A stretch of DNA of 64,000 nucleotides from Halosimplex salinum. Its GTDB lineage: Archaea; Halobacteriota; Halobacteria; Halobacteriales; Haloarculaceae. A program made the translations under genes and the position numbers. The notes under the pieces are model-generated. The model did not search any database and had not been told where the DNA came from. It saw nothing but the letters and a program-made list of their open reading frames with translations. The stretch is taken from assembly GCF_003730195.1 (NCBI RefSeq), contig NZ_QWGG01000007.1:1-64000 (forward strand), in the 5' to 3' direction. Of the stretch, positions 1-64,000 are shown piece by piece (within the stretch, counting starts at the first letter, position 1; the number at the start of each line of letters is the position of its first letter).

Positions 1-126
1 CCGCGTCCACGCACGAACAGAAGTGTTCCTTGCGTTGTGTCTGCGGCTCGTCGTTGCAATCACCAACTTCGAACGAGGAAACGATCCGGGCTGTGAGAAG
101 CTATGAGATGGATTCTATGACACGCT

Positions 127-3100
127 CTAGAAGGTAAAGTAAATGCTCGTGTCATTGATTTCTCCTGCGGGGACTTGCTCACGGTCGAACATCTCATCAA
201 CAGCGTCGTCGGAGTCCACGAAGTCAACGAGGTGGTTGCGGAGTTCCTGCAAAAAGACGTGGCTCAAGACTTCCTCTTGGTCGTGACCGGAGATGCATTC
301 CCCGGTGTGCAGGTTTTCGACGCAGCCGTCGACATCCGGAGAGAAAAACAGTGACTCGACACGCGACAGCTCATCCAGATCGACGTTGAGTGCGTCAACG
401 CGTCCTTCGGGAAACGCGTTGACGCCATCAAGTTGCGCATCGGCCACGGTGTGCTTCACAGTATAAGCGTCGCGGAGCGCGATGGTTTCCTCATCGCTGA
501 GCTGGGCAGCCCGGTCACACGTCGACAATACCTCTTGCACCACTTCGTCCCTGATCTCAGGGAAGACTAGGTCAAGCTGCTCCTCAAGATAGGTGTCGAC
601 ACAGCGTTTGACAGCGTCATCATCGACATTGCGCTCGGGCAGGTCATCGACGAAGTCAGGGTCGGCCCAGAGTTGTTCGTTGATGACCTGCGTGTTGTAG
701 GTGATGCGGACAAGTGATTCAAGGAGCGTGCCGGGGTCGTTCTCCAGTTCATCGTAGACGAGATCGACGATACCCTGTCCCCCTTCCGTCCGCTCGAAGA
801 TGAAGACGATGCCTTCCTCGGGATCCAGGCCGTAGAACAGCATGGACGGGTTGACACCGCCGACGTCCGCAACTAAGTGAAGGAAGAAGTGGGCGGCTGT
901 ATGATATGCTAATTCGTCGATCGGGACTTCGTCCAGGTTCTTGTACCGGGCGACATCAGCGATGAGGTCCTCGTTGTCCTCAACGTAGGCGACGAAGTCG
1001 GTGAGATCGTAGATGAGGCCGCGTGTCTTCAGATCGAAGCCGAGCGGTGTCTCCGGGCTGTCGATTTCACGTTGGATAGGGTCGTCTCCGGTAAACTGGA
1101 TACCCAGATCGCCCATCGGCCGGGCGGGAGTGATGTCCAGAGAGACTCCTTCCAACGTGACTTGCCCGCGGATCTCGGCGAGCGCGAGACTACCGGTTGT
1201 GTCCTCTACGTCAGTGTCGCGGGCGACGGTCCGGACCTGGGGTTCGGCATGGACTTTGCCCCACGCTATCTCGTTGTGTCGGATGCACCGTTGATCGTCA
1301 AGCAAGGTCAGGCACTGCGGGCAGTAGGCCACGATGTTGAGCGCGCGTTGTCCGGTGACATCAGGGATCTCTGAGAGCTGGATGGAGTCCGGGATCAGCA
1401 TTCCGTTCCGCCGGTCTCCGGGGATGTCGCTGAAGTCGAACTGGACCTCGTTGCCCGTTGGCTGTTCCCCGTAGCTTTCGACTTCAGTCGGTGGGAGGAA
1501 GAGATGGAGGCTAGAAGATTCGTTTTGGAATTCACTGCGGTACGGTGCGTGGGAGTGGACGAGGCTGTCGATGGTTTCCTCGTTATCGTCGAACCCGTTA
1601 GGGCCGATCACAGTGAAGAACTGGCCGCTGCTGCCGAAGTACGATGGCGGCACGTACCAGATCTCGTCGTTGTAGGTGCGGTCGGTGACCTGGAGATAGC
1701 GGTGGAGGTAGTAGGCCGCACGGAGCAAGTGCTTCACGTAGTGGAGACTCATATGTGGCCGGTTCACCCGGCTGTCAGGGTCTCGTTCGAGGTCGCGGTA
1801 TTCTCCGAGCTGGTCAAGGACGCGACGGAGGTAATAAATCTGGTATCGTTCGTCGATGTTCTCCTCGAGCCGGCCGTCACCGGCGATCGAGCTTAGGATG
1901 TCGACGGCATCACTGAGATCGTTTATTCGGTCGAGGGAGACATCTTCAGGGCGGTCATCGATGTGGATGTTGATCTGGGCGCGGAGTCCGGTGAGATCGC
2001 CGACTGCCGAAATGATCCTGCCGAAGAGCTGTTCATACTGTTCGACACGTTCGGTCTCAGCACCGCGGTAGCCGTCACGGGTCTCCTCACGTAGCTCCGC
2101 GAACTCGTCGCGGAGTTCGTCAAGGTCATCATCGAGGTCGGAGGCGTCGCTGCTGTCAATGTGGCCCTGGTACTGGTCGGCAATGTCGACGTAGTGGCTG
2201 ATAACTTCGAGGGTCCGTTGCCGGACTTCGTCGACGTACTGCTCGAAGGCGTTGTCGCTACGGGTAATTTCACCGCTCTCAATGTTGATCAGGTCATTGA
2301 CTTCCGCGAACTCCTCTTCCAGCTCGCATTCGCGTTCGTTGAGTATGTCGCGGACGGATTCGATCCCTGCCTCCGTAGTCAACGGTTCGACGGTGTCGTC
2401 GATGTCGAATTCGGCAAGGAGGAAGTCGCTGGGATTGAGCAGTAACTGGTAGAACTCTTGGTACTGCCTGTCCTGGGTGAGGAACTCCTCAAGGAATGTT
2501 TCTTCTTCGCCGCGGCGGATGCGGCGGTTCTCGATGTCGCTCGCCCGAGTATAGTAGGTGTTGAGGGTGGTGTGGATCCACTCGATGACGTCGTTGTCGG
2601 GCTTGAGCGGGGTGCGGAGCTCGGAGCTGAGGAAGCGGTCCGCCCGGTAGAACATGTTGGCGTCGTTCGTCAGGTTAGACAGGAAGACGAAGATGTGGGC
2701 GTCCATACCTTCCTCCCGAGCGGCGCGGCCGGTGCGCTGGACGAAAGAGGACAGGTTCTGCGGAGTTCGGTACTGAGTGACATGCTTGATCTCGCCGATG
2801 TCAATCCCGACTTCAAGGAACGAGGTAGAGAGGAAGATATCGCTTTCAGCGGCATCCTCCGCGTCGAACCCTATCTCGGAGTAGACGGAGAGGAAATCGA
2901 GGGGTCGGTTCTCGATAAAATCGTAGTCCATGGCATCAGCGATGTCGGCCCAGTCTGCTTCCGGATTCGCCGGTTGCTGGCCGCGCGGCGACCGATCGGT
3001 ATGGTGGTGCCACAAGGGGGGTTCGTCTTGGTTGTCGTCGCCGCGTTCGGCGTCGTCGAGCTGGGCTTTCTTCTGGTTGACCTGACTGATACTGTCGATG

Positions 3101-4296
3101 AACGACAGAGCTTTGCCCTCGTTGCCGTCGGTATCGCGGAGGAGGCTGTGGCCGATCAACAGCAGTTGCTGGATCATCATGGAGGAGGCACCCGGTCCGT
3201 CCTCCGGTGATAACAGGAAGTAGTAATGCTCCTTGTCGTCGTGGTCTTGTTTGAGGTCGGATTCAGGGACGTCGACCGTGGCTAAATGATCGGAGGGGAA
3301 GTTGAACAGCTTTCGTATGAACCGGTCGGCGTTGTCGATCGTGGCACTCGCCCCGATCCAGAGCAGGGGTTGGTCCGTGATGTCGTTAATGTTGTCGATG
3401 ATCTTGGCAGCATGTGCGCCACGCAGCCGGGTGTAGAGGTGGACCTCGTCCAAGACAAACGTGTCTACGTCGTCGATGATGTTGTAGTTCGGCTTGAGTG
3501 CAAAGAGCTCCAACGATTCCAGCGTGGTCAGCAGGATGTCCGGGGTTTCCCCATCCTTGATACGCTGGCGGCTCAAGACGAGTTCGTTGTTGGTGAAGTT
3601 GTGAGTGTCGTCTGCCTCACAGCGAATGGTGTAGGAGTCCGAACTCCCATCATAGGTAAACGCGTTCGTCGTGTTTTCATCGCCGCACCAGCAGTGCGCC
3701 AATTGGAACGTTTCCCGTCCGTTCTCGGATTCGAAGTAATCATCGCGGACATCGCCCACGCTGTAGGGCATACCCCCCATGTAGACACCGACGGAGAGTG
3801 GTGCCTGCTCGCCGGCAGACCGCATGGAGTTGACGTGCTTCAGGATCCGGCCGAGCTGGTCTTGGAGGAGTGCTCGCCGCGGATAGACGATGACCGTGGT
3901 ATCTTGCTCACCGTCCCGCAACTGTTGGTACAGCGGGCCGAGAAATGCCTCCGTTTTCCCGAACCCGGTCGGAGCCGACAGGATAGCGGCATGGGGCTGT
4001 CCTATGTCGTGGCGTCGCTGGTGGAAGTCGTTGATCAGCTGCCAGCTATCAACCTGGAAGTCGAGCGGGTCGAAGTCGAAAATATCGAGGATGTCGTCAA
4101 CGAACGGGTCGGCGCCGTCGTACGGGGTGGACAGCCGCCGTTTCTGCTCTTCGCTGGTGTATTTGACTGCGTCGGTCACCGGATCGCCGTTGTGGTCGGT
4201 GCCGAGCAGCTGGCGATTAAACAGCATTCCGCGGACCAGAGGTCGGACCTCTGTTGGGACCCGGTTCGGGTTCGTTGTGTGGTCGCTATATTGCAT
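127..4296 (-). CDS. Giant DEAD/DEAH-type helicase with DUF1998-like C-terminus
   Basis: A 1389-residue superfamily 2 helicase. Walker A APTGFGKT lies at about residues 108-115, the DEVH Walker B box near 280, and motif VI (FVQRTGRAAR) near 520. A long acidic, helical middle region follows, then a Cys/His cluster (CPQC...C..H) near residue 993 and a late segment containing GGQGIVDLVYDEL that recalls DUF1998/MrfA-type helicases. The gene diverges from the 1580-residue helicase operon across 212 bp, so the two could be co-controlled. Size and context fit the helicase components (DpdJ/DpdF-like) of bacterial 7-deazaguanine DNA systems, or the DrmA/DrmB style of DISARM. The helicase call is firm; the family name is inference. 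Confidence 0.85.
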   Translation of the reverse strand: MQYSDHTTNPNRVPTEVRPLVRGMLFNRQLLGTDHNGDPVTDAVKYTSEEQKRRLSTPYDGADPFVDDILDIFDFDPLDFQVDSWQLINDFHQRRHDIGQPHAAILSAPTGFGKTEAFLGPLYQQLRDGEQDTTVIVYPRRALLQDQLGRILKHVNSMRSAGEQAPLSVGVYMGGMPYSVGDVRDDYFESENGRETFQLAHCWCGDENTTNAFTYDGSSDSYTIRCEADDTHNFTNNELVLSRQRIKDGETPDILLTTLESLELFALKPNYNIIDDVDTFVLDEVHLYTRLRGAHAAKIIDNINDITDQPLLWIGASATIDNADRFIRKLFNFPSDHLATVDVPESDLKQDHDDKEHYYFLLSPEDGPGASSMMIQQLLLIGHSLLRDTDGNEGKALSFIDSISQVNQKKAQLDDAERGDDNQDEPPLWHHHTDRSPRGQQPANPEADWADIADAMDYDFIENRPLDFLSVYSEIGFDAEDAAESDIFLSTSFLEVGIDIGEIKHVTQYRTPQNLSSFVQRTGRAAREEGMDAHIFVFLSNLTNDANMFYRADRFLSSELRTPLKPDNDVIEWIHTTLNTYYTRASDIENRRIRRGEEETFLEEFLTQDRQYQEFYQLLLNPSDFLLAEFDIDDTVEPLTTEAGIESVRDILNERECELEEEFAEVNDLINIESGEITRSDNAFEQYVDEVRQRTLEVISHYVDIADQYQGHIDSSDASDLDDDLDELRDEFAELREETRDGYRGAETERVEQYEQLFGRIISAVGDLTGLRAQINIHIDDRPEDVSLDRINDLSDAVDILSSIAGDGRLEENIDERYQIYYLRRVLDQLGEYRDLERDPDSRVNRPHMSLHYVKHLLRAAYYLHRYLQVTDRTYNDEIWYVPPSYFGSSGQFFTVIGPNGFDDNEETIDSLVHSHAPYRSEFQNESSSLHLFLPPTEVESYGEQPTGNEVQFDFSDIPGDRRNGMLIPDSIQLSEIPDVTGQRALNIVAYCPQCLTLLDDQRCIRHNEIAWGKVHAEPQVRTVARDTDVEDTTGSLALAEIRGQVTLEGVSLDITPARPMGDLGIQFTGDDPIQREIDSPETPLGFDLKTRGLIYDLTDFVAYVEDNEDLIADVARYKNLDEVPIDELAYHTAAHFFLHLVADVGGVNPSMLFYGLDPEEGIVFIFERTEGGQGIVDLVYDELENDPGTLLESLVRITYNTQVINEQLWADPDFVDDLPERNVDDDAVKRCVDTYLEEQLDLVFPEIRDEVVQEVLSTCDRAAQLSDEETIALRDAYTVKHTVADAQLDGVNAFPEGRVDALNVDLDELSRVESLFFSPDVDGCVENLHTGECISGHDQEEVLSHVFLQELRNHLVDFVDSDDAVDEMFDREQVPAGEINDTSIYFTF

Positions 4297-4508
4297 TAGT
4301 GGCGAAGTTGACGATCCGCCAGACAGTCAGAGATCGTGTCATCGATACGTATGCTGAACTGATACAGTGGTCTAATTGAATAACTTTCCTCTTGATCGAG
4401 CGCTCATTGCCCATCGAACAATAGACGTCACTGAAAATGATGAGTCTGTATCGGAGAGGTGACGCAAAGGCTTAGTGAGGGGTATCCGTCCCCACTGTCA
4501 TACGGCCA
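4297..4508. promoter_or_regulatory. Divergent intergenic region between two giant helicase genes
   Basis: This 212-bp AT-richer stretch separates two head-to-head helicase genes and must carry promoters for both. Candidate AT-rich boxes (for example around 4374-4386) are visible, but I cannot assign a TATA box with certainty. No ORF is apparent here. Confidence 0.5.
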
Positions 4509-7500
4509 ATGCCATCTCCGCTCGACGCATTTACAGCCGCCACGGATCGCGCCTCCGAGATCACGTGGTGGAATCGGAAACTTACCAAGCTCAACCGTAT
4601 TTCAGGCGTTACCAACGCTCCTTCTTTTGTCTCCAACGAACTGGTGGACACCAAAGGCCCGTATCTCGAATTTGTCTCACCACCGGCCACAACGACACGA
4701 CCCGCCACCGAGTTACTGGACCAGTACGACTACGATGACCGGGTTGTCGACGCGATCGTCGACGAACTGTTCGGCGGCGACCAGGCCGGCTCACTCTACC
4801 AGCATCAGGCAGAAACGATTGAGGCCATCGAGACGGACTCCGACGACAACATCTTGGCTGTGCCGACGGCGACTGGGAAAACAGAGTCGTTCTTCTTCCC
4901 TTTACTCAATGACTGTGTGTCGACGAACGAAGACGGATTGAAAGCCATCATCAACTACCCGATGAAGACGCTGGGTGTCGACCAGCTCAATCGGTTTCTC
5001 CGCTACATCGACACAGTAAATCAGGAACTGCCGCGCGAGGACCGCGTCACCATCGGGATCTGGGATCGAGATACGCCAGCAGCAGTCGGGCCACGTGACT
5101 TTGACCTTGAAATAGGCGCTAACATCCGCGGTCTAGAGTGTCCCCGTACACAAGATGATCTACGGGTAACTACTGATGGAACACCGGGCAGTGAGAGTTG
5201 GACCTACCCATGGCTCAAGATCACCCGAGAGCAGATTCGGGACGGGGTCGACATCCTCCTGACGAACCCGGAGGCCCTTGATTATATGTTCGTCAGTGAT
5301 AATGAGCATACCCGTGATATTTTGGGACAAGGGCCGGAGAAAAGCCCGGTCCAACACGTGGTCTTTGACGAAGCGCACGTTTGGAGCGGAATCTCTGGGT
5401 CCAGTATCGGGTTGCTCATTCGCCGCCTCAAACAGTTCTACGCAGCGCACGACCCGCAAGTCACGCTCGTCTCAGCCACCATCGAGAATCCCAGCGACTT
5501 GGCCTCTGTCCTGACCGGGACGAATCAAGACGAGGTCAACGAGATCGGGTTCACTGCCCGCGACTTCCCGGTCACCGGTACGACTGATTTCGACCGGTTT
5601 GCGGAGTGCTCACTCCGCGACATCGTTGAAACACTCGTCCTCACCGAACGCCACGCCGTCGACCGGGAGACGTTCTGTGACAGCTATCCCCAGTTGACCG
5701 GTGCAGTCACCACATTGGAGGAGATCGGACTCTTGGCAGGACCAGACCCCTTGAATGTACCGGACCAGCACCGAGACTGGGTATTCGCCCCCATCGCTGA
5801 CAGCATCGATACTGAACAGGAAGCCGATACAGCGAAAGCTATCCAGAACGGTGGGACAGCGCTCGGGATAGCAGCCGAAGAACTGGATATCTTGACGGAA
5901 CAGGTGGTGGAGCACGGTGATATCGGCGGCAGATGGTTCCAGTTTATCCGTGATACGGTTCCGGAAGTCGCGACTCTGGCATCGTGGTTCATGGACGAGT
6001 CGACCACCGAGGTTGAGTTCGAGCACTACGCTGACCTCGTGAACCGACTAGAGGAAGCAGGTGCGTCGAACCCGGATGAAACGGTGTCGGCCCTGCTTGC
6101 TCTAGGACGAGCAGCCGGGATGGTGACGGCGAAGTACCACATGTTCGCCAAACCGCCGCGGAAGATCTACTGGTGCCAGACATGCGAGGAAGTGATCCGT
6201 GGCCGGTCTTGTCCCGAGGGCCACCAGACACGGGAACTCCGGTTCTGCCGGACCTGCCATCACCCGTTCGTCGAAGTCGACACCGAAAACGAAAACGAGG
6301 ACGAAGATGAGGAGGTGTTCCAACCGGTCTACGGCGGCGGAACGGACGGTCCATGCCCTGGCTGTTCGACGTCGCGGCTCCGGTTGACTGATATCACGGT
6401 GCCGACGCCGACCCTGCTTTCGTTCATGTTGACGTCGCTGTGCCGGTCGATGCCGTCCGAGAAGACGTTGGTCTTCTCTGATTCACGGTCGACAGCCGAA
6501 TCGGTCAGCAACGAGATCATCGGAACGGAATACGGGCTGACCGCTGAGACGCTGTACGTGAAACAGTTGATCGAGGAAGGTGGCCAAGCCGAGGTTCGGT
6601 CACTGTTTTATCCAGTAGTGGAAACCTTGCGTGAGCAGTATTGGCAGCCACTGCAACAGAACACACCGGATCGGGAAACGGACGCGAACGACATTCTCGT
6701 CGAGCTATGGAACGAAATTGAGCCGAACGCACGGCTGTCTGAGTGTCAACATCTCCGCGAAGCAGCGCTTGTTACCCCCGCATGGGTCTACACTTGTCCC
6801 AACCCGAAGACCGCGGCGATAGGCCACGAGGTGTTCAATCTCTTTGTCACCCGGTTCCCGCCTCAGTTCCAGAAACACGGGATTCAGTTCAAGGGGTATA
6901 CCCGAGAACGGCTGGTCAACAAGCTTGAATCCGAGACACGGTTCACCGAACAGGAACTCAGTGAGGTTGTCGATGATGTGCTGCAGGGCTTGTTGGACAG
7001 CGGTGTCCTTGAATTCAAGACCTGGGATGATGTCCGTAGCACAATCCTCAACGCGGGCAAAGACGAAGCAACTGAGGACGACGTCTTCGAGTATATCGAA
7101 GACCAGATCGAACATCTGGAAGCACGCGACGGATACGGTGATGTCGGCGGTGGCATCTTCGTTGTGCAAAACTACGCGAGTGAAAGCGACCTCCAACTGG
7201 TCCCCCGAGTGACGTTCTGCGACGACTGTTATACGGCGTCCCCTGTCCCCCGTGATGGTGACAGCCTTGACCACTGCCCGACTTGCGGCAATACGGTTGA
7301 CGTCCACCAACGATTCCGTGTCGAAGACGACGGTTCGTTGACCCTCCTCGGCTGGGCAGACATCGAGAGTGACTGGGAGTACCCGGTCGACCACTGGGGT
7401 CACGACCTCCTGTCACCCCTCATCCCGAGTGAAGGGACGCCAGTGTCGCGCGACGAGGTCGAGGCACTGGAGCTGGACTTCATCACGGTCGGGATCCACA

Positions 7501-9251
7501 AAGGGGATGTTCCACCGACACTGCGGAGCGCTATCGAGGAGGGGTTCCGCAAATCGGATCCAGATGTCAACATCGTTAGCGCGACTCCGACGATGGAACT
7601 CGGTGTGGACATTGGTGCCCTGGATTCAGTGGCACAGGTCGGGATACCGCCAACCTTGACCAACTACGTACAGCGCAGTGGCCGCACCGGGCGGACACGC
7701 GGCAGCGAATCTTTGGTGGCCACCACGGTACGCGGGACCCATCCTGTCGACGCACACTACTACGATGATCTGGATCGGTTCTTCGGCAGCTTCGATCCTG
7801 TCCGTGTTCCGGAACCGTTCGACTTCGACGAGATTCTGGCTGGCCATGTCGTGACCGAAGTCGTTGGCTATCTCGCTCGCAACCCGCAACCGGGCGACAC
7901 GTTCGAGGCGACCTATCGGGTTGATCAGTCGGTCGACTCGGTTGCTGCGTTCGCAGACCGGGTCGAAGCGAATCTTGATGAGCTACGCACCTTTGTCCGC
8001 GACGACATGGCAGACCAGTTGCGGGACCATATCGAGGGCGTGTTCAGGCAACGCGGCTTAGAGGTTTTCGACGAAATCTTCAGCGGTGCTGGGCCGGTGA
8101 GCTTTCGGCAACGGACACAGCAAACCTGTAGCCAACTCCGCAGCTTTAGTGGCAGTACCGATCTCGATGACATCCGTAACGGGAATGACCGATTGGATTT
8201 CTGGCTCAACCGACTGGGCTACCTAGCGAACTACCGAGAGTTCGGCCAACAATTCCCCGTCCAGTTCGAGGGCAGTAGTGAAAGCATCTCGTTCCAAGGC
8301 GATGGCCGCCTTTACGACTTCTACCCTGGTGAGGAGAACGAGCGCGGTGCAGTGATGACCTTGTACGGCTCAACCTATCTGGTATCGGACGTTGAGGGGA
8401 CGCAGGAACCGTTACAGACGGTGGCGATCTGTACAAACGACGACTGTACACGGCCGTTCGAAAGCTACCGGACAGCAGCGGAGCAGTGTCCGCACTGCGG
8501 CAGCCCTTTGGACATGATTTCGATTCACGGTGTTCAAGCAGTCAGTTGCCGGAAGGCCTACCAGTTTGAAGACCAGTTCAGCACATCGCCTATCATGACA
8601 ACTCACGTTGCTGGGCGCAGCGAGGCAGCGGCAAGCGACGAAGCCGTGGCATTCGGCCTCACCTGTGATATCGCGGTTGGCAGCTACGACGTGATCGACT
8701 TCATCCCGGCATTTGAGCGCCGCCATGCGATGGGATCCGGCAAAGATATCAAGCGGTCTGAGGCACGGATCCCTGATAGCGACACCGACGATGCTCGGCA
8801 TGCACCTGTGGGGAACCAATACGCGACACAGGGAATCACTCTCAGGTTTGAACAGGCGGAGATGGCTGATCGGCTTCCGGACACGGCGTTGGAGCAGGAA
8901 GGTGAGGCAGTGTGGCCCCAACTGTTCATTAGCCTAGAGCAAGCGCTGACAAAAGCAGTTGCCGTCGAGACGCAGAGTGACCAAGACGATTTCCGTGTGA
9001 AAGTGATGGCAACCGACGATGAGGTCTGTGTCTACATCGTCGATAACCGGCAGGGTGGCAACGGGATCGCGACACAGGTTGACCAGCACTTGGACGCTGT
9101 CGTCAACGAGGCTAAGAATGTTATCGACTGTGACGAGTGTAGCGGCTACTGTGAGAACTGCCTCTTAATCGACCGGACGCCGGCTACCTATCTCGACAAC
9201 GACTTGCTGAACAGGACAATATTGGCGAAGGCATTAGGACAGCCGGCATGA
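4509..9251 (+). CDS. Giant SF2 helicase with zinc motifs and DUF1998-type C-terminus
   Basis: A 1580-residue DEAD/DEAH helicase and first gene of a five-gene operon. Walker A PTATGKTE is at about residues 119-126, DEAH near 287 and motif VI YVQRSGRTGR near 1053. A zinc-ribbon insertion (CQTC...C and CRTC) lies near 560-585 and further CxxC pairs near 905-925 and 1320. The C-terminal CDECSGYCENC near 1540 is the four-Cys signature of DUF1998 helicases (MrfA, DrmB). The ATG at 4509 is preferred because the protein starts well before the helicase core. In bacterial Dpd clusters a comparable helicase (DpdJ) is part of the restriction arm. That role here is inferred from size, order and neighbours. 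Confidence 0.87.
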   Translation: MPSPLDAFTAATDRASEITWWNRKLTKLNRISGVTNAPSFVSNELVDTKGPYLEFVSPPATTTRPATELLDQYDYDDRVVDAIVDELFGGDQAGSLYQHQAETIEAIETDSDDNILAVPTATGKTESFFFPLLNDCVSTNEDGLKAIINYPMKTLGVDQLNRFLRYIDTVNQELPREDRVTIGIWDRDTPAAVGPRDFDLEIGANIRGLECPRTQDDLRVTTDGTPGSESWTYPWLKITREQIRDGVDILLTNPEALDYMFVSDNEHTRDILGQGPEKSPVQHVVFDEAHVWSGISGSSIGLLIRRLKQFYAAHDPQVTLVSATIENPSDLASVLTGTNQDEVNEIGFTARDFPVTGTTDFDRFAECSLRDIVETLVLTERHAVDRETFCDSYPQLTGAVTTLEEIGLLAGPDPLNVPDQHRDWVFAPIADSIDTEQEADTAKAIQNGGTALGIAAEELDILTEQVVEHGDIGGRWFQFIRDTVPEVATLASWFMDESTTEVEFEHYADLVNRLEEAGASNPDETVSALLALGRAAGMVTAKYHMFAKPPRKIYWCQTCEEVIRGRSCPEGHQTRELRFCRTCHHPFVEVDTENENEDEDEEVFQPVYGGGTDGPCPGCSTSRLRLTDITVPTPTLLSFMLTSLCRSMPSEKTLVFSDSRSTAESVSNEIIGTEYGLTAETLYVKQLIEEGGQAEVRSLFYPVVETLREQYWQPLQQNTPDRETDANDILVELWNEIEPNARLSECQHLREAALVTPAWVYTCPNPKTAAIGHEVFNLFVTRFPPQFQKHGIQFKGYTRERLVNKLESETRFTEQELSEVVDDVLQGLLDSGVLEFKTWDDVRSTILNAGKDEATEDDVFEYIEDQIEHLEARDGYGDVGGGIFVVQNYASESDLQLVPRVTFCDDCYTASPVPRDGDSLDHCPTCGNTVDVHQRFRVEDDGSLTLLGWADIESDWEYPVDHWGHDLLSPLIPSEGTPVSRDEVEALELDFITVGIHKGDVPPTLRSAIEEGFRKSDPDVNIVSATPTMELGVDIGALDSVAQVGIPPTLTNYVQRSGRTGRTRGSESLVATTVRGTHPVDAHYYDDLDRFFGSFDPVRVPEPFDFDEILAGHVVTEVVGYLARNPQPGDTFEATYRVDQSVDSVAAFADRVEANLDELRTFVRDDMADQLRDHIEGVFRQRGLEVFDEIFSGAGPVSFRQRTQQTCSQLRSFSGSTDLDDIRNGNDRLDFWLNRLGYLANYREFGQQFPVQFEGSSESISFQGDGRLYDFYPGEENERGAVMTLYGSTYLVSDVEGTQEPLQTVAICTNDDCTRPFESYRTAAEQCPHCGSPLDMISIHGVQAVSCRKAYQFEDQFSTSPIMTTHVAGRSEAAASDEAVAFGLTCDIAVGSYDVIDFIPAFERRHAMGSGKDIKRSEARIPDSDTDDARHAPVGNQYATQGITLRFEQAEMADRLPDTALEQEGEAVWPQLFISLEQALTKAVAVETQSDQDDFRVKVMATDDEVCVYIVDNRQGGNGIATQVDQHLDAVVNEAKNVIDCDECSGYCENCLLIDRTPATYLDNDLLNRTILAKALGQPA

Positions 9252-9288
9252 CTGTCTTCTCCCGACTACAGATGATGGGGCGAGATCG

Positions 9289-10185
9289 ATGAAGTGGCAG
9301 GCGCTCCAATCGTTCCTCTCTCAACAGGGCGTATTGTTCATCCACGACACGACCGAGCAACGGCCACAGTTCGGACTGCTCCGCTGTCTGCCCGCGCTCC
9401 ATCGCCTCGGTATAGCGGAGTTTACGTATCCGTGGCAGTGGCGGAAGCTGCGAAACGGTAACGGCCAGGGTCTGTTCCCCTACCAGTACACCTTGCTGCC
9501 GAACATCGAGTACGACGATCAAATGCTGGCAGCACTGACGACTCAATACTACGAGGATAAGACACAGCACTCGATCAGCAGCCTGATCAATCAGTGGCGG
9601 CACAGCGGAACGATGGTCGTCGTCGCCAACGAGAGACGATTTCAAACCCAGCAGGGGTTGCGTCCGCTCTACCACGAACCCTTCGCCATTGCACGGCGCC
9701 CCTATACTGATGTCTATGACGCGGTCCAGCAGTGGTACAACGACCAGGGCTTCGTTTTCAGACTGACCGACACACAGAATGTCTTCCTCCAAGACAACGC
9801 TATCTTGTACGAACTCGTCTCTGGTGAGACGGTAACCCAGACAACTGACCTCTTCGACGTGGTGAACGATGCGCCGTATCTCCCGCTCTACGACGTGATC
9901 GCCGCAGCGTTCCAAAGTGAGGACGGCCTCGGAACAAGCCCCAAGAAGGATGTTACGTTACAGGCATTTGCCGATTGGTTCCGTCGCCGTATCGAGTGGG
10001 AGCCTTCTGAAGCAGAGGCAGTTGTTCGTTCACTGAACGCCATGGTCTCGGAGAATATGCGGGCATTCGATCCGGCTGCTGTGGCTCAGGACGCAGCGAT
10101 GATCGACGCACGTCGTCAAGCCAATGACCTCGAATCGACACCTATCGGGCAGACTTACAAAGCGTGGCTACAACGGGACCCGTAA
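9289..10185 (+). CDS. Unknown protein in helicase/ATPase operon
   Basis: A 298-residue soluble protein that I cannot assign to a family. It is rich in aromatic residues and Gln, has no membrane segment, and shows no Walker, HKD or nuclease motif. In bacterial Dpd clusters a phospholipase-D-like protein (DpdK) is a common small partner, but the HKD motif needed for that call is absent. It starts 37 bp after the helicase gene, and its TAA overlaps the next ATG (TAATG at 10183-10187), so it is translated together with its neighbours and probably joins the same complex. Confidence 0.75.
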   Translation: MKWQALQSFLSQQGVLFIHDTTEQRPQFGLLRCLPALHRLGIAEFTYPWQWRKLRNGNGQGLFPYQYTLLPNIEYDDQMLAALTTQYYEDKTQHSISSLINQWRHSGTMVVVANERRFQTQQGLRPLYHEPFAIARRPYTDVYDAVQQWYNDQGFVFRLTDTQNVFLQDNAILYELVSGETVTQTTDLFDVVNDAPYLPLYDVIAAAFQSEDGLGTSPKKDVTLQAFADWFRRRIEWEPSEAEAVVRSLNAMVSENMRAFDPAAVAQDAAMIDARRQANDLESTPIGQTYKAWLQRDP

Positions 10186-11033
10186 TGGCCGCTGCTGACC
10201 AAGGCTATATACTCAACACTATCCAAAATCCTCGGTCACTCAAACCGGTATATGAATCAGTCAATCGCGGCAATACGATTGGTGACGAGATTGTCGATGA
10301 TACCGGGCTGAGTGTTGCTGCCGTTGATGAGGGAGCGAAGGGATTACAGCGGTTAGGATTGCTCGAGTCCAATGACGAGGAGTACGCCATTCGGGAGTAC
10401 ACCTGGTCAACAGGTGATGAGATGCGTGACTTCCAGCTCACCGCGCTAGAACATCTTGCCTCGTCACTTACTCCCGCTGACTGGGGAAAGCAGGCAGTGT
10501 TTCACCTCAACTATACGTACCTTCTCAAAGAGGACCACCACCGGATCAACGACAACGACGAAGCGGTCCGGAAGCAGATGGACCGCTGGCAACGCGATGA
10601 GTTGGACTACTACCCAACCTACCGCGGCGACCGGATCGATTTGAACCCGAACAAGATGGAAAACTGGGGCCGCCTCGCCACGTATCTTGGCTTGCTTCAT
10701 CAGTACGACACACACGAATTCACGGTCTATCCTGATCCAGAGATCATCTATCACTCGGTCGAGCGAGCGCACGGCGCGGTTGGGCGGACAGTCGACAGCA
10801 ACGATGTCATTGAGGTGTCAGCGTATCTTGAGTGGCTGTCGACCAACCTGATCTACCTTCCAGACGACACAGCAGGCGTCCCTGCGGTCCTCAGCCGTGC
10901 CTTGTTCCACTTGCTGAAAGAAGAACAGATCCGCCTGGCAGAGATTGGGGACCAAGGCGCAATCACCTTTGACCGGATGCCAAGCCACCGTCGACGCGAA
11001 CAATCCGCGAACTCCATCGTCCTCACGCCATGA
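10185..11033 (+). CDS. Winged-helix-type protein, DpdG-like by size and order
   Basis: A 282-residue protein. A GTG 21 bp upstream is in frame, but the ATG at 10185 overlaps the preceding stop and is the natural coupled start. The first ~60 residues (ILNTIQNPRSL... then IGDEIVDDTGLSVAAVDEGAKGLQRLGLL) read as a winged helix-turn-helix. The rest is helical with no recognisable catalytic motif. Its stop overlaps the next ATG by 4 nt. In bacterial Dpd islands a protein of about this size (DpdG) precedes the ~1000-residue ATPase DpdH, which matches this arrangement. The link rests on order, length and the wHTH reading, not on an alignment. Confidence 0.7.
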   Translation: MAAADQGYILNTIQNPRSLKPVYESVNRGNTIGDEIVDDTGLSVAAVDEGAKGLQRLGLLESNDEEYAIREYTWSTGDEMRDFQLTALEHLASSLTPADWGKQAVFHLNYTYLLKEDHHRINDNDEAVRKQMDRWQRDELDYYPTYRGDRIDLNPNKMENWGRLATYLGLLHQYDTHEFTVYPDPEIIYHSVERAHGAVGRTVDSNDVIEVSAYLEWLSTNLIYLPDDTAGVPAVLSRALFHLLKEEQIRLAEIGDQGAITFDRMPSHRRREQSANSIVLTP

Positions 11034-14000
11034 GTAGCGAACCTACGCCTAAGACGTCCGACGACCTGTTCTGCCCTCACTTTCATGAGAAGAATGAATC
11101 CGATCTGCGAAGCCTGTTCAGCCGGGTTGCCGCAGTCCGCGCTGAAAATCCGGAGCTGTTCTGGTTCACCCATCGGCCGATCGAGCTCTTCCAGACTGAG
11201 GGAGGTGTCGACGGGCCATCTCTGGAAAGCGGTGACGAACGGGTTGTCACCGAAGACGATGTCTACCAAGAGTTCTCCGCGAGCCGTAACAAGAACTTTG
11301 CTGTCGTTATTGAGGGGGAGGTCGGGACCGGGAAGTCGGAACTCTGTGTGGCACTCACCCACAAGTTAGAGAACGAAGCTAATCGGCCGGTTCTGCGTGT
11401 CGACAAAAACACGGACCTGATGTCGATGCTGACGGAGGAAATCCCCGATTTCTACCAGACACACTTTGGCGAGACGTTGGATACGTCGTCTCGGTTCAAA
11501 CGGCTTGAAGACGATATCAAAGAGCGACCGCGGATGGTCGCAAGCCACGCGGTCTCGACCGCCTTGCTGGAGATCGGGTGGGACGGCTACGAAACGACGA
11601 TCGAACCGGCACAAGAAGACGAGATCTTAGATTTCGTGGCGGAACGGATCCGTGAACGGCTTGTCGAGACTCGGCAGTATGGTGAAGAGCCGAATTTGGT
11701 GACCAAGCAGGAGTACGATCAGAACAGTTTCCTTCAGGTGTTTGAGGAAGATGCCGATGCCTTCGAAGGACATCCAGCGGAGAAACTGAGCAGCGGGTTC
11801 TGGCAGGCATTACTTGACCAGTACGACACCCCGCCGTTGACAGATCTGCTGGAAGAGGTCGGTGAGAAATTCAACGAGGAATACGATGACAAACGTCCGG
11901 TCGCGGTCTTTGAGGACTTCTCGATCACCGGGATGCAGGCACGGCAACTCCGCAATTTCATGGAACGCGATAATCCCGGTGACAACTGGGATTTCATCGT
12001 CGCCGGAACTCGCGACTCGACTGCCGTCCTCCACAAGCGGACTGCAGAAGACCGATTCCGGTTCTACCGGACAAACAAGCAAAATTCCAACCAGGTCCTC
12101 TTCCTTGATGATGGATCAGCGGTTGACTTTATCCGGCCGTACCTCGGCTACATCAAGCACCACGATGGCAGCGTTCGCTACGACCGGGGCAATGACACCG
12201 GCGAATTCACCCTACTGGACCCGGAGTCAGACTCGCTCTGCGCAACATGCGGGCTGTGCGACGACAGTTTCCGCGACCTATTCCCATTCAACCAGCGGTT
12301 CGTCGAACGGATCTACACCGGGCTTGATGAAAGCGAGCAGTCGCCCCGTGAGCTGATCATTGTCGTTTTCGAGACCGTCCTCGAATACTTCAACGGGACT
12401 GCTAGGTGCCCTGCCACGGCAAGCCCCTTAGAGCATGTGACCAACCGGGTTGTAGCCCACGACGATGTCTATCACGAAGCCGAAGTCTTCGCCGATGTCG
12501 CAAAATGGTACGGCGATACCGACCGATACGAGGAGTACATCGCCGTTGACCGGGCTTTCTTCGAAGCGTTCGACCTCCTTCCTGAACACCAGGAAGAAGA
12601 CGACCTCCCCGCGAATATCGAACTGACCGACGACCACGTCAAGATTCCCGGCGTTGGGTACAAACCTCCCGAAGATTACGAATCGGACCCGAGTGAAGAG
12701 ACCGACGGTTATGACGAAGATGAGTCAGAGGAAGCGAGCGAAGACGACGGAGAGGACGATGATGACGACGGAGTGAGTCGTGTTGAGCGGATCATCAACG
12801 AACAAAGCGGCTACGTGGACAACTGGTACGCCAACCCACACGACGAGTCGTATGTCGAGACGGACGCGTACCTGCGAACGGCGTTCACCGACCTGATCAA
12901 CACGTTGACCCAGGATTACTCACTGTGGACGGATTGTGATCTGCGATACAATCTTAGTCGGTCGGATGATCCCTTCGTGTACGCATCGGCAGAATCAGCT
13001 CCAAACCCGGATCAGATTATCTTAGATCCCCGTGATTTCCAACGGTCCGACATTCGGGAGCTGTTACAATACGGGATTCGGCGTGAGGAGGCAGACGCCA
13101 GCGCCGATCAGCAACGGATTCTCGATATCGTCGGCGGACACCTGACAGCGTACGCGCGGCAGTGGCGAACGAAAGTCCGACAGCGGTATATCGAGGATCC
13201 GTCGGTCTACTACAAGTACGACCCGCCGTACGGGTTTGACGATTTCATCCTTGCAGCCTATGCGTGGATCGTGGTATTAGACGACCCGTGGCAAGAGGTG
13301 ACAGCAACGACGCTGAACAAGCGGTTCGCAAGCGGCGAAGAATACGCGTTGGACGCGACATTGAAGACGGCACTGACGGATGAATTGGCTCCCGAAGCGG
13401 AAGACCATATTGAGGCGTTCATGGGATATGCGGATGCGTTTGACGCCCTTGTCGCGGAACGCCTCGCTGTCAGTGACTCGACTCTGAACCTTCCTCGACT
13501 CCGTCGATGGCTGAACCATCATGAACCGCAAGACGTGTTGAGCCGACTCCGTGCCGACCCTGACCAATTGAATTCGCGTGTCCGATTCGATACTGACACG
13601 AAACTGGTCGACATGGTGACCAAGGCCTTCCGGATGCAGAAGTCACTGGACCAGCAGGAAGACCAACTGCACGACTACACGGTCGCACAGACCACATTGA
13701 ACGAGTTGGCAGGGACGGATATGGAGTGGATCCATGACAAGGTCGAAGTCTTAGATAACTACGACGTGGACCGCTCGCTGTATGAGTCACTGCTGCAGTT
13801 CGATTCGTATAGTCAAGATGAGGTGGATGCCGTGGTCGCGGCCAGCCAGTTATGTCTCGACACACTGGGTGCATCGACACAGGATTTGATCCATAAGATG
13901 CTGATTGAGTATAAATTGATGGAACACGAAGTCACTGAGGCGTTCAATGCGATCGACTTCGAAACGGGTGACACGACATCATCCTTCGCCCCGCACTTCC

Positions 14001-14035
14001 AGGAGGTGAGCCAGTACTATGTGGAAGGCGAGTGA
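11030..14035 (+). CDS. Large P-loop ATPase, DpdH-like by size and order
   Basis: A 1001-residue protein with a clear P-loop (GEVGTGKS, about residues 96-103) and a plausible Walker B (PVAVFEDFSITG near 285-295). A Cys cluster CATCGLC lies near 405 and a strongly acidic, low-complexity linker (Asp/Glu run) near 560-590. The C-terminal ~400 residues are helical and unassigned. It overlaps the upstream gene by 4 nt, and a strong Shine-Dalgarno for the next gene lies inside its 3' end. I infer an STAND/AAA-like motor or sensor of the restriction arm. What it recognises cannot be read from the sequence. Confidence 0.75.
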   Translation: MSSEPTPKTSDDLFCPHFHEKNESDLRSLFSRVAAVRAENPELFWFTHRPIELFQTEGGVDGPSLESGDERVVTEDDVYQEFSASRNKNFAVVIEGEVGTGKSELCVALTHKLENEANRPVLRVDKNTDLMSMLTEEIPDFYQTHFGETLDTSSRFKRLEDDIKERPRMVASHAVSTALLEIGWDGYETTIEPAQEDEILDFVAERIRERLVETRQYGEEPNLVTKQEYDQNSFLQVFEEDADAFEGHPAEKLSSGFWQALLDQYDTPPLTDLLEEVGEKFNEEYDDKRPVAVFEDFSITGMQARQLRNFMERDNPGDNWDFIVAGTRDSTAVLHKRTAEDRFRFYRTNKQNSNQVLFLDDGSAVDFIRPYLGYIKHHDGSVRYDRGNDTGEFTLLDPESDSLCATCGLCDDSFRDLFPFNQRFVERIYTGLDESEQSPRELIIVVFETVLEYFNGTARCPATASPLEHVTNRVVAHDDVYHEAEVFADVAKWYGDTDRYEEYIAVDRAFFEAFDLLPEHQEEDDLPANIELTDDHVKIPGVGYKPPEDYESDPSEETDGYDEDESEEASEDDGEDDDDDGVSRVERIINEQSGYVDNWYANPHDESYVETDAYLRTAFTDLINTLTQDYSLWTDCDLRYNLSRSDDPFVYASAESAPNPDQIILDPRDFQRSDIRELLQYGIRREEADASADQQRILDIVGGHLTAYARQWRTKVRQRYIEDPSVYYKYDPPYGFDDFILAAYAWIVVLDDPWQEVTATTLNKRFASGEEYALDATLKTALTDELAPEAEDHIEAFMGYADAFDALVAERLAVSDSTLNLPRLRRWLNHHEPQDVLSRLRADPDQLNSRVRFDTDTKLVDMVTKAFRMQKSLDQQEDQLHDYTVAQTTLNELAGTDMEWIHDKVEVLDNYDVDRSLYESLLQFDSYSQDEVDAVVAASQLCLDTLGASTQDLIHKMLIEYKLMEHEVTEAFNAIDFETGDTTSSFAPHFQEVSQYYVEGE
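14001..14010 (+). promoter_or_regulatory. Shine-Dalgarno site inside the upstream gene
   Basis: AGGAGGTGAG lies 8 bp before the ATG at 14019 and still within the coding region of the P-loop gene. It fixes the start of the 230-residue gene and shows internal re-initiation, notable because many haloarchaeal genes lack such sites. Confidence 0.75.
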
Positions 14036-14711
14036 CCAATCCCAGTTTGAGGAGGAACTTGATTCCATCCATCAACGATATCTCCGTCAAGACTTGGAGG
14101 ACCGGTTAGAGGATGTTGCAACCGAGATGGAGGAGACCATGCTGCAGGCAATCATTGCTCGAAATTTCCTCAGTTTGGGCATTGCAGTCTCCGATGATGC
14201 CAAGGGGCAGGTACGAGAAGCGAAGAGATTTGCCGATGAGCGTAAATTCGATGTCTTAGATGAGGTCATCGATGACGTTGAAGATAAGGTCAGTCAGGAA
14301 GCCCAAGAAGTCCAGGACGCGATCCAAGAAGAACGAACCGGAGAGCGAGACCGTGTCAGGGCGATGCGGAAGTTGAACGAGTACGTTGAAGCCACCGACA
14401 AGAGCCAACTCAAAGCACTGGAATCGCTGCTTGACGACTGGGATTGGAAGGCTCACGTCTATACCAACGAGAGTCAGGATTCATTCGAAGCGAAGCAACA
14501 GGAGGCACACGAGGTTGCTGAGACGATGTCGAGCGCCCTCCGACAGGTACAGGATGATCTCCTCGGAAGCTACAGCGGGACCTCTTTAGCGGATGTTATG
14601 GATCAACTCCTGTCTGACGACAGGTTCTATTTCAACGATCTTACTGCAGAAGAGCGTAAGGCGCTCACGGGATCGAACCTCGCAGATCACCTTGAAATCC
14701 GCCTCGGTTAG
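14019..14711 (+). CDS. Coiled-coil helical protein closing the restriction-type operon
   Basis: A 230-residue, highly charged, almost wholly alpha-helical protein. Long Glu/Gln/Arg heptad-like stretches (about residues 1-150) suggest a coiled coil. No catalytic motif is visible. It overlaps the P-loop ATPase gene by 17 nt and has a strong Shine-Dalgarno at 14001-14010. Coupling and shape suggest a structural or adaptor subunit for the ATPase. Function unknown. Confidence 0.75.
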   Translation: MWKASDQSQFEEELDSIHQRYLRQDLEDRLEDVATEMEETMLQAIIARNFLSLGIAVSDDAKGQVREAKRFADERKFDVLDEVIDDVEDKVSQEAQEVQDAIQEERTGERDRVRAMRKLNEYVEATDKSQLKALESLLDDWDWKAHVYTNESQDSFEAKQQEAHEVAETMSSALRQVQDDLLGSYSGTSLADVMDQLLSDDRFYFNDLTAEERKALTGSNLADHLEIRLG

Positions 14712-14753
14712 AGTCCTGGGTAGTAGAGAAGGTATATTTTCCAAGACTGTCGT

Positions 14754-15374
14754 TTACTCGAAATAGTCATCGAGTTCCGCTTGAACCTCAGAGGGAGAGA
14801 GGTCGAGAAAGTCTCCCATATTCTCCTGCAGAATTCGCTGGTGCTCGTAGAGCGTCTGTTTCGTCTTCTCACTATGGCCGGCCAGTCGTATTTTATCAAC
14901 CATCCGTGATAGGTGCTCTAATTTCTGCTTTGTCCGATTGTAGGGTTGGGACCGAAATGCTCGCTCCTCCTCATCGATGAGCTGTATCTTTCCAGTCGGT
15001 TCATCGAGCTGTATTGGCGTACTGTCTACCGGCTGCTCGTGTTCCGTATCGAAGTTGAGATACGGTGAAAATTGCTCCAGAAGGTGCTGTTCGGCTAGTG
15101 CGTATTGGTCAGTCTCCCACCACCACAGATGGCTGATATCCCAGATATCCAACCGTCCGTAGCTTGCAACGCTTGAGTCTTGACGGATGAAATGCTGGCG
15201 GAGCCGTCCGCGAACATCACTACTCTTCCCGCCATAGGCCGGTTCGCCATCCAGATCAAAGAGACAGTAGACGCCCGGCGTATTGGTTGGGACCTGTTTC
15301 ACCTTTTCTGACAACATCCTGTCCACACGGTGGTCTCCAGTGTCTAATACCACCGTCGATCTTACTACACGCAT
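14754..15374 (-). CDS. GIY-YIG nuclease domain protein
   Basis: A 206-residue protein with an N-terminal GIY-YIG core: GVYCLFD at about residue 34, then AYGGKSSDVRGRLRQHF (residues 46-62), where the second element reads AYGG and the Arg-x-x-Leu-Arg-x-His context is kept. A Glu in the later helix (YALAEQHLLEQF) could serve as the metal ligand. The C-terminal half is helical and charged. It converges with the helicase operon and lies 137 bp downstream of the TGT/DUF5591 gene on the same strand, so it may be co-transcribed with the modification genes. GIY-YIG domains cut DNA in several restriction systems; that role here is inference. Confidence 0.8.
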   Translation of the reverse strand: MRVVRSTVVLDTGDHRVDRMLSEKVKQVPTNTPGVYCLFDLDGEPAYGGKSSDVRGRLRQHFIRQDSSVASYGRLDIWDISHLWWWETDQYALAEQHLLEQFSPYLNFDTEHEQPVDSTPIQLDEPTGKIQLIDEEERAFRSQPYNRTKQKLEHLSRMVDKIRLAGHSEKTKQTLYEHQRILQENMGDFLDLSPSEVQAELDDYFE

Positions 15375-15511
15375 GCGGCACCCACTCTACGATAGAATCT
15401 GTCCCCCAGTCTGTGCTACATCAGTTCAGTGTCGAACTCTGAGGAATCAGGTCCCGATGATGTCGTCGTGAGGGCTTGTTCCGAAAGTGGATGATCTACG
15501 TTGAACAGTCC

Positions 15512-17503
15512 TTACGACTTCTCTTTCGTCGGCATCGTGTTGAGAGACTGCTGCACTTTCTCGGCAAGCTCATCCAGATGCTCGTTCCGGAAATGCTCGG
15601 TAAGACGCCGTGCCGGCGGATCCGTCGGGAGGACTTTTCCGACTCCAGTCTGTGTGAATGCGTCGTCGATAACGACTCGATACGTTTTGCTTGTTGCATA
15701 CCCGAAGACCTGTTCATACTCATCGCCGTACGTCTTGAGGAATGACTTGAGGCGCCGAGTTACTAGGTCGGTCTGTGACGTATCGGCGTCAGTCAACACG
15801 TAATCATACGAGAGGATCGCGTCATCCCTTTCGTACTCTTTGGGCACCGGACCGTACAGTCCTGAGACAGACACTTTCTCGACACTGTCTCTGAGTCCTG
15901 CTTCTTGTAGCCGACTGTCGATAACGCCGTGTGTCCGTGAGTCGCTGTAGGGCTTTGTCTGACTGCACGGGACGAGTAAGCAAATCGGTCGCGTGGGATC
16001 CGGTTCAAACGATCGGTCCTGTAGATCAAAATCGCTCGGCGTATGCGAGAGTGACGTTCCATCCTGTGATGGGACGACGATTTCCCCATCGTCATTGAAT
16101 ATCGTCTGATATGTTTCCGGATTCGCCTCTGGTGCATTCGAGTCGATAGCTACGTCATCTGGAACCACAGACTCCAGTTCAGGCCACCGGCTCGCAGCTC
16201 GAGCGATCCCTGCGGCGATATCATCGTTGTCTTGAGCTGCGTCCCACACTTCTTGCTCTAACCTATTGTCGTCGATTGCGCGTCGGACATCGTCAACCTC
16301 CTCCTGGAAGACATGGAAGTTGTGGTGGGCGATCAGCGCGTAAAAATCGCTTTTCATGTACTTCATCGTCTGCCCGTCCCGTTTGACTTCGATTGGCTTG
16401 TAGGACTGATCCGCATTGAAGACGAACTTCATGTCCTGGAAACCGACTTCCGTAAGTTCCTTGCAGGCCTCACAAGTGCAATCCCACTCTGCCGCGTCGA
16501 TATCGTCTACTACCTTTTTTTCACCTGTTTCCCGGTCAATGAACTTCTTGTGCTGAGCCGCTTGAATATACGTTGACGAGTCATAACTATCGACACCAAG
16601 CGTTGCTAGCAATGGTGCGAGTCGGCCCCCAATTCCAAACACGTGCAGGGCAATTTCATTGCGGCGCTCGGGAGGAATAGCATCCGTCGCACCTTGGACG
16701 ATATCGACAAGGGTCCCGATATTCCCCGAACGTAGTGGGACGAGCGATCCAACTGCGAAGCCATCGATGGTCGATTCGTAGTCCGTTCGTTCAAGGAGGT
16801 TACTCACGTAGTAGGCAATCTCCTCGTAGTTGTGACCATGGATGGCCGCATAGACGGTTGGATCCCAATCTGCGTATCTCTCATTTTCTTCGAGAAGACG
16901 AATGCACTCAACAGCGCTATCAATACTATCCTCGACACGCTGGTATTTTTCTGCTTGATTGAGATCCGGTGGAATCGGATAATCAAGTGTTGCAAGCATA
17001 TCTGCCCCGTAGTCGTACTGAAGCGAGAGAATAGATTCGGGATTGGTGTAGATTTCCCACTCGTTCTCTTCCCCTCCTTCTTCGGGTGGATCGCCGAATG
17101 TTCGTGAGTTCATCAGCTTGAACCCCCCGGAGTCAACGAACAATGGCTGCGTAAATGGGGCAGGATCGGGATTATCCTTTGGTGAGTCGTGATCGGTATG
17201 CCACTCGTGTAGGCCCTCGGCTTCTGTCCGCCACGTTTCGAGCGAATCGGGGCTCAGATGAAAATCCAGGAAGCTCATTGCCTGAAACATCGCACCCTGA
17301 AATTTATCGTCGGCAAAGAGGCGGTTCCGGAGACGACTCCAGATACCCCCGGAAACAGGTGTTGGACCACCAATCAAATTGAGTACAGGAAAGAACGCTG
17401 GTGTCTCAACAGCACCCTGCTGAGGTGCCTCAGGGGTATGGATCCGGCCGAGCCTACCCGCACCGAAGTCTGCTTCACTCACTAACTCGAATCCGCGCGA
17501 CAT
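15512..17503 (-). CDS. TGT-like DNA transglycosylase fused to ArcS-like DUF5591 domain
   Basis: A 663-residue fusion. Residues 1-400 are a tRNA-guanine-transglycosylase fold. FVDSGGFK puts an Asp at 124, LDYP an Asp at 174, GFAVGSL follows near 248-253, and VDSYDSS carries an Asp at 308; these match the catalytic and base-binding Asps of TGT. Zinc ligands read as C342, C344, C347 and H393/H394. Residues ~502-645 match the C1 domain of archaeosine synthase (DUF5591), with its signature PCSQTKPYS at 512-520. Both catalytic Asps are kept, unlike the degenerate TGT domain I recall from ArcS. I infer a DNA-targeted enzyme that may both insert and elaborate the base. It starts 176 bp after the GHKL gene on the same strand. 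Confidence 0.85.
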   Translation of the reverse strand: MSRGFELVSEADFGAGRLGRIHTPEAPQQGAVETPAFFPVLNLIGGPTPVSGGIWSRLRNRLFADDKFQGAMFQAMSFLDFHLSPDSLETWRTEAEGLHEWHTDHDSPKDNPDPAPFTQPLFVDSGGFKLMNSRTFGDPPEEGGEENEWEIYTNPESILSLQYDYGADMLATLDYPIPPDLNQAEKYQRVEDSIDSAVECIRLLEENERYADWDPTVYAAIHGHNYEEIAYYVSNLLERTDYESTIDGFAVGSLVPLRSGNIGTLVDIVQGATDAIPPERRNEIALHVFGIGGRLAPLLATLGVDSYDSSTYIQAAQHKKFIDRETGEKKVVDDIDAAEWDCTCEACKELTEVGFQDMKFVFNADQSYKPIEVKRDGQTMKYMKSDFYALIAHHNFHVFQEEVDDVRRAIDDNRLEQEVWDAAQDNDDIAAGIARAASRWPELESVVPDDVAIDSNAPEANPETYQTIFNDDGEIVVPSQDGTSLSHTPSDFDLQDRSFEPDPTRPICLLVPCSQTKPYSDSRTHGVIDSRLQEAGLRDSVEKVSVSGLYGPVPKEYERDDAILSYDYVLTDADTSQTDLVTRRLKSFLKTYGDEYEQVFGYATSKTYRVVIDDAFTQTGVGKVLPTDPPARRLTEHFRNEHLDELAEKVQQSLNTMPTKEKS

Positions 17504-17679
17504 CTGATTAGGTGTGTGAAAGACGGTCCGGGTTAATTAACTTCCTTCTCCAGAATATCCGGTCACTCTCACTGATAAAATCCACTAGCTGTCTCGTGAT
17601 TTTCTGCAGTCTGTCTGGTTTACCCCTTCTGTCCTTGTTTGGCTCGACCCAGCTCACCCGGAAGATCCGTACGATCCGT

Positions 17680-19203
17680 TTAGAATCGCTCCTGCACTTC
17701 AATGATCTCGATACGAGAGGTGGTCCCGTTCTTGTAGATAATCTCGCTCTCCGCGAAATCGAAGATCACCTCGCCACCTTGATACCCGTCTCGCTCGATC
17801 TCCTGAAGCTGGTCACGATCACCCAGGTCCCAGCAGACGATTTTCTCGACACTCTGAAGCGGCTTCTCCGCTTCAAAATGATCCATAAGTGTGGGATGGA
17901 GGGAGCAACTCCAGAGTTCCCCGTCCTTGCGGATCATCGCATTGATGTCCGATCCCATCTGAAAGTCTTCCGCCTGTACCGTCTCGGCGGAACTGTTCGA
18001 TCGCTCTAACGCGAGGAGTACCTCTGCTTGGTTTGTGGGTTCGAACGAATTTCGCTCCTTCACACGCTCACGGCGCTCTTCGACAGAAGATAGTTGCGAC
18101 TCCGCCTTCCGATCAAGCTCCGCGATTCGGCGCTGTTCGAGATAGTCCTTGAACCACGGGTCCTCTCCCACTTTCGAGAGGAAGTGATCGAGTTCGTCGA
18201 CGAGCGCCTGATAGACGGGGCTCGATTTGTTTCGGATCTTTCCGCGGTTTGCGGAGAGCTCGAGCTCCTGGCAGTTCGCGATGAAGAAGAAGTGGAGGAA
18301 CTCGTTGTCGTGAGAGATGGCTTCGTTCACCCGTTCCACTTTGATGAAGTCCTTCGCTAACCAGACTCCGAATTGGGCGGAGTGTTTCCCGTAGGTGGGC
18401 AGTTCGTTTCGAGCGGCCTTCCCACCGACCATCCCGACCACCTGTGCTGTCGTCGTTCCACCGTCGTGAGGGATTGTGAGCTCTTGAGGCGGGTAGATCT
18501 TGCACATTCGCTCTGCAGGGAACTCACCAGTACTTGGTCTGAGTTGCTCCGATGGGAACTCGAGACGATTCGTGGTCTGAAGTTCCGACTGTGTGTCGTC
18601 GATCTCCTCGTCCAGAACGACGCGGATCTCCATCTCCCGCTCTTCCTCGCCGAAATAGTGGGCTGTCGAGCCGGCGATGGTCTTCCACTTGAGGTAGTGG
18701 TGGATCTTGTTGTAGGTGAGCGACCTAGGGTCGAACCCCTGCCCGGATTTGAATCCCTCAATTCGGATCTCCGTCCCGTCGGTAGATTCAGTCGGTTCTA
18801 CCTCCGTAACTTCGTACTCCGGGAGAACTCGATCGTTGAGTTTCTCCCACGGGCGTTCCATCGTCGCCCGAAGAGTAGTGTCTCCAGTTGTCGTAGTGAC
18901 GACGATCCGCTCGCTCTTGTAGAAAATCTTCGTCCCGTGGCCTTTGTAGCCAATCGAATCCGTCTTCTGGGAATTACCGAGGTCGAAGAACGTTTCCAGC
19001 TGCTGGCGGTTCATTCCAGTTCCATTGTCCTCGATGATGATCTCGGAACCATTTGGGTGGCTGGATATTTCGATTTCGACGTTCGTCGCCTGTGCGTCGT
19101 AGCTATTCGAGAGCGATTCCCGAATCACTTCCAGTGGATCCTCGAAGTCGCTCGCCGTCTCGAGGAACTCGTTGACCTCATTGACCTGTGGTGACTTTTT
19201 CAT
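17680..19203 (-). CDS. GHKL (Hsp90/MORC-like) ATPase
   Basis: A 507-residue protein. A longer in-frame ORF exists, but the ATG at 19203 overlaps the stop of dpdA (TAATG) and starts just before the ATPase fold. The Bergerat fold is clear: N-box (EVIRESLSNSYDA, Glu and Asn), G1 box DNGTGM and G2 box GYKGHGTK within the first ~85 residues. The transducer-like region follows, and the C-terminus (~370-507) is unassigned. Its position between two TGT-like genes implies a role in base modification or in sensing modified DNA, like MORC/GyrB-type clamps. I do not know a precedent for this pairing; the role is inference. Confidence 0.83.
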   Translation of the reverse strand: MKKSPQVNEVNEFLETASDFEDPLEVIRESLSNSYDAQATNVEIEISSHPNGSEIIIEDNGTGMNRQQLETFFDLGNSQKTDSIGYKGHGTKIFYKSERIVVTTTTGDTTLRATMERPWEKLNDRVLPEYEVTEVEPTESTDGTEIRIEGFKSGQGFDPRSLTYNKIHHYLKWKTIAGSTAHYFGEEEREMEIRVVLDEEIDDTQSELQTTNRLEFPSEQLRPSTGEFPAERMCKIYPPQELTIPHDGGTTTAQVVGMVGGKAARNELPTYGKHSAQFGVWLAKDFIKVERVNEAISHDNEFLHFFFIANCQELELSANRGKIRNKSSPVYQALVDELDHFLSKVGEDPWFKDYLEQRRIAELDRKAESQLSSVEERRERVKERNSFEPTNQAEVLLALERSNSSAETVQAEDFQMGSDINAMIRKDGELWSCSLHPTLMDHFEAEKPLQSVEKIVCWDLGDRDQLQEIERDGYQGGEVIFDFAESEIIYKNGTTSRIEIIEVQERF

Positions 19204-20462
19204 TAGAAGTACCCCCCAAGGGAGTCGTTGATGACGCGATGGGCAAACCGTCGCATCGATTTGTTCCGTCCGACAGTCGATTCGATATACTCTGCGAGTC
19301 CATCCGCTCCGTCGTCGTGGATGCACTCTCTAATTCGTGTTACCTCGTCTTTCTGGATGATCAGATTGTGCATGGATACGGCCCCCAGTTCGTCTTTTTT
19401 GTACTCGGCGTCCCCTCTCATCCATGCTCGGAGTTCCGGATTGGAACACACCGGACAGTAGCAATCTTCAAACGACGCTTCATCTAGCGGCACGGTATTC
19501 GTGAGCGACGTGTGGTACTTCCCGTTTATCGCCGCGTGGATGTACGAAGAGGAGTCGAACGAATCGACTCCGAGCGCGATCAGTAGTGGAATGGAACTGC
19601 TCGAAATCCCGAGGACGTGAAATGGAAGATCATCGAACTCGTAGTCGGCCAAGACCTCCTTACAGTCGCTGACTGCCGTAATCAGATCGCCTTTGTTGTC
19701 CTTCTTCGGAACCAGACTTCCGAGAGCGATTCCGTCGAAGCACGACCGGACGAGATGTGGGCCGAGAATATCTGTCAACTCAGATAAGAAAGTATCACAC
19801 ATCGAGTAGTTGTACCCGTGTATGGTGAGATACCGGACAGATTTATGGTCCCCAGACAATCGCAAGAACTCAGCGACATTCTGTGCTGTTTTCCTGGCCT
19901 TTTCGACGCGGGTCTGATACCCGTCGTCAGGCGTAATTGGATGGTCGAGATTGACGAGAACATCACCACCCAGTTGTTGTTGAATATCGAAGACCGCTCG
20001 CTGGTCAATCTCCATCTCGAAGTCGCTTCCATCTAACTCGCCGTCGTGGAGAAATTTGTATCCGCCAGAGTCAACGAACAGCAGTCCATCGAACTCGGAA
20101 AACTCTGACCGTTCCTTGATCGGTGTTTCGAGATATGTTTCGAACGTATCTCGTGGTATCCCGTAATCTGTGAGCGATGAGACAGAAACCATCGCTGCAT
20201 CGAAATACTCAGCACACGCTTCGAGGTCCAACTTTCCTCGTCCCGTCATGAACTCCTTCATCGTCCGGTGGATGCCACCACCGAACAGACTCTGTTCGAG
20301 ACCACCCGCATAGAAATTTATCACCGGGAACAGATTTGGTGTCTCGAGTGCAGTGTCGTCGAAGCTCAGTTGTCCCGCGCGTGCATCTCCTGCAGTCGAC
20401 TCAACGGTAAACGAACTATGTGAGGTGACTGCATCGCCAACAATAGCTGAGTGTGACTTCAT
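19203..20462 (-). CDS. dpdA: DpdA-type DNA guanine transglycosylase
   Basis: A 419-residue TGT paralogue with no PUA or tRNA-binding domain, as expected for DpdA, which exchanges guanine in DNA for preQ0. Catalytic residues by position: D131 in FVDSGGYK, D173 in LDHP, GIALGSL at 244-250, and D303 in SFDSSSYIHAA. Zinc site: C334, C336, C339 and H365. It overlaps the DUF6884 gene (ATGA) upstream and the GHKL gene (TAATG) downstream, so the three are translationally coupled. The preQ0 genes queD, queE and queC diverge immediately beyond. The assignment to DNA rather than tRNA rests on length, lack of PUA and context. Confidence 0.85.
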   Translation of the reverse strand: MKSHSAIVGDAVTSHSSFTVESTAGDARAGQLSFDDTALETPNLFPVINFYAGGLEQSLFGGGIHRTMKEFMTGRGKLDLEACAEYFDAAMVSVSSLTDYGIPRDTFETYLETPIKERSEFSEFDGLLFVDSGGYKFLHDGELDGSDFEMEIDQRAVFDIQQQLGGDVLVNLDHPITPDDGYQTRVEKARKTAQNVAEFLRLSGDHKSVRYLTIHGYNYSMCDTFLSELTDILGPHLVRSCFDGIALGSLVPKKDNKGDLITAVSDCKEVLADYEFDDLPFHVLGISSSSIPLLIALGVDSFDSSSYIHAAINGKYHTSLTNTVPLDEASFEDCYCPVCSNPELRAWMRGDAEYKKDELGAVSMHNLIIQKDEVTRIRECIHDDGADGLAEYIESTVGRNKSMRRFAHRVINDSLGGYF

Positions 20463-20926
20463 TGTGCCTGCGGTAGTTCAGTATCCGACTGTAGCGACTG
20501 CAAGAACTCCTTCAGAAAATGTCCCTTCTCTCCAAGGCCCTCTCCATCTACCAGCACTAACTCTGCGTCAAGACCGTTCTGAAAGCCGTCGATTGCCTCC
20601 CAGTACGTCTTTCCGGCGTTGACGACTATCTGTTCGTACTCGGAATTCTCAGCGAGTTCGCGTAGCTCCGTCGTGAGAGTCGGTCGAAGTTCAGCCGCGC
20701 GCTGCTCGTCCATCTTTCGGTCGTAGTTCTCAATGGGGTCGTCGGGATGGAGTAAACCGTACTCCGCAGAGAGAATTCTGATGTCGAATGGTGCGCCGTT
20801 GAGAGGGCTGTCGAGGGCGTTTTTGATGATCCGATAAAAGTACCCGTCGTATCGCTCGAACGCCGGAATCGGCTCTGGCGTGTCTACCTTCCGTTCTGAA
20901 CAGGATTGGACGAGTAGTGTGTTCAC
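20459..20926 (-). CDS. DUF6884 (YaaA-like) protein, possible base-maturation enzyme
   Basis: About 155 residues from a GTG at 20926. An in-frame ORF extends to 21070, but the domain starts right at LLVQSCSERK and the extra 48 residues look non-coding. Conserved DUF6884 features are visible: a Cys-Ser-x-x-Lys-type turn, FERYDGYFYRII, and ILSAEYGLLHPDDPI. The fold is related to YaaA and, distantly, to the DUF5591 domain of ArcS. It overlaps dpdA by 4 nt. In bacterial Dpd systems a separate enzyme (DpdC) turns the preQ0 nitrile into an amide; this protein is a candidate for a similar step. That is inference. The start is uncertain. Confidence 0.7.
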   Translation of the reverse strand: MNTLLVQSCSERKVDTPEPIPAFERYDGYFYRIIKNALDSPLNGAPFDIRILSAEYGLLHPDDPIENYDRKMDEQRAAELRPTLTTELRELAENSEYEQIVVNAGKTYWEAIDGFQNGLDAELVLVDGEGLGEKGHFLKEFLQSLQSDTELPQAQ

Positions 20927-21100
20927 GATGCGGGTGATCACGCCGACGGGTCTTATTGGTATCGCCGTCACCGAATCAGATGGCGCTGAGTTGAAGAGAC
21001 GACAACGCTCGTCGATTCTACTAGTGTGATTCGGATGTGGCCACGCCCCAAAGTCTGCCCTGATGGGCACACTTTAGTATTCCCTAGGTAATATCCCGGT

Positions 21101-21550
21101 ATGTCTCAGGGGGCAAAATCGGAACGTCGCACTCTCGGTTCGGAAGAACGAACGCTCGAAATCGGTAGTGAAACCCCCATCCGAATTAGCGCAGGCCATC
21201 GCCTGCAACACCACGACGGGAAGTGTTCGCGACCACACGGACATAACTACGAAATCTCGGTATCGGTCACTGGTGAGCTCACGAACGACGGCTGGGTCGT
21301 AGATAAAGGGGATATTACTGAGATATTATCTGAGTGGGATCATCGGTTCCTGCTCGAACGCGGTGATCCGCTCGTTTCGGCGTTCGAGCAGAGTGGTGAT
21401 GGGGACGCACTGGTCGTTCTCGACCACCCGCCGACAGCCGAGGTAATGGCAGTCGTCCTCGAGCGTAAGATGCTGGAGGCGTTCCCGGATTCCGTCTCTA
21501 ACGTCTCCGTCGAAGTGAGCGAGACGAGCGAACTCTGTGCCACGTACTAA
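21101..21550 (+). CDS. queD: QueD, 6-carboxy-5,6,7,8-tetrahydropterin synthase
   Basis: A 149-residue 6-pyruvoyl-tetrahydropterin-synthase-family protein. Zinc ligands are His33 (AGHRL) and the two His of PHGHNY (46, 48), and the catalytic Cys is in KCSRPHGHNY (about 42). The DKGDI and DHPPTAE motifs of the family are present. It converts dihydroneopterin triphosphate to CPH4, the second step to preQ0. Its stop overlaps the queE start (TAATG). GTP cyclohydrolase, needed for the first step, is not in the window and must be supplied elsewhere. Confidence 0.93.
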   Translation: MSQGAKSERRTLGSEERTLEIGSETPIRISAGHRLQHHDGKCSRPHGHNYEISVSVTGELTNDGWVVDKGDITEILSEWDHRFLLERGDPLVSAFEQSGDGDALVVLDHPPTAEVMAVVLERKMLEAFPDSVSNVSVEVSETSELCATY

Positions 21551-22329
21551 TGCCGGTCAATGCAGACGTCGAGAGACCGGACACGGAGTCCTCAGCAGAG
21601 TCCGCACAATCACTCCCGATCAACGAGCTGTTCTATTCCCTGCAAGGGGAAGGAAAGCTCGCGGGCGTTCCGACAGTCTTCGTGCGGACAAGCGGCTGTA
21701 ATCTCCGCTGTTGGTTCTGCGATTCCTATCACACCTCTTGGGAACCAACCCACTCGTGGATGAGCCTCGACGATATTATTGACGAGGTTTCAGCATACGA
21801 CCAAGCCACTCACGTCGTCCTGACTGGTGGTGAACCACTGATGTACGACGACAGCGTCGAGTTACTGAATCGGCTCGGCGAAGCCGGGTATCACACGACC
21901 GTCGAGACGAACGGGACAATCTACCGCGACGCACACATCGACCTCGCGAGCATCAGCCCCAAATTAGCGAGCAGTACACCGACACCCGAGAAGGATCCTA
22001 AGGGGGAGGGAGACTGGGCATCTCGTCACGAAGACCGACGGATCGACATGGGGGCACTCACGACGCTCGTCGACGACTACGAGAGTCAACTGAAGTTCGT
22101 CGTCACAGGTCCCGATGATATGGACGAGATCGAGGAGTTGGTCGACCGAGTCCGGGATGCAACGTCGACTGCGATCCCCGATTCAGACATCTTGCTGATG
22201 CCGGAAGGGGTGACTCGCGATCAACTGGACGAGACGAGAAATGAAGTCGCCGAACTGGCGACCGAACATGGATATCGCTACACGCCGCGGCTACACGTCG
22301 ACCTCTGGAACGATGCCCCCGGAACGTGA
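21550..22329 (+). CDS. queE: QueE, 7-carboxy-7-deazaguanine synthase (radical SAM)
   Basis: A 259-residue radical SAM enzyme with CX3CX2C at residues 50-57 (GCNLRCWFC), preceded by the family motif FYSLQGEGKLAGVPTVFVRT. The TGGEPL motif for SAM binding is present. It rearranges CPH4 to CDG. Coupled to queD by an overlapping stop/start, with queC 69 bp downstream. The N-terminal ~24 residues are an acidic, probably disordered tail. Confidence 0.93.
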   Translation: MPVNADVERPDTESSAESAQSLPINELFYSLQGEGKLAGVPTVFVRTSGCNLRCWFCDSYHTSWEPTHSWMSLDDIIDEVSAYDQATHVVLTGGEPLMYDDSVELLNRLGEAGYHTTVETNGTIYRDAHIDLASISPKLASSTPTPEKDPKGEGDWASRHEDRRIDMGALTTLVDDYESQLKFVVTGPDDMDEIEELVDRVRDATSTAIPDSDILLMPEGVTRDQLDETRNEVAELATEHGYRYTPRLHVDLWNDAPGT

Positions 22330-22398
22330 CACCGAAATCGATGCTACCGATCACAGACCAGCTACGGAGTATGCAGTTCCAACGACCCATTACGACCA

Positions 22399-23118
22399 AT
22401 GAGTGACGAAAAGCGAGCCGTGATTCTAGTATCGGGCGGGATGGACAGTGCGACGGCTGTCTACGAGGCGATCGACCGTGGCTACGAGCCGTACTTTTTC
22501 CACACGTCGTACGGGCAAGAGACCGAAAACAAGGAACAAGAGTGTGCAGAAGCGCTTGCTGCTGAGGTCGACGCGGCCGACTTTCTCCACGTCGAGACAC
22601 ACCACCTGGTGGCAATCGGCGCGTCGAGCCTGACGGATACCGACATCGACGTGGCCGATGCCGATCTGGATAGTGACGATATCCCGACCTCCTACGTCCC
22701 GTTCAGAAATGCGAATTTGCTCTCGATGGCAACATCGTACGCCGAAGCAAACGATTGTTCGGCTGTGTTCATCGGCGCGCATAGCGAGGACTTCTCGGGA
22801 TATCCAGACTGCCGGCCCGAGTTCTTCGACGCGTTTCAGCAGGTCATCAATGTCGGCACGAAGCCGGAGACGAGGATCGAACTTGTCGCACCGTTCGTCG
22901 AGTGGTCCAAGACCGACATCGCAGAGCGCGGGCTGGAACTCGACGTCCCCTATGAGATCACCTGGAGTTGCTATCGAGACGAAGAGCCAGCCTGTGGAAG
23001 GTGTGATGCTTGTGCCTTCCGCCTGCAGGCGTTCCAGCGGGTCGGTGTCTCGGACCCAATCGACTACGCCGAGCGGCCGGAGTATCACGCCGAGTCGCTC
23101 ACAGACTCCGCTGAGTAA
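22399..23118 (+). CDS. queC: QueC, 7-cyano-7-deazaguanine (preQ0) synthase
   Basis: A 239-residue PP-loop ATP pyrophosphatase with SGGMDS at residues 12-17. The C-terminal zinc site reads C(YRDEEPA)CGRCDAC near 198-212. It makes preQ0 from CDG, ATP and ammonia. Haloarchaea need preQ0 for tRNA archaeosine anyway, so a local copy next to dpdA points to a dedicated supply for DNA. Whether the genome carries a second queC elsewhere cannot be seen. Confidence 0.93.
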   Translation: MSDEKRAVILVSGGMDSATAVYEAIDRGYEPYFFHTSYGQETENKEQECAEALAAEVDAADFLHVETHHLVAIGASSLTDTDIDVADADLDSDDIPTSYVPFRNANLLSMATSYAEANDCSAVFIGAHSEDFSGYPDCRPEFFDAFQQVINVGTKPETRIELVAPFVEWSKTDIAERGLELDVPYEITWSCYRDEEPACGRCDACAFRLQAFQRVGVSDPIDYAERPEYHAESLTDSAE

Positions 23119-23126
23119 CGGCCGGT

Positions 23127-23156
23127 GGTTTTGTCCAGCCCCTGAAGGGCGAGGGC
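23127..23156 (+). repeat. Shared leader element, copy 1
   Basis: T-rich box GGTTTTGTCC, then GCCCC, TGAA, GGGC and GAGGGC. CCC (23140-23142) can pair with GGG at 23147-23149, or the outer GCCC (23138-23141) with GGGC (23153-23156). It is the most divergent copy of the element and ends 7 nt before the GTG at 23163. Confidence 0.65.
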
Positions 23157-23162
23157 ATTCCA

Positions 23163-23462
23163 GTGACGGACGAAATTGTCGTCATCGACAGCGATGGCAC
23201 CGAACAAACAATAACCGGTACGCAGCGCGAAGACTGGGATCAGTTGGGAGAACCGTGTCCGGAGTGCGGGACTACTGAGTATCGGCACTTTCGAGCAACG
23301 GGCGGCCACTACGGGAGTACTGATGGCACAACCGTTGAGCGGACTGAGTACTGGGACGCTACCCAATCTCTCCTGACTCAGTGCCTCTCTTGCAAACCGA
23401 TCCTCCAGAAACATCCGGTCTTCGACTTTCTGTACGACCCTGAAGACCTTCAACAGCAGTAG
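23163..23462 (+). CDS. Small zinc-ribbon protein
   Basis: A 99-residue protein, acidic, with CPECGTTEYRHF (first CxxC, residues ~35-38) and a second CLSC near residue 80. Together they could form one four-Cys zinc ribbon. It starts with GTG right after a copy of the shared leader element. The family is unknown to me. Position at the end of the que genes need not mean shared function, since the leader implies its own transcription start. Confidence 0.65.
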   Translation: MTDEIVVIDSDGTEQTITGTQREDWDQLGEPCPECGTTEYRHFRATGGHYGSTDGTTVERTEYWDATQSLLTQCLSCKPILQKHPVFDFLYDPEDLQQQ

Positions 23463-23522
23463 CTACGGCTCTCTCAGAATAGCTTAGCTGTATCTCGATA
23501 CAACCCCTCTCGATCCGGTGAA

Positions 23523-23551
23523 TTTTATCGCCCCCTGAGGGGTGCGGGGGC
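23523..23551 (+). repeat. Shared leader element, copy 2
   Basis: TTTTATC (23523-23529), GCCCCC (23530-23535), TGA, GGGG (23539-23542), TGC, GGGGGC (23546-23551). C-run and G-run arms allow a tight hairpin (3-nt loop) or a wider one (10-nt loop). It sits 43 nt before the ATG of the ArdC-like gene. Confidence 0.8.
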
Positions 23552-23593
23552 ACCTGAACTGCCGCAAACCATGTCCTCCGGTTCGTGATCTCA

Positions 23594-24520
23594 ATGGTTC
23601 TGAACAGTGACTCGCCGGTCTCGTTCGACGAGGCCGACACACGAGATGCCGAGATGCACAGTGCGATCGACGAGTGGATCGACGACCTCGTCACGGCTGT
23701 CGACGAAGCACAGTCGAGCGATGAGTTTCAAGAGTGGCTCGATGTCCAGAGTCGCTTCCACGATTACTCTTATCGAAACACACTGTTGATCAAACGGCAG
23801 TGTCCCGAGGCGACGAAGGTCGCCGGCTACCGGACGTGGCAGGAGGAGTTCGACAGACACGTGAAGGAAGGCGAGTCGGCCATCTGGATCTGGGCACCGA
23901 TCATCACGACGCGCTGTCCCGAGTGCGAAAACGCGCCGAGCTACCACGAGCAGATCGGGTGTGAGTACGACGAGACGACGCCCGAGGAGTGGTCAGAGGG
24001 GCTGGTCGGGTTCAAGCCAGCGCCGGTATTCGACGTCTCTCAGACGGAGGGTGAGCCGTTGCCTGAACTGGACACGGCAGCGAAGGGTGACGCCGGCGAC
24101 CTCGTTGGCCAGCTATTCGATATTGCAGACGAGGTCGGGGTCTTAGTGCGCGTTGTGCCTGACGAGATATGGGGGCACGGTAACGCTGACGGCGTCTGTG
24201 AGTGGCCTGATGGTCGGGACGGGCAGCCAGTTGTCGAGATCCGGGACCGACCCGAGCGGGCTGCGGTCGCTGGGACACTTATCCACGAGTACGCTCACGC
24301 GTGTCTGCATTCCGGTGATCTCGACAGGACTGAACGGGCGAAGCGCGAGATTGAGGCTGAAGCGGTCGCGTACATCGTCGGTCGGTACTGCGGGCTCGAC
24401 ATGAGCGGATCGGCGTTCTACCTTGCCGCGTGGGAGCCGGACGATGCCGACATCGTCCGCGACCGGCTGCAGCGGATCAGCCAGACTGCAACGGAGTTCG
24501 TCGAGTTGCTGGATAGGTGA
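23594..24520 (+). CDS. ArdC-like antirestriction protein with ImmA/IrrE metallopeptidase domain
   Basis: About 308 residues from the ATG at 23594; an in-frame GTG lies 9 nt upstream. The N-terminal part (RFHDYSYRNTLLI, VAGYRTWQEEFDRHVKEGESAIWI) matches the ssDNA-binding ArdC domain. A Cys/His insertion (CPECENAPSYHEQIGC) probably binds zinc. The C-terminal part has HEYAHACLH with a downstream EAEAVAYIV, the zincin motif. ArdC proteins protect incoming conjugative DNA from host nucleases, so its place beside a DNA-modification island and upstream of a conjugation region is fitting. The gene is preceded by shared leader copy 2. Confidence 0.83.
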   Translation: MVLNSDSPVSFDEADTRDAEMHSAIDEWIDDLVTAVDEAQSSDEFQEWLDVQSRFHDYSYRNTLLIKRQCPEATKVAGYRTWQEEFDRHVKEGESAIWIWAPIITTRCPECENAPSYHEQIGCEYDETTPEEWSEGLVGFKPAPVFDVSQTEGEPLPELDTAAKGDAGDLVGQLFDIADEVGVLVRVVPDEIWGHGNADGVCEWPDGRDGQPVVEIRDRPERAAVAGTLIHEYAHACLHSGDLDRTERAKREIEAEAVAYIVGRYCGLDMSGSAFYLAAWEPDDADIVRDRLQRISQTATEFVELLDR

Positions 24521-26995
24521 TCGATGCGCTCGGTGACGAACGTCTCGAAGGCGTCGAGATCGTCTTCGAGGAAGTACCCCGTCGGCTCGGTCAGGTCGCC
24601 GAAGATCTTCTCGACACCACTGGTGACGTACTTGTACGAACCGACCTCCGCTTCGGCGAGCGTGGCGAACCCCTCCCGAATAGCGGCCCGTTGGTCGGGA
24701 TCGACGTCTTCTCGCGGCAACTCGTGGGTCTGGAAGAACTCCCGATACGCATCGTAGCCCAGTGTGTCGAGTACCTTGCAGCGGGCGTTCGAATCAGCAT
24801 AGTCGGTTAGCTGGTCGAACATGTCCCGCTCGGCGACGAACTCTCCGAACGAACACGGGACGTAGGTGATCGTCGTCACGAGTTCGTCGAGGTCCGGATC
24901 GGCGCCTTTCACCATCGCGTCGACAGCACCGAGGAGGTGAACGAACCGGAGTTCGAGCCGTCCGTCCGGTCACTCCGCGCGGTGCTGGGCGATGTAGGCT
25001 TTCGCCTGGAAATCCGGCGTATCGTGGACCGGGTCGAGCGCCGCTTTCTGTTGGACAGTACTGGCGTCGCGGATGGGGCCGGACTTGTAATCGACGAGTG
25101 TCCGCTCGTCCTGCAGAACGTCGACGACGCCGTGGAGGCCGATATTAGTCGCGGTGAACCACCGCTCGCAGTGGTGTGCCTTCAGTGAGACACCGAGCGC
25201 GTCAGCGCGATCGTTGTCGTGGGCGGGGTCGTCGTACGTGGTGAACGCCTCGGCCTTGACTGTCGGTCGGTTCGCGTCGAGATACGCGATGACGACGTCG
25301 AGGCGGGTCCTAAGCGGCCGGAGGCGCAGTTCGGTGACGAACGGGGCCAGTCGGTCACACATCGCGTCGAGAACCGTCTCGCGCTGTTCGTGGACGATTT
25401 CGGGGTCGTTCACGTACAACTCGGCGGCAGCGTGTAGTACCTGCCCGCGTTCCATCGCGGGGTTCGTCGGTGACTCCAGCACCTCGTCGAAGTAGTACTC
25501 CCGGGGGGCGTTGACTAGCTGCTTCAGCATCGACTGGCTGATGCTCTCGATGGGTTCGGCGCCGAGACTGTCGGTCGGTCCCTCGAACCCCGCTGTGTTT
25601 TGCTCCGCTCGATACCCCGAATGTGTCGTCACGTCCGGTAGGTCGTCGAGGCCGTCGAGCGCGCGGTCGTCGAGGACCTCTCGGAGATACGGGCAAGGGG
25701 TCACTTCGTCACCAGCCATCGAGGTCTGGGCGAGTACATATCGTTGCTCACCATTCTGCATTAGCAACTGGAAGCGACAGAGGTCGCGTTCGGCGAACGA
25801 CTCGACGTCGACCCACGGATACTCCGGGGGTGTTCGCGCCCATCCGTCGCCGAGGCCGAGATAGAAGACGAGTTCCCGGTCGACCCTGCGTCGACCAGCA
25901 GGACGCCCTCGCCCTCTCGGTCGACCGGCACCTCGAACGACCGGAGGTAGTAGACGATGTCGTTCACTCGCCGTTCGGAGACCTCGCTCTCGAGTCGGCC
26001 GAGTGACTGGAGTTCCGTCCGCAGTGTTTCGAGGCATCCCTCGACGAGTGGCTCGAAGGCGCCGATCGCGTCGGCGAACGTCCCGGTTCGGACGGCAGTC
26101 TGGAACGATTCGATCTACGTCCAGATGCCGTCATCGTCGTCGACGTCGGTGACGGAGAGTCAGTGTTCGTCGCGGTCTCCGGAGAGTGAGATCCCAGCCG
26201 TGACCAGTAGCGGCCGGATATCGCCAATTGTCAGTCCCTCACCGGCGAAGGTCGTCTGGAGCAGTCGACAGAACAGTCGGATCTCGTCGTCGTCGACGAA
26301 TCCCGGCCCACCCTGATAAAGGATCTCTGCGGCCTCGAGTTCGGCTTCGAGAGCGAACTGTAGATCGCCTCCTCGTCGAGTACGATCCCGACCTGATCGG
26401 CGGTTTCGGCGGAGACGTGGTCAAGGATCGCCTCGACGATCGCCGTCGCCGAGGGATACAGGTGGAAGTCGGGAAGTTCCGCGGTTCCATCGGTGAACGG
26501 CTCGAGTGAGTGGTACTCGTCGGGTTCCAGGAGCAAGCGCCGGTCGAGTGCACTCAGCGACTGGTCGTCGATCACGGCGATATCCTGTCCCGGAGAGAGC
26601 GTCGTCTCGTCGAGCGCGCGGTAGCTACTCGGCGCCGACTCGAGGAGCGAAACGGCGGCCCGGATCGGTGGCGTATCGAACTTCGGGGAGTTGCAGATCG
26701 CGTCGTACTCGCCCGTTCGGTCCCAGCAGTCGAGGGCCAGTTCCAGCGCTCGCGTCGCGGCCTTCCACGAGAGAGCCGTGTCGGAGACGAATCTCGCGAA
26801 GAGGTCAAGACGGTCGTCAGGTGCCAGTTCACCGCTGGCCTGACTCCGCGGTGTTGCGGCCATCCGACCGATTCTGGATTCGGTCGCCCGTCGGTCGAGA
26901 GCGAGCGTCAGCGGCGCTTCAGACGAGATCGCGATATCGGCATCGCCTACAGCCGTAGCGAGTTCGGCGATGGACTTCGCGTTCGCAAGTAACAC
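24521..26995 (-). pseudogene. Decayed AddB-like / PD-(D/E)XK nuclease gene
   Basis: Read from 26995 down, this is one haloarchaeal AddB-like nuclease of roughly 820 residues broken into pieces. The N-terminal part (26995 to about 26360) is intact. A frameshift near 26360 moves to the frame continuing LEAELEAAEILYQGGPGFVD. Stops follow at 26160-26162 (TGA) and 26115-26117 (TAG), a second frameshift near 25880, then the nuclease part with GVVDVL...TLVDYKSG and DFQAKAYIAQHRAE, a TGA at 24970-24972, and an open C-terminal piece that runs into the 3' end of the ArdC-like gene. All three stops stand where Trp would fit. It is not expressed as a full protein. Confidence 0.85.
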
Positions 26996-27280
26996 AGCAC
27001 ATACAACGCACGTATCCGATTGAAAGTTCGGACCGAACGATCTGGAGTCAATCTGAAACAGTCGCGGAGGTCGGCCAGACGGCGCAGGTCACCGCGAGAG
27101 AAGTGGAGACTAGTTCGGAGTCGAGTCCGCAGCGGTCGCCATCGTTAGTTACGCATGGATGGTGACCGGGATCTGATGACTGGAAGTGAAGGGACTATCA
27201 CGAGGGGAAAACAGAAGCTGGGACCCCGGACCGAGCCAGCCAGGAGTGCCTCTCTGCTGTTCTCGACGACAGGAGCGCAC
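26996..27280. other. Intergenic, no gene seen
   Basis: This stretch separates the 5' end of the decayed nuclease gene from the 3' end of the AAA ATPase gene. I see no ORF with haloarchaeal character and no strong repeat. Confidence 0.5.
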
Positions 27281-28408
27281 TCATTCCCAGTTGTTCATGT
27301 TCACACTGGGTGAGACGGATTCGAGAGCGTCCATCAGGTGGTTCTGAGAGATCACCGTCTCTTCGTTCATCGCTTTCCGTGCAGCTTCGACAGTGACGGC
27401 TTCGAGGTCGGCACAGCTATACTGGGGCGTGTGTCGGGCGAGTTCGCGGAAGTCGATGTCGCTGGCCGCGACGGGACGCTCTCTGAGGTGGACTCGAAGC
27501 ACTTCCTGACGACAGGTAGCGTCTGGCATGTCGATTTCGAACTTGTGGCCGAAGCGGCCAGGCCGGGTCGCGGCATCATCCATATCACCGTTCATATTCG
27601 TCGTTCCGACGATCAGCACGTCCTCGTCGCTTAGCGACGGCATGTCGCCCAGGAACTGAGTGATCAGCTGTCGCATCTCGGCAGAATCGGACGCACTCGT
27701 CCGATCGTAGACCAGCGCGTCCACTTCGTCGATTACGATTAGGCAGGGCTGGTGCTCCACTGCCTGTTGGAAGAGTTGCTGGAGGTTCTGTTCTGATTCC
27801 CCAGCGAGACTCCCGCGAACGTCTGCCAGCGAGATATCGAGGAAATCACGCCCTAGTTCACCAGCAAGAGCCTTGGCCAGCGTAGTCTTCCCGGTGCCGG
27901 GTGGCCCGGTAAAGACGACTCCGTTCGGGACAGGAATCCCGTACTCTCTGTGCTTCTCCTTGTTTTCGACCGGAGCGATGATCAACTCCTTGAGTCGGTC
28001 GATGACCGCTTCGCGGCCACCGAGTTCAGAGAAGTCTAGCTCTGGGGTCTCCCAGTCGAACAGATCTGTGTCGTCGTCTTCTTCGTTTATGGCCTGCGTA
28101 GTGGGCTGCGGTTCCGGTTCAGACGACTGGTCGGTCAGCTCCGATGCCTCCACCACGCGTTTTTCCTCGGCCGCTTTCCGCCAGTTTGCGGCCTTCGAGC
28201 GGTATTTGTCCTCGAGCGGCGGAAACGATTCGGCGTCTGCGAGTGCACGATAGCACTTCTCGAGTTCCTCGAGATATCTGGCGAGCTCCGTCTGGTCCGG
28301 CGAGTCAGAGGTAGCGACTCGTGACGCCTCAGACTTTAGCTCCGCGATCTGGTGCTTGAGCTCCTGTTTCGAGGCCTGTTTGCGAGATTCGCTGTTGAGT
28401 CCGAACAT
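27281..28408 (-). CDS. AAA ATPase, Vps4/Cdc48-like single-ring type
   Basis: A 375-residue protein. An N-terminal helical region of ~85 residues (two or three charged helices) resembles in size the MIT domain of Vps4. An acidic linker (~90-125) leads to one AAA module: Walker A GPPGTGKT at 168-175, Walker B LIVIDEVDAL near 223-232, and arginine fingers in ATRPGRFGH. Only one AAA module is present, unlike Cdc48. It is the last gene of a set with a coiled-coil protein (4-bp gap) and a small membrane protein. I infer a disassembly ATPase for the coiled-coil protein. Confidence 0.83.
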   Translation of the reverse strand: MFGLNSESRKQASKQELKHQIAELKSEASRVATSDSPDQTELARYLEELEKCYRALADAESFPPLEDKYRSKAANWRKAAEEKRVVEASELTDQSSEPEPQPTTQAINEEDDDTDLFDWETPELDFSELGGREAVIDRLKELIIAPVENKEKHREYGIPVPNGVVFTGPPGTGKTTLAKALAGELGRDFLDISLADVRGSLAGESEQNLQQLFQQAVEHQPCLIVIDEVDALVYDRTSASDSAEMRQLITQFLGDMPSLSDEDVLIVGTTNMNGDMDDAATRPGRFGHKFEIDMPDATCRQEVLRVHLRERPVAASDIDFRELARHTPQYSCADLEAVTVEAARKAMNEETVISQNHLMDALESVSPSVNMNNWE

Positions 28409-28412
28409 TGAT

Positions 28413-29123
28413 CTACCAGTTCAGTTCGACTTCATCGTCTTCTTCTTCGGCCGCCGCCTCTTCGGTGAGGTCGCCGTTCAACTCCGAGTTGAGGAAGCTG
28501 TCCACGTCGTTTTCGAGGCCCACTTCCTCAGCAGAGATGTCCTCCTGTTCCATCTGCCGGAGTGCCTCTTCTTCGCGGCCGACTTTGTCGTCGAGACTGA
28601 GCTCGTCGAGAGTGTTCTCGAGGGCTTTGTCGGCGTGCTGGCGCTCCAGGTTCTCGGTCTCCTCGGGATTCTCGACCAGCGCTTCAGTGACGTTCTCCGC
28701 GGTCTGATCGAGGTCGACACGGGCGTTCTCGTCCGCCGAGACTGCGTTCGTCTCGTAGGCAGTCACCTCGTCGAGCTTGCGCTCGAACTTCTCCAGGTGG
28801 GCGACGAACAGCTTGACGTGTTTGGTCGCCCGCTTGCGGAGCCGCCGTGCCTTGGCGAGGTGACGCTTGCGCGTCAGGCTAGAGGAGTTCTCTGCGTCCT
28901 CCAGTGCATCCTTTCGGATCTCGTTGTAGTTCTCGAACTTTTGTTCGGCTTCGGCCATCTTGTTCTCGTGGTAGTCGAGGTCGGCCTCGTAGTCTGCGAC
29001 GGTGTATTCGGTGTCGAACACCTTTTCACCCTGTTTTTCTGCGACCTCTTTCATCTCGTTGAGCACTTTGACTCCGAAAGTCTCCTTTGCCCAGTCGAGG
29101 ACTGGTTCTCTGAAACTAACCAT
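28413..29123 (-). CDS. Charged coiled-coil protein, possible ESCRT-III/PspA-like
   Basis: A 236-residue helical protein. Residues ~40-120 form a long hairpin-like coiled coil with a basic second helix (RKRHLAKARRLRKRATKHVK). The C-terminal half is acidic, and the protein ends in a strongly acidic tail with hydrophobic last residues (EEDDEVELNW). A basic helical core with an acidic C-terminal tail and a short terminal motif is how ESCRT-III subunits present themselves to Vps4 MIT domains. The gene lies between a membrane protein and a Vps4-like ATPase. No family motif is certain; the ESCRT-like reading is inference from layout. Confidence 0.75.
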   Translation of the reverse strand: MVSFREPVLDWAKETFGVKVLNEMKEVAEKQGEKVFDTEYTVADYEADLDYHENKMAEAEQKFENYNEIRKDALEDAENSSSLTRKRHLAKARRLRKRATKHVKLFVAHLEKFERKLDEVTAYETNAVSADENARVDLDQTAENVTEALVENPEETENLERQHADKALENTLDELSLDDKVGREEEALRQMEQEDISAEEVGLENDVDSFLNSELNGDLTEEAAAEEEDDEVELNW

Positions 29124-29125
29124 CG

Positions 29126-29458
29126 TTATCGTTCCTCCGTGTAGTCTGCTTTCGGTTCCGTTTTCGTCGTCCGATCATCGTGTTTCAGGTCCGGTTTCGT
29201 GAGGACGACCATCGTGAAGACACCGACTAGACTCCCGATCACCGCAACGACAGCGACCAGCTGCATCTCGTCGGTCGTCATCTCGAACAGCGCTTCACCG
29301 GCCATCCATTCCGCCACCGGGACGATGGTGACCAGTGCGACGCCGACCAGCCATCCGATCGCCCAGCTGCGTTCGATCGCTTTGTACACCACGAGGGTGC
29401 TGGCGAGACCGATGCCAACCTGCCCCGCGAATATCAGTGCGAGCAGTCCTTCGTTCAT
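29126..29458 (-). CDS. Small membrane protein, three helices
   Basis: About 110 residues from the ATG at 29458; an in-frame GTG lies 9 nt upstream. Three hydrophobic segments (about residues 5-22, 30-50, 65-86) precede a hydrophilic, charged C-terminal tail facing probably the cytoplasm. It is the first gene of the set with the coiled-coil protein (2-bp gap) and the AAA ATPase, and it could anchor that system to the membrane. No family recognised. Confidence 0.72.
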   Translation of the reverse strand: MNEGLLALIFAGQVGIGLASTLVVYKAIERSWAIGWLVGVALVTIVPVAEWMAGEALFEMTTDEMQLVAVVAVIGSLVGVFTMVVLTKPDLKHDDRTTKTEPKADYTEER

Positions 29459-29510
29459 TGCGACCACAGACTGGACGACGAGAGCGCCCGTATTAGGGGT
29501 CGGAACTCTG

Positions 29511-29528
29511 CTATACCGACTGTAGCAC
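29511..29528. promoter_or_regulatory. Shared motif CTATAccGACTGTAGCAC, copy 1
   Basis: This 18-bp stretch, including an exact 11-mer GACTGTAGCAC, recurs at 32214-32231. Both copies lie in divergent intergenic regions, 47-64 nt before a plus-strand ATG. The CTATA part could be a TATA box. Nature unproven. Confidence 0.4.
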
Positions 29529-29574
29529 TCACTCGTATTTCTCGGGACGACTGGGAGTTCTGTAGCATGGAACT

Positions 29575-30171
29575 ATGACCGGACCAACGTTCCGTGACGA
29601 GACACCGTGGTATCGATTCCTGCTCGATCAGATTCTCTCACACGGGTGGGAACTACTAACGGATTTCAATGCGATCGGAATCCCTGACGATGTCACTGAA
29701 ACTGGGACCCACCTCGTCGAGTTCCGATATCCAGATACGACCGCGATACTGGAGTTGACGTACCCATGGGGTGTCCCAGACGAGCAACCGAATCTCACCC
29801 TTACCTATCCGTTCGATCCATCTTTCGGTGAACGGCGAACGAATCGAGATCGAGAACCGTTCGTCTGGGCACTCGGAAATGCGCACGAGACAGTCGTTCG
29901 TCGGTACACTACGGATCGAACCTCCGTGTTCGATAGCCCCGACGTAGTACTTTCCGCGGACGTCCCACTGGCACAGTCTCGGGAAACGATGCAAGAGACA
30001 CTCCTCGGAATCACTCTTTCCACTATCGCCATCAGACACTTACACGAAAGTCTCTACCGAACGATCGATCAGTATCGGGATCCAGCAGATAGCCAAACGC
30101 TCGAAGAGGTAATTTCCGCGTTTGGTTTCGAAGATACCGACGAAGCTACAACGGACGATGAAACGAAGTGA
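29575..30171 (+). CDS. Hypothetical protein, possible secretion-chaperone-like fold
   Basis: A 198-residue soluble protein. It has alternating beta strands (HLVEFRYPDTTAILELTYPW, NLTLTYPF) in the first half, helices in the second, and an acidic tail. The pattern loosely recalls YbjN/CesT-like folds, but I cannot name a family. It is divergent from the membrane/coiled-coil/AAA set and shares that intergenic region and the CTATA/GACTGTAGCAC motif. Confidence 0.7.
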   Translation: MTGPTFRDETPWYRFLLDQILSHGWELLTDFNAIGIPDDVTETGTHLVEFRYPDTTAILELTYPWGVPDEQPNLTLTYPFDPSFGERRTNRDREPFVWALGNAHETVVRRYTTDRTSVFDSPDVVLSADVPLAQSRETMQETLLGITLSTIAIRHLHESLYRTIDQYRDPADSQTLEEVISAFGFEDTDEATTDDETK

Positions 30172-30181
30172 GAAAGCCTGC

Positions 30182-30823
30182 TTAGTTCGACAGTCCGATA
30201 TCAGGCTCTTCGAACGTACCGTCGCCACCTCCGAACCGCGGTCCTGGGGTGGTCCCACCGGTCCCAGGTACCTGATCCGGTGATTTGAATGGGAGGTGGT
30301 CCATTCGGAACAGCACGGCGACCTTCGGGTCCGATTTCAGCCACTCCGACCAGGTCATGAAGAAGCGTTGTTCACCCTCAGTCATAGCAGCTTGTTCAGG
30401 CACTACTTGTTCGGTCGTGTCTTGAGCCGATTCGATGTCGGCCACTGGCGAAAAGAATCGGTCAGGAATTTGCAGACGGCCATCCTGCCGGAGTTTGTAT
30501 CTCTTCGCGAATTTGAAATCACCGTCGGTATCGTCAGTTTCGTACACCCCACCGTCACTGGCAATATCTGTGACCCGATTCTCGTTGTTCGTCAGGGCCT
30601 CGTTCCCGAGCAGTATCCAACCGTTTTCCCGCTCGTACGACCAATAACCGTAGTGTTCGGTAGAATCCCCGAGTTTGTTTTCCTGAAGGATTCCCGCGTC
30701 GATGAGTTCCTTGGGGATGGAAATCATTCCACCGCCGTCGTTGATTCGAACTTCGTTCACGCCCAGTGGGATCCAGTGGGGTTCGTCTGGTCTGCTCGGG
30801 TCGCTCAGCGACATGTCGTCCAC
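30182..30823 (-). CDS. Hypothetical protein with two AbrB-like strands
   Basis: A 213-residue protein. GGGMISIPKELIDAGIL near residues 29-46 and DGRLQIPDRFF near 113-124 both look like SpoVT/AbrB swapped-hairpin elements, which suggests an intramolecular AbrB pair. The C-terminal ~40 residues are Gly/Pro-rich and probably disordered. It converges with the gene at 29575 across an 11-bp gap. Function unknown; a DNA-binding or scaffold role is a guess. Confidence 0.65.
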   Translation of the reverse strand: MDDMSLSDPSRPDEPHWIPLGVNEVRINDGGGMISIPKELIDAGILQENKLGDSTEHYGYWSYERENGWILLGNEALTNNENRVTDIASDGGVYETDDTDGDFKFAKRYKLRQDGRLQIPDRFFSPVADIESAQDTTEQVVPEQAAMTEGEQRFFMTWSEWLKSDPKVAVLFRMDHLPFKSPDQVPGTGGTTPGPRFGGGDGTFEEPDIGLSN

Positions 30824-30892
30824 TATACACAGATCTCACTTGAAGATAGGACGTATCGGCAAAACAGAACGAGGGTGGTCGTATGTCCCCTC

Positions 30893-32179
30893 TCAGAACG
30901 TTTTCAGGGCTTCTTCGATCCGTTCAGCGGCCGCTTCGAGGTCATCGACTGACGTCTGGCCGAAGGCCAGACGGACAGCTGGCTTCGCGGCGTCTCCGAA
31001 AGTCCGCCCGGGAGTCCCTTCGACGTCTGCCTCCTCCAAAAGGTGCCATTGCAGACAGTCCCCCGCCGCCGGAGTACAACCGTCGGGAAGTTTGGCCCGG
31101 GCCTGTTCGAATCCGCCGAGGTTCTCGACTGGATCTCGATAGGACTGCTCAACGAACGGCAACAGGTAGAACCCACCCTCGGGTTCACAAACCGTGATCT
31201 TCTCACTCGCACGGAACGGCTCGAGCAAGACCGGTAGGCGCGACTCGAATCGGCTGGCCACGTCCTCGATTTTCGACAACGCCTCTTCCTCACGGAGGGC
31301 GTATTCGAGAAGGAACTGGCCCACCGTGGCCGACTGCATTGCGACCGCGTCCGTCACGTCGACCAACGGCTCGAAGTAGTGCTCGGGGAATCGAACGAAT
31401 CCGATACGCCAGCCGCTGAGACCGAATATTTTGCTGAACGACCCGACGACGAAGGTCCGCTCGGACATTCCCGGGAAGGTGGCGATACTACGATGGGTCG
31501 TGTCTGCGTAGGTGAGGAACGCGTACACCTCGTCGGACACGACGAGGAGGTCGTGCGCACGGGCGACCTCGGCGACATCTGCCAGCCAGTCGCCGTCGTA
31601 GCAGACACCAGTGGGGTTGCCAGGACTACAGAGCACCAGCGCACCGACCGAATCAGTTCGGACAGCCGACTCGATGGCCGAAATCGGTGGCTGGAATCCC
31701 GTCTCTGGACCCGCCCTCACGGAGGTGATCCGTCGGTCCTGATCGAATATCCGGACGGACTTGCGGTGGTACGGATAGTACGGTTCGATCAGCAGTGCCG
31801 TCTCACCTCGCTCTAAGGCTGTGTTCACGGCGTGATGCATCGCCGCTTGACCCCCCGGGGTCAGGATGATGCACTGTTTGCCGTCGTCGGTTTCTGGCAC
31901 GTCGATCGGGTCTTCGAATCGGTCCGACTGGAGCCATCTCTCGGCGACCGCCTCACGCGTCTCTGGCCGACCCTCGATCTCCGAATACTTGTGCTCTGCT
32001 CCAGCGAACTGATCGAGGACTGGTCGGGTGTCCTGAAACGACTCCGGGGGCTCTATGTCGGTATCACCGAGTGACAGGTCGTCCTCGGCATCGGACTCGT
32101 GACTGATACCGAGGTTCGTGGGCTGATACCAGTCTGGGAAGTGTTTGCCCATGCCAGCAGTGCACCTGGGCACGGACAT
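30893..32179 (-). CDS. PLP-dependent class I/II aminotransferase
   Basis: A 428-residue fold-type I aminotransferase. The PLP lysine sits in SFSKIFGLSGWRIGF, the SPGNPTG motif binds the substrate carboxylate region, and a conserved Asp/Tyr pair is in VVSDEVYAF. An internal ATG at residue 10 (MGKHFPDW) could be the real start, as the first nine residues look unlike the family. It diverges from the class II lysyl-tRNA synthetase gene. The substrate cannot be read, though its neighbours suggest basic amino acid or polyamine chemistry. Confidence 0.88.
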   Translation of the reverse strand: MSVPRCTAGMGKHFPDWYQPTNLGISHESDAEDDLSLGDTDIEPPESFQDTRPVLDQFAGAEHKYSEIEGRPETREAVAERWLQSDRFEDPIDVPETDDGKQCIILTPGGQAAMHHAVNTALERGETALLIEPYYPYHRKSVRIFDQDRRITSVRAGPETGFQPPISAIESAVRTDSVGALVLCSPGNPTGVCYDGDWLADVAEVARAHDLLVVSDEVYAFLTYADTTHRSIATFPGMSERTFVVGSFSKIFGLSGWRIGFVRFPEHYFEPLVDVTDAVAMQSATVGQFLLEYALREEEALSKIEDVASRFESRLPVLLEPFRASEKITVCEPEGGFYLLPFVEQSYRDPVENLGGFEQARAKLPDGCTPAAGDCLQWHLLEEADVEGTPGRTFGDAAKPAVRLAFGQTSVDDLEAAAERIEEALKTF

Positions 32180-32213
32180 AGTGGGGAACCAGACACTACA
32201 CCCGGAATAGAAA

Positions 32214-32231
32214 CTATAGTGACTGTAGCAC
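32214..32231. promoter_or_regulatory. Shared motif CTATAgtGACTGTAGCAC, copy 2
   Basis: Second copy of the 18-bp motif at 29511-29528, differing only at the two middle bases. It is 41-58 nt upstream of the lysyl-tRNA synthetase ATG and between divergent genes. A weaker relative (GGTGTAGCA, 36832-36840) lies upstream of speD. Confidence 0.4.
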
Positions 32232-32271
32232 CGAGCGAGGGGGTATATCCTGACGGTTCTCGCTCACGAGT

Positions 32272-33729
32272 ATGGTGGAATTCAATCCAGAAGACCACTT
32301 CGCGACCGACCGGCTGGACAAGTTAAAGCGACTCCAGAACGAGGGAATCAATCCGTATCCACCGTCGTTCGACCGCAGCTGCGCGCTCGCAGAGTTCACC
32401 GATCGGTACGACGACGAGACGTCGCTTTCAGACGAGGAGTACCGATTGGCTGGTCGCATCCGTCGATTTAACGATCTCGGTGGAATCGCGTTCCTCGGGA
32501 TCGCCGACGAATCGGGTGGCGTGCAGCTCTACCTCGACGACGAGACGGAAGGGTTCGACCTGCTGGATTCGCTCGACCATGGGGATATTATCGGTGCAAC
32601 CGGTGAACCGATACGGACTGACCGCGGTGAACTTTCCCTGCGGGTCCAGCAGCTGAGTGTGTTGACGAAGACGCTCAACCACCCGCCCCGTGACGAACTG
32701 AACGAAGAATCGCGACTACGCAACCGACCAGTCGCGATGTGGGAACCGGACGTGCGCGCTCGACTCGAGACCCGATTCGACACGATCAGTGAGATCCGGT
32801 CGTTCCTCGAAGGAAGAGACTTCACCGAAGCCGACACGACGGTCCTGCAGAACGTCTACGGGGGAGCGAACGCGACTCCCTTCGAAACCTTCTGTGAGGC
32901 AAAGGACCAGACGATGTACCTGCGAATTGCCACGGAACTGGATCTCAAGAAGCTCGTCGTCGGTGGATTCGAGCGTGTGTTCGAGATCGGCAAGGTGTTC
33001 CGCAACGAGGACATCGACACGACCCACAATCCGGAGTTCCAGATGCTGGAACTCTACCAGGCTTGGGCGGATTACGAGGATATGATGCAGATCACGGAGG
33101 ACCTCGTCTGCTACGTCGTCGATTCGGTGCTCGACGGGTCTCGAACTCTGCAATACGATGGGAAAGAGATCGACCTCTCGCGCCCGTGGGAACGACTCAC
33201 GATGACCGAGGCGATCCACCGTCACGGAAACATCAACGTCGAGTCGCTCTCGGACGACGAACTCGAAACGATAGCCCGGGAGCACGGGGCAGAGTTCCCC
33301 GGCGGGTTCAGTCGTGGGCTCGGGATCATGGAATTGTTCGAAACAGTTGCAGAGCCGGAACTCTGGGATCCTACCTTTGTCGTCGATCACCCACAGGAGA
33401 CGACGCCGTTGTGCAAGGACCACCGAGAGAAGGACGGGCGGATCGAACGTTTCGAACTGATGGTCGCCGGCGCCGAACTCGCGAATAGTTATACCGAACT
33501 AAACGACCCAGTTCAGCAGGGAGAGCACTTCGCTGCACAGCTAGAACGATACGAGGCTGGAGACGAAGAAGCCCACCAGATGGACGAAGGTTTCCTTCAG
33601 GCACTGAGCTATGGACTTCCACCAACGGGCGGACTCGGGATCGGCATCGACCGGCTCGTCATGCTACTGACGGACTCGCAATCGATCAAGGATGTCCTCC
33701 CGTTCCCGATGGTAAATAGCAAGGAGTAG
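32272..33729 (+). CDS. lysS: Class II lysyl-tRNA synthetase (LysS-type)
   Basis: A 485-residue full-length class II LysRS. It has an N-terminal OB fold (AGRIRRFNDLGGIAFLGIAD), the YLRIATELDLKKLVVGGFERVFE region, motif 2 FRNEDIDTTHNPEFQMLELYQAW, and the C-terminal GRIERFELMVAGAELANSY and motif 3 GGLGIGIDRLVMLL. Catalytic and lysine-binding motifs look intact. As far as I recall, most euryarchaea including halophiles use a class I LysRS, so this looks like an acquired or second copy. It could charge tRNA-Lys or lysylate something else; EpmA/PoxA paralogues lack the OB domain kept here. Confidence 0.9.
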   Translation: MVEFNPEDHFATDRLDKLKRLQNEGINPYPPSFDRSCALAEFTDRYDDETSLSDEEYRLAGRIRRFNDLGGIAFLGIADESGGVQLYLDDETEGFDLLDSLDHGDIIGATGEPIRTDRGELSLRVQQLSVLTKTLNHPPRDELNEESRLRNRPVAMWEPDVRARLETRFDTISEIRSFLEGRDFTEADTTVLQNVYGGANATPFETFCEAKDQTMYLRIATELDLKKLVVGGFERVFEIGKVFRNEDIDTTHNPEFQMLELYQAWADYEDMMQITEDLVCYVVDSVLDGSRTLQYDGKEIDLSRPWERLTMTEAIHRHGNINVESLSDDELETIAREHGAEFPGGFSRGLGIMELFETVAEPELWDPTFVVDHPQETTPLCKDHREKDGRIERFELMVAGAELANSYTELNDPVQQGEHFAAQLERYEAGDEEAHQMDEGFLQALSYGLPPTGGLGIGIDRLVMLLTDSQSIKDVLPFPMVNSKE

Positions 33730-33806
33730 GTCCAGCACTGCATCTCTGAAAGCCAGTAGGGTGACCGTGAGCGAGTTTAATTACGGGTCAGACGAAAGGT
33801 TGTCCC

Positions 33807-35789
33807 ATGGCTGGGCTAGGATCGGTCCTGGAGAAGACATCTTCACGTCCATTACGACGGCTCCTCCGTATTTTCGATCCACGGTCTGGATTTACCTATC
33901 AGCAATCAGCAATCGAAGGGAGAATGAACCGACGCGCTATCGAACTGCTCGATCAACCCAACATCGAAGAGCGTGCCCGACAAGTAGGCTACCAGCCCAC
34001 GGAAACCGCTTGCGAGTATCAGCACAGGTGGCTGCTGGTCACGTTGCGCTTCGTGACCGAACAGGCCGATGGGTCGGGTACCGCCCTCTTCAGGGAAGAA
34101 ATCGAGGCACCGGGTATATTCTCTGCAGCCCTCACTGTCGCGTTCCTTTCCACGTTCATCTGGGTGTACCTTCCGGACCCGTTCGGTTTGCTGCTCCTCG
34201 GAACGGCCGTCCTCGTTTTTGCAGCGCTGTTGACAGGGTTCCTCTTCGTCCCTAGCCCACTTGCTCGGTACGTCGACGAGTATCACACGGAGATGTCCGA
34301 CGACGATACGGGGGGTGAGTCAGTCGGGATAAATTTGCCAGCGATAGCCGAACAACCGCCACCGGACGCAGTATCCGAGTATTCGGTCTTGGACCCACAG
34401 TCGTATCGATGTTCGTGTATTGGACCGTCCATGACGGCGCTCCTTGGCGGACTGGTGGCCTCTGGGCCAGTTTTCCTCGCTGGAATGCCGCTACTCTTCA
34501 GTACGATCCGCGACAGCATCTACGTCGACATCCAAATGTTTCGAACCTGGTTCGTGGTGCCGCTACTCGGTGCATCCTGGATGCTGGGGTTCTGGGTAGT
34601 CGGGTGTCTGCTCGGTGCGTTCATCTACGCGTTCGAGGCGGACGAAACGCAGATCAAGATATTCCCGTTCGACCTCGTTACCCGAGTAAGCGGTCCCACC
34701 CCGGAACTCACCGGGGGATACTTTCTTCTACTTGGTATCGCTGGGGTCCCACTGATCGCGCTTTCGAATTCGTACTTTCTGCTCCCGGCGATCTATCGCT
34801 TCTCTCCGGCCAGACAGTGGATCTACTTCCTCTTTCCGCCGACGGTGATGGCCGCTTCCCTGCCTGTCTTCATCTACTGGTGGGTAGTCCAGAACCGTGA
34901 GTACGTCTCTCGACGGACTATCGAGCGCCTCAGTAATCTCTCCTCCATCAGGGGACGAATCGCGGTGGCCTGTGTGGGAACAGTCTTTTCGTACGCCGTC
35001 GCTCTCTCACTGGTGGGCGTTGTCCGAAAATACTGGAGTTACTTGGGTGGTCCGCTCCTCAACCAAAATCCCCTCCCGGTCCTCGAGAAACCAGTGTTAC
35101 TCGTCATCATACTCGCGAGTATGTCCCCCGCCGTGTATCTCCTTCTGGGAGTGACATATCAGGTCTGTTCGCACTTCGTTTTGGTGGGGCGCGCCTTCGT
35201 CGAATCCACCATCGTCGGGGAATCTCCCCATCTGAATCAACCCGTCAGGCTGATCCCCGAGGCTGCACCCCGTGCATTCACACTAGCTCTCGGTCCGTGG
35301 CAGTATATTTTCGTGACGACGGGACTCCGCAAGCAACTCTCCTCACGTCAGGAGTTTACCGCAATTATCGCCCACGAAGAGGGACATCTGGATACAGACG
35401 AGAGTCTGTTGAGTGACGCGCAATTGGGAACGCTTCTCCCTGTGCTGGGCATGTTCACTCTAACTGGAAAGAGTGTACTCTACGCTTTGGCCAACTATCG
35501 AGACCGGGAAACTGCAGCCGACGATTACGCCGCCTCACGGGTCGGTGCAGAACCGTTGATCGACGCCCTCGACCAGTTGCGGAGCACAGACGAAGGATCG
35601 CCCGGTGCGGCACTCGTTTCAGTCCCGGCGGTCCAGACACCGGGTACACTCGCTCGCCCTACAAACACACTGCAGGCACTCGAGCGGTACTTCGGGTTGC
35701 TCTTCGGGAGCTTTGCACTCACCAGAGCACATCCAAGTATCGACGACCGCAAGCGCCGGCTCCGGGACGAATCTCGAGACGACGACTAA
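33807..35789 (+). CDS. M48-type membrane metallopeptidase
   Basis: A 660-residue membrane protein with about eight hydrophobic segments spread over residues 110-470. The zinc motif AIIAHEEGHLD (HEEGH) lies near residue 520, and a downstream RETAADDYAA supplies the third ligand region, as in HtpX/Ste24 M48 peptidases. The catalytic domain follows the membrane part. Two similar proteins follow at 39295 and 41025. Role in the cluster unknown; membrane protein quality control is the family norm. Confidence 0.82.
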   Translation: MAGLGSVLEKTSSRPLRRLLRIFDPRSGFTYQQSAIEGRMNRRAIELLDQPNIEERARQVGYQPTETACEYQHRWLLVTLRFVTEQADGSGTALFREEIEAPGIFSAALTVAFLSTFIWVYLPDPFGLLLLGTAVLVFAALLTGFLFVPSPLARYVDEYHTEMSDDDTGGESVGINLPAIAEQPPPDAVSEYSVLDPQSYRCSCIGPSMTALLGGLVASGPVFLAGMPLLFSTIRDSIYVDIQMFRTWFVVPLLGASWMLGFWVVGCLLGAFIYAFEADETQIKIFPFDLVTRVSGPTPELTGGYFLLLGIAGVPLIALSNSYFLLPAIYRFSPARQWIYFLFPPTVMAASLPVFIYWWVVQNREYVSRRTIERLSNLSSIRGRIAVACVGTVFSYAVALSLVGVVRKYWSYLGGPLLNQNPLPVLEKPVLLVIILASMSPAVYLLLGVTYQVCSHFVLVGRAFVESTIVGESPHLNQPVRLIPEAAPRAFTLALGPWQYIFVTTGLRKQLSSRQEFTAIIAHEEGHLDTDESLLSDAQLGTLLPVLGMFTLTGKSVLYALANYRDRETAADDYAASRVGAEPLIDALDQLRSTDEGSPGAALVSVPAVQTPGTLARPTNTLQALERYFGLLFGSFALTRAHPSIDDRKRRLRDESRDDD

Positions 35790-35803
35790 CTACACAGCCA
35801 CGG

Positions 35804-36778
35804 CTAGAAGCGGTCACGTTCCCACCTGTTGACTCGACTGGCTGCCTGTGGGAACCGGGATATGTCCGGCTGCCCGCCACGCTGGTGGATAAATACCCCG
35901 AACCGATAGTCTACGGATTCGCTCGGGTCGACGATCAGTTCGTTGACGAGGAAACTCAAAGCTCCATTGTGGACGACGACCATCTTCGGGGCAGATGCAC
36001 CCCGGAGATATGTGAGAGTCGCTCCACCTTCGTCGTCGAAGACACTGATTCGCCTCGTGTTGGGGAAGGTCTTCCACCGAGGCTGGTCGGCGAACGAATG
36101 GATTCCAGACCGCTGGAGTGTAAATCGGCCCGACCCATCGACTGACGAGAGCGAGGAGTCCAGCCCGAAGCGCGTTGCAAGCTGTATACCGTCGTGAGTA
36201 TCTCCACGGTCCTGATCGAGGCGGACAGGCGTCGTCCCCCTATTCGTGATCCGAAGGTCGAACACGACGAAGCGACGGCCGGCTGGCATCCGCACGGTCC
36301 AAGAGATTTGGACCGGTGTCTCGTGCAGACGAGCGTTCCTGACGAGGCGGTATCCCCCGATGGATGGCGAACTCTCGATCGGTCGTACTTGGACCAGTCT
36401 CCTCTCCGACGGTGTCACACTCTCCGTCCGCGATATCGGAGTCTTCGGACGAGCCGCTATTGGCCGCAGAAGTGGCTGCGTCCCCAGTGGGAAAAGGCGA
36501 CGGCAGGCTGCGAGTGAAGTCCGGTCTCCAGGTGTGACTCTGAGTCGTATCAGTTCGTTTTCGATCACGACGTGTAGCGGAGTCTCCTCGACTCTCGCAA
36601 CAGTCGGTGGCGCGGGGTCGCTCGGAGGAGACGGCAACGAATCGTGATTCTGCATCACTGGACAGCCACTCAACCCGCCAATTGCCGCCGCAGAAACCCT
36701 CAGCAGCTCTCGCCGACTGTATCGGCTCGGCTTCACGGTATTTCTTATCGACACCGTAGAAAATAGTTTTAGCGGCAC
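35804..36778 (-). CDS. Putative Tat-exported lipoprotein
   Basis: A 324-residue protein with a twin-arginine leader (SRRELLRVSAAAIGG) followed by a lipobox-like LSGC at about residues 34-37. The mature part is beta-rich (about 60-310) without a family I recognise. It converges with the M48 gene across 14 bp. The Cys would anchor it on the outer face of the cell membrane. Function unknown. Confidence 0.68.
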   Translation of the reverse strand: MPLKLFSTVSIRNTVKPSRYSRRELLRVSAAAIGGLSGCPVMQNHDSLPSPPSDPAPPTVARVEETPLHVVIENELIRLRVTPGDRTSLAACRRLFPLGTQPLLRPIAARPKTPISRTESVTPSERRLVQVRPIESSPSIGGYRLVRNARLHETPVQISWTVRMPAGRRFVVFDLRITNRGTTPVRLDQDRGDTHDGIQLATRFGLDSSLSSVDGSGRFTLQRSGIHSFADQPRWKTFPNTRRISVFDDEGGATLTYLRGASAPKMVVVHNGALSFLVNELIVDPSESVDYRFGVFIHQRGGQPDISRFPQAASRVNRWERDRF

Positions 36779-36882
36779 TTTCCCTCCAGTGTTGCCGGTT
36801 TGCAGTAGCTACTAGCTCGACGAATACACTCGGTGTAGCAGCTGAGCCTGGCTTATGTCTTTACGCCGGGTCAATTCAAGCG

Positions 36883-37296
36883 ATGCCAGCGAAGCTACAA
36901 TCGACAGGGGATCGGAAGCTTCCGGAGTTTACCTTCGAGAAGTCCCCCGACAGTATCCGGTGGAGCAGACCGACGATGCATCGTGGAGTCGTCGAGCTGT
37001 GTGCCCCAGCATCGTTTCTCGCCGACCGAGACGAAGTCCGACAGTTGATCGAGTGCATCGTCCACGCATTCGATTTTACGGTCGTGGATTACGGAGAAAC
37101 CGAGTTCGATCCCTATGGCATCACTGCGTTCGCCGTCGTGGGCGAGTCGCACGTCTCCATCCATACCTGGCCCGAATGCGGCTATGCCCACGTGGAGTTG
37201 CTCACCTGCACTCCGCTCCCTGACTCTCAGGAGCTCCGTAGTAGATTTCCGGTCGACGAGGAATACATCGTGAAGGTGGTGTCCGATGCCGAATAG
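36883..37296 (+). CDS. speD: SpeD, S-adenosylmethionine decarboxylase (prokaryotic type)
   Basis: A 137-residue pyruvoyl-dependent enzyme. The signature GESHVSIHTWPE gives the Glu88-Ser89 self-cleavage site that makes the pyruvoyl group. His94 and Cys109 (LLTCT) match the other catalytic positions. It makes decarboxylated SAM, the aminopropyl donor. It overlaps the Cys-cluster gene by 11 nt and is the first gene of a three-gene operon ending in an aminopropyltransferase. The ~25 residues before the domain are extra. Confidence 0.9.
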   Translation: MPAKLQSTGDRKLPEFTFEKSPDSIRWSRPTMHRGVVELCAPASFLADRDEVRQLIECIVHAFDFTVVDYGETEFDPYGITAFAVVGESHVSIHTWPECGYAHVELLTCTPLPDSQELRSRFPVDEEYIVKVVSDAE

Positions 37297-37762
37297 CGAT
37301 GTCGGCGCGGTCTCGGTCTGTGCCACGGAGTGTGGCGCAGCGTGCTGTCAGGATGGTGCGTTCCTCCGTCCAGCAGACGTCGATACTCTCGAACAGTGCG
37401 GAGTCAGTGAGGCAATCCACGAGTGTGGACGCCGGACACGAGTCGACGAGGATGGGTCGTGCACCCTACTTGCGGACGACAATCACTGTCGAATCTACGA
37501 GGACCGACCACTCGACTGTCGTCTGTTCCCGGTTGGATTCGAACTGGACGACAGACGAGAGGTCGTGCACATCGTTCTCGTCGGCTGTCCGTTGACCGAG
37601 GTGCTTGACGAAGAGACGCTAGCCGAGTACGTCGAGTCAGCCCGGGCTGCTCTCTCCGAGTTCACCGCTGCGTCGCTTCGGGCCTACGACGATCTCCTGT
37701 TCACAGACGAATACGAGCGCATCGCGACCGTCGAATACGACACGATCGAGATAAACCTATGA
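37286..37762 (+). CDS. YkgJ-type Cys-cluster protein
   Basis: A 158-residue protein with an N-terminal CX3CX3CC cluster (CATECGAACC, residues 12-21) and a later CRIYEDRPLDCRLFPV. Together these match the YkgJ/UPF0153 zinc- or iron-binding family; the same domain occurs in the flagellin lysine methylase FliB. It overlaps both speD and speE, so all three are made together. Its job between two polyamine enzymes is not known; a metal-dependent step on the polyamine or its target is possible. Confidence 0.78.
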   Translation: MPNSDVGAVSVCATECGAACCQDGAFLRPADVDTLEQCGVSEAIHECGRRTRVDEDGSCTLLADDNHCRIYEDRPLDCRLFPVGFELDDRREVVHIVLVGCPLTEVLDEETLAEYVESARAALSEFTAASLRAYDDLLFTDEYERIATVEYDTIEINL

Positions 37763-38667
37763 CCTACGACGATACCCGTACCCACTGGTTCGCAAACTAC
37801 CACTCAGAATCGATGTATCAGTACGTCCGTTCAGATCCAGTCCACGTCGAGGAGACCGAGTTCCAGAATCTGTCCGTCCTCGATACCGACCAGTATGGAC
37901 GCATCATGGCCCTTAACGGTGAAATCCAGATCGCTGAGGACTCCGATGCTTGCGTGCACGAACCGATGGTACACCCCGGACTCCTCACCCATCCAGATCC
38001 GCGAAATGTGTTGGTCATCGGTGGAGGCGATGGAGCCTCCAGTCGTGAAATCGTCAAACATCCAGTCAGCCGCGTCGACGTGATAGAGCTGGACGAGCGG
38101 GTCGTCGAAATCTGCCGGGAATACTTCCCGTCGTTCGCGAGCGGCTTGGAAGACGACCGAGTGTCTCTCCACTTCCGCGACGGGCTCGAATTTGTCAGGT
38201 CGACCGATCGTCGCTACGACGTGATCCTGCTCGACATTTCGGATCCGCAGGGTCCGGCACAATCGGTGTTTACCCGTGAATTCTACAACAGACTCGCCGA
38301 GGTCCTCCAGGACGATGGACTGATCGTGACCCATTGTGAGTCGCCAGACTCCAGTAGAGACGTCTTCTATCGTATCAACGCGACCCTCGATACCGAATTT
38401 CCAGTCACTCGACCGTACCGACACTGGGTGCCGGCCTACATCGACTTCTGGGGTCGGACTATCGCATCAAAGGTTCACGATCCGAGGGAGATGACCGTTT
38501 CCCGGATCGCCGATCGGCTCGAAACGCGCTCCATCGAGACCGAATGGCTCACTCCTGAACTCTGTCACGCGATGTTCCGCTCGTTGAACAAGCAGGTTCA
38601 GGATACGCTCGATGAAGATTGGGAACCGATCACGAAATCGAACCCGGTCGAATTCGAACGTCCATAG
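37759..38667 (+). CDS. speE: SpeE-like polyamine aminopropyltransferase
   Basis: A 302-residue spermidine-synthase-family enzyme. It has the SAM-type motif VIGGGDGASSREI, the acidic pocket in VDVIELDERVVEICR and VILLDISDPQGPA, and a C-terminal YIDFWGRTIASK in place of the usual gating region. It transfers aminopropyl groups from decarboxylated SAM to an amine; putrescine, agmatine or another acceptor cannot be told apart here. It overlaps the Cys-cluster gene by 4 nt. Confidence 0.88.
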   Translation: MTYDDTRTHWFANYHSESMYQYVRSDPVHVEETEFQNLSVLDTDQYGRIMALNGEIQIAEDSDACVHEPMVHPGLLTHPDPRNVLVIGGGDGASSREIVKHPVSRVDVIELDERVVEICREYFPSFASGLEDDRVSLHFRDGLEFVRSTDRRYDVILLDISDPQGPAQSVFTREFYNRLAEVLQDDGLIVTHCESPDSSRDVFYRINATLDTEFPVTRPYRHWVPAYIDFWGRTIASKVHDPREMTVSRIADRLETRSIETEWLTPELCHAMFRSLNKQVQDTLDEDWEPITKSNPVEFERP

Positions 38668-39294
38668 CAGGATCACAGTTTTCGAGAGTATCGATCGATG
38701 TAGGTTGCCTTTCTGTCGCAGCGTACGAAAGGCCCGAGTCCGTGCCAGCGAAGGCTCCACAGAGATTGTGTATCTCGGTTCTCTCCGCAGTGGTGTGCGT
38801 ATCCGAACAACGGAACAGACGAACAAATTACAGTACGCCGGACAAGACGGCTCTGGCCGCTTTTTGATCCGACTGACACTGAAGCTGTGGCCTTTCTCCT
38901 CGAGTCACGGGACCGAGGATCCGTCCCTAACGAAACTCGCCATGGAACCTGCATGTTCCGTCTGGCCGACACGGAAGTATCCAGACGAGGGACTGGTATC
39001 CATATCGACTGTTCGCTGCCATCTGGCGACCAGCCCGTTCGATGGCTCGCGAATCAGCCCGAGATGGATCTATCGCGAAGACGCGCTCTCGGGTTTTCCC
39101 TGAGGTGTCGATCCAGACGACTTTGAACGATCGGGTGATCGTCATATAATATGCGCAACAGCGTCTCTCAATGAACCAGCACGTACGTCTACACCGAGTG
39201 TAGTCATATCGTCCCGGCACTGATTGGCTGAGATTGCTCTAGTATGGGTCGTCGGAAACTCTAAGGGGTATGTTCTACATGTTCCTCTATCTCG
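38668..39294. other. Long intergenic stretch with one possible small gene
   Basis: About 630 bp between speE and the membrane protein gene at 39295. It contains one plausible small minus-strand ORF (38927-39145). The final ~100 bp before 39295 are AT-richer and likely hold the promoter. No repeat or RNA gene seen. Confidence 0.5.
38927..39145 (-). CDS. Possible small hypothetical protein
   Basis: A 72-residue ORF from the ATG at 39145, with an AT-rich GCATATTAT directly upstream. The protein (MTITRSFKVVWIDTSGKTRE..., with SRAIERAGRQM) reads like a small folded domain of strand-strand-helix type rather than random sequence, but no family is recognised. It stands alone in an intergenic stretch. 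Low confidence. Confidence 0.35.
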   Translation of the reverse strand: MTITRSFKVVWIDTSGKTRERVFAIDPSRADSRAIERAGRQMAANSRYGYQSLVWILPCRPDGTCRFHGEFR

Positions 39295-41052
39295 ATGTCG
39301 ATCATCGACCCGGATCCAGTCGTGACGATGAAACAACGGTGGGAAGTTCGACCTGGCCACGATATATCAGATTGGTTAGATAGAGATATTCAGTGGCTTT
39401 CCGTTGCAGCAGGGAAGTGGGAATATGCGACAGAGTCGGGAATTCAGGGATATCAAGTGACTATCGAAGATAGAGGCGAGATGTATGTCTCACGGAGCCT
39501 CTCGGGGTGGTTCCGATATTTGATATATTTTAGTATATGTTTGGTTCCATTGGCAATTTTGTTCCCATCCTGGCACACCGCTCTCATTCTCAGCTGGGTC
39601 GGGGTCTACGGATTAAATTACGATACTAGCCCTCTCACGGATAGTCCTGCTATTCAGATAACGCATCAGGTAAGTAACGCAGTGGCTGTTCTGTATTTCG
39701 TCGGGTTTGTCACCTGGGCACGTATCGTCGCAGCAATGGCACCATCACTTTCTCATCGCCTGTTCATCATTCTAATATGCGTTCTCTACGCTTCTAGCCG
39801 GTTATACACTAACAATGCTCTGCCGAGACAGTCCTATTCAGTCGTCTCACACGTCGTTAGAATCCCACTCGATGCAGTTCGTTCGATAAGTCTCCCGGTG
39901 ACAGCAATTCTCGTGGCCGGTGTCTCTGGTGCGTGGGTCGAACGAGCAACGAAACTCGGGATCGAGGCGCTCCAATCACGAGAGGACGTACGAGCATTCG
40001 AATCGATCGCATCAGATATCGTTGGCGGATCGGCTAATCTCCCCGAGTTGATTCTCTACCTGATGGTTCTGGCCCGAGAATGGTTTCCGCTCCTCATATG
40101 TTTGTATTGTGTCCGTCTTTCGTTATCCTGGAATCGGGAGACTGCCAAAAGCGGGACACATCTGTACGCACAACTCACGACATCGACGGTAGCAGCTGCA
40201 TCGTCAGGACGGTCGAAACTGCTACGAGCAGGATTAAGCCTTTTCTGGGGCAATATCGCACTTGTTTTGACTGCTGGTGTTGTGGTGACCCTCCTCACGA
40301 GAGTGAGTGCCCGATTCGATCTGCCGGTCGTTCCGCTGGAACCTCTTTCCCCATATCTCCCGTCTACTATCGAGAGTACTACAGAAGGCCTCGTCGGAAG
40401 TGTATTCACTGTCTTCCAGTCTGCGGCCTCCTCAATTCCGTTCACACTTGGAGAGAATGGAATTCTAATACTGCTTTTGCTCACTCTTGCTCCAGCGGTG
40501 TACATCTCTGTCGGATTCGTTTTTCTCCTCGTCGTGACCCCGGTCAGAATCCTGTGGACACTTATACAGAGTTCAACTGTCGATTGCGAGCCAGAAACCA
40601 CTGTTCCCTTCGTCAGGCGAACTGATCACGTCAGTGGCATCGTTCCAATTCGGATTTTTGGAAAGACTGTATGCATCTTTCTGGGTCCCGAAATCGGAGA
40701 GTCCACCTCTTCCGAGCAATTGCGATCTCTACTCAGTGAAGTCCGTCGGGGCGGCCAGGATCAATCCGTTCTTTTGCTACTTCTGAGCATCGTAGTCGTT
40801 TTCGTCCCCGGCGGTCGGATAATACGGCGGTCACTTTCACCACCGACGGGATCGGTGCGAATAGACCGTCTGAACGCCGAATGGCAGACAGCCAGTTCCA
40901 CTCCCGAGACTAACGAGGACGAACCAGACCAGCGTGAACGATCGCTCGTAGGCAACTTACTGAACGATAGCCGTCGGATGCTAAGCCAACGTCTCCAGGC
41001 ACACATGAGTCTGTTTCGACTGTACTATGGGACGAACCGGTCGACGAGCTGA
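39295..41052 (+). CDS. M48-like membrane protein lacking the zinc motif
   Basis: A 585-residue protein with about nine hydrophobic segments and the same layout as the two M48 proteins nearby, including a late FGKTVCIFLGPEIG segment where they have the pre-catalytic strand. In the place of HEEGH it reads EQLRSLLSEVRRGG, so no zinc site remains. Base composition is AT-richer than its neighbours. It may be a non-catalytic partner of the M48 peptidase at 41025, whose gene ends inside it on the other strand (28-bp overlap of the 3' ends). Confidence 0.7.
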   Translation: MSIIDPDPVVTMKQRWEVRPGHDISDWLDRDIQWLSVAAGKWEYATESGIQGYQVTIEDRGEMYVSRSLSGWFRYLIYFSICLVPLAILFPSWHTALILSWVGVYGLNYDTSPLTDSPAIQITHQVSNAVAVLYFVGFVTWARIVAAMAPSLSHRLFIILICVLYASSRLYTNNALPRQSYSVVSHVVRIPLDAVRSISLPVTAILVAGVSGAWVERATKLGIEALQSREDVRAFESIASDIVGGSANLPELILYLMVLAREWFPLLICLYCVRLSLSWNRETAKSGTHLYAQLTTSTVAAASSGRSKLLRAGLSLFWGNIALVLTAGVVVTLLTRVSARFDLPVVPLEPLSPYLPSTIESTTEGLVGSVFTVFQSAASSIPFTLGENGILILLLLTLAPAVYISVGFVFLLVVTPVRILWTLIQSSTVDCEPETTVPFVRRTDHVSGIVPIRIFGKTVCIFLGPEIGESTSSEQLRSLLSEVRRGGQDQSVLLLLLSIVVVFVPGGRIIRRSLSPPTGSVRIDRLNAEWQTASSTPETNEDEPDQRERSLVGNLLNDSRRMLSQRLQAHMSLFRLYYGTNRSTS

Positions 41053-42845
41053 ACCGTTCGATCCCACCATGATCGCTCTGCTTCGGATTCGTGTAATCGC
41101 TGTGTTCGTCGCTGATAGTCGGGATGATCGTTCAGTGCAAACTCACCGAAAAACAAGGCAAAAGAATCGTCGAGCAATCCTCCCGAGGTCGAAGGATCGA
41201 ATCGCGGCGTGAAGCTGACACCGAACGCTTCAGCCGGTTTCTCGTCCGGAACCATCGCGATTTTGAGTAGTGCACTCGTCAGCCACTGCGCGCCGACTGC
41301 CTCTTTGGCATAGTCGTCAGCTCGTTCCTCTCGGTACTGGAAATCGACCATTGCGTACAGGACATTCTGACCGACAAGTGTGACCGTACTCAGGATCGTC
41401 ACGAGGTTGCAGAGACGGGTGTCACCGTTCTGAATGTGGCCTTCCTCGTGAGCGACGATCGCCGCAAGTTCACGGTCGTCGTCAAATAGTGAGACGTACC
41501 GCTCTGAGACAACGATGTACGACTGCTTCCAAGTCGAGAAGCTCGCCGCAAATAGCTCGTTCGAGTCGTAGACACGGAATTGAGAAGAGTAGCCTGCTAC
41601 GGAAACACTCTTTCGCGTCGAATTTTCGAGGATATCATGAATACGACGTTGTCGACTGACGTACTGGTAAATGATACCAGCGGGGAAGTATAGAGCTAAC
41701 AAACCGACGACTGTTTCGGTCGTAGATAGAGTAATCCATTGATCAGGAAACTGACGAACCTCGATTCCGAAGAGGACAGTGAGGGTCGTTTCGAGTGCGA
41801 AATATATCAGGATTGAAGAAGCAAGAACTGCCAGCGAATCTATCAACCGACCGGCGTTCGTCACTCTCCGCCGTTGGAAGTTAACATAACCCAAAATACG
41901 GTCTTCGTCGCCAGCATCTCTGAAGGCGTCGATACTACCGATCAGTAGTATCAGTGCAACAGCCTCGTCGAGGAACGGAGCGTTAAATGGACCTTCGGAT
42001 ACTGCAGTTCGGAATATTTCGTCACTGTTTTCTAGATGTCTGTTTATGAATACTTCGCTGAGTAGAGATGCCGCTGGAAGGAATGCTAAGATCCACAGTA
42101 ACCGAATTGTATGTGTTGCATAGCGTTGGGCGATTCCCGAAATCTGCAATTCTCCTATGAACGTCCCTTTGAGCAGTCGAATCGCCCATCTCCCCCGATC
42201 CGCGTACAAGAGAACGAACAGCAATATAGTGAAAACGATTGATGCTCCAGCGATCGTGACCGTCACTTTAGCCCGATTTACGTAGGCAGCGACCAGTAAC
42301 GTACCAAGTGTACTGATCTGTAGTAGCGAGATCACTCTCAGGGTATTGTATCTCTGATACTCGATCCCCCTGTTCAATCCATCGATGAGCGGGTCGGGTG
42401 CGCTGTCAACATCTGTACTCCGCAACCCGTCACGGAGTAGTGATTTGATGATGAATAGGAGAAGGAGTAGACCCCCCAAGATTACAGCGAAGCCATAAGC
42501 ATAGATATCGATTGTTCCGGTATTTTGGATGTAATAAACAAGAGTAAACAGCACACCAAGTGGCCAGAATCCACGCAATTGCTGTTTCAGTAACCATGGA
42601 GATGTTTTCACCTCTTGATGGACTACGCATCCCTCCTCGTCATTTGCTTCCTCGAACTCCCATTCGTAGATCAGTGAAAGGATCCGACCTTGCCATACCC
42701 CCGTGAGTGACTTCTCGTCGAAGTGGATATCGTGTTCGTCACACTGTTTAGATAGAAACTCCCTCACATTGGCTTCCCCTTCAGATGGAAACCGAAGCTG
42801 CGAGTGACTGTACACGATCTGCACGTCGTCCATATTAAGTTCCAC
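41025..42845 (-). CDS. M48-type membrane metallopeptidase
   Basis: A 606-residue membrane protein with several hydrophobic segments (about residues 90-380) and an M48 catalytic part: AAIVAHEEGHIQNGDTRL near 465 and REERADDYAKEAVG near 510. The N-terminal ~85 residues are soluble and acidic, as in its neighbour at 39295. Its 3' end overlaps the convergent gene at 39295 by 28 bp. The convergent pair may act together. Confidence 0.82.
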   Translation of the reverse strand: MELNMDDVQIVYSHSQLRFPSEGEANVREFLSKQCDEHDIHFDEKSLTGVWQGRILSLIYEWEFEEANDEEGCVVHQEVKTSPWLLKQQLRGFWPLGVLFTLVYYIQNTGTIDIYAYGFAVILGGLLLLLFIIKSLLRDGLRSTDVDSAPDPLIDGLNRGIEYQRYNTLRVISLLQISTLGTLLVAAYVNRAKVTVTIAGASIVFTILLFVLLYADRGRWAIRLLKGTFIGELQISGIAQRYATHTIRLLWILAFLPAASLLSEVFINRHLENSDEIFRTAVSEGPFNAPFLDEAVALILLIGSIDAFRDAGDEDRILGYVNFQRRRVTNAGRLIDSLAVLASSILIYFALETTLTVLFGIEVRQFPDQWITLSTTETVVGLLALYFPAGIIYQYVSRQRRIHDILENSTRKSVSVAGYSSQFRVYDSNELFAASFSTWKQSYIVVSERYVSLFDDDRELAAIVAHEEGHIQNGDTRLCNLVTILSTVTLVGQNVLYAMVDFQYREERADDYAKEAVGAQWLTSALLKIAMVPDEKPAEAFGVSFTPRFDPSTSGGLLDDSFALFFGEFALNDHPDYQRRTQRLHESEAERSWWDRTVQLVDRFVP

Positions 42846-43046
42846 AGACCCTCATAACAAAAAGAGTAATCGTTCCCTCTGACACGAGTGTGCAGCGTGT
42901 CTTCTCAGCGATCGATTTATTCGCACATGATTATGTCATTTTATATATGGGAATACTGTAATCACCTCGTTCTTGGCCGGTAGCAAGTTTGGACAGGTTT
43001 CACAACTTTGAACCATCTCGATTGCTCAAAGAAGGGCAAGTGGCAC

Positions 43047-43985
43047 ATGCTGTCCGATCATATAGGATGTATGATAGCCACCGATCTGGCGTCCGGTCTC
43101 TTGCTCGGCCTCGGCTGTGGCGACGCACTCGGTCGTCCAGTGGAGTTTCAGTCGACCGGCCAGATCGAACAGACCCACAGTCGGGTGACCGAGATGCTCG
43201 CCCACGGAATACACGGCCAGCCAGCGGGGACCATCACCGACGACACGGAAATGGCCCTGTGTATCGCCCGTAGTCTCGTCGAACAGGGTAACTTCGATCC
43301 CGCAGACGTCGCGGACAGATTCGTGGCGTAGTACGAGAGCGACCCGTTCGATATCGGGCTCATGACGATGGACGCACTCCGTCAAATCCGGGACGGCACT
43401 CCGTGGGGCGTGGTTGGACAGGACGTCTGAGACGAACGCCCCGAAGGGCAGAACGCGGGGAACGGGAGCGCCATACGGTGTTCGCCGTACGCGACTGCCT
43501 TCGCCGACCAGCCAGAGCGACTCACAGAGGTGAGTCGACAGTCGTCGGCGATCACCCAGGCCGACCCGCGCTGTACGTACGGGTTTGCGCCCCTCTATCG
43601 GACGCTCGCAAGGCTTCTGAACGACACCAGAAACAAACTCGACGACACTCTCGACGAACTCCGTTCCGACGCACCCGAGGAACTCGTGTCTGCGCTGGAT
43701 CCCATCCCTGACAGGATCTATCCCGACCAGTTGCAGTCGAGCGGCTACGTCGTCCACACGATTCAGGCCTCCCTGTACCACGGGTTGACGGCCGACAGCA
43801 CCGAGAAGGCTATCGTCTCCGCGGTCAACATGGGCAACGACACGGATACAGTCGGCGCCGTCACCGGGGCGATCACCGGGGCCCGATTTGGCGCGTCGGC
43901 GCTCCCCGATCGATGGTGGTCCGAGCTTTCACATCACGAGGAAATTGTCTCCCTCGCCGATGAGCTAGCGGCGTTGCAGGCCTAG
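43047..43985 (+). pseudogene. ADP-ribosylglycohydrolase gene with two stop codons
   Basis: One continuous frame encodes a DraG-type ADP-ribosylglycohydrolase: GLGCGDALGRPVEF, then GTITDDTEMALCIARSLVEQG, GNGSAIRCSPYATAF, and the C-terminal AVNMGNDTDTVGAVTGAITGARFG metal-binding motif. It is broken by TAG at 43329-43331 and TGA at 43428-43430, with no frameshift. Both stops lie where Trp would be reasonable. The N-terminal start is uncertain; ATG 43047 is used. It would have removed ADP-ribose from proteins or nucleic acid. Confidence 0.85.
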
Positions 43986-44032
43986 CTTCTGTGCGATTCG
44001 CCTGACGTACTCAGGGTGCGTGCCAGATGTGA

Positions 44033-44061
44033 TTTTATCGCCCCCTGTGGGGTGCGGGGGC
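44033..44061 (+). repeat. Shared leader element, copy 3
   Basis: TTTTATC (44033-44039), GCCCCC (44040-44045), TGT, GGGG, TGC, GGGGGC (44056-44061). It is followed 26 nt later by the ATG of a broken DUF6735 copy. Confidence 0.8.
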
Positions 44062-44086
44062 GTCAGCAAGCCTCCTACGGATACTA

Positions 44087-44180
44087 ATGGATTTCTCACA
44101 CTCGTCGTGTGCGAACGACCGGATAGTGCCTACAACCGACGTTACTTACACTGGGGCACAGCGCTTCGGGATCGATAGAG
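44087..44180 (+). pseudogene. 5' fragment of a DUF6735 gene
   Basis: This stretch matches the first ~100 bp of the intact DUF6735 gene at 45150, including the shared string GAACGACCGGATAGT and CTGGGGCACAG versus CTGGGGCGCACAG, but it loses similarity soon after. It keeps the upstream leader element, so it is a leader-plus-start duplication that decayed. The open frame runs on by chance into vapB, which should not be taken as a real fusion. Confidence 0.75.
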
Positions 44181-44280
44181 CTGTCCCCGAGAATCACCGT
44201 TCGGTAGCGACGACAGGGACGAGATGTTCGAGTCGGTCCACGAGGCTACGTACCTTCACTGTTCAACAGCCCACGACTGA

Positions 44281-44332
44281 TATAATGCTCACCGAAAAGT
44301 ATACTCAATACATGCACGTACATGCATGCATG
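44281..44332 (+). promoter_or_regulatory. vapBC promoter and overlapping CATGCA repeats
   Basis: TATAAT at 44281-44286 sits about 46 nt before the antitoxin ATG. CATGCA occurs at 44311 and 44321, one turn apart, and the palindrome TGCATGCA at 44323-44330 overlaps the start codon. This is a likely operator for autoregulation by the VapB antitoxin. Confidence 0.5.
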
Positions 44333-44563
44333 GGGACGACAACGATCTCACTGAAGGACGAAGCGTACGAACAGCTCAAAGAAGCGAAACAGGAGGGCGA
44401 AAGCTTCAGCGACGTCGTCCTTCGACTGACCGACTCGCCGGATACCGAAGCACAGATCGCCGAGCTCGCGGGCGGACTCGGCACCGACTTCGCCGAAGCG
44501 GTCGAGGAGTCTTCGGCCGACGTGAATGAATCGCTCGACATGGAGTCGGGCAACTACGAATGA
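44330..44563 (+). CDS. VapB-type antitoxin
   Basis: A 77-residue protein starting at the ATG at 44330. Its N-terminus (GTTTISLKDEAYEQLKEAKQEGESFSDVVLRL) has the ribbon-helix-helix pattern of archaeal VapB (DUF7557/DUF217-like) antitoxins, and an acidic C-terminal tail would wrap the toxin. It overlaps vapC by 4 nt. A longer frame upstream is a chance extension into the DUF6735 fragment. Confidence 0.85.
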   Translation: MGTTTISLKDEAYEQLKEAKQEGESFSDVVLRLTDSPDTEAQIAELAGGLGTDFAEAVEESSADVNESLDMESGNYE

Positions 44564-44961
44564 GGCTGCTGGATACGAACGTCCTCGCCAAGTGGGGCGA
44601 CCCAGCAGCGAGTGACGAGGTCGTTCCGTACCTGCAGGACCACGCGGACGAGCAGTTCGTTACCTCGTCGTTCGTGCTGTTCGAGTTTTTCCGACCTGCA
44701 AAACGGCGGGACAACTCCCGCGAAGTCCACGCGTGGCTGGGACGAGTGCTAGACGGCGTCGAACCGTTCACACAGAGCGCAGGGCTGACAGCGGCGAGTG
44801 TCGAGGCGAAGCTCCAAACCCAGGACGCGGTGCTCCCGATGCGAGACCTGTTGATCGCCTCCCATGCGAAAGACCTCGGGGCGACGTTCGTCACCGTCGA
44901 CAAGGGCGACTTCGCGAACCAACCCGTCCAGCAACTACTCGACGTCGATATCATCCGGTAG
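44560..44961 (+). CDS. vapC: VapC-type PIN-domain toxin
   Basis: A 133-residue PIN domain RNase. Conserved acidic positions are visible in LLDTNVLAKW, SFVLFEFFR (Glu), MRDLLIASHAKDLG (Asp) and VTVDKGDF. VapC toxins cut tRNA or rRNA when released from VapB. Start and antitoxin stop overlap (ATGA), so translation is coupled. Confidence 0.88.
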   Translation: MRLLDTNVLAKWGDPAASDEVVPYLQDHADEQFVTSSFVLFEFFRPAKRRDNSREVHAWLGRVLDGVEPFTQSAGLTAASVEAKLQTQDAVLPMRDLLIASHAKDLGATFVTVDKGDFANQPVQQLLDVDIIR

Positions 44962-45095
44962 ATTCTCGACCGATGGCCAGCGATAAGCGATGACCCTGCG
45001 CGGTGCTGGTAGCAATCTGACCGAATAGCAGTCCCTCAGAGGCTGGTACCGGAGCAACACGTTCACTCGAAATCTGGTGTGTGACGCAGCGATCC

Positions 45096-45124
45096 GTTTA
45101 TCTCCCCCTGAGGGGCGCGGGGGC
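45096..45124 (+). repeat. Shared leader element, copy 4
   Basis: GTTTATC (45096-45102), CCCCC (45104-45108), TGA, GGGG, CGC, GGGGGC (45119-45124). It ends 26 nt before the ATG of the intact DUF6735 gene. Confidence 0.8.
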
Positions 45125-45149
45125 GCCAGCAATCCTCCCGCGAGTACCA

Positions 45150-45785
45150 ATGGGACATCGTGCACTCATCGCCTACGAACGACCGGATAGTACCTACAAC
45201 TGCCACTTCACGCACTGGGGCGCACAGAACCTCCGCCTCAAGCCAGCCATCTCGAAAGAGACACCCTTCGGGGGCGACGACCCAGACCGAACCGTCCAGA
45301 CCGTCCACAGGCGACTTCTGGAAGCCACGTCAGAACGTGCCGTCGACCGCGTCCTCGACGCCACCGACCTCCCGTCCAGACAGGTCGATATCGACCCGTG
45401 GGCGACCCACGTCACGATCGACGCGATCATCACCCAGTATCTGGACTACCTGCACCACGAGGCATTCTACGTCGTCGACACCGACTTCCGAGTTACCGCC
45501 TACCGAACCCACTGGTTCGGACTGCAGTACGACTGCCGAGCAGTCGAAGACACGCCAACGGTCGGTAACGGCGCGCTCCGAACCGTGCGCTGGTACGAGG
45601 GCGAGCCCGTCGGCGACGGCTTCGCCCAGGGAGAGTTTCAGGCGCTCAAAGCCGTCGCCGGCGACATGATCGACCGGGGCGTGTTCACCCACGCCGACGC
45701 CATCGAGTACCTGAAAACAAAACTCGACGAGTGGGTCGAAGACCAGGAAGAGTTGATCATTCGCAGGCCGAATCTCGGCGAGTGA
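45150..45785 (+). CDS. DUF6735 family protein
   Basis: A 211-residue acidic protein from the ATG at 45150. An upstream GTG in frame would translate through the leader element and is not credible. The N-terminus (MGHRALIAYERPDSTYNCHFTHWGAQNLRL) is the hallmark of the haloarchaeal DUF6735 family, common on plasmids. Function unknown; no catalytic motif known. Its stop abuts the stop of the convergent integrase gene with no gap. Confidence 0.85.
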   Translation: MGHRALIAYERPDSTYNCHFTHWGAQNLRLKPAISKETPFGGDDPDRTVQTVHRRLLEATSERAVDRVLDATDLPSRQVDIDPWATHVTIDAIITQYLDYLHHEAFYVVDTDFRVTAYRTHWFGLQYDCRAVEDTPTVGNGALRTVRWYEGEPVGDGFAQGEFQALKAVAGDMIDRGVFTHADAIEYLKTKLDEWVEDQEELIIRRPNLGE

Positions 45786-46742
45786 TTACGAGACCTGCTC
45801 GTATGCGGGGTCATCGAGCATCGTTAGGTATGCATTGTCGATATCTCTCCCGGACAGATGGACGTAGCGTCCTGGCACTCGCGACCCACGAGCCCAGCCA
45901 AACCATTCACACATCTGGGCCTCGGTCAGGTAATTCGCCAGCACTGTTGCGCGACTGTGTCGAAAGTGGTGTGGATTGACTGGTTTCTCGATCTCGGCTT
46001 TCTCTCGGGACCGGTCCAGGATCTTCAGTCGAATGTACTGGTAACTGATTTGCTCGGTCGCATCACCCTGACTCAGGTCAACCTTGCACCAGAGATAGGC
46101 GCCCGCTTGTCGTCTTGGATGCTCCGCGAGCCACGCCTCAAGATACTTTCTGGACTCTGAAAGTAGCAGTCGGCGAGAGCCAGTCTTTCCGTTCACGATG
46201 ACGTGGCTCCCGTGGTTGGTGAGTTCGATATCATCGACCGTGAGATCAATCAGCTCTCCGATGCGGGCACCCGTCTCCCAAAGAACGGCGATCAACGCCT
46301 GGTCCCGCTTGTTCGGACAGACGTCGATCATCGCCTGCACATCCGCTGCAGTAAGCAAACTCTGTGGAAGGATACGACGTGTATAGCTTCGACCACGTTG
46401 AATCCACTCGGTTTCTGGAGGATTTTCACCCCCATTGAGCCATTTCCAGAACTGTTTGATTACCTGTTTGTAGTCACCGACCGTTGCTTTCGACGTATCC
46501 CGAGTATAGAGCCACGCGATGAGGTCCTCCATATCGTCTTTCTCGAGGTCGCCAAATCGGGTCGATCCCATGTGGTCTACGATGATTCTGAGATGCGACG
46601 TGAGCTTCTGTTGCTGGGCCGCACTGATATCAGAGAGAACCATATACTGATGATATGCCTGCAGAGACTCCTTGTTCGCTGGATGAATATCTGACCCCGC
46701 GAAATATTCCATATTCCGCGCCACCTGCTTCTCGTAGTCCAT
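45786..46742 (-). CDS. Tyrosine recombinase / integrase
   Basis: About 318 residues from the ATG at 46742; a GTG 9 nt upstream is also in frame. The N-terminal SAM-like domain (~20-115) binds arm or core DNA. The catalytic domain has Arg in ETGARIGEL, HHFRHSRAT (HxxR), a Trp/Gly-rich GWARGSRVPGRYVHLS and Tyr in the C-terminal GRYVHL or NAYLTM segment. XerC/D-like. No tRNA target or att repeats are visible next to it. Confidence 0.88.
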   Translation of the reverse strand: MDYEKQVARNMEYFAGSDIHPANKESLQAYHQYMVLSDISAAQQQKLTSHLRIIVDHMGSTRFGDLEKDDMEDLIAWLYTRDTSKATVGDYKQVIKQFWKWLNGGENPPETEWIQRGRSYTRRILPQSLLTAADVQAMIDVCPNKRDQALIAVLWETGARIGELIDLTVDDIELTNHGSHVIVNGKTGSRRLLLSESRKYLEAWLAEHPRRQAGAYLWCKVDLSQGDATEQISYQYIRLKILDRSREKAEIEKPVNPHHFRHSRATVLANYLTEAQMCEWFGWARGSRVPGRYVHLSGRDIDNAYLTMLDDPAYEQVS

Positions 46743-46931
46743 TGTTGGCACACCACGACAATGGATTGTGACTGAAATAACTACGACACGCGTTTTGCGT
46801 ATCGTTTGCCCACTGAATTGTCTCCGAGACTGGACCTATCCACTGAAATTCCACATCTAAGGCGGTACTTCCATCGTCAGTAGTGCCACTCTCTGAGCTA
46901 CTCCTCGAGACATCACGCGACGCCTCGTTCG

Positions 46932-46961
46932 TTTTGTCACCCCCTGAGGGGTGCGGGGGGC
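46932..46961 (+). repeat. Shared leader element, copy 5
   Basis: TTTTGTC (46932-46938), CCCCC (46940-46944), TGA, GGGG (46948-46951), TGC, a G-run and C at 46961. It ends 28 nt before the TFB start codon. Confidence 0.8.
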
Positions 46962-46988
46962 ACAAACAGAGCCTCGCGCTGACCGTCG

Positions 46989-47927
46989 ATGGCTACGAAA
47001 GAACCCTACCAGCGTGACTTCGACGAACAGACCGACAAATCGATTCCTGCCGACGACTGTCCCGAGTGTGACGGACGACTCACCACGGAAGGCGGCGAAA
47101 CCCGGTGTGCGGACTGCGGACTCGTCGTCGAGGCGTGTCGCGTCGATCGGCGTGGCCCGCGGACGTTCCCCGAGGACGAGACGAACCGCGAACGGACGGG
47201 CGCCCCGCTCACCGAAGCGCGCCACGATCGTGGGCTCTCGACGAAGATCGGGAGCAAGACCGACGCGAACGGGAACGCGCTCTCTCGACAGAAGCGGCGA
47301 CAACTGGGGCGCCTGCGTCGCGAACACACCCGCGCGAAGTGGCAATCGAAGGCCGAACGCAACCTCGCCCACGGCTGTGCGGAGATCGCACGGCTGGTGA
47401 GCGCGCTCGACCTCGACTACGATCATCGTGAACAGGCGAGCAGGCTGTTCCGGTCCGCTCAAAATGAAGACCTCCTCCCCGGACGATCGATCGAGGCGTT
47501 CGCCGCGGCGGCGGTGTACGCAGTCTGTCGGTGTACGGATGCAACCCGGACGCGGGGCGAAATTGCGAACGCCGCGCAGGTGTCTCGAGAGCGAGTCACC
47601 AACGCCTACGACGTACTCAACGACGAACTCGGTCTCCCAGCGCCGCCCCAGCGGCCGCGGGAGTACATCCCGGGGCTCGCGTCGTCCGTGGACGTGCCAG
47701 CGGACACGGAGCGGCACGCACGCTCACTGGCCGAACGAGCGTGGGCGGCCGGGGAGAGCATCGGCTCCCATCCCGCGGGCTTCGCGGCGGCCTGTCTCGA
47801 AGTCGCCTGCCGGGATCACGGTGTGGACTGCACCCAACTCGACCTCGCTGCCGAGGCGGATGTAGCACCGGTCACGGTTCGCACCCATCGCGACACCATC
47901 GAGGCCGACCGGGAGGCGTGGACCTGA
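46989..47927 (+). CDS. Transcription initiation factor B (TFB)
   Basis: A 312-residue TFIIB-type factor. The N-terminal zinc ribbon has CPEC...CADC (residues ~24-46), then the B-reader/linker (STKIGSKTDANGN), and two cyclin-like repeats (about 120-210 and 215-310). It recruits RNA polymerase at TATA/BRE promoters. Haloarchaea carry several TFBs with partly distinct regulons. This one carries the shared leader element upstream, so it could control itself and the other leader-bearing genes. GC-rich, typical of the host. Confidence 0.9.
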   Translation: MATKEPYQRDFDEQTDKSIPADDCPECDGRLTTEGGETRCADCGLVVEACRVDRRGPRTFPEDETNRERTGAPLTEARHDRGLSTKIGSKTDANGNALSRQKRRQLGRLRREHTRAKWQSKAERNLAHGCAEIARLVSALDLDYDHREQASRLFRSAQNEDLLPGRSIEAFAAAAVYAVCRCTDATRTRGEIANAAQVSRERVTNAYDVLNDELGLPAPPQRPREYIPGLASSVDVPADTERHARSLAERAWAAGESIGSHPAGFAAACLEVACRDHGVDCTQLDLAAEADVAPVTVRTHRDTIEADREAWT

Positions 47928-47929
47928 CG

Positions 47930-48082
47930 ATGCTCGCCTGGCTTCGCGAACGACTCCCCGGGTTCGACTCGAGCGTGGAATGCATCCACGAGTGTCGTCA
48001 CTGCAGAGAGGGCGTCGATGGGACGAGTGAATCCTGTCCGTCCTGTGGCCGGTCGGGCATCGCGACCTACGAGCTCGGGTAG
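47930..48082 (+). CDS. 50-residue zinc-finger protein
   Basis: A small protein starting at the ATG at 47930, 2 nt after the TFB stop. It carries CxxxCxxC (CIHECRHC) and CPSC, a four-Cys or Cys/His zinc ribbon. Such small zinc proteins next to TFB genes could be partners. It continues the reading frame of a longer, spurious frame inside TFB; the short version is the credible one. Confidence 0.6.
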   Translation: MLAWLRERLPGFDSSVECIHECRHCREGVDGTSESCPSCGRSGIATYELG

Positions 48083-48235
48083 GCACGCACCGCACGCAGA
48101 CGACAGTCCGGTTTCTGGTCCCGTCGTTTCGAGAGAGTAGACGGCGGTGTTCGTAGCGGCGTCACAGCGAGATCTGTAGGACCGGGTTGCCGAGCAACAG
48201 CAGTTCTTGCACGGTAGACACGGCCGCTTGATCAG

Positions 48236-48577
48236 TCACTCCTCGTTCGGCGGTTCGAGATATGTTTCGAGTGCATCGACGACGGCTCGGACGAACGATT
48301 TTTCGAGCCGACCCTGTCGCCGAACGATCGCGGCGTGCTTCGGTGACGCCACCACCCACGGGGAGGCGTAGCTCTGCCGAGGCATCCCACCCTCGATCCA
48401 GTCGGCGTCGTCGAGAGGGATTCCCTCGTCGTGGGGCGTCGTCGTCAACGTCACTGTCATGTATTCTTCGCCGCCAAACGGGTGGCTGTCGTTGTTCAGG
48501 ATCAGCCATGGCCGCGGGTTTTCACCCGATTTGAACGGATCTGGGCCCCAGACGACATCGCCGCGCTGGTAACTCAT
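48236..48577 (-). CDS. MazF/PemK-like toxin
   Basis: A 113-residue protein with the SH3-like barrel pattern of PemK/MazF RNases: RGDVVWGPDPFKSGENPRPWLILNND, then EYMTVTLTT and SYASPWVVASPKHAAIVRRQGRL. The conserved Arg-Pro-(Trp)-Leu and Ser/Thr positions are present. It overlaps the upstream winged-helix gene by 4 nt, so the pair is translated together as in toxin-antitoxin loci. Confidence 0.82.
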   Translation of the reverse strand: MSYQRGDVVWGPDPFKSGENPRPWLILNNDSHPFGGEEYMTVTLTTTPHDEGIPLDDADWIEGGMPRQSYASPWVVASPKHAAIVRRQGRLEKSFVRAVVDALETYLEPPNEE

Positions 48578-48933
48578 TCAGTATCCTCGTCGTCGACGGC
48601 GTATTCCAGCCATTCGTCCATGTCTTCCTCGCCGAAGCGGTCGTTTGCGGCTCGCGTACTCTCGGATAGTCCCGCATAGGCGGCCACCTCGTCGGCTGCT
48701 CCGAGCGCCCAGTAGGTTCCTTTGTGGCGGACGAGCCCGCGCTCCTCGAGGCGTGAGAGGACGACGCTGATGCTACCGGCTTTCACGTCGGTCCCGTCGC
48801 GAATCTCGCTCTGGGTGAACGCCTGGTCGGGGTGGGCGGCGAGAAATCGCATGACTCGGTCGGCGTTCGTCTCCCCGCTGTTCTGAAGGCGTTCTTCAGA
48901 GGAGGATTCGAACGTCTCGATGTCGATGGGCAT
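48574..48933 (-). CDS. Winged-helix protein, likely antitoxin
   Basis: A 119-residue protein with a clear MarR/ArsR-like winged helix (DRVMRFLAAHPDQAFTQSEIRDGTDVKAGSISVVLSRLEERGLVRHKGTYWAL, about residues 25-78) and an acidic C-terminal tail. Its overlap with the MazF/PemK-like gene and the acidic tail suggest an antitoxin that also represses the operon. Haloarchaeal MazF pairs with wHTH antitoxins are known from plasmids. Confidence 0.78.
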   Translation of the reverse strand: MPIDIETFESSSEERLQNSGETNADRVMRFLAAHPDQAFTQSEIRDGTDVKAGSISVVLSRLEERGLVRHKGTYWALGAADEVAAYAGLSESTRAANDRFGEEDMDEWLEYAVDDEDTE

Positions 48934-49078
48934 GTGTATCTCATTGTCGGCGAATGTATTAGACGTATCGACGTATTTCTACTGAGAGAAGTTGGCGGCC
49001 GACTGCGGAGACGAACAGACCCTGCCACCATTCAACAACATACTTCTCGAGGCCGGATAGGCACGCACAGCACGGTGT

Positions 49079-49107
49079 GTTTGTCCGCGCCCCGAGGGGC
49101 GGGGCGC
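49079..49107 (+). repeat. Shared leader element, copy 6
   Basis: GTTTGTC then GCGCCCC (49087-49093), GA, GGGG, C, GGGGCGC (49101-49107). The outer arms are perfect 7-bp complements. It ends 25 nt before the SWIM-protein ATG. Confidence 0.75.
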
Positions 49108-49131
49108 TCACGAACGGGCGCTCCAGAGACC

Positions 49132-49584
49132 ATGCATCCACTGCAACGACTGGAGTTCCCGACCCGCGTCGCAAAGCGCGCTCAGTACGAAGCCTTCGAG
49201 TTTACCCTCACCGACGACGGCGTCGTCGTCCGGAACGGGAGTCACCCCGATCCCAGTGAGCACGAATACCTCGTCACCGTCGACGACGGACTCCCTACAG
49301 CCTGCGAGTGCCCAGCAGACGAGCAGTACGAGGGCGCCTGCAAGCACCGCGTCGCAATCGCGATCAGGCGGCCGATCCTCGATGCGATGACGACGACCAA
49401 CCAACCCATCGTCGCCGATGGTGGGCGGGTTGACTCGCCCACGACGCTATCGGACTTCGAGACAGTGACCGACCAACGTACTGATGGGGACGACTCGGCC
49501 GTACCGACCCAAGACTGCGACGACTGCATCGGCGAGTTCCCGTGCTGGGAGTGTGTTCTGTCCGGCCGCAAGGAATTGCCCTAA
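49132..49584 (+). CDS. SWIM zinc-finger protein
   Basis: A 150-residue protein. The SWIM motif CxCxnCxH is seen as CECPADEQYEGACKH (residues ~60-74). The N-terminal strand region (YEAFEFTLTDDGVVVRNGS) fits haloarchaeal SWIM proteins, and a C-terminal CDDC...CWEC pair may bind a second zinc. Such proteins are frequent on haloarchaeal mobile elements, with no proven role. The ATG at 49132 is chosen over an earlier frame that runs through the leader element. Confidence 0.82.
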   Translation: MHPLQRLEFPTRVAKRAQYEAFEFTLTDDGVVVRNGSHPDPSEHEYLVTVDDGLPTACECPADEQYEGACKHRVAIAIRRPILDAMTTTNQPIVADGGRVDSPTTLSDFETVTDQRTDGDDSAVPTQDCDDCIGEFPCWECVLSGRKELP

Positions 49585-49632
49585 GAGGATTATCTGGCCC
49601 CATTGAAGTGCCCTCTCCAGACATGATGCATC

Positions 49633-49809
49633 ATGAACGGCTGTTCGTTGAAGACTGTCAATGTACCACTGCAGATTCCACAGGCGGAGAAGATCGAGTG
49701 CCTCGGGACTTACCCCGAGGCGGTGCACCAGGTGACGGAGTACTCGACGATCATGATCGGCATCTCGTCCACGCGAAGCGGACCGATGACGCACAAAGAT
49801 GAGTGGTAG
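49633..49809 (+). CDS. Possible small ORF, 58 residues
   Basis: A 58-residue frame (MNGCSLKTVNVPLQIPQAEKIE...) lies between the SWIM gene and the coiled-coil gene, after a TGATGCATCA palindrome. The start has a basic/hydrophobic stretch and the rest reads evenly, but no family is recognised. It could be chance. Confidence 0.25.
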   Translation: MNGCSLKTVNVPLQIPQAEKIECLGTYPEAVHQVTEYSTIMIGISSTRSGPMTHKDEW

Positions 49810-49882
49810 TCGAACGCGATCTTTCTCCTTTAATTCATATGTCTGACGATGTTTTATGCTATTGCGACACCCCCGTTTTCAC

Positions 49883-50296
49883 ATGAGCAGTAAATCGACG
49901 AACTCGAATGCACGTACCGAACAGGAGCAGGCCTCTGGATCCGATGACGAGTCGTCGAACGAGGACGCAGACGCATCAAACGGGCTGAAAATCGCGCTTC
50001 CAGAGGGGAGCGAGAGCGTGTCCGACGCGATCGTCACGCACAGAGAGATGCTCCGTGAGCCGGACCAACACGGACTGGCAACGGACGAGGATATCACCCA
50101 TCTCTCCGAAGCGATGGAGACGTATTCCGAAACCGTTGACGAGATCAGACAACAGCACGACGAGACTGACACGGATATCGACGAGTTACAGGAGGTTATC
50201 GAGCACCAGCAAGCACAGATCGACGAATTACAATCGATGGTCACCTCGCTCGCGGAGATTCTCGGCACTGAAACGGAGTGGCGTTCGTTCGAATAA
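49883..50296 (+). CDS. Acidic coiled-coil protein
   Basis: About 137 residues from the ATG at 49883; an in-frame ATG lies 27 nt upstream. After a polar disordered N-terminus (~1-35), residues ~60-130 form a coiled coil with regular Glu/Gln/Asp and Leu/Ile spacing (DEIRQQHDETDTDIDELQEVIEHQQAQIDELQ). No known motif. It precedes the conjugation-like operon by 272 bp and may be separate. Confidence 0.65.
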   Translation: MSSKSTNSNARTEQEQASGSDDESSNEDADASNGLKIALPEGSESVSDAIVTHREMLREPDQHGLATDEDITHLSEAMETYSETVDEIRQQHDETDTDIDELQEVIEHQQAQIDELQSMVTSLAEILGTETEWRSFE

Positions 50297-50598
50297 CTGT
50301 CCCTAAGGATCGGTGGCGGTCGCACGGCAGTGAACCATCGGTTTGTGACAATTCTACAGCAGAGAGTGCTAAACCCGCGTGGACCGGCCTCGCTTTTCGA
50401 GATTGACGTACTCCCATATTGAAAAAGAGACAGATGGGTCTCTCACCATTTTCTATTCGAATCTAAACTAATTCCGTAACAAAGTAACAATCAAAAGTAA
50501 AGTATATGTATCGGGGCATTTCAATCAAGCAATAGACACTGGCCGCGACCTCGTTCCGGGGGGAACGAGTGACACGGCAAGTGGCGACATTGGAAAAC
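50297..50598 (+). promoter_or_regulatory. Promoter/leader region of the conjugation-like operon
   Basis: AT-rich DNA (notably 50460-50520) upstream of the first operon gene. A perfect inverted repeat CTCGTTCC/GGAACGAG with a GGGG loop lies at 50550-50569, 30 nt before the ATG at 50599. It covers an alternative GTG start at 50569, which argues against that start. It may be an operator or mRNA hairpin. Confidence 0.5.
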
Positions 50599-51012
50599 AT
50601 GCGCCCTGTTAGTGAGATCTACGACACGGGGGAATCAATTCACAAAGCAGTCCGAGCCCTGAGGGGGACCGTTCCAAAACTCGGATTCCTAACGGTCGCG
50701 CTGGCCCTGTTCGCCGTCGAACCGGTGAGCGCGCAGTCCGTCGGCGAATCGTTCTGCGAGACGAACATGGCCGACACGATACGGAACCTCTTCACGCTCA
50801 TCCAGTTCGGTGGGCCGCTCGTCGGTGGACTCGTCGCGCTGGGCGCGACGGTCGCGATCCCGATGATACGGCGGGCCGACACGAAGAAGGAACTGAAGTC
50901 GATGCGCGTACAGGGAGTGCTCTGGGGCGTCATCGTCGCGCCACTGGGGACGACGATCCTCCAGTTCCTGCTCACGTCCGTCGTGGCGGGTGGGTCCAGT
51001 TGCAGTTTCTGA
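50599..51012 (+). CDS. Small secreted/membrane protein, VirB2/TrbC pilin-like layout
   Basis: About 137 residues. It has a signal-peptide-like segment (LGFLTVALALFAVEPVSAQS), then two hydrophobic segments (FGGPLVGGLVALGATVAIPMI and GVLWGVIVAPLGTTILQFLL) separated by a basic loop, and a Cys pair near each end of the mature part. This two-helix layout after a signal is that of VirB2/TrbC pilin subunits, and the gene opens an operon ending in a VirB4-type ATPase. GTG 50569 is an alternative start. Confidence 0.7.
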   Translation: MRPVSEIYDTGESIHKAVRALRGTVPKLGFLTVALALFAVEPVSAQSVGESFCETNMADTIRNLFTLIQFGGPLVGGLVALGATVAIPMIRRADTKKELKSMRVQGVLWGVIVAPLGTTILQFLLTSVVAGGSSCSF

Positions 51013-52721
51013 GCCACCCACTCGGCGTCGGCGTCGCACTCGCCCTCGCCGTCGGCGTGAGCGCACTCGTCGCGACGCAGTCGGTCGCCCGGCCACTCGG
51101 CGAGCCCGCGTTTCGACCTAACGAGACCGACCATCACCACGACAGCGACCGCGAACTCTGGTCACGCGATAGCGACACCGTCGACCGGGCGACGCTGCGG
51201 AACTGGACGGGCGAGGACGCCACGGAGCGCTCGCTCGCCGCGACGACGGACGTCCCGTTCAATCGGCCGGTCGGTGACGTTGCCGAGTGGAACCTCGAGG
51301 TCGTATCCAGGTTCCCACAGTTCAGAGCGGACCGGTCGGTGTTCCCAGCGAGCGCGTCGCTCGTTCAGGGGACGTACGTCCGCGACGCGTACGTCGAGAT
51401 ATTCACCGTCCAGCCGTCGACGATCGTCCGCGCCGAGCCCGACAGACAGCCACGATACGTCGCTCCAGAGGGGGAACTGTTCGCGACGCTCGATTACCGG
51501 CTTGCCGTCCCAGAGGATTCGGACGGTCCGTACTACACTCTCAGCTGGGAACTTCAGGAGCACAACGTCACGGACCTGCAGTTGCTCGTCGACGGTCGCC
51601 CCGAGGTCGAGAGTGACGCTACGCGAACCCCGCACCTCGAGTACGACCTCGAGAACCATTTCGGGACGGACCACACACTCCGGGTCACCGCGAACGTCAC
51701 GGTCACGATCAAGCGCCACAACGAGTGGTGTTCAAACCTCACCGCAGGGAACTGCACGTCGTGGTCGTCCGAAACGACGAACCTGACCGAGACCATCTCT
51801 GTCTCGGACTCGATCGACGTGAAAGAGCACTCCGTCGGTGTCTCTGGCTACTACGCCCGGTTTCCTGACGGCGACCTCGGGGTCATGACGTATTTGGAGG
51901 GCCCGTGGCTGGGATACGAACTCCCCGGCGGCCGAATCAACGGCGTCTGGCGCTTCTACTCCGCCCGTGACCCAGGCTGGGACAGTCTCATCACGTCGAC
52001 CGAGTCCGGTACGTCGCGCCGTCACTCGCCGATGCATCCCTTGCGACTCTCGGCGTATCCGATCAAGACCGGGCCGACCGCGTCACCGGCCGACACGGTT
52101 TCGATTCAGGAGGTTCTCGGGCGGGAGCACGAACCTCCGTCGCTCCCGGGGACTGTCATACTCGACGTCCTCGAACAGTCCTATACGGGGAGTTTCCGAA
52201 TCGCGGCGCGCTATCAGACGCCCGACCAGGACGTATCGGATCTGACCGTCTACGGGCTCGTCCGCGGCGTAAAGACCGAAGCCGGTCCCGACACGCACAA
52301 CGAGGTCTCGATCTACCGGAGCAACCTCACGCTCAAGGTGCTGGATACGACGGCAGAGACTGCGACAGTGCAGGTAACCTTGCGGGAGGCACAGACTGGC
52401 GACCCTATTTCGACAGGGCTCCGCGAGGGGTATGTCGTCCTCGCAGGCGAGCGTGTCCAGACTGATACTAACGGGACGTTCACGACGACGATCGACCGGC
52501 CACCCGGGGCCATCACCGCTCGATTCGAACCCAAACGCTGGTGGCAGTTCCCGACGGCCTACGCCGGCGACTCGGATACAGTGTCCGTCGACGGGACGGC
52601 GATGACCATCGTCCGGTGGATCTACCGTGCAGGCGTGCCAGTGGCGCTGTTCTTGCTGGCGGTCTTCCTGATCGACCGGATCACGGGGATGCCTGTCTGG
52701 CCCCCATGGAGGGGATTATGA
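51000..52721 (+). CDS. Large surface protein of conjugation-like operon
   Basis: A 573-residue protein starting with TTG at 51000, inside the end of the upstream gene. N-terminal signal/anchor (about 8-30), a ~500-residue extracellular part with many N-x-S/T sites (NWT, NVT, NLT, NCT, NGT), and a C-terminal membrane helix (about 545-565) before a short cytoplasmic tail. Probably a glycosylated surface or contact protein. No family known to me. Its stop overlaps the next start by 4 nt. Confidence 0.75.
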   Translation: MQFLSHPLGVGVALALAVGVSALVATQSVARPLGEPAFRPNETDHHHDSDRELWSRDSDTVDRATLRNWTGEDATERSLAATTDVPFNRPVGDVAEWNLEVVSRFPQFRADRSVFPASASLVQGTYVRDAYVEIFTVQPSTIVRAEPDRQPRYVAPEGELFATLDYRLAVPEDSDGPYYTLSWELQEHNVTDLQLLVDGRPEVESDATRTPHLEYDLENHFGTDHTLRVTANVTVTIKRHNEWCSNLTAGNCTSWSSETTNLTETISVSDSIDVKEHSVGVSGYYARFPDGDLGVMTYLEGPWLGYELPGGRINGVWRFYSARDPGWDSLITSTESGTSRRHSPMHPLRLSAYPIKTGPTASPADTVSIQEVLGREHEPPSLPGTVILDVLEQSYTGSFRIAARYQTPDQDVSDLTVYGLVRGVKTEAGPDTHNEVSIYRSNLTLKVLDTTAETATVQVTLREAQTGDPISTGLREGYVVLAGERVQTDTNGTFTTTIDRPPGAITARFEPKRWWQFPTAYAGDSDTVSVDGTAMTIVRWIYRAGVPVALFLLAVFLIDRITGMPVWPPWRGL

Positions 52722-53548
52722 CGGGTAAGCGGTCTTCTCGACGGTGCTACCTGAAACAAGGACTAGCAATAGCAACGGTTGGAATCGCTGGCTGTACCGG
52801 ACCCGCTGCCTCATTAGGGTCACAAGGTCCGATCTCAGGGACTTCGATAAATGGACGTTATCTGTCCGTTGAATTGGGCTCTGACCATAATTTGTCTGAG
52901 ATCAATCTCGTTGCACCAGATGGTAGTGCCTTCCGCACAGCCAACGTAGAAACCGGTGCATCGGCAGTCAAGTTACCACTCTTAGATGTCGATTCTGGTG
53001 AGCATTACTCGCCTGGGGATCACGAGGTTGTTGCAGTTCGTGACGGCGAGGAAGTTTCTTCAACGACGATCGACCTACGGCCAGATCTCCGAGTTCTTGA
53101 TGTAGAGCAATACTCTGGCGGTGAAGATAGTCCTCAGAACCGTGCGAATCTCTTGGTAACAGTAGAAAACACTGGTACAGCCCCGACCTGGGTATACTAT
53201 TTAGCGTACGAGGGAACACCGTCAGAAACTCACACTCCTCGAGAGAATCATCGAAAGAATTCACCGTCAAAATCGCTTGAAAAGCCAGAATCGTCGGCTA
53301 AAACTATTGTCTCCCTGGATAGCCCAAAGGCGTTCCTTGGAAAATGGCCTCCTTTCCGTTTCTCAGGGGATGAACACTGCCGAGAGATGACGGTAGATTT
53401 CACACTAACTGTCTATTCCGGTGTCGGAGAGAATATCGAACAACGACTCCGAGCCACGCTTTCGGGTGAGAAACTCCAAGAACTGCACCGGGTAACCTGC
53501 ACTGAAATCTCGATCGAAATGATCGGGGACGGAGGTGGCAATGAATAG
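52718..53548 (+). CDS. Putative Tat-type lipoprotein in conjugation-like operon
   Basis: A 276-residue protein starting at the ATG at 52718, preceded by GGAGGGG as Shine-Dalgarno. The leader has Arg-Arg and a lipobox (ATVGIAGC), so it is likely exported by Tat and lipid-anchored. The mature part is beta-rich with CARDB-like spacing (NLLVTVENTGTAPTW). Base and codon use are visibly AT-richer than the genes before it. Overlaps both neighbours. Confidence 0.72.
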   Translation: MTGKRSSRRCYLKQGLAIATVGIAGCTGPAASLGSQGPISGTSINGRYLSVELGSDHNLSEINLVAPDGSAFRTANVETGASAVKLPLLDVDSGEHYSPGDHEVVAVRDGEEVSSTTIDLRPDLRVLDVEQYSGGEDSPQNRANLLVTVENTGTAPTWVYYLAYEGTPSETHTPRENHRKNSPSKSLEKPESSAKTIVSLDSPKAFLGKWPPFRFSGDEHCREMTVDFTLTVYSGVGENIEQRLRATLSGEKLQELHRVTCTEISIEMIGDGGGNE

Positions 53549-54923
53549 CCACTCTCGATTCAGATATTCTCTGATCGTGGCCACAGTTGTGGGCTTATTT
53601 TCGAGCCCAGTCCGTGCTCAAAGCGATGGAGGGTCCAGTGGAGGGGGAGCACTCGGTGATACTATTGTTTGGGCGATACAGGAAGCACTCGAGCTAATAT
53701 TCGAACCGATAGAAGTCATCATCGAACGCCACGCGAACGACGTGATTGACATTATCGTTGGAACTCCCCACCCCGACCAGGTGTTCTCAGAGCCAACCAA
53801 CAATTCCTGGCCCGATATCTATGGATATTTTTGGGATGTAATTGTCCCACTCTCCCTGCTCTTGTGGGCACTTGCTGTTGGATTAGTCATATTCCTAGAA
53901 TCTACGAGTTACCTCTTTAGTAGTTACCACCGAACGAAGCTGAAACGACGAGCATTCGCGGGTCTTCTTGGAATCCTTTCGTGGTGGTGGATGGATGCGC
54001 TCGCTCGTCAATTTACTCAAGAGCTTTCACTCTTCCTTGCACCAGACCTTTCAGACATCGAGTTATTCCAGACACTTTCATTCGGCTCGCTCGGTGCAAT
54101 AGTGACCGCCATCACGCTCTCAGTCGACTTCTTCTTGTTCGTTCTCGTGATTCTGATCTACTTTATCAGGGAAATCATCCTGTATCTTTTCACCCTAATG
54201 ATGCCGATCCTGATCGCTCTGTGGATCCCGGGTGTCGGTCCACTCTCTCTTGTATCGAATTTTGTGAAGCGCTTAGCGGGTTTCTACGTGCCGTTTCTGT
54301 TCATGACTATTCCCGTCGTACTGCTGTTTCGGTTAGCCGAGATCTTGGGTGGAAATTTCGCAATTTCTCTATCAGGCATCGGCGCATGGCTTACTGCATT
54401 GGTTATCCCTATTGTCGCAGTCGTCTCCCCCTTCGTCCTCTTCTGGCAGGCTGGGTCGATCTTCTTCATGGCCCAGAGCGCGTCCCATCACGCGTCGACA
54501 CGGCGAGCGCGGTCACGACTAACTCGCACCCGTGACACCGGAGGCTCGGCTCTCCATCGCGGTCGGAATTTCGTCCGGGGTGCTCGCGGGCAGTCAGCGA
54601 TCAAGCCCGACGGGCAGGCAGTCTTCAACTCCGGCAGTTCCCGGGCACACGCCGCAGGGTCGCGACTCAACGACACGGGATCGCGCCTCCGTGGAACGCT
54701 CCGACGCTCTGCGAGCACAGGTGCCCGTGCAGACGGTGGCTCGACGGGCAGATCCGGCGACACCCGGTCCGACGATTCGACACCGCAGCAGTCATCGGAC
54801 GGATCCACCGGGAGCCGTGATCAGCAGTTCGACGCCCTGCGCGACCCGGCACGGACTGGGGACCAGTCGACCGACGACCGAGAGCGGAGCACGATCGACG
54901 ACGAGCCGCGATACATTCGCTAA
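53541..54923 (+). CDS. Polytopic membrane protein, VirB6/TrbL-like
   Basis: About 460 residues from the ATG at 53541 (GTG 53535 also in frame). A signal-like N-terminus is followed by about six or seven hydrophobic segments (residues ~85-315) and a long hydrophilic Ser/Arg/Asp tail (~315-460). This is the layout of VirB6/TrbL channel proteins. The membrane part has AT-rich codons, and the tail from about 54480 switches to the GC-rich use of the downstream genes, which suggests a recombination joint inside the gene. Confidence 0.75.
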   Translation: MNSHSRFRYSLIVATVVGLFSSPVRAQSDGGSSGGGALGDTIVWAIQEALELIFEPIEVIIERHANDVIDIIVGTPHPDQVFSEPTNNSWPDIYGYFWDVIVPLSLLLWALAVGLVIFLESTSYLFSSYHRTKLKRRAFAGLLGILSWWWMDALARQFTQELSLFLAPDLSDIELFQTLSFGSLGAIVTAITLSVDFFLFVLVILIYFIREIILYLFTLMMPILIALWIPGVGPLSLVSNFVKRLAGFYVPFLFMTIPVVLLFRLAEILGGNFAISLSGIGAWLTALVIPIVAVVSPFVLFWQAGSIFFMAQSASHHASTRRARSRLTRTRDTGGSALHRGRNFVRGARGQSAIKPDGQAVFNSGSSRAHAAGSRLNDTGSRLRGTLRRSASTGARADGGSTGRSGDTRSDDSTPQQSSDGSTGSRDQQFDALRDPARTGDQSTDDRERSTIDDEPRYIR

Positions 54924-54925
54924 CG

Positions 54926-55942
54926 ATGCAGGACCGAAACCCCGCGAAACGGATCCCGAAGTCGCTCGGCACAGGCACGAAACTGCTTGGGAGTTACACG
55001 ATGACCGACCTCGCCGTCGCGCTGTTCCCCGGCGTGGTGGTCGTCCTCTGCTTCCAGGTACTCCTCCCGTCGAACGCGACTGTCCGCGGCTATCACCTCG
55101 ACTCGCTCACGCTCCCGGTGGCGGGTGTGATGATCGGCCTCGGGGCGCTGTTCGTGTATCTCACGCCCGCGTACACGAGCAGTGCCGACTGGGTCACGTC
55201 GATGCTGACCTTCCACAGCCGCTCGGAGAACATCGACCACGAGGCGGCCAAGGAGTACACGCAGATCGAGCGGGTGTATCCCGACCGCGGTGCTATCGAG
55301 AGAACCGACGGCGCGTATTTCGGTCTGGTGCAGGTGATCCCACCAACGATGGCGCTCGCGACCGACGCAGAGTGGGCGACCAAGGCCGAATCCTTCCAGG
55401 ACTTCCTCAACACGACCGTCGAGTTCCCGATCCAGATCTACTCGACGACCCAGCCATTTCCCGTGGAGGAACATCTCGGCCGATACGAATCACGTCTCGA
55501 CGACCCCGACGTCGAGTCGAACCCGCAACTGGAGGCGCTCATCGAGCAGTACATCGACTGGTACGAGGCAGAACTCGACGAGCGGCGGATGACCATCCGC
55601 GACCACTACGTCGTCGTTCCAGTGGCGCCCACGGAGGTGCGATTCGACGAGGCGAGTCTCGCACAGAAAGTCGCAGCGCTCCCCGTCCTCGGGCTGTTCG
55701 TTCGCGAACTGTACGCGCCGCGTGCGGCGGTCGAGCGAGAGGCACTGCTCGACGAACTCGACGACCGACTCGACCGCGTTCGGGCCGGCCTGCGGTCGAT
55801 CGAGGGGTGTACCGCCCACCGCGTCGACGCGACGGAGGCGACGGCCATCGTCGGCGAGTACTGGAGCGACGAGTCCATGGAGTACGGACAGCTGGACCAG
55901 GTGCTTCGCACCCGCGGGATCGTCGGAGGGCCCGGCCGATGA
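54926..55942 (+). CDS. Membrane-anchored component upstream of VirB4
   Basis: A 338-residue protein with two hydrophobic segments near the N-terminus (about 28-48 and 58-82), then a ~250-residue cytoplasmic domain of alternating strands and helices. It corresponds in place and layout to VirB3/PrgI-type partners that lie next to VirB4. It overlaps the VirB4 gene by 4 nt. Family not certain. Confidence 0.7.
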   Translation: MQDRNPAKRIPKSLGTGTKLLGSYTMTDLAVALFPGVVVVLCFQVLLPSNATVRGYHLDSLTLPVAGVMIGLGALFVYLTPAYTSSADWVTSMLTFHSRSENIDHEAAKEYTQIERVYPDRGAIERTDGAYFGLVQVIPPTMALATDAEWATKAESFQDFLNTTVEFPIQIYSTTQPFPVEEHLGRYESRLDDPDVESNPQLEALIEQYIDWYEAELDERRMTIRDHYVVVPVAPTEVRFDEASLAQKVAALPVLGLFVRELYAPRAAVEREALLDELDDRLDRVRAGLRSIEGCTAHRVDATEATAIVGEYWSDESMEYGQLDQVLRTRGIVGGPGR

Positions 55943-57933
55943 TCGAGACCATCCTGTCGGTCATCCCGACTCGCGAGTCCGACTCCGAGTCTACCGACGA
56001 GTCAGCTACCGAGGAATCCGAATCAACTGACGCTCCCGAAGACGATCAACCGAGTGGAGGGCCCAGAGACGGCGTCTCGGTCGACTACAACGGATCGGAC
56101 GGGGCCATCCCGGAAGTCCCGGAGATTCACAAGACGGTCGTCACGCCCTCGAGCATCGAGCGGACCCCCAGCGCCGTCAGAACAGGGGAAAAGTGGGCGC
56201 GGACGCTGTGGGTCGGGGAGTACCCGGACACGCCGATGGATGGCTTCTTCGAGACGCTGTACTCGACGGCCGAGACGCGGCGGACGGACATCAGTCTCCA
56301 CATCACGCCGCGGGATACGAATGCAACGCTCGACACGCTCGAAAACAAGATCGAGGATCTCGAGGCCGACCGCGAGTATCTCGACGAGAAACGACGAGCC
56401 GGTGCCCGTGGTGTCGAGAAGGACCTGCAGGACTATCAGGCACTCTACGACGCACTGCGGAACACGTCGATGACGGCGTTCGACGTGTCGATGTATCTCG
56501 CCGTGCAGGGCGACTCGCTGGACGACCTGAACACTGGCGGCGTCACGAGCACCGCTCGCCAGTCGCCGACGAATCTGACGCCCGTAACGCCGCGGTGGAC
56601 ACAGCTCGACTCGTTCGTGTCGGCGAGCCCGGTCGGCGTCGACAAGCTGAACGAGTCGATGGATACGACGACGCCGATGCTCGCCGGCGCGGTGGGTGCG
56701 ATGTTTCCGTTCGTCGCTGGCGCGTTCGCCGAGCCCGGGATCGAGTACGGTACTTACGCACTCAACGAGAGCCCGCTCATCCTCGACCGGTTCGAGCGCG
56801 AGACCGGCTACTGCTCGATGGTCATCGGCCAGCTCGGCGCCGGGAAGTCCTTCTCGACGAAACTCCAGTTACTCCGGCGGGCGATGTACGACCAGGATAC
56901 GGTCGTCATCATGCTCGACCCGCTAGAGGGGTTCGCAGGCGTGAATCAGGCGCTCGGTGGTGAGCGCGTCACCGTCGGCGGGACGCGCGGCCTCAACCCA
57001 CTCGAGATCCGTGCAACCCCCGAAAAAGTGCTGCAGAACGTCCCCGACCTTGACCCGTGGTCCGAGCAGATCTCGTGGGTGCTCACGTTCTTCGAGACGT
57101 TCTTCACCCACGTCGCGGCGAACCCGCTCGAGAGCCGAAAGCAGACGCTTCGCCGGGCGATACAGGAGGCGTACGAACGGCAGGGTATCACGCATGACCC
57201 ATCGACGCACGACCGGGACTCGCCGACGATCCGTGACGTGATCGCCGTGCTCGAAGATATGCTGGACGCCCCCGAAGCGTTCGGCTACGCGACCGAGGGC
57301 GAACAGGAGAAAGTCGAGCACGACGCCCAGACACTCCTGACGGACCTTCGGCCATCGTTCCGCGAGGGCGGCGAACTCTCGAATCTCGCCCGGCGGACGG
57401 CGTTCGACCTCGACTCCGCAGTACTGTATCTGGACCTGCACCAGGAGGAAGGCGCAACCGGCCGCTCGGAAACGAGTCTGATGATGCAGGTGCTGTTCAA
57501 CGCCGTCTACGAGCGCGCCAAGGGGACCGATAAGCGGGTTATCTTCGCCATCGACGAGGCGCATTATCTGATGAACGACGCGACGTCGCTGGAGTTCCTC
57601 GAAACGGCCGTGCGCCACAGTCGGCACTACGATCTGTCCCTGCACTTCATCACGCAGACTGGCGGGGAGTTCGCGCTGACACCGGAAGCACGGACCATCG
57701 CGAATCTCTGTTCGATCACGCTCATTCACCGCGTGCAGGAGGAGGCCGAGAAACTGTCAGAGTGGTTCGGGCTGAGCGAGCGCGAAGTGAACTGGATCCG
57801 GACGGCCAAAGCCGGCAACGACGAGGACGGCTTCTCGGAAGCGCTGCTGGGAATCGACGAAGAGGGGTGGTTCCCACTGCGGGTTCGAGCGAGTGAGTTT
57901 GAAGTGGAGCAGATTGATTCGCCAAAGAAGTGA
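55939..57933 (+). CDS. VirB4-type conjugation ATPase
   Basis: A 664-residue protein starting at ATG 55939; a much longer frame upstream lies across the previous two genes and is not real. After an acidic N-terminus (~1-50), Walker A GQLGAGKS lies near 296-303 and Walker B VIFAIDEAHYL near 535, with DLSLHFITQTGGEF after it, as in VirB4/TraC/HerA-FtsK motors. It powers transfer apparatus assembly or substrate movement. No relaxase or VirD4 coupling protein is in the window. Confidence 0.85.
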   Translation: MIETILSVIPTRESDSESTDESATEESESTDAPEDDQPSGGPRDGVSVDYNGSDGAIPEVPEIHKTVVTPSSIERTPSAVRTGEKWARTLWVGEYPDTPMDGFFETLYSTAETRRTDISLHITPRDTNATLDTLENKIEDLEADREYLDEKRRAGARGVEKDLQDYQALYDALRNTSMTAFDVSMYLAVQGDSLDDLNTGGVTSTARQSPTNLTPVTPRWTQLDSFVSASPVGVDKLNESMDTTTPMLAGAVGAMFPFVAGAFAEPGIEYGTYALNESPLILDRFERETGYCSMVIGQLGAGKSFSTKLQLLRRAMYDQDTVVIMLDPLEGFAGVNQALGGERVTVGGTRGLNPLEIRATPEKVLQNVPDLDPWSEQISWVLTFFETFFTHVAANPLESRKQTLRRAIQEAYERQGITHDPSTHDRDSPTIRDVIAVLEDMLDAPEAFGYATEGEQEKVEHDAQTLLTDLRPSFREGGELSNLARRTAFDLDSAVLYLDLHQEEGATGRSETSLMMQVLFNAVYERAKGTDKRVIFAIDEAHYLMNDATSLEFLETAVRHSRHYDLSLHFITQTGGEFALTPEARTIANLCSITLIHRVQEEAEKLSEWFGLSEREVNWIRTAKAGNDEDGFSEALLGIDEEGWFPLRVRASEFEVEQIDSPKK

Positions 57934-58045
57934 ACCAGTTACGTATCACGCTAAGACACTCGTAAAATCGCCGTCACGAGGGTACATTCACCGCAAAAAC
58001 CCGCCAAGGGGTCTTTACCCCTGGCGTCAAAATCGGAGTGCAAAG

Positions 58046-59464
58046 ATGGTCGGTCAACACCGTGGTAGAATCCTTCTTGTCGTCGTCGCTCTCTTTATGG
58101 CAGGCTGTACGGGGATGGTCCCTTCGGATATGTCTTCAGGGGGCTCGCCGTCGACACAGACAGGAACGCCTGATTCGACTGCAGTAGCTCCGAACGGCTC
58201 TGTCGAAGTTCACTTCATCAACGTCGGGCAGTCTGTCAGTACACTCGTCGTTGGCCCAACTGGTGAGACGATGCTCGTGGATACCGGGCATTACAACGAC
58301 GACGGGAAGCACGTTCTTCAGTATCTCCAGCGCCACGATATCGAACGCATCGACCACCTGGTCGTCTCACACAACGACGCTGACCACATCGGTGGCAACG
58401 CCGCGGTCATCAACTACTACGAGACCGAGGCTGACGGTATCGGCGCAATCTACGACCCCGGGATCGCGGCGAGCACACAGACATACGAACAGTATCTCGA
58501 CGCTGTGGAGGAACACGACGTGACGCTCTACGAAACGCGTGAGGGCGACGCGATCCAGTTTGAGGGTGTCGAGACTCAGGTACTCGGCCCACCTGAACCG
58601 TACATCGAGAACGAAGGCCGGAACGAGAACAGTCTCGTGCTCAAACTCACGCACGGTGAGACGAGCTTCCTCCTCACCGGTGATGCAGAGGACGATCAGG
58701 AGGCGTCTCTCGTCGAGGAGTACGGCGACCAACTACAATCGACCGTGCTGAAAGCTGGCCATCACGGGTCAGCGAGTTCGTCGAGCGAGGTATTGCTCGA
58801 TGCAGTCCAGCCGAAGGCTGTCATTGTCTCCAGCGCCTACGACTCACAGTATGGACATCCAGCAACGGAGGTCCTGCAACGCCTGGCCGACCGATCACTC
58901 CCCACGTACTGGACGGCAACCCACGGCGATATCGTGCTCGTCAGCGATGGTCGGAGCATATCCGTTCAAACGCAACAGGACGCACCGACTGCTCCACTCG
59001 AACTCCGTTCTGGAGAGTCGATCGAACCGGGTACGAGTGGTGCCGTGACCGAACGTGCCCGTCTCGGCGGTGACCCAGCCGCAACTCAGACCACGACTGC
59101 CGTGGCCGACGGCGGGACGCCAGTTCAGGGTGGGGAATTGAGTCTCACCGATATCAACGCAGACGCCGACGGTGACGATCGAGAGAATCTCAACGACGAG
59201 TACCTCGTGTTTCAGAACAACGGTAGCGAGCCCCTCGACCTCTCGGGCTGGACTGTCGAGGACGAGGCCGGGAAGCGCTACGTCTTCCCAAACGACTACA
59301 TGCTCGACGCCGGTGCCACCGTCACGCTTCATACAGGCAGTGGGAGTGACTCTGAGCACGACCTCTACTGGGGAGCTGAATCGCCGGTCTGGAACAATGC
59401 CGGTGACACGGTGATCGTACACAACAGTGAGGGAGAACGGGTGCTTAGGAGGACGTATTCATGA
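58046..59464 (+). CDS. Extracellular metallo-beta-lactamase (ComEC-C-like) lipoprotein with lamin-tail domain
   Basis: A 472-residue protein from the ATG at 58046. Signal and lipobox (LLVVVALFMAGC) anchor it outside the cell. The MBL domain (~50-310) has SHNDADHIGG and GHHGS, as in ComEC C-terminal nuclease domains. Residues ~365-472 form a lamin-tail domain (SLTDINADADGDD...LDLSGWTVEDEAGKRYVFP), often seen on secreted nucleases. Probably a DNA- or nucleotide-degrading surface enzyme. It overlaps the DUF3006 gene by 4 nt. Confidence 0.87.
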   Translation: MVGQHRGRILLVVVALFMAGCTGMVPSDMSSGGSPSTQTGTPDSTAVAPNGSVEVHFINVGQSVSTLVVGPTGETMLVDTGHYNDDGKHVLQYLQRHDIERIDHLVVSHNDADHIGGNAAVINYYETEADGIGAIYDPGIAASTQTYEQYLDAVEEHDVTLYETREGDAIQFEGVETQVLGPPEPYIENEGRNENSLVLKLTHGETSFLLTGDAEDDQEASLVEEYGDQLQSTVLKAGHHGSASSSSEVLLDAVQPKAVIVSSAYDSQYGHPATEVLQRLADRSLPTYWTATHGDIVLVSDGRSISVQTQQDAPTAPLELRSGESIEPGTSGAVTERARLGGDPAATQTTTAVADGGTPVQGGELSLTDINADADGDDRENLNDEYLVFQNNGSEPLDLSGWTVEDEAGKRYVFPNDYMLDAGATVTLHTGSGSDSEHDLYWGAESPVWNNAGDTVIVHNSEGERVLRRTYS

Positions 59465-59757
59465 GTGATCTTGAGAGCCTCGAAGACGGGCCCTACACTG
59501 CGGTCATCGATTCGGTCGAGGATGGCTTTGCGACCGTCTTTTTCGAGCGAGACGGCGAAGAGGTAGGGAACGCAGTGTTCGACTCGTCGAAGTTGCCCGA
59601 AGACGCGCTCCACGCCGATGCCATCCTCTCGGTTGTCATCGAAGACGGTGCCCTGGCTTCGGCCGACTACGAGCCTGATCGGACCGAATCACGGAAGGCC
59701 GCAGCACAAGACCGATTCGACCGGTTGTCGAGTCGTCCCCCGTCGGACGAAGAGTAA
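59461..59757 (+). CDS. DUF3006 family protein
   Basis: A 98-residue protein with the DUF3006 pattern (YTAVIDSVEDGFATVFFERDGEEV). DUF3006 genes are often paired with ComEC-like MBL genes in bacteria and haloarchaea, as here (ATGA overlap). Small beta-barrel fold; role unknown. Confidence 0.83.
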   Translation: MSDLESLEDGPYTAVIDSVEDGFATVFFERDGEEVGNAVFDSSKLPEDALHADAILSVVIEDGALASADYEPDRTESRKAAAQDRFDRLSSRPPSDEE

Positions 59758-60206
59758 CCGGCACCTCGAAGATACGGCTTCTCACTTCCCCTGAGCGCTC
59801 AACATGGGCCTTCTATTGTTGCAGTGTTGAATGAACTACCAACACGTAGATCGGAGGTATTCGATAGCGACAAGCCTGCACCGTGCGATTGAATGTCCAT
59901 ATCCAACTCCGGTTTAGGTGTCCATTCTCGGCCCACAAAATCAGGGTCAATCCAGTCTCTAGAATCACTGGGACAAGCGATTTCTGCCAGAGATCAGCAA
60001 GAGATTCGCCTTTCCACACTCCCCGCACGTAACTACTCACGATGAGCTGGGGCTGGCGAAGGTTCAAGTAATAGAGCGGGGCCAACCGGACCCGGAGCGG
60101 TGATCTACATCACAGAATCGCGACCACGGTTGGTTTTTTTCGCGCCGGCGATGGGTGCCGGCGCTCCCGCGAGGGAGTCCGTAACTCCTGACAGAGATGT
60201 CTATCA
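59758..60206. other. Intergenic stretch with tandem hairpins
   Basis: About 450 bp. No convincing gene, though a 90-residue minus-strand frame (59813-60085) exists without family or motif. Near the end lie a poly-T (60133-60140), a perfect 8-bp inverted repeat GCGCCGGC/GCCGGCGC (60142-60149 and 60157-60164), and a second hairpin CTCCC/GGGAG (60164-60177). This resembles in design, but not in sequence, the shared leader elements. Confidence 0.5.
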
Positions 60207-60368
60207 ATGAGACAAGTCAATCGCTACGAGACAGATCCAGATACAGAGTCGAACTCAGCACCCTCGATACGCGGGTTCACTGTCGCTCACTTCCTGTGTA
60301 CTGACTGGAACTCCCGGTCCCGGCTCCAATCCTTCCTCAACGAGTCAGTCGCGGGTGAGTGCCGATGA
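60207..60368 (+). CDS. Small protein at head of recombinase cassette
   Basis: A 53-residue ORF from the ATG at 60207. Its stop overlaps the next ATG (ATGA at 60365-60368), and that coupling is the main reason to accept it. The protein is polar with a central FTVAHFLCTDWNSRSRLQSFL helix. No family. Its place before two recombinase-type genes suggests a regulator or accessory factor. Confidence 0.5.
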   Translation: MRQVNRYETDPDTESNSAPSIRGFTVAHFLCTDWNSRSRLQSFLNESVAGECR

Positions 60369-60847
60369 GTCGGGGAAGCAAATCGACCGATCCGAGGGAT
60401 CGCATGGGTATCTACAAACGCCTCTCAGCGGTGCCGGATCATCTGCGACTTCGGGAACACGCTGACGCATACGCTGGCCGGGACGTGTGGTCGACGTTCC
60501 TCTCGGAGTACCTCTTTCAGCGGTTCGACTCGGACCGTTTCAAGGAGGACGCTCGGCGGGCTGGACGGTACTGGAAAGAGCACATGGCTGAGCGTGGTCG
60601 CCATCATGCACTTGCCACGCCTGCCGATGTGGAAGCGTGGATGGTTGCCCTCACGAACCGGATGCAACTCGAGACGGCCTACAACCAGTACTGGGTCCGT
60701 GTCGAACGGTTCTACTGGTGGCTTCAGCGGCACACGGACCACCCACACGCCTATCATCCGGTGCTGATGGCAGCCGCCAGCGGGGGTGTGGCTGGCGACG
60801 TCTGGGAGGAGAAACTCTCTCGCCGTCACGGGAGGGGAAACCGATGA
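60365..60847 (+). CDS. Stand-alone recombinase core-binding (SAM-like) protein
   Basis: A 160-residue protein with the helical pattern of the N-terminal SAM-like domain of tyrosine recombinases (WSTFLSEYLFQRFDSDRFKEDARRAGRYWKEHMAERGRHHALATPADVEAWM...YNQYWVRVERFYWWL) and no catalytic domain. It overlaps the full recombinase gene by 4 nt. Either a DNA-binding helper of that recombinase or a domain split off as a separate gene. Confidence 0.75.
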   Translation: MSRGSKSTDPRDRMGIYKRLSAVPDHLRLREHADAYAGRDVWSTFLSEYLFQRFDSDRFKEDARRAGRYWKEHMAERGRHHALATPADVEAWMVALTNRMQLETAYNQYWVRVERFYWWLQRHTDHPHAYHPVLMAAASGGVAGDVWEEKLSRRHGRGNR

Positions 60848-61962
60848 GTGACGGGCTCGGTCCAGAGACCACAGCTGACGACCAGCGTGCGGAACTGGCG
60901 GCTGCGTTCGACCAGGAGCTGGACCCTCTGGCCGAGTATGAGGTTACCTTCAGACAGACCGATGCCGACGCCTTTGGGCTGTTCACTACTGAGGTGCTCG
61001 CCAGTCGGAACATCACCCAGCGGACGCATGACGGATACGACCGCGTGTTTCGCCAGTGGCGTGCGTTCATGGCCAAACAAGACCGACATCCGGCCTGTCC
61101 GAACGAGGAGCATGTCAAAGCGTTCGCTCACCACGAACTCGACACCAAGGACAACCACCCGGACACGGTCAAGGAGAAACTCCGAAAACTGAACGACCTC
61201 TATCGTTACTGGCAAGACGACCCGTCGTTCCCTCATCCGCAGGACTACAATCCGATCGCGCTCGCCAGGGCCAAGATCACGTTCGCCGATGCGGAGCGCA
61301 AGGAGCCTCCGCAGATTCCGATCCCCGAGATTCGTGACGTACTGGAATCAGTCACCGTCCTCCGTGACTGGGCTATCATCGTACTCCAACTCAAACTGGG
61401 GCTCCGCGCGACGGAAGTCTGTAACCTGCAGTTGGCAGATATCGCTCTCGACCATTCGGATCTCACCGAGCATTATCCGGAACTCGGATCGAACCCGTAC
61501 TTGGCAGACCACGAGAACACGATCTTCATCCCACACGATCGAGACGGGAACAAATCTCCACGCCCCCGCCTCCTCCCACTTGATGCCGATCTCAGATCCG
61601 TACTCCGTCGCTACTTGCTAATCCGCCCGGACACTGGTGGGCCACACGTATTTCTCTCGCAATCACGTCACGAACCCCTCCAGAAAGAGGACGTCAACAC
61701 GGTCTGGAAGGATGCGTTCCACCCTGCATACGCCGAGACAGAACACCATCGTGCAGTTACGAGCCATTACGGCCGTCACTACTTCACGACGTACTGGCGA
61801 GTGCAGCAGGATCTGAACCGCGAACTAATCAGGTACATGCGAGGGGACGCGGCCGGAGCCGTATCGATACAGGAACGCGGCGGTATCGACGAGTACATCC
61901 ACACCTACTACGAGGACATCGCGGAGATCTACCGCGAGCGGATGTTCACTGTAACTGTGTGA
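60844..61962 (+). CDS. Tyrosine recombinase
   Basis: A 372-residue recombinase from the ATG at 60844. SAM-like domain at about 45-150. Catalytic residues visible: Arg in KLGLRATEVCNL, His-x-x-Arg in SHYGRHYF, and a Tyr-rich C-terminal DEYIHTYYEDI. Last gene of a three-gene overlapping cassette. Similar cassettes in haloarchaea sit on plasmids and islands. No att site visible. Confidence 0.85.
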   Translation: MSDGLGPETTADDQRAELAAAFDQELDPLAEYEVTFRQTDADAFGLFTTEVLASRNITQRTHDGYDRVFRQWRAFMAKQDRHPACPNEEHVKAFAHHELDTKDNHPDTVKEKLRKLNDLYRYWQDDPSFPHPQDYNPIALARAKITFADAERKEPPQIPIPEIRDVLESVTVLRDWAIIVLQLKLGLRATEVCNLQLADIALDHSDLTEHYPELGSNPYLADHENTIFIPHDRDGNKSPRPRLLPLDADLRSVLRRYLLIRPDTGGPHVFLSQSRHEPLQKEDVNTVWKDAFHPAYAETEHHRAVTSHYGRHYFTTYWRVQQDLNRELIRYMRGDAAGAVSIQERGGIDEYIHTYYEDIAEIYRERMFTVTV

Positions 61963-62024
61963 GGGGCGCCGATTCGCCAATCCAGTATGTCCTAGTTGGG
62001 TGAACTCCGGCCAGTGGCGGTGGT

Positions 62025-62270
62025 TTACACCTCCGCGAAGGTCTCGAAGCTCTCTGGCGTGTTGATCTCCGCGATGAGCTCCACGTCCGGGTTGAGGTAG
62101 TTGGTCTGAGTCATCAGGTCGGCCATCGTCACCCGCTTGTACTCGTCCGGGCGCTCGCGTGTGGTGAGTGAGACGCCGGTCTGTGGGAGAGCCACAGCTC
62201 TCGGGACCCCTCGTCGGTGCTCACCAGTCGGTCGCGGAAGCCGACGAACGGCATGTGGGCGTTCCACATT
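62025..62270 (-). pseudogene. 3' remnant of a lost gene
   Basis: The minus strand encodes a protein tail ending in ADLMTQTNYLNPDVELIAEINTPESFETFAEV. A frameshift near 62190 separates it from an upstream piece (HMPFVGFRDRLVSTDEGSRELWLSH), and similarity to coding sequence ends near 62280 where AT-rich DNA begins. GC-rich codon use shows it was a normal haloarchaeal gene. The family is not recognised. It marks a junction with the AT-rich segment. Confidence 0.55.
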
Positions 62271-62280
62271 CAGAAACTAC

Positions 62281-62803
62281 TAGTAGACACTCTTGTGTCG
62301 AAAACCGCTAATTCTGAGCCAAAGGATGGTCTGCGGTCGGCATCTACACTGTGTCTGGTTTGCGATCTCACGGACGACAGCCTCATTGACTCAAGTACTT
62401 ACAGATATATACACAAACCAGATGATGATGTAGATAATAGTCAGAAGATCTGCTATTATACTAATCACCTTCTCTCTATTTTCATCCATACCTAGTCTTG
62501 AAATCGGAGAGAATAGACAAATAGGACCCTCACAGATTATCCCAATGTCTAGGTTTCACAGACGATGTTAGAACCCACAGATGACTATAGTGAAAAAATC
62601 CATCTGTAGGCACTGTCTCCTGTAGGTGTTTAAGAAGCAAACAGGTTGCAGTGAAGGGTGTCTATGACACTCGGATGCCTGGTCAGAGAGAATGTGCGGG
62701 TAGACATCAAGATGTTTGAGAGGGGAACAAGCCCACACCGACACCCATACGCTGTTTCGCGGTTCGACTTTACTTTATGAAGTTGTTAGTGTGTGAAATA
62801 TCG
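62281..62803. other. AT-rich non-coding stretch
   Basis: About 520 bp of distinctly AT-rich DNA with no credible gene. It marks the change from the GC-rich conjugation/recombinase part to the AT-rich GlmS-like gene. Confidence 0.55.
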
Positions 62804-64000
62804 TTAAATCTCCTCCTTTAATTTTTTAGTTGATGTAGTTTCATCTGAAGAAAGATTTAGCACTGTGTCACTGGTATTTTTCACTTTGAAGGGTACACGA
62901 CCAAATTCCTCCTGAAATGCATCCTCTTTCACCAGCAATATAGAATTTGTACGGGACGGATCAAAGAGGAAATGACAAGTTTCACCTAATTTAAATAACT
63001 CGCCAAAATATACAATAGATGAAATATCAATATTCAATCCCCTATTTTCATTATATATTGCTTCGGAATCAACCAGTGGCATATCGTAAATTACCCCTTT
63101 TTTAAGCTTTGACGACCTCTCTTCCAAGCCATCCAAAATTTGGTTCACTGATTCATTTCGTGCTTTTGAAGAGGTTAAGACGGCAAGCCCGGATGATCCT
63201 AAATCCCAAATCACCTCATCTAACTGTCTCTCAAATATTCCTAACTCAAATGCTGGTTTAGGGACCGCAAGTTTGGGAACTGTCGGATGAATTGAATTCT
63301 GTCCCAGCCAATAAAGTTGCTTCCTATCCGTTTCAGCTCTGAGTTGTGGCTTACTGATTGAGCTGTTGGCTGTCTCTGATGAAACAGAGGGGTCTTCTCG
63401 GTTACCCAAAAGTCTGGCAGTGTGATATGCAAATAATTGTAGATGAACGGTAGCAAGAATAGGCGATACGCAGCGATGTGTCTGTGGTATTTGTAATGTA
63501 TGATCTGCAATGGCGTCTACCTTCGTAGAATTATCTGTTATTGCCACCGTTGGGGCTCCCCGCGAACGTGCTTGAGTCATATTCCAGATGGTTTTACGGG
63601 CACTCTCTTGGTTTCCTGCAACAACACCAAAAACAGGCGTTGAGTCGTCAATCAAGGCGAGAGGGCCATGTTTGAATTCGCCTCCTGCAAAACCCTCGGC
63701 ATACTTGTAACTGTACTCGTTAATTTTTAATGCACCTTCAAGTGCAACGGGATATTGGAACTCTCGACCAATGAAAAAACAGGCAGGAGAGTCATGATAT
63801 AGACGTGCGACTTCATCTGCCATTGAATTATTCAAGACCGATTCTACCTGTTCTGGTAATTCTGTGAGTGCTGAAATGAGCGCTTCGTGAAATGAGTCAT
63901 TTTGGTTGATGGTAAGCGAAAGTAGATTAAGTGCTGCTAATTGTGTAGGGAAGGTTTTGGTCGCGGAGATGCCTATCTCCGGGCCAGCGCGGATGTATAG
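62804..64000 (-). CDS. GlmS-like SIS-domain protein with C-terminal extension, partial
   Basis: The frame is open past the window edge, so the N-terminus is missing. Visible are the second SIS part of glucosamine-6-phosphate synthase-type enzymes: GPEIGISATKTFPTQLAALNLL, then FFIGREFQYPVALEGALKINEYSYKYAEGFAGGEFKHGPLALIDDSTPVFGVV and LQLFAYHTARLLG. Normal GlmS ends soon after that point; here about 200 more residues follow, with no family known to me. Codon use is AT-rich, unlike most of the window. It may make or isomerise an amino sugar for surface glycans. The glutaminase domain cannot be seen. Confidence 0.82.
   Translation of the reverse strand, partial: LYIRAGPEIGISATKTFPTQLAALNLLSLTINQNDSFHEALISALTELPEQVESVLNNSMADEVARLYHDSPACFFIGREFQYPVALEGALKINEYSYKYAEGFAGGEFKHGPLALIDDSTPVFGVVAGNQESARKTIWNMTQARSRGAPTVAITDNSTKVDAIADHTLQIPQTHRCVSPILATVHLQLFAYHTARLLGNREDPSVSSETANSSISKPQLRAETDRKQLYWLGQNSIHPTVPKLAVPKPAFELGIFERQLDEVIWDLGSSGLAVLTSSKARNESVNQILDGLEERSSKLKKGVIYDMPLVDSEAIYNENRGLNIDISSIVYFGELFKLGETCHFLFDPSRTNSILLVKEDAFQEEFGRVPFKVKNTSDTVLNLSSDETTSTKKLKEEI

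What the first reader, a model, noticed from the sequence alone, without database searches (positions are those of the whole stretch)
127..23118. Haloarchaeal 7-deazaguanine DNA modification and restriction island
Seen: queD, queE and queC diverge from a coupled set of DUF6884 protein, DpdA-type transglycosylase and GHKL ATPase, followed on the same strand by a TGT/DUF5591 fusion and a GIY-YIG nuclease. Two giant helicases, a wHTH-type protein and a 1001-residue P-loop protein lie next to them. Known: bacterial Dpd islands pair DpdA and preQ0 genes with helicase/ATPase restriction proteins. Inference: this is an archaeal version with its own set of partners, and it may define a distinct subtype.
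Basis: partly seen in the sequence, partly recalled or inferred. Interest (0 to 1): 0.88.

Follow-up and report, generated by a model that had tools for sequence, protein, structure and literature searches.

The report
Archaeal 7-deazaguanine DNA modification-restriction island
A salt-loving archaeon carries a gene island that very probably swaps guanines in its own DNA for a 7-deazaguanine base and attacks DNA lacking it; the system class was named, without experiments, in a 2025 preprint, but its twin base-swapping enzymes, mix-and-match modules and status as the genome's only preQ0 gene source make it worth testing.

Summary
The island is a haloarchaeal relative of bacterial Dpd and matches BRIGADE Type I, a haloarchaea-only class named from comparative genomics in Bell et al. 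2025 (PMC12458937). It is therefore a member of a named but untested kind. (2) An invariant, translationally coupled DUF6884-TGT-GHKL unit, so a GHKL ATPase stands where bacteria have DpdB. (3) An exchangeable restriction cassette (YprA-x298-DpdG-DpdH-x230): 75-89% identical in a genome whose modification genes are only about 50% identical, and elsewhere beside an unrelated, bacterial-like DpdA module. (4) The island's queDEC is the genome's only copy, so tRNA archaeosine also depends on it. (5) The expected PLD nuclease gene is cut by an IS5-like element at the contig edge; a GIY-YIG nuclease remains. Best mechanism: preQ0 is inserted into DNA, elaborated to dADG or dG+ (or a lysine adduct), and unmarked DNA is restricted. 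No chemistry was tested; structure models were poor.

The parts
1..127 (.). End of an IS5-like insertion element; the contig breaks inside it
   Evidence: 94.5% identical to a Natrinema pellirubrum transposase region, 65 haloarchaeal plasmid records matched
129..155 (-). First nine codons (MTRAFTLPS) of a PLD-family nuclease gene (DpdK-like), interrupted by the IS
   Evidence: Same 29-nt overlap with the DpdJ stop and same N-terminus as the intact PLD genes of Haladaptatus sp. YSMS36, G065 and G003
127..4296 (-). DpdJ-like SF2 helicase (Dpd-branch YprA), 1389 aa
   Evidence: PADLOC DpdJ 3.5e-52; tblastn to annotated dpdJ of Enterobacter, Agrobacterium, Paenibacillus 1e-19 to 1e-22; hhalign to Enterobacter DpdJ 8.7e-32
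4509..9251 (+). Second YprA-family helicase with MZB zinc domain (ARMADA/Druantia-like), 1580 aa
   Evidence: Pfam DEAD, Helicase_C, MZB; PADLOC DruE 5.8e-47; all 8 plasmid records with a match also carry island TGTs
9289..10185 (+). x298, unknown protein of the restriction cassette, 298 aa
   Evidence: No family match; conserved between YprA and DpdG in 8 related islands and in the two type B islands that hold the cassette
10164..11033 (+). DpdG-like protein, 289 aa (weak)
   Evidence: NF041064 DpdG E 0.0017 in one of 8 members; position next to DpdH as in bacterial dpd
11030..14035 (+). DpdH-like P-loop ATPase, 1001 aa
   Evidence: PADLOC DpdH 1.2e-6; hhalign to Enterobacter DpdH 2.6e-4 over 263 columns
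14019..14711 (+). x230, unknown protein at the DpdI position, 230 aa
   Evidence: Conserved in 7 related islands; no detectable similarity to DpdI
14754..15374 (-). GIY-YIG nuclease, 206 aa
   Evidence: Pfam GIY-YIG 7.4e-6; homologues in 3 other islands
15512..17503 (-). Catalytically intact TGT domain fused to an ArcS core (DUF5591), 663 aa
   Evidence: Pfam TGT 3.9e-24 and DUF5591 3.9e-14; all catalytic/zinc residues and PCSQTKPYSDSRTH kept; PDB profile hits 1iq8 3e-23 and 2q07 1e-10
17680..19203 (-). GHKL ATPase (MutL/MORC-like ATP site), about 507 aa
   Evidence: Pfam HATPase_c_3 9e-16; MutL 1.6e-5; N, G1 and G2 boxes invariant
19203..20462 (-). DpdA-like TGT, 419 aa
   Evidence: Pfam TGT 3.5e-25; NCBIfam DpdA 9.5e-7; D131, D173, D303, C334/336/339, H365 conserved
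20459..20926 (-). DUF6884 (DpdC/YaaA-like) protein, about 155 aa
   Evidence: Pfam DUF6884 9.3e-13; PADLOC DpdC 4.4e-5; hhalign to Enterobacter DpdC 1.2e-5
21101..21550 (+). queD
   Evidence: Pfam PTPS 6.7e-23
21550..22329 (+). queE
   Evidence: Pfam Radical_SAM 2.2e-19; 66-75% to the other island QueE proteins
22399..23118 (+). queC, the only full-length copy in the genome
   Evidence: Pfam QueC 5.3e-71; own-genome searches

Best explanation
A host-encoded modification-restriction island. QueD/E/C make preQ0 (shown as genes; the first pathway enzyme must come from elsewhere, since no FolE was found). Two active TGTs exchange guanine in the host's DNA for preQ0 (inferred), helped by the coupled GHKL ATPase, which takes the place of DpdB, for instance as an ATP-dependent clamp or DNA remodeller (inferred). 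DUF6884 and/or the fused ArcS core then convert dPreQ0 to dADG, or to a lysine adduct that the host RaSEA turns into dG+ (inferred). DNA without the mark is attacked by the DpdJ and YprA helicases with DpdG, DpdH, x298, x230 and a nuclease (inferred from Dpd). In this strain the PLD nuclease gene is cut by an IS element, so either the GIY-YIG enzyme cleaves or restriction is lost and the island only modifies.
For: Homology of DpdJ, DpdH, DpdC-like and TGT proteins to bacterial Dpd parts; G-H order next to x230, and the DpdJ-PLD pair, as in dpdG-H-I-J-K; both TGTs keep all catalytic and zinc residues; both lie outside arcTGT+ArcS, 99/98 support, while the genome has its own arcTGT, ArcS and RaSEA; strict trio DUF6884-TGT-GHKL; DpdH in 8 of 146 family genomes, every time in a genome with a 7-deazaguanine module; the same cassette beside a bacterial-like DpdA module in Natronosalvus rutilus and G142, which ties it to DNA modification; no homologue in phages or viral contigs.
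Against: No nucleoside analysis and no expression data. The 419-aa TGT is not in the bacterial DpdA clade, and deep branches are weakly resolved. No DpdB, DpdD, DpdE or DpdF was found. DpdG is a weak match and x298/x230 are unknown. The PLD nuclease is disrupted here. Three of ten island genomes in the family lack DpdH.
Confidence: 0.8

Rival explanations
1. Modification-only island: the modification half works, but restriction is dead in this strain because of the IS in the PLD gene, and the mark serves other ends (protection, regulation).
For: IS5-like end at 1-127 cutting the PLD gene after nine codons; G091, G011 and G046 keep the modification core without DpdH.
Against: All other cassette genes are intact open frames and conserved; a GIY-YIG nuclease is present; the rest of the PLD gene could not be looked for beyond the contig edge.
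Confidence: 0.15
2. RNA-modification island: the TGTs and ArcS core act on tRNA or another RNA and the helicases are unrelated neighbours.
For: TGT and ArcS families are tRNA enzymes; the profile matches are stronger to arcTGT (1e-32) than to DpdA (1e-6); queDEC also serves tRNA.
Against: Housekeeping arcTGT, ArcS and RaSEA are present; Pfam finds no PUA or TGT_C2 domain in the island TGTs although own ArcS has both (own arcTGT also showed none, so this is weak); strict linkage to DpdJ/DpdH homologues; cassette exchange with a bacterial-like DpdA module.
Confidence: 0.07
3. Counter-modification: the TGTs remove or replace viral 7-deazaguanines (haloviruses such as HVTV-1 carry dPreQ1), and the cassette attacks modified DNA.
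For: TGT base exchange can be reversible in principle; HVTV-1 DNA carries dPreQ1 (PMC6884629); DUF262 proteins, usually modification-dependent restriction, occur beside related islands.
Against: The island carries preQ0 synthesis and ArcS/DpdC-like elaborating domains, which an eraser does not need; canonical Dpd restricts unmodified DNA.
Confidence: 0.05

Closest known systems
BRIGADE Type I (Bell et al. 2025 preprint, PMC12458937)
   Same: Haloarchaeal, two YprA-type helicases (one Dpd-branch, one ARMADA/Druantia-like), 7-deazaguanine gene cluster, PLD nuclease gene next to DpdJ in intact relatives.
   Different: The main text gives no anatomy of the modification genes; here: twin active TGTs, TGT-ArcS-core fusion, GHKL ATPase, GIY-YIG nuclease, IS-disrupted PLD. 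The preprint's supplement could not be read.
Bacterial Dpd system (dpdA-K, e.g. Enterobacter cloacae pPOL9A)
   Same: preQ0 genes, TGT, DpdC-like protein, DpdJ, DpdH, weak DpdG, PLD beside DpdJ, G-H gene order.
   Different: No DpdB, D, E or F found; GHKL in the coupled operon; TGT outside the DpdA clade; a second TGT fused to an ArcS core; an extra YprA helicase.
Archaeosine tRNA enzymes arcTGT and ArcS
   Same: TGT fold and zinc site; DUF5591 with PC-x3-KPY-x2-S-x2-H.
   Different: Island fusion keeps the TGT active-site aspartates that ArcS lacks, has no detected PUA/C2 domain, and falls outside arcTGT+ArcS in the tree.
Haloarchaeal 'type B' islands (Halorientalis litorea, Natronorubrum aibiense, Natronosalvus rutilus plasmids; G142, G089)
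   Same: queDEC, two TGTs, a DUF6884 domain, an ATPase; two of them (N. rutilus, G142) have the same YprA-x298-DpdG-DpdH cassette.
   Different: Main TGT is a bacterial-like DpdA (967 aa with DUF6884), with a 344-aa TGT, a 298-aa protein and a BrxC/D ATPase instead of GHKL.

Membership tests
BRIGADE Type I | Found in halophilic archaea | tested here: met
   Nearest named relatives are all Halobacteria; fusion in 39 of 391 genomes of the class, 26 of 86 genera
BRIGADE Type I | Two YprA-family helicases, one in the Dpd branch and one ARMADA-like | tested here: met
   DpdJ 3.5e-52 and DruE 5.8e-47 as best PADLOC matches, dpdJ by tblastn; no helicase tree with ARMADA references was built
BRIGADE Type I | 7-deazaguanine biosynthetic cluster | tested here: met
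   QueD, QueE, QueC, two TGTs
BRIGADE Type I | PLD or PD-(D/E)xK nuclease in the neighbourhood (typical, not strict) | tested here: inconclusive
   PLD present in intact relatives beside DpdJ; here its first nine codons remain before an IS5-like element; a PD-(D/E)XK gene at 24970-26037 lies outside the conserved block
Bacterial Dpd system | DpdA in the DpdA clade | tested here: not met
   Island TGTs form own clades; bacterial DpdA plus type B proteins form another, 100/99; the direct AU test did not finish
Bacterial Dpd system | DpdB (DGQHR/ParB-like) | tested here: not met
   No DpdB match among the island proteins; GHKL sits in the coupled unit
Bacterial Dpd system | DpdJ, DpdH, DpdG restriction proteins | tested here: met
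   DpdJ strong, DpdH moderate, DpdG weak
Bacterial Dpd system | dPreQ0 or dADG in DNA | not testable with these tools
   Needs mass spectrometry
arcTGT/ArcS (tRNA archaeosine) | Groups with arcTGT or ArcS in a TGT tree | tested here: inconclusive
   arcTGT+ArcS 99/98 excluding the island proteins, but AU does not reject fusion+ArcS, p = 0.097
arcTGT/ArcS (tRNA archaeosine) | PUA and C2 tRNA-binding domains | tested here: inconclusive
   None detected in island TGTs; own ArcS has both, own arcTGT showed none by Pfam

The most novel reading that the evidence does not exclude
The TGT-ArcS-core fusion installs preQ0 in cellular DNA and adds lysine to it, so that the archaeon's own genome carries dPreQ0-Lys or 2'-deoxyarchaeosine as a self mark; this would be a new or so far virus-only base in a cell's DNA, with one restriction cassette able to read marks laid by two unrelated modification modules.
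Probability: 0.35. Interest if true: 0.87.

Novelty: new member of a known kind. Interest (0 to 1): 0.62.

Why it matters
In the papers held here, 7-deazaguanine in DNA has been shown for bacteria, phages and archaeal viruses, not for an archaeal cell. This island makes that directly testable. It also ties tRNA archaeosine and DNA self-marking to one preQ0 source, which could make the island hard to lose, and shows that restriction cassettes and modification modules of this kind are swapped as blocks. Both points bear on how such defence systems evolve.

Tried and rejected
AlphaFold2 on the TGT-ArcS fusion and on GHKL gave poor models (mean pLDDT 43.5 each; only two sequences were allowed in the alignment); Foldseek still ranked arcTGT first for the fusion, used only as weak support. 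Viral-contig and phage scans for homologues: none. The idea that queDEC sits at its ancestral chromosomal place was rejected: its neighbours in congeners are at C6 in this genome, without queDEC. x230 = DpdI and x298 = any Dpd protein: no detectable similarity. A bacterial GHKL relative (Caballeronia pSBC2-5) has no dpd genes near it. The HVTV-1 gene taken as DpdA had an extreme branch and no TGT motifs, so both phage rows were left out of the second tree. AU tests of DpdA-like+bacterial DpdA and +arcTGT did not finish. FolE search negative, as expected if MptA is used (PMC5485725). No Rfam family or tRNA in the window.

Full report
What is there. Every gene in the finding is confirmed. From the contig start: the end of an IS5-like element (1-127), the first nine codons of a PLD-nuclease gene overlapping the end of a DpdJ-like helicase (127-4296, -), a second YprA-family helicase with an MZB zinc domain (4509-9251, +), x298, a weak DpdG (289 aa), a DpdH-like P-loop ATPase (1001 aa) and x230, all + strand and overlapping or nearly so; then on the - strand GIY-YIG, a TGT-DUF5591 fusion, GHKL, a 419-aa TGT and DUF6884; then queD-queE-queC on the + strand. 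The GHKL and DUF6884 starts are later than the first-listed ones (19203 and about 20926), which makes the DUF6884-TGT-GHKL trio overlap by 4 nt at each joint.

Conservation. The 419-aa TGT is found at over 400 bits in 10 of 146 genomes of the family and in Haloplanus ruber, Haladaptatus sp. YSMS36 and Natrinema sp. SYSU A 869. In all of these the trio DUF6884-TGT-GHKL is kept in order, and the TGT-DUF5591 fusion is in the same genome, near or apart. The fusion occurs in 39 of 391 genomes of the class, in 26 of 86 genera. It is absent from 2.9 million viral contigs under the scan used, and the 419-aa TGT from phage records as well, so this is a cellular island and not a viral protection cassette.

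The two TGTs. Both keep the DSGG aspartate, the LDxP aspartate, the nucleophile aspartate of GVDxxD and a Cys3-His zinc site (assignment of these positions follows the alignment to Pyrococcus arcTGT 1iq8 and general knowledge of TGT enzymes). The fusion also keeps PCSxxKPYxxSxxH, the motif seen in all canonical ArcS proteins looked at, intact in 13 of 14 fusions (the G075 protein has Q for the final H). Canonical ArcS lacks the DSGG aspartate, so the fusion is not simply an ArcS copy. In a 61-row tree the island TGTs form two clades of their own; arcTGT and ArcS join each other (99/98), and bacterial DpdA joins the type B proteins (100/99). An AU test does not reject fusion+ArcS (p = 0.097), so the deep order is open. 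The profiles of the two island TGTs align over 358 columns at 2e-55. The DUF5591 part matches AF0587 (2q07) at 1e-10. ArcS of Thermococcus transfers lysine even to the preQ0 nucleoside, and arcTGT cannot exchange preQ0-Lys back (PMC11298593); this makes lysine transfer to dPreQ0 and a lock-in role for the fusion plausible, by inference.

Relation to Dpd. DpdJ is strong (3.5e-52 PADLOC; 8.7e-32 profile; annotated dpdJ genes by tblastn). DpdH is moderate (1.2e-6; 2.6e-4), DUF6884 to DpdC moderate (4.4e-5; 1.2e-5), DpdG weak (0.0017). Bacterial order is dpdF-G-H-I-J-K; here the order is YprA-x298-G-H-x230 and J-PLD. No DpdB was found; the coupled GHKL ATPase (MutL/MORC-like) holds its place, which is inference from position.

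Relation to BRIGADE. Bell et al. 2025 (PMC12458937) describe, by comparative genomics, systems found only in halophilic archaea with a 7-deazaguanine cluster, a PLD or PD-(D/E)xK nuclease and two YprA helicases, one ARMADA-like and one of the Dpd branch (Type I). The window fits. It is therefore a member of a named, untested kind. Only the main text could be read, so which of the details below are already listed there is not known.

Modules are exchanged. The restriction cassette of G075 is 75-89% identical to the window's, while its modification proteins are 48-55% identical and its DpdJ 35%; conversely G091 has modification proteins about 70% identical but no DpdH. Natronosalvus rutilus and G142 carry the same YprA-x298-DpdG-DpdH cassette (29-45%) beside a bacterial-like DpdA module with a 344-aa TGT and a BrxC/D ATPase. 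DpdH occurs strongly in 8 of 146 family genomes: 7 with the island TGT, 1 with the type B module (Fisher p = 4e-9 for the first association). One cassette served by two unrelated modification modules, one of them bacterial-like DpdA, is the best argument here that the island TGTs act on DNA.

queDEC. The window's QueC is the only full-length one in the genome, and a DNA search finds no second queDEC. Congeners without the island have one queDEC at a conserved chromosomal site (QueC 87% identical); in this genome the neighbouring segment is present at C6 without queDEC. Since arcTGT, ArcS and RaSEA are present, tRNA archaeosine must draw on the island's preQ0. That the island is thereby hard to lose is inference.

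Nuclease. In Haladaptatus a PLD gene overlaps the end of DpdJ by 29 nt. In the window the same overlap and start (MTRAFTLPS) are seen, then an IS5-like end and the contig edge. The PLD gene is therefore broken in this assembly. A GIY-YIG gene, also in three other islands, may stand in, or restriction may be lost.

Verdict. Dpd-like self-marking and restriction in an archaeon is the best reading (0.8). The chemistry of the mark (dPreQ0, dADG, dG+ or a lysine adduct) is open and needs mass spectrometry.

Noticed in passing
window 1-127: End of an IS5-like element (94.5% to a Natrinema transposase region); the assembly contig breaks inside it and it interrupts the PLD nuclease gene.
   Followed up: yes
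window 32272-33729: A class II lysyl-tRNA synthetase (best PDB matches bacterial LysRS, 1e-115) lies about 9 kb from queC; possibly of interest because ArcS uses lysine, possibly unrelated.
   Followed up: partly
window 54532-57933 and 60637-61962: TraG/VirB4-like ATPase and a phage-type integrase, suggesting an integrative or conjugative element next to the island.
   Followed up: no
window 23585-24520: ArdC-N / M78 peptidase protein beside queC; a 66% homologue lies beside the G075 island too.
   Followed up: partly
window 24970-26037: PD-(D/E)XK nuclease gene downstream of the island; not seen as part of the conserved block.
   Followed up: no
L121, L122, L190, L192-L193 (G142), L105 (G089): Second haloarchaeal island type: bacterial-like DpdA with DUF6884, 344-aa TGT, 298-aa protein and BrxC/D ATPase, often with queDEC; two of these carry the window's restriction cassette.
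   Followed up: yes
L036 14074-16560 (G091): An 828-aa protein with a DUF262 match (PDB 9jfl, 1.7e-9) directly beside queC in an island without the YprA-DpdH cassette; a possible alternative effector, with homologues at two other islands.
   Followed up: partly
L125 (Picosynechococcus plasmid): A cyanobacterial plasmid also pairs an annotated dpdA with a second small TGT between DEAD-box helicases, so twin TGTs are not only archaeal.
   Followed up: no

Follow-up and report, generated by a model that had tools for sequence, protein, structure and literature searches.

What might a haloarchaeon do with a single polypeptide that carries both an intact tRNA-guanine transglycosylase (TGT) active site and the DUF5591 domain of archaeosine synthase (ArcS)? 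The question is raised by a 663-aa protein (hereafter, the fusion) encoded in the 64,000-nucleotide stretch of DNA analyzed here (“the window,” bases 1-64000 of the 241-kb contig C26, from a host genome of 5.07 Mb). The plus strand of its interval (15512-17503) is full of stops; the open reading frame is on the minus strand and is laid out as follows.

15512..17503, minus strand: fusion protein, 663 aa, with a TGT domain (aa 1-427) and a DUF5591 domain (aa ~499-650) (ORF, Pfam, AlphaFold2)
16223..17503, minus strand: TGT-fold part, aa 1-427 (Pfam TGT, VIA-align Z 37.7 to 1j2b, invariant columns)
15641..16009, minus strand: DUF5591 (ArcS-type) domain (Pfam, hhalign, conserved columns)
15944-15970, minus strand: PCSQTKPYS, aa 512-520, inside the DUF5591 domain

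Both domains matched Pfam above the curated cut-offs (TGT, PF01702, aa 16-352, E 3.9e-24; DUF5591, PF17884, aa 499-620, E 3.9e-14), while no PUA domain was matched by Pfam and the AlphaFold2 model stops after the DUF5591 helices. The TGT part contains D124 (in DSGG), D174 (ATLDYP) and D308 (YDSS), which we take to be the catalytic aspartates, and C342, C344, C347 and H394, which we take to be the zinc ligands, these roles being assigned by alignment to the archaeosine TGT (arcTGT) and from the TGT literature. The preliminary description of this locus had credited the protein with the three Asp positions and zinc ligands of an active TGT and with an ArcS-type signature in its C-terminal part, and was right on both counts. 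In an alignment (A2) of the window protein with 45 fusions from named genomes, drawn from 49 fusion ORFs longer than 550 aa (loci L130, L132, L168 and L176 were left out), D124, D174, D308, C347 and H394 were present in 46/46 archaeal and bacterial fusions, as were C513, K517, P518, Y519 and S522 of the DUF5591 part; the D124-S-G-G motif, H222, H287 and SG-YGPVP at 547-554 were also invariant. C342 was retained in 45/46 and C344 in 36/46, and one haloarchaeal clade has the alternative zinc spacing CDLPNCxLC. H525, the final letter of the ArcS signature, was found in 41/46 fusions (the window protein included) and replaced in the other five. The fusion is maintained in different phyla, where its members are 28-52% identical to the window protein, and the joining of the two domains is therefore more than chance.

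The AlphaFold2 model made from this alignment had a mean pLDDT of 86.3 and a pTM of 0.84, with a low-confidence linker at 454-480. Its TGT part superposed best, by VIA-align 2 against the PDB, on arcTGT 1j2b (Z 37.7, rmsd 2.7, 347 residues, 26% identity), followed by bacterial TGTs at Z ~34; the TGT fold is kept in the model, which speaks against a lost catalytic pocket. TGTs filled the whole-model list of PDB fold matches, and it was in a sequence search that the C-terminal part matched AF0587 (2q07; E 0.0032). By hhalign this part was assigned to ArcS at 98.9% (E 3e-17), compared with 81.7% for the DUF6884 family, and together with the Pfam match this confirms that it is related to DUF5591.

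The fusion sits in a context resembling DNA modification, parts of which the preliminary description had missed: a second intact TGT (TGT2) and a DUF6884 protein in the fusion's own operon, and flanking genes resembling those of Dpd (7-deazaguanine) restriction. The operon runs in the order DUF6884 protein, TGT2, GHKL ATPase, fusion, all on the minus strand, and QueD, QueE and QueC are transcribed divergently from it.

127..4296, minus strand: DpdJ-like helicase, 161 bits vs cut-off 800 (profiles)
4509..9251, plus strand: large DEAD helicase with MZB domain, DruE/DpdJ-like (profiles)
9289..10185, plus strand: sm1, conserved protein of the restriction-like module (relatives' neighborhoods)
10164..11033, plus strand: sm2, conserved protein of the restriction-like module (relatives' neighborhoods)
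11030..14035, plus strand: DpdH-like AAA protein, 1001 aa (profiles)
14019..14711, plus strand: sm3, conserved protein of the restriction-like module (relatives' neighborhoods)
14754..15374, minus strand: GIY-YIG nuclease-domain protein (Pfam; near the fusion in 6/37 neighborhoods)
17680..19326, minus strand: GHKL/HATPase protein, up to 548 aa (profile matches)
19203..20462, minus strand: TGT2, 419 aa, catalytic and zinc residues intact, weak DpdA match (profiles, alignment)
20459..21070, minus strand: DUF6884 (YaaA/DpdC-like) protein with CSxxK (profiles, fold)
21101..21550, plus strand: QueD, 6-carboxytetrahydropterin synthase (profiles)
21550..22329, plus strand: QueE-like radical SAM protein (profiles)
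22399..23118, plus strand: QueC, preQ0 synthase (profiles)

Comparison with relatives suggests that the GHKL/HATPase protein starts later than at the position listed (most relatives being 509-529 aa) and that the DUF6884 protein probably starts near 20926. The usual DpdK (PLD) neighbor of the DpdJ-like helicase would fall beyond the contig end.

The DUF6884 protein matched DpdC weakly (E 4.4e-5). Its structural model, made from family alignment A3 (pLDDT 80.8), was closest in the PDB to AF0587 (2q07, Z 11.1) and YaaA (Z 10.6), the next best being 7.4; AF0587 is the same solved chain that the C-terminus of the fusion matched in sequence. Both families, DUF6884 and the fused DUF5591, begin with CSxxK and align over the S-G/A-x-x-G segment that follows, while KPYxxSxxH is absent from the DUF6884 proteins and kept whole in the DUF5591 domain of the fusion. 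The island seems, then, to encode two pairs of a TGT with a YaaA-superfamily (nitrile-enzyme) partner, one split between abutting genes and the other fused.

The proposal of the preliminary description, that one protein inserts preQ0 and then adds an amino acid or amine to give a base not yet catalogued in DNA, is partly supported. With this second pair in the operon and Dpd-like genes flanking it, the nearest known chemistry is that of Dpd (dPreQ0/dADG), and a new base becomes one of three options. The island shares with the Dpd system (DpdA-K) a TGT-family writer, here a TGT domain with its catalytic aspartates, beside a DUF6884/DpdC-like protein of YaaA/AF0587 fold, preQ0 genes, and DpdJ- and DpdH-like genes in the window with DpdK-like genes in relatives (roles as given in PMC11888242 and PMC12839542). 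Unlike Dpd, it has a nitrile-type domain fused in the ArcS manner, a second TGT and a GHKL ATPase. The fusion matched neither curated DpdA model (NF041059, cut-off 200 bits; PADLOC DpdA), TGT2 reached 28 bits, and no DpdB partner (DndB-like, PF14072) was matched in the host genome. The DpdJ match likewise falls far under the equivalog cut-off, which marks the island proteins as relatives of the standard Dpd proteins rather than as members of that set. As the two sources describe, dpd islands occur in eight bacterial phyla and require dpdAB (PMC11888242), and a distinct HerA-centered, TGT-bearing system, with occasional GNAT-TGT fusions, is present in archaea and bacteria (PMC12839542).

The fusion operon is conserved in haloarchaea and is linked to DpdJ/DpdH/DpdK-like restriction genes and often to QueDEC. 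Across the 392 genomes sampled from the order, 36 carried the fusion, 40 TGT2 and 26 the DpdH-like protein. Fusion and TGT2 occurred together in 35 genomes, fusion without TGT2 in one and TGT2 without fusion in five (Fisher p 2e-43, relatedness uncorrected); the corresponding counts for fusion and DpdH-like protein were 24, 12 and two (Fisher p 3e-27, again with relatedness uncorrected). A family sample of 146 genomes gave full-length fusions in 11 and any match at 1e-20 in 18. We compared 37 haloarchaeal neighborhoods of ~40 kb or less, from 35 genomes (the window's own included; 33 of the 36 fusion genomes of the order and two from the family sample) and two plasmid records. The set of DUF6884 protein, TGT2 and ATPase lay within 20 kb of the fusion in 30/37 (seven were without it), no more than 600 bases away in 23 and also on the same strand in 17; DpdH-like protein, sm1 and sm2 were together in 21, the other 16 lacking them within 20 kb. 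Helicases of at least 800 aa were found in 27 neighborhoods, a PLD (DpdK-like) protein in 12 and QueDEC in 14. The Haladaptatus YSMS36 plasmid carries two fusions with DUF6884, TGT2, ATPase, helicases and a PLD protein that is DpdK-like (PADLOC, E 3.8e-11), and the Natrinema SYSU A 869 plasmid carries a fusion relative with helicases, an ATP-binding protein and PLD. In one alignment, nine of ten second-TGT rows were valid, and the tenth (L022), a wrong-strand ORF, was dropped. Cultured, sequenced strains are among the carriers of the fusion, such as Halorubrum coriense DSM 10284, H. lipolyticum DSM 21995 and Thermogemmatispora carboxidivorans PM5.

The host also encodes arcTGT (C24:133654-135123) and an ArcS (DUF5591 E 2.9e-65 at C24:118060-118506) that carries PCSARKPYTDSQSH. 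With both enzymes elsewhere in the genome, the fusion is an accessory paralogue, an extra copy outside the archaeosine pathway, and it scored below the equivalog cut-offs of ArcS (NF040592, 82.5 bits against 440) and arcTGT (TIGR00432, 96.9 bits against 350). It resembles ArcS in domain order, a TGT fold followed by DUF5591 with PCxxxKPYxxSxxH (PC...KPY..S..H is present in 30/30 ArcS, comprising that of the host and 29 others of its phylum), but differs in its intact TGT site, in having no PUA domain by Pfam, and in a TGT half that groups with TGT2 rather than with ArcS. It resembles arcTGT (PDB 1iq8/1j2b) in fold, the three aspartates and the zinc site, but has His at 222 where arcTGT has Gln, no PUA domain by Pfam, and the added DUF5591. 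The statement in the preliminary description that the TGT half of ArcS is degenerate holds for the base pocket, since six haloarchaeal ArcS read D[AP]GS in place of DSGG, show a gap at the QG/HG motif and have lost GxxVP; it does not hold for every residue, the zinc ligands and the nucleophile-column aspartate each being kept in 5/6 (the sixth is a gap).

A TGT tree of 78 manually thinned rows (35 fusions, 11 TGT2, 11 arcTGT, 6 ArcS, 4 of a third type, 5 Methanofastidiosum and 6 bacterial) joined the fusion TGT domains to TGT2 with SH-aLRT 98, apart from arcTGT plus ArcS (97), and the fusions as a whole formed one side of a weakly supported branch (51). On this placement, given by a quick method with long branches flagged and the fusion clade at 51, descent of the fusion from ArcS was rejected. 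The ArcS-like domain order is thus poor evidence for common descent of the whole protein, and either an independent joining of the domains or an ancient shared architecture may lie behind it. We also considered H222 as a mark of DNA-type enzymes and set it aside: His is found there in the fusions, TGT2 and phage 9g DpdA, and Gln in arcTGT but also in bacterial DpdA-like TGTs. By our own reading of “KVHGFG,” DpdA His196 (Hutinet 2019) corresponds to H287 of the fusion, where the arcTGT rows also have His.

The fusion is not confined to archaea. A scan of one genome per species (84,980 species), in which a single-protein query found nothing and an alignment query gave the loci, returned 70 loci, 49 of them with a fusion ORF longer than 550 aa, from Halobacteria, Cyanobacteria, Candidatus Poribacteria, Chloroflexota, Deinococcota, Nitrospirota and Planctomycetota; in L175, from a MAG labelled Thermococcaceae, the copy is split across two frames. 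Neither TGT2 nor DUF6884 was seen beside the fusion in the bacterial loci. The fusion is next to a DpdJ-like helicase in L157, L160, L177 and L178, to a DpdK-like PLD protein in L177 and L178, and to GmrSD_N in L151 and L160; L151 also has a HEPN protein beside it and L178 a PD-T7-1-like protein. In L164 the neighbors are an alcohol dehydrogenase and a Uma2 nuclease. Profiles found no Dpd-like genes in the fetched flanks of many bacterial fusions, and the lack of such genes at most Poribacterial loci above all counts against a uniform defense role. QueC was present in 15/15 fusion genomes tested (13 bacterial, 2 archaeal), so preQ0 should be at hand; RaSEA was present in both archaeal genomes and in 0/13 bacterial ones, which makes archaeosine by the known route unlikely in the latter.

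Taken together, it seems probable that the fusion is a two-step DNA writer within a variant modification-restriction island of the Dpd (7-deazaguanine) type. The domains, conserved residues, fold, operon and co-occurrence on which this model is built were all observed. As its intact site and fold suggest, the TGT half would exchange selected guanines in DNA for preQ0 supplied by QueD/E/C, and the fused DUF5591 half would, by homology, use its conserved Cys/Lys/Tyr signature to attack the nitrile of the inserted base, converting it to an amide or amidine adduct. TGT2 and the separate DUF6884 protein would form another pair built in the same way, the GHKL ATPase may substitute for DpdB, and the DpdJ/DpdH/DpdK-like proteins would restrict DNA without the mark. 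We thus infer DNA as the substrate, the order of the steps, an amide, lysine adduct or archaeosine as the product, and immunity as the outcome. Against the model stand the missing match to curated DpdA models and the DpdB/DndB partner not found in the genome; the bacterial fusions, Poribacterial above all, with no Dpd-like gene in the fetched flanks; the 7/37 haloarchaeal neighborhoods without the TGT2 module and 16/37 without DpdH-sm1-sm2 within 20 kb; and the weakly supported clade of all fusions (51).

Which product the writer would leave depends on the DUF5591 half. It may be DpdC-like and hydrolyze the preQ0 nitrile after insertion; the resulting amide would make the mark the known dADG, a version that we rate short of an even chance. 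The CSxxK start and fold that DUF5591 has in common with the DUF6884/DpdC-like protein speak for it, as does the lack of RaSEA in the 13 bacterial fusion genomes, and there is a precedent in a Paenibacillus tyrfis protein (L198) in which DUF6884 is fused to a bona fide DpdA (NF041059, 482.8 bits; PADLOC DpdA, E 3e-128). That protein, too, joins a YaaA-superfamily domain to a TGT, but in the reverse order, with DUF6884 in place of DUF5591 and a true DpdA, and by analogy it offers a lead that pairing a TGT with a nitrile enzyme is functional. Hydrolysis is harder to reconcile with the whole ArcS signature KPYxxSxxH in the fused domain (H525 in 41/46), missing from DUF6884 proteins, with an hhalign match far stronger to ArcS than to DUF6884, and with the haloarchaeal operons, where the separate DUF6884 protein would be redundant.

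The same writer could instead be ArcS-like, transferring lysine or another amine onto the inserted preQ0; this we rate as slightly less likely than hydrolysis. The adduct would stay where RaSEA is lacking, or would become deoxyarchaeosine where a host RaSEA accepts DNA, and the distribution of RaSEA (2/2 archaeal, 0/13 bacterial fusion genomes) counts in favor of this reading. The full ArcS signature and strong ArcS profile match favor amine transfer, and ArcS of T. kodakarensis makes preQ0-Lys (PMC11298593). The missing bacterial RaSEA and the DpdC-like partner favor hydrolysis or a retained adduct; H525 is replaced in 5/46 fusions, and the portions of the literature available make no mention of a lysine adduct in DNA. 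The nearest phage parallel also points the other way: Vibrio phage nt-1 has, in one genome, a DpdA2 and a DUF5591 (ArcS) protein, but as two separate proteins, and low levels of dPreQ0, dADG and dG+ were found in its DNA (PMC6884629, where the function of phage ArcS homologues is called less clear). In a Foldseek search of viral models, the fusion model matched two nt-1 proteins separately (the 464-aa R9TGF0 and R9TEI9, “DUF5591 domain-containing protein”), as well as phage DUF6884 and YaaA proteins. Neither phage records nor viral contigs yielded a TGT-DUF5591 fusion; a viral origin was rejected, there being no relative in IMG/VR and the phage matches (two Synechococcus phages) covering the DUF5591 part only.

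In the most far-reaching form of amine transfer, which we regard as unlikely, one cellular enzyme common to haloarchaea and several phyla of bacteria would place preQ0 in DNA and then couple lysine or another amine to it there, the bulky, uncatalogued preQ0-amidine base serving as the self mark for restriction; if true, the lysine adduct would be the end product in those bacteria that lack RaSEA. Quite improbable is a non-catalytic DUF5591 half that aids recognition of DNA or preQ0 while the chemistry falls to TGT2 and DUF6884: haloarchaea usually have an intact second pair nearby (30/37), but C, K, P, Y and S of the signature are invariant in 46/46, and near the bacterial fusions, where no second TGT or DUF6884 was found, the protein must act without them. 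Equally improbable is a tRNA- or other RNA-modifying TGT/ArcS paralogue beside defense genes by chance, since although its nearest solved relative is the archaeosine tRNA-guanine transglycosylase and plasmid records label its relatives tRNA-guanine transglycosylase, the fusion has no PUA domain by Pfam, is patchy (36/392), occurs on plasmids and is linked to Dpd-like genes in a host with its own arcTGT and ArcS.

We found no description of a TGT-DUF5591 fusion in the literature on Dpd, TGT and archaea, nor the word DUF5591 in the papers searched, a body of text that mostly excludes subscription journals, so that its absence from print is unproven. If the fusion is indeed a DNA writer, Dpd-like 7-deazaguanine modification of DNA would reach into a conserved haloarchaeal accessory operon, whose two-domain writer escapes the curated DpdA models and recurs in bacteria of several phyla. 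Two questions become testable with it: whether chemistry of the ArcS type can act on DNA, and what the ArcS homologues of phages with 7-deazaguanine DNA produce, their function being called less clear in PMC6884629. Genomic DNA from strains that bear the island could reveal a new DNA base.

The GHKL ATPase of the operon (window 17680-19326) was present in every one of the neighbourhoods that also carry TGT2 and the DUF6884 protein (30 of 30, from 37 haloarchaeal neighbourhoods examined), and it is possible that this protein substitutes for DpdB. Elsewhere in the window, at 57893-59464, a lamin tail domain (LTD) is joined with a metallo-beta-lactamase domain.

Related domain fusions occur in other genomes, both archaeal and bacterial:

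L121 (Haladaptatus sp. YSMS36 plasmid), 20001-24700: two TGT-DUF5591 fusions, on opposite strands of a single island
L198 (Paenibacillus tyrfis), 15722-17731: DUF6884-DpdA fusion, 670 aa

In the P. tyrfis protein, the DUF6884 domain lies N-terminal to a bona fide DpdA within one chain, with a further TGT and helicases in the surroundings; the arrangement is a mirror image of the TGT-DUF5591 writer fusion of the window.

Methanofastidiosum and its relatives have stand-alone TGTs (~346 aa; loci L181-L187 and L191) that carry His at position 222, as the fusion does, and differ there from arcTGT. An additional haloarchaeal TGT (~344 aa) is encoded on Haloarcula sinaiiensis pHsi139 (L254), where it adjoins a BREX-like ATPase and QueD/E, and on a plasmid of Natronococcus sp. 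CG52 (L255), where its neighbours are DUF6884, PLD and a queuosine-precursor transporter; these two may represent either the host DpdA type that PMC6884629 mentions or a BRC-like system.

Apart from the island QueC (window 22399-23118), the H. salinum genome gave only partial QueC matches, of at most 32 bits and none full-length, so the tRNA archaeosine of the host may depend on the preQ0 genes of the island.

Follow-up and report, generated by a model that had tools for sequence, protein, structure and literature searches.

A probable compact ESCRT-type operon with a conserved small membrane protein in Halosimplex salinum

Three adjoining genes in a 64,000-nucleotide stretch of Halosimplex salinum DNA, which we call the window, probably form one operon for compact membrane remodelling of the ESCRT type. 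In this set, a small protein with three transmembrane segments (the 3-TM protein) would act as recruiter, a coiled-coil protein as ESCRT-III-like polymer and a Vps4-like AAA ATPase as extractor. The reading starts from features that we established directly: the genes keep their order and are conserved, the folds are those predicted by modelling, the motifs of the ATPase are intact, and the membrane protein is specifically associated with the coil.

The initial annotation treated a remodelling system of this kind as new to haloarchaea. This part has to be withdrawn, as the excerpted texts of two papers already document such systems in Halobacteriales: the Main, Halo_FHA and Halo_adaptin systems are described by Makarova et al. 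2024 (PMC10936438), and a Halomicrobium ESCRT-III-like protein served as query in Liu et al. 2021 (PMC8281802). ESCRT in haloarchaea is known, and the window set is a compact version of it that lacks accessory genes and is plasmid-borne in Haloplanus. What is new is the stripped, partly plasmid-borne three-gene form together with its conserved small membrane protein, the latter being the main new element.

Results

Inspection of the open reading frames in the Halosimplex salinum window places the three genes head to tail on the minus strand, with the 3-TM protein first, followed by the coil and then the AAA ATPase. The gaps between them, expected to be of 2-4 bp, measure 2 bp and 4 bp. The first gene (29126..29458, minus strand) encodes P0003, a protein of 110 aa from its ATG, or of 113 aa from an alternative in-frame GTG at 29467. 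Hydropathy assigns it three TM segments, as foreseen for a three-helix membrane protein, and it belongs to a conserved family located upstream of haloarchaeal ESCRT-III-like genes. The second gene (28413..29123, minus strand) encodes the 236-aa coiled-coil protein P0002, which we call ESCRT-III-like from its ORF, profiles and model, while the third (27281..28408, minus strand) encodes the 375-aa Vps4-like AAA ATPase P0001, assigned by ORF, Pfam and profiles.

P0001, P0002 and P0003 are real genes under purifying selection. All three are found, with their order kept, on plasmid unnamed2 of Haloplanus sp. GDY1, where identity to the window set amounts to 63% for the AAA, 64% for the coil and 47% for the membrane protein. 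The corresponding pN/pS values are 0.33, 0.31 and 0.56, with synonymous sites near saturation.

The AAA ATPase matches the single-ring enzyme with an N-terminal domain of MIT size that had been read from the sequence: it contains one AAA cassette (Pfam AAA, E 5.8e-33; lid, E 4e-9) preceded by a three-helix domain of about 90 residues. Its ATPase motifs are intact, comprising the Walker A motif GPPGTGKT (residues 168-175; 27884..27907, minus strand), Walker B and the conserved second region of homology. The model of residues 1-103, built from a two-sequence alignment, is a bundle of three helices whose mean pLDDT is 82 and whose core exceeds 90. The comparison with MIT domains proposed in the initial annotation turned out in its favour, predicted structure and profiles together pointing to an MIT-like bundle at residues 4-93 (28130..28399, minus strand). 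VIA aligns the model with the MIT domain of yeast Vps4 (4niq) at Z 10.3 and rmsd 1.6 over 82 residues, and with that of an archaeal Vps4 (2w2u) at Z 9.9 and rmsd 2.0 over 75 residues. The MIT domains are matched over their full length, and 10 of the 50 VIA rows are MIT by title; 14-3-3 proteins outrank them, but at rmsd 3-7. As modelled, the fold of the N-terminal domain is MIT-like.

Sequence comparisons of this domain reach MIT by steps. The Pfam MIT profile occurs below threshold in the N-domains of five of the eight relatives' AAA proteins scanned (best E 3.5e-4), and for P0001 itself MIT is absent among the best 25 of 47 Pfam families. Against the profile of the relatives' N-domains, the window N-domain scores a probability of 78.6 (reversed, 0.4); the relatives' profile in turn scores 69 (reversed, 9) against the N-domain of the Methanosarcina-type Vps4. 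Compared directly, the N-domain of the window pair and that of the Methanosarcina type gave no match (probability 0.18). "Methanosarcina-type" is our label for six genomes of one family (f19), assigned from the look of their genes. The full AAA profile matches Methanosarcina-type ATPases that adjoin Snf7-like genes over nearly the whole length, with E values from 1e-77 to 5e-86.

Judged by sequence, the clearest departure of P0001 from canonical Vps4 is pore loop 1, and it is for this reason that we call the protein Vps4-like and not a Vps4. The loop reads SLAGE in P0001, with a Leu, and SSLVGE in many relatives; elsewhere it is KWVG in the Methanosarcina type and KWYG at locus L150. The aromatic pore-loop 1 residue of canonical Vps4 (KW.G type) is absent from P0001, which also misses the NCBIfam cut-off for CdvC (113 bits vs 650). 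Textbook Vps4 motifs (PW.LD.AIRRRF, and KWYG in L150) were observed in AAA proteins that stand beside coils of the P0002 family, at loci L148, L149, L150 and L154.

We also built an AAA tree. Its root was set with nine domains from further AAA proteins of the host, labelled Cdc48/PAN-type by length and domain count (group support 98/96). The MIT-type AAAs fall on one side of the root, together with one double-AAA protein that has no MIT-like N-terminus. The tree did not settle (bootstrap correlation 0.975) and contains long branches, and the backing that it gives to a grouping of MIT-type AAAs is weak. The closest paralogue of P0001 (38-39%) is an 850-residue double-AAA protein encoded in the host genome outside the window (C26, 219337-221889, plus strand). 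The tree places it alongside the AAAs of haloarchaeal ESCRT; by eye it has no MIT-like N-terminus, and no coil adjoins it.

Some features of the AAA ATPase would suit a different function, that of a membrane-protein quality-control or extraction module in which the AAA would unfold membrane clients or pull them out, with the coil serving as adaptor and the 3-TM protein as receptor, and in which no membrane is bent. The Leu pore loop of P0001 and its second region of homology, which has the form RPGRF and is not of the PW..RRRF Vps4 type, resemble those of Cdc48-type unfoldases. The best solved-structure sequence matches of P0001 are Cdc48/VCP, an M48 peptidase is encoded about 4 kb from the window set, and another lies near the related set at L151. 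On the other hand, the N-domain of the AAA is MIT-like in its predicted fold, the model of the coil is ESCRT-III-like and the coil family is linked to ESCRT-type clusters, so that we regard an extraction module as unlikely.

The coiled-coil protein carries the basic core and the acidic tail ascribed to it in the initial annotation, a charge layout characteristic of the ESCRT-III superfamily. Its residues 84-104, just past the turn of the predicted hairpin (28812..28874, minus strand), have a net charge of +11; in the 40 acidic window ORFs that we examined, no other 21-residue segment is as basic. The C-terminal 40 residues (197-236; 28416..28535, minus strand) count to a net -16 and end in VELNW. 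No MIM1 or MIM2 motif was recognised in this tail by eye, without a motif model.

AF2 predicts helices in P0002 at residues 5-31, 42-78, 82-151, 153-176, 178-195 and 200-216. The model was obtained from a two-sequence alignment and has a mean pLDDT of 65; the predicted hairpin (residues 42-151, formed by helices 42-78 and 82-151; 28671..29000, minus strand) is better defined, with pLDDT 77-93 at residues 41-120. The modelled protein has the hairpin and smaller helices of ESCRT-III and PspA, so that the hairpin core for which it had been proposed to check is indeed predicted, along with shorter helices. A Foldseek search of the PDB with this model returned ESCRT-III or Vipp1 in 14 of the 20 best rows, with Vipp1 in the top row and all E values above 0.3. 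In VIA, every one of the first eight ranks is an ESCRT-III, aligned over 75-165 residues; the match to Shrub has Z 10.1 and rmsd 1.8 over 109 residues, and that to an Asgard ESCRT-IIIB has Z 9.9 and rmsd 28.4 over 165 residues, values of Z around 10 that are tied with those of unrelated hairpins such as seryl-tRNA synthetase.

Profile comparisons connect the coil with those of other haloarchaea. Window-type coils match haloarchaeal coils with a probability of 98.6 (E 7e-15; reversed control, 0.19), and the haloarchaeal coils match those beside AAAs with the PW..RRRF motif with a probability of 98.5. Against the Methanosarcina-type ESCRT-III, the coil profile scores weakly (E 0.011 over 196 columns at a probability of 1.75, with E 0.12 for the reversed control), without gain when more coils were added, so that the link between the two families is only suggestive. 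Snf7 (PF03357) gives no match to P0002, nor to the 24 coils among the best 25 of 57 matched families, the remaining families of that scan being single-member matches with E above about 0.06. The Snf7 profile itself stays below its cut-off in all 246 genomes of the phylum and in the Sulfolobus control, and its failure on the coil therefore says little. Overall, the sequence ties of the coil to canonical ESCRT-III are weak. A match to an unrelated known family would have spoken for another origin; the searches of Pfam, NCBIfam, PHROGs and PDB sequences returned no family for the coil.

The top Foldseek row, Vipp1, and the long N-terminal helix ahead of the hairpin in P0002 raise the question of whether the set is a PspA/Vipp1-type membrane-stress module that acquired an AAA partner, and not a derivative of Vps4 and ESCRT-III. 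We consider this origin quite improbable. PspA_IM30 (PF04012) is absent from the complete Pfam list of P0002 at E<=1, and for the 24 coils no PspA match is present among the best 25 of 57 matched families. The coil profile matches the PspA profile weakly (E 0.05-0.6), the AAA has a predicted MIT-like N-domain, and the host has two separate PspA genes above the cut-off (PF04012), located elsewhere. The assignment of the coil to PspA was rejected on this weak profile match and the separate host genes. The host genome further contains two full FtsZ matches above the cut-off. Since it has two FtsZ and two PspA, division and the PspA response are each served by dedicated proteins.

With P0002 as a single-sequence query, nothing was found in 58 other relatives, seven of the same genus included, and four true relatives were recovered from 391 genomes of the class (L014, L015, L016 and L018). 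The matches L017 and L020 were rejected, as by eye they fall on ordinary genes or their antisense, and L019 and L021-L023 were dropped for weak scores. The first coil profiles detected relatives in 30 of the 391 haloarchaeal genomes at E<=0.05, and the 24-sequence profile in 29 of them at E<=0.001, in 34 places. An AAA lies directly beside 21 of the 25 coils in the first set of loci, the exceptions being L067, L068, L072 and the second coil of L071, and adjoins the coil in five of the seven coil places of the second set. The coil of L068 is near-identical to that of L067; it is one of the 25 coils counted, but was omitted from alignment A3. L024 duplicates L014 and was omitted as well, and the coils of G100 and G272 stand outside the gene-context counts.

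Two of the loci have unusual arrangements. The coil relative at L067 (5373-6581) is a 402-residue protein with a C-terminal extension and no adjoining AAA, and its gene is divergent to that of a large protein that by eye is tubulin/FtsZ-like. At L016 (2156-2413), an extra helical ORF of 85 residues lies between coil and AAA; it has no Pfam match and by eye resembles a free MIT-like domain.

The small membrane protein accompanies the coil closely. A small TM protein is encoded immediately upstream of the coil in 17 of the 28 loci examined, one of which (L070) is unconfirmed by the family profile. BLASTP of P0003 against neighbourhood ORFs gave E 9e-33 in Haloplanus and E 2.6e-9 to 1e-6 in L150, L055, L154, L056 and L066, and five residues (E29, G54, E55, G79 and P89) are invariant in a 12-sequence alignment of the family. 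Searched against the 391 genomes at E<=0.01, the P0003 profile identified 22 places: 17 directly upstream of a coil, three elsewhere in coil-bearing genomes (G151, G031 and G100) and two weak ones in coil-free genomes (G148 and G293). At E<=0.001 it identified 20 genomes of the 391, and 19 of these 20 are among the 29 with a coil (hypergeometric p 4e-24, with kinship of genomes ignored). Because of this upstream position and co-occurrence in genomes, we take the P0003 family to be a specific component of the coil system. P0003 is a candidate membrane anchor, and by the positive-inside rule its conserved ME(R)R loop would lie on the cytoplasmic side.

Matches of P0003 to DUF3792 (E 0.007) and TIGR04086 (E 0.0015) were weak and were treated as chance. 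In three genomes of one genus (L175, L176 and L177), the small membrane protein stands apart from the coil-AAA locus. A literature search by title retrieved no publication on such an ESCRT anchor in haloarchaea. In the excerpted main text of PMC10936438, Halo_adaptin is the one system credited with a membrane protein, while Main has membrane-associated kinases and Meth_adaptin a TM linker; a P0003-like protein is not named there for the haloarchaeal ESCRT clusters.

The relatives' clusters also contain accessory genes. Pfam detects PP2C phosphatase genes at L055 and L060 and a Ser/Thr kinase at L057, two kinds of gene that also belong to the haloarchaeal ESCRT clusters described in PMC10936438, and the clusters carry two conserved proteins that fit arCOG08177 and arCOG09748, as assigned by the paper's description. 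FHA, expected from the description in PMC10936438, was not found by Pfam in L055:7794-8528 or L148:7158-7814. Among window ORFs of at least 80 aa there is no homologue of the relatives' accessory neighbour proteins, and none of these genes was seen beside the Haloplanus plasmid set, by its annotation, or beside L074. Haloplanus sp. GDY1 (taken to be G260) has both forms: its plasmid carries the compact set (L014/L024), and its largest contig carries another set (L066) that includes the accessory proteins. This speaks for the compact form being a separate, mobile lineage. In H. salinum the set lies on a 241-kb contig with genes that by eye are housekeeping-like, and may be chromosomal.

Several neighbouring genes deserve mention. 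Three proteins encoded near the window set (23585-24520, 30182-30823 and 33807-35789), an ArdC-like protein, an AbrB-like protein (by eye) and an M48 peptidase, have homologues flanking the L151 set, which lies on a 179-kb contig, possibly reflecting shared cargo or function. The Haloplanus plasmid carries an annotated TOMM/YcaO peptide-modification cluster after its compact set (L024, 18026-21934). A PD-(D/E)XK nuclease with weak similarity to Cas4 is encoded near the set in the window (24970-26037).

An anti-phage or plasmid-defence module with an IetA-like AAA ATPase, suggested by the match of IetA models to P0001 (E 5e-37) and by the patchy, partly plasmid distribution, is rejected as highly improbable: the match spans the general AAA region, a PADLOC scan of six window proteins gave no match to an IetS partner model, related sets occur together with kinase/phosphatase ESCRT clusters, and coil relatives are absent from phage records and viral contig collections, where one AAA match (L076) covers 34 residues.

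Discussion

The layout envisaged in the initial annotation, an ESCRT-III/PspA-like coil with an MIT-bearing AAA and an anchor, is supported by the models, the profile links and the conserved gene order. In the ESCRT-type operon that we favour, the three genes would be transcribed together. The 3-TM protein would sit in the cytoplasmic membrane and recruit the coil, which, with its hairpin core and basic patch, could polymerise on the inner face of the membrane and bend or constrict it. Through its MIT-like domain the AAA ring would then hold the subunits of the polymer by their acidic tails and, by hydrolysing ATP, draw them out, so that the filament is remodelled or recycled, presumably with scission as the outcome.

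As for the cellular role, the host encodes two FtsZ, and vesicle formation or membrane repair is therefore the most likely job of the set, rather than division. In the excerpted text of Makarova et al. (PMC10936438), ESCRT in FtsZ-bearing archaea is likewise argued to serve vesicle formation and sorting, and the excerpted text of a 2022 study (PMC8970359) reports no common Cdv system in Euryarchaeota. A bolder proposal, which we put forward tentatively and consider possible but less than probable, is that haloarchaeal ESCRT has in the 3-TM protein a membrane recruiter of its own, standing in functionally for CdvA or ESCRT-I/II, and that the set is a mobile, self-sufficient three-gene scission module carried on plasmids between FtsZ-dividing haloarchaea, perhaps budding vesicles.

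As we read PMC10936438, what is known of archaeal ESCRT outside TACK and Asgard comes mainly from genomics. Haloarchaea are genetically accessible, and a three-gene version in them would offer a route to the smallest working ESCRT, and would also show how tethering proceeds without CdvA and what ESCRT does in cells that divide by FtsZ. The P0003 family is the part that deserves follow-up.

Among known systems, the window set resembles the Main and Halo_FHA ESCRT systems (PMC10936438), with which it shares an ESCRT-III-like coil directly upstream of an MIT-type AAA, both homologous to those in clusters bearing PP2C and Ser/Thr kinase genes. It differs from them in that the window locus has no FHA, arCOG09748 or arCOG08177 genes, as judged from the relatives' neighbours against window ORFs of at least 80 aa, and in that it has a 3-TM protein, which the excerpted main text of PMC10936438 does not name for those clusters. 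The PspA/Vipp1 family resembles P0002 in the predicted hairpin with an N-terminal helix, whereas P0002 has no PspA profile match and the host PspA genes are separate. With the Cdv system of TACK archaea, which the excerpted text of PMC10936438 gives as CdvA, ESCRT-III (CdvB) and Vps4 (CdvC), the set shares a minimal three-part layout; CdvA has a PRC-barrel N-terminal domain, whereas the first gene of the window set encodes an integral 3-TM protein, and the window host has FtsZ. Finally, the minimal ESCRT of Thermoplasmata (Vps4, ESCRT-III and arCOG07400, in the same excerpted text) is, like the window set, a three-gene set in a euryarchaeon, but its third component is a beta-barrel, while that of the window is a 3-TM protein.
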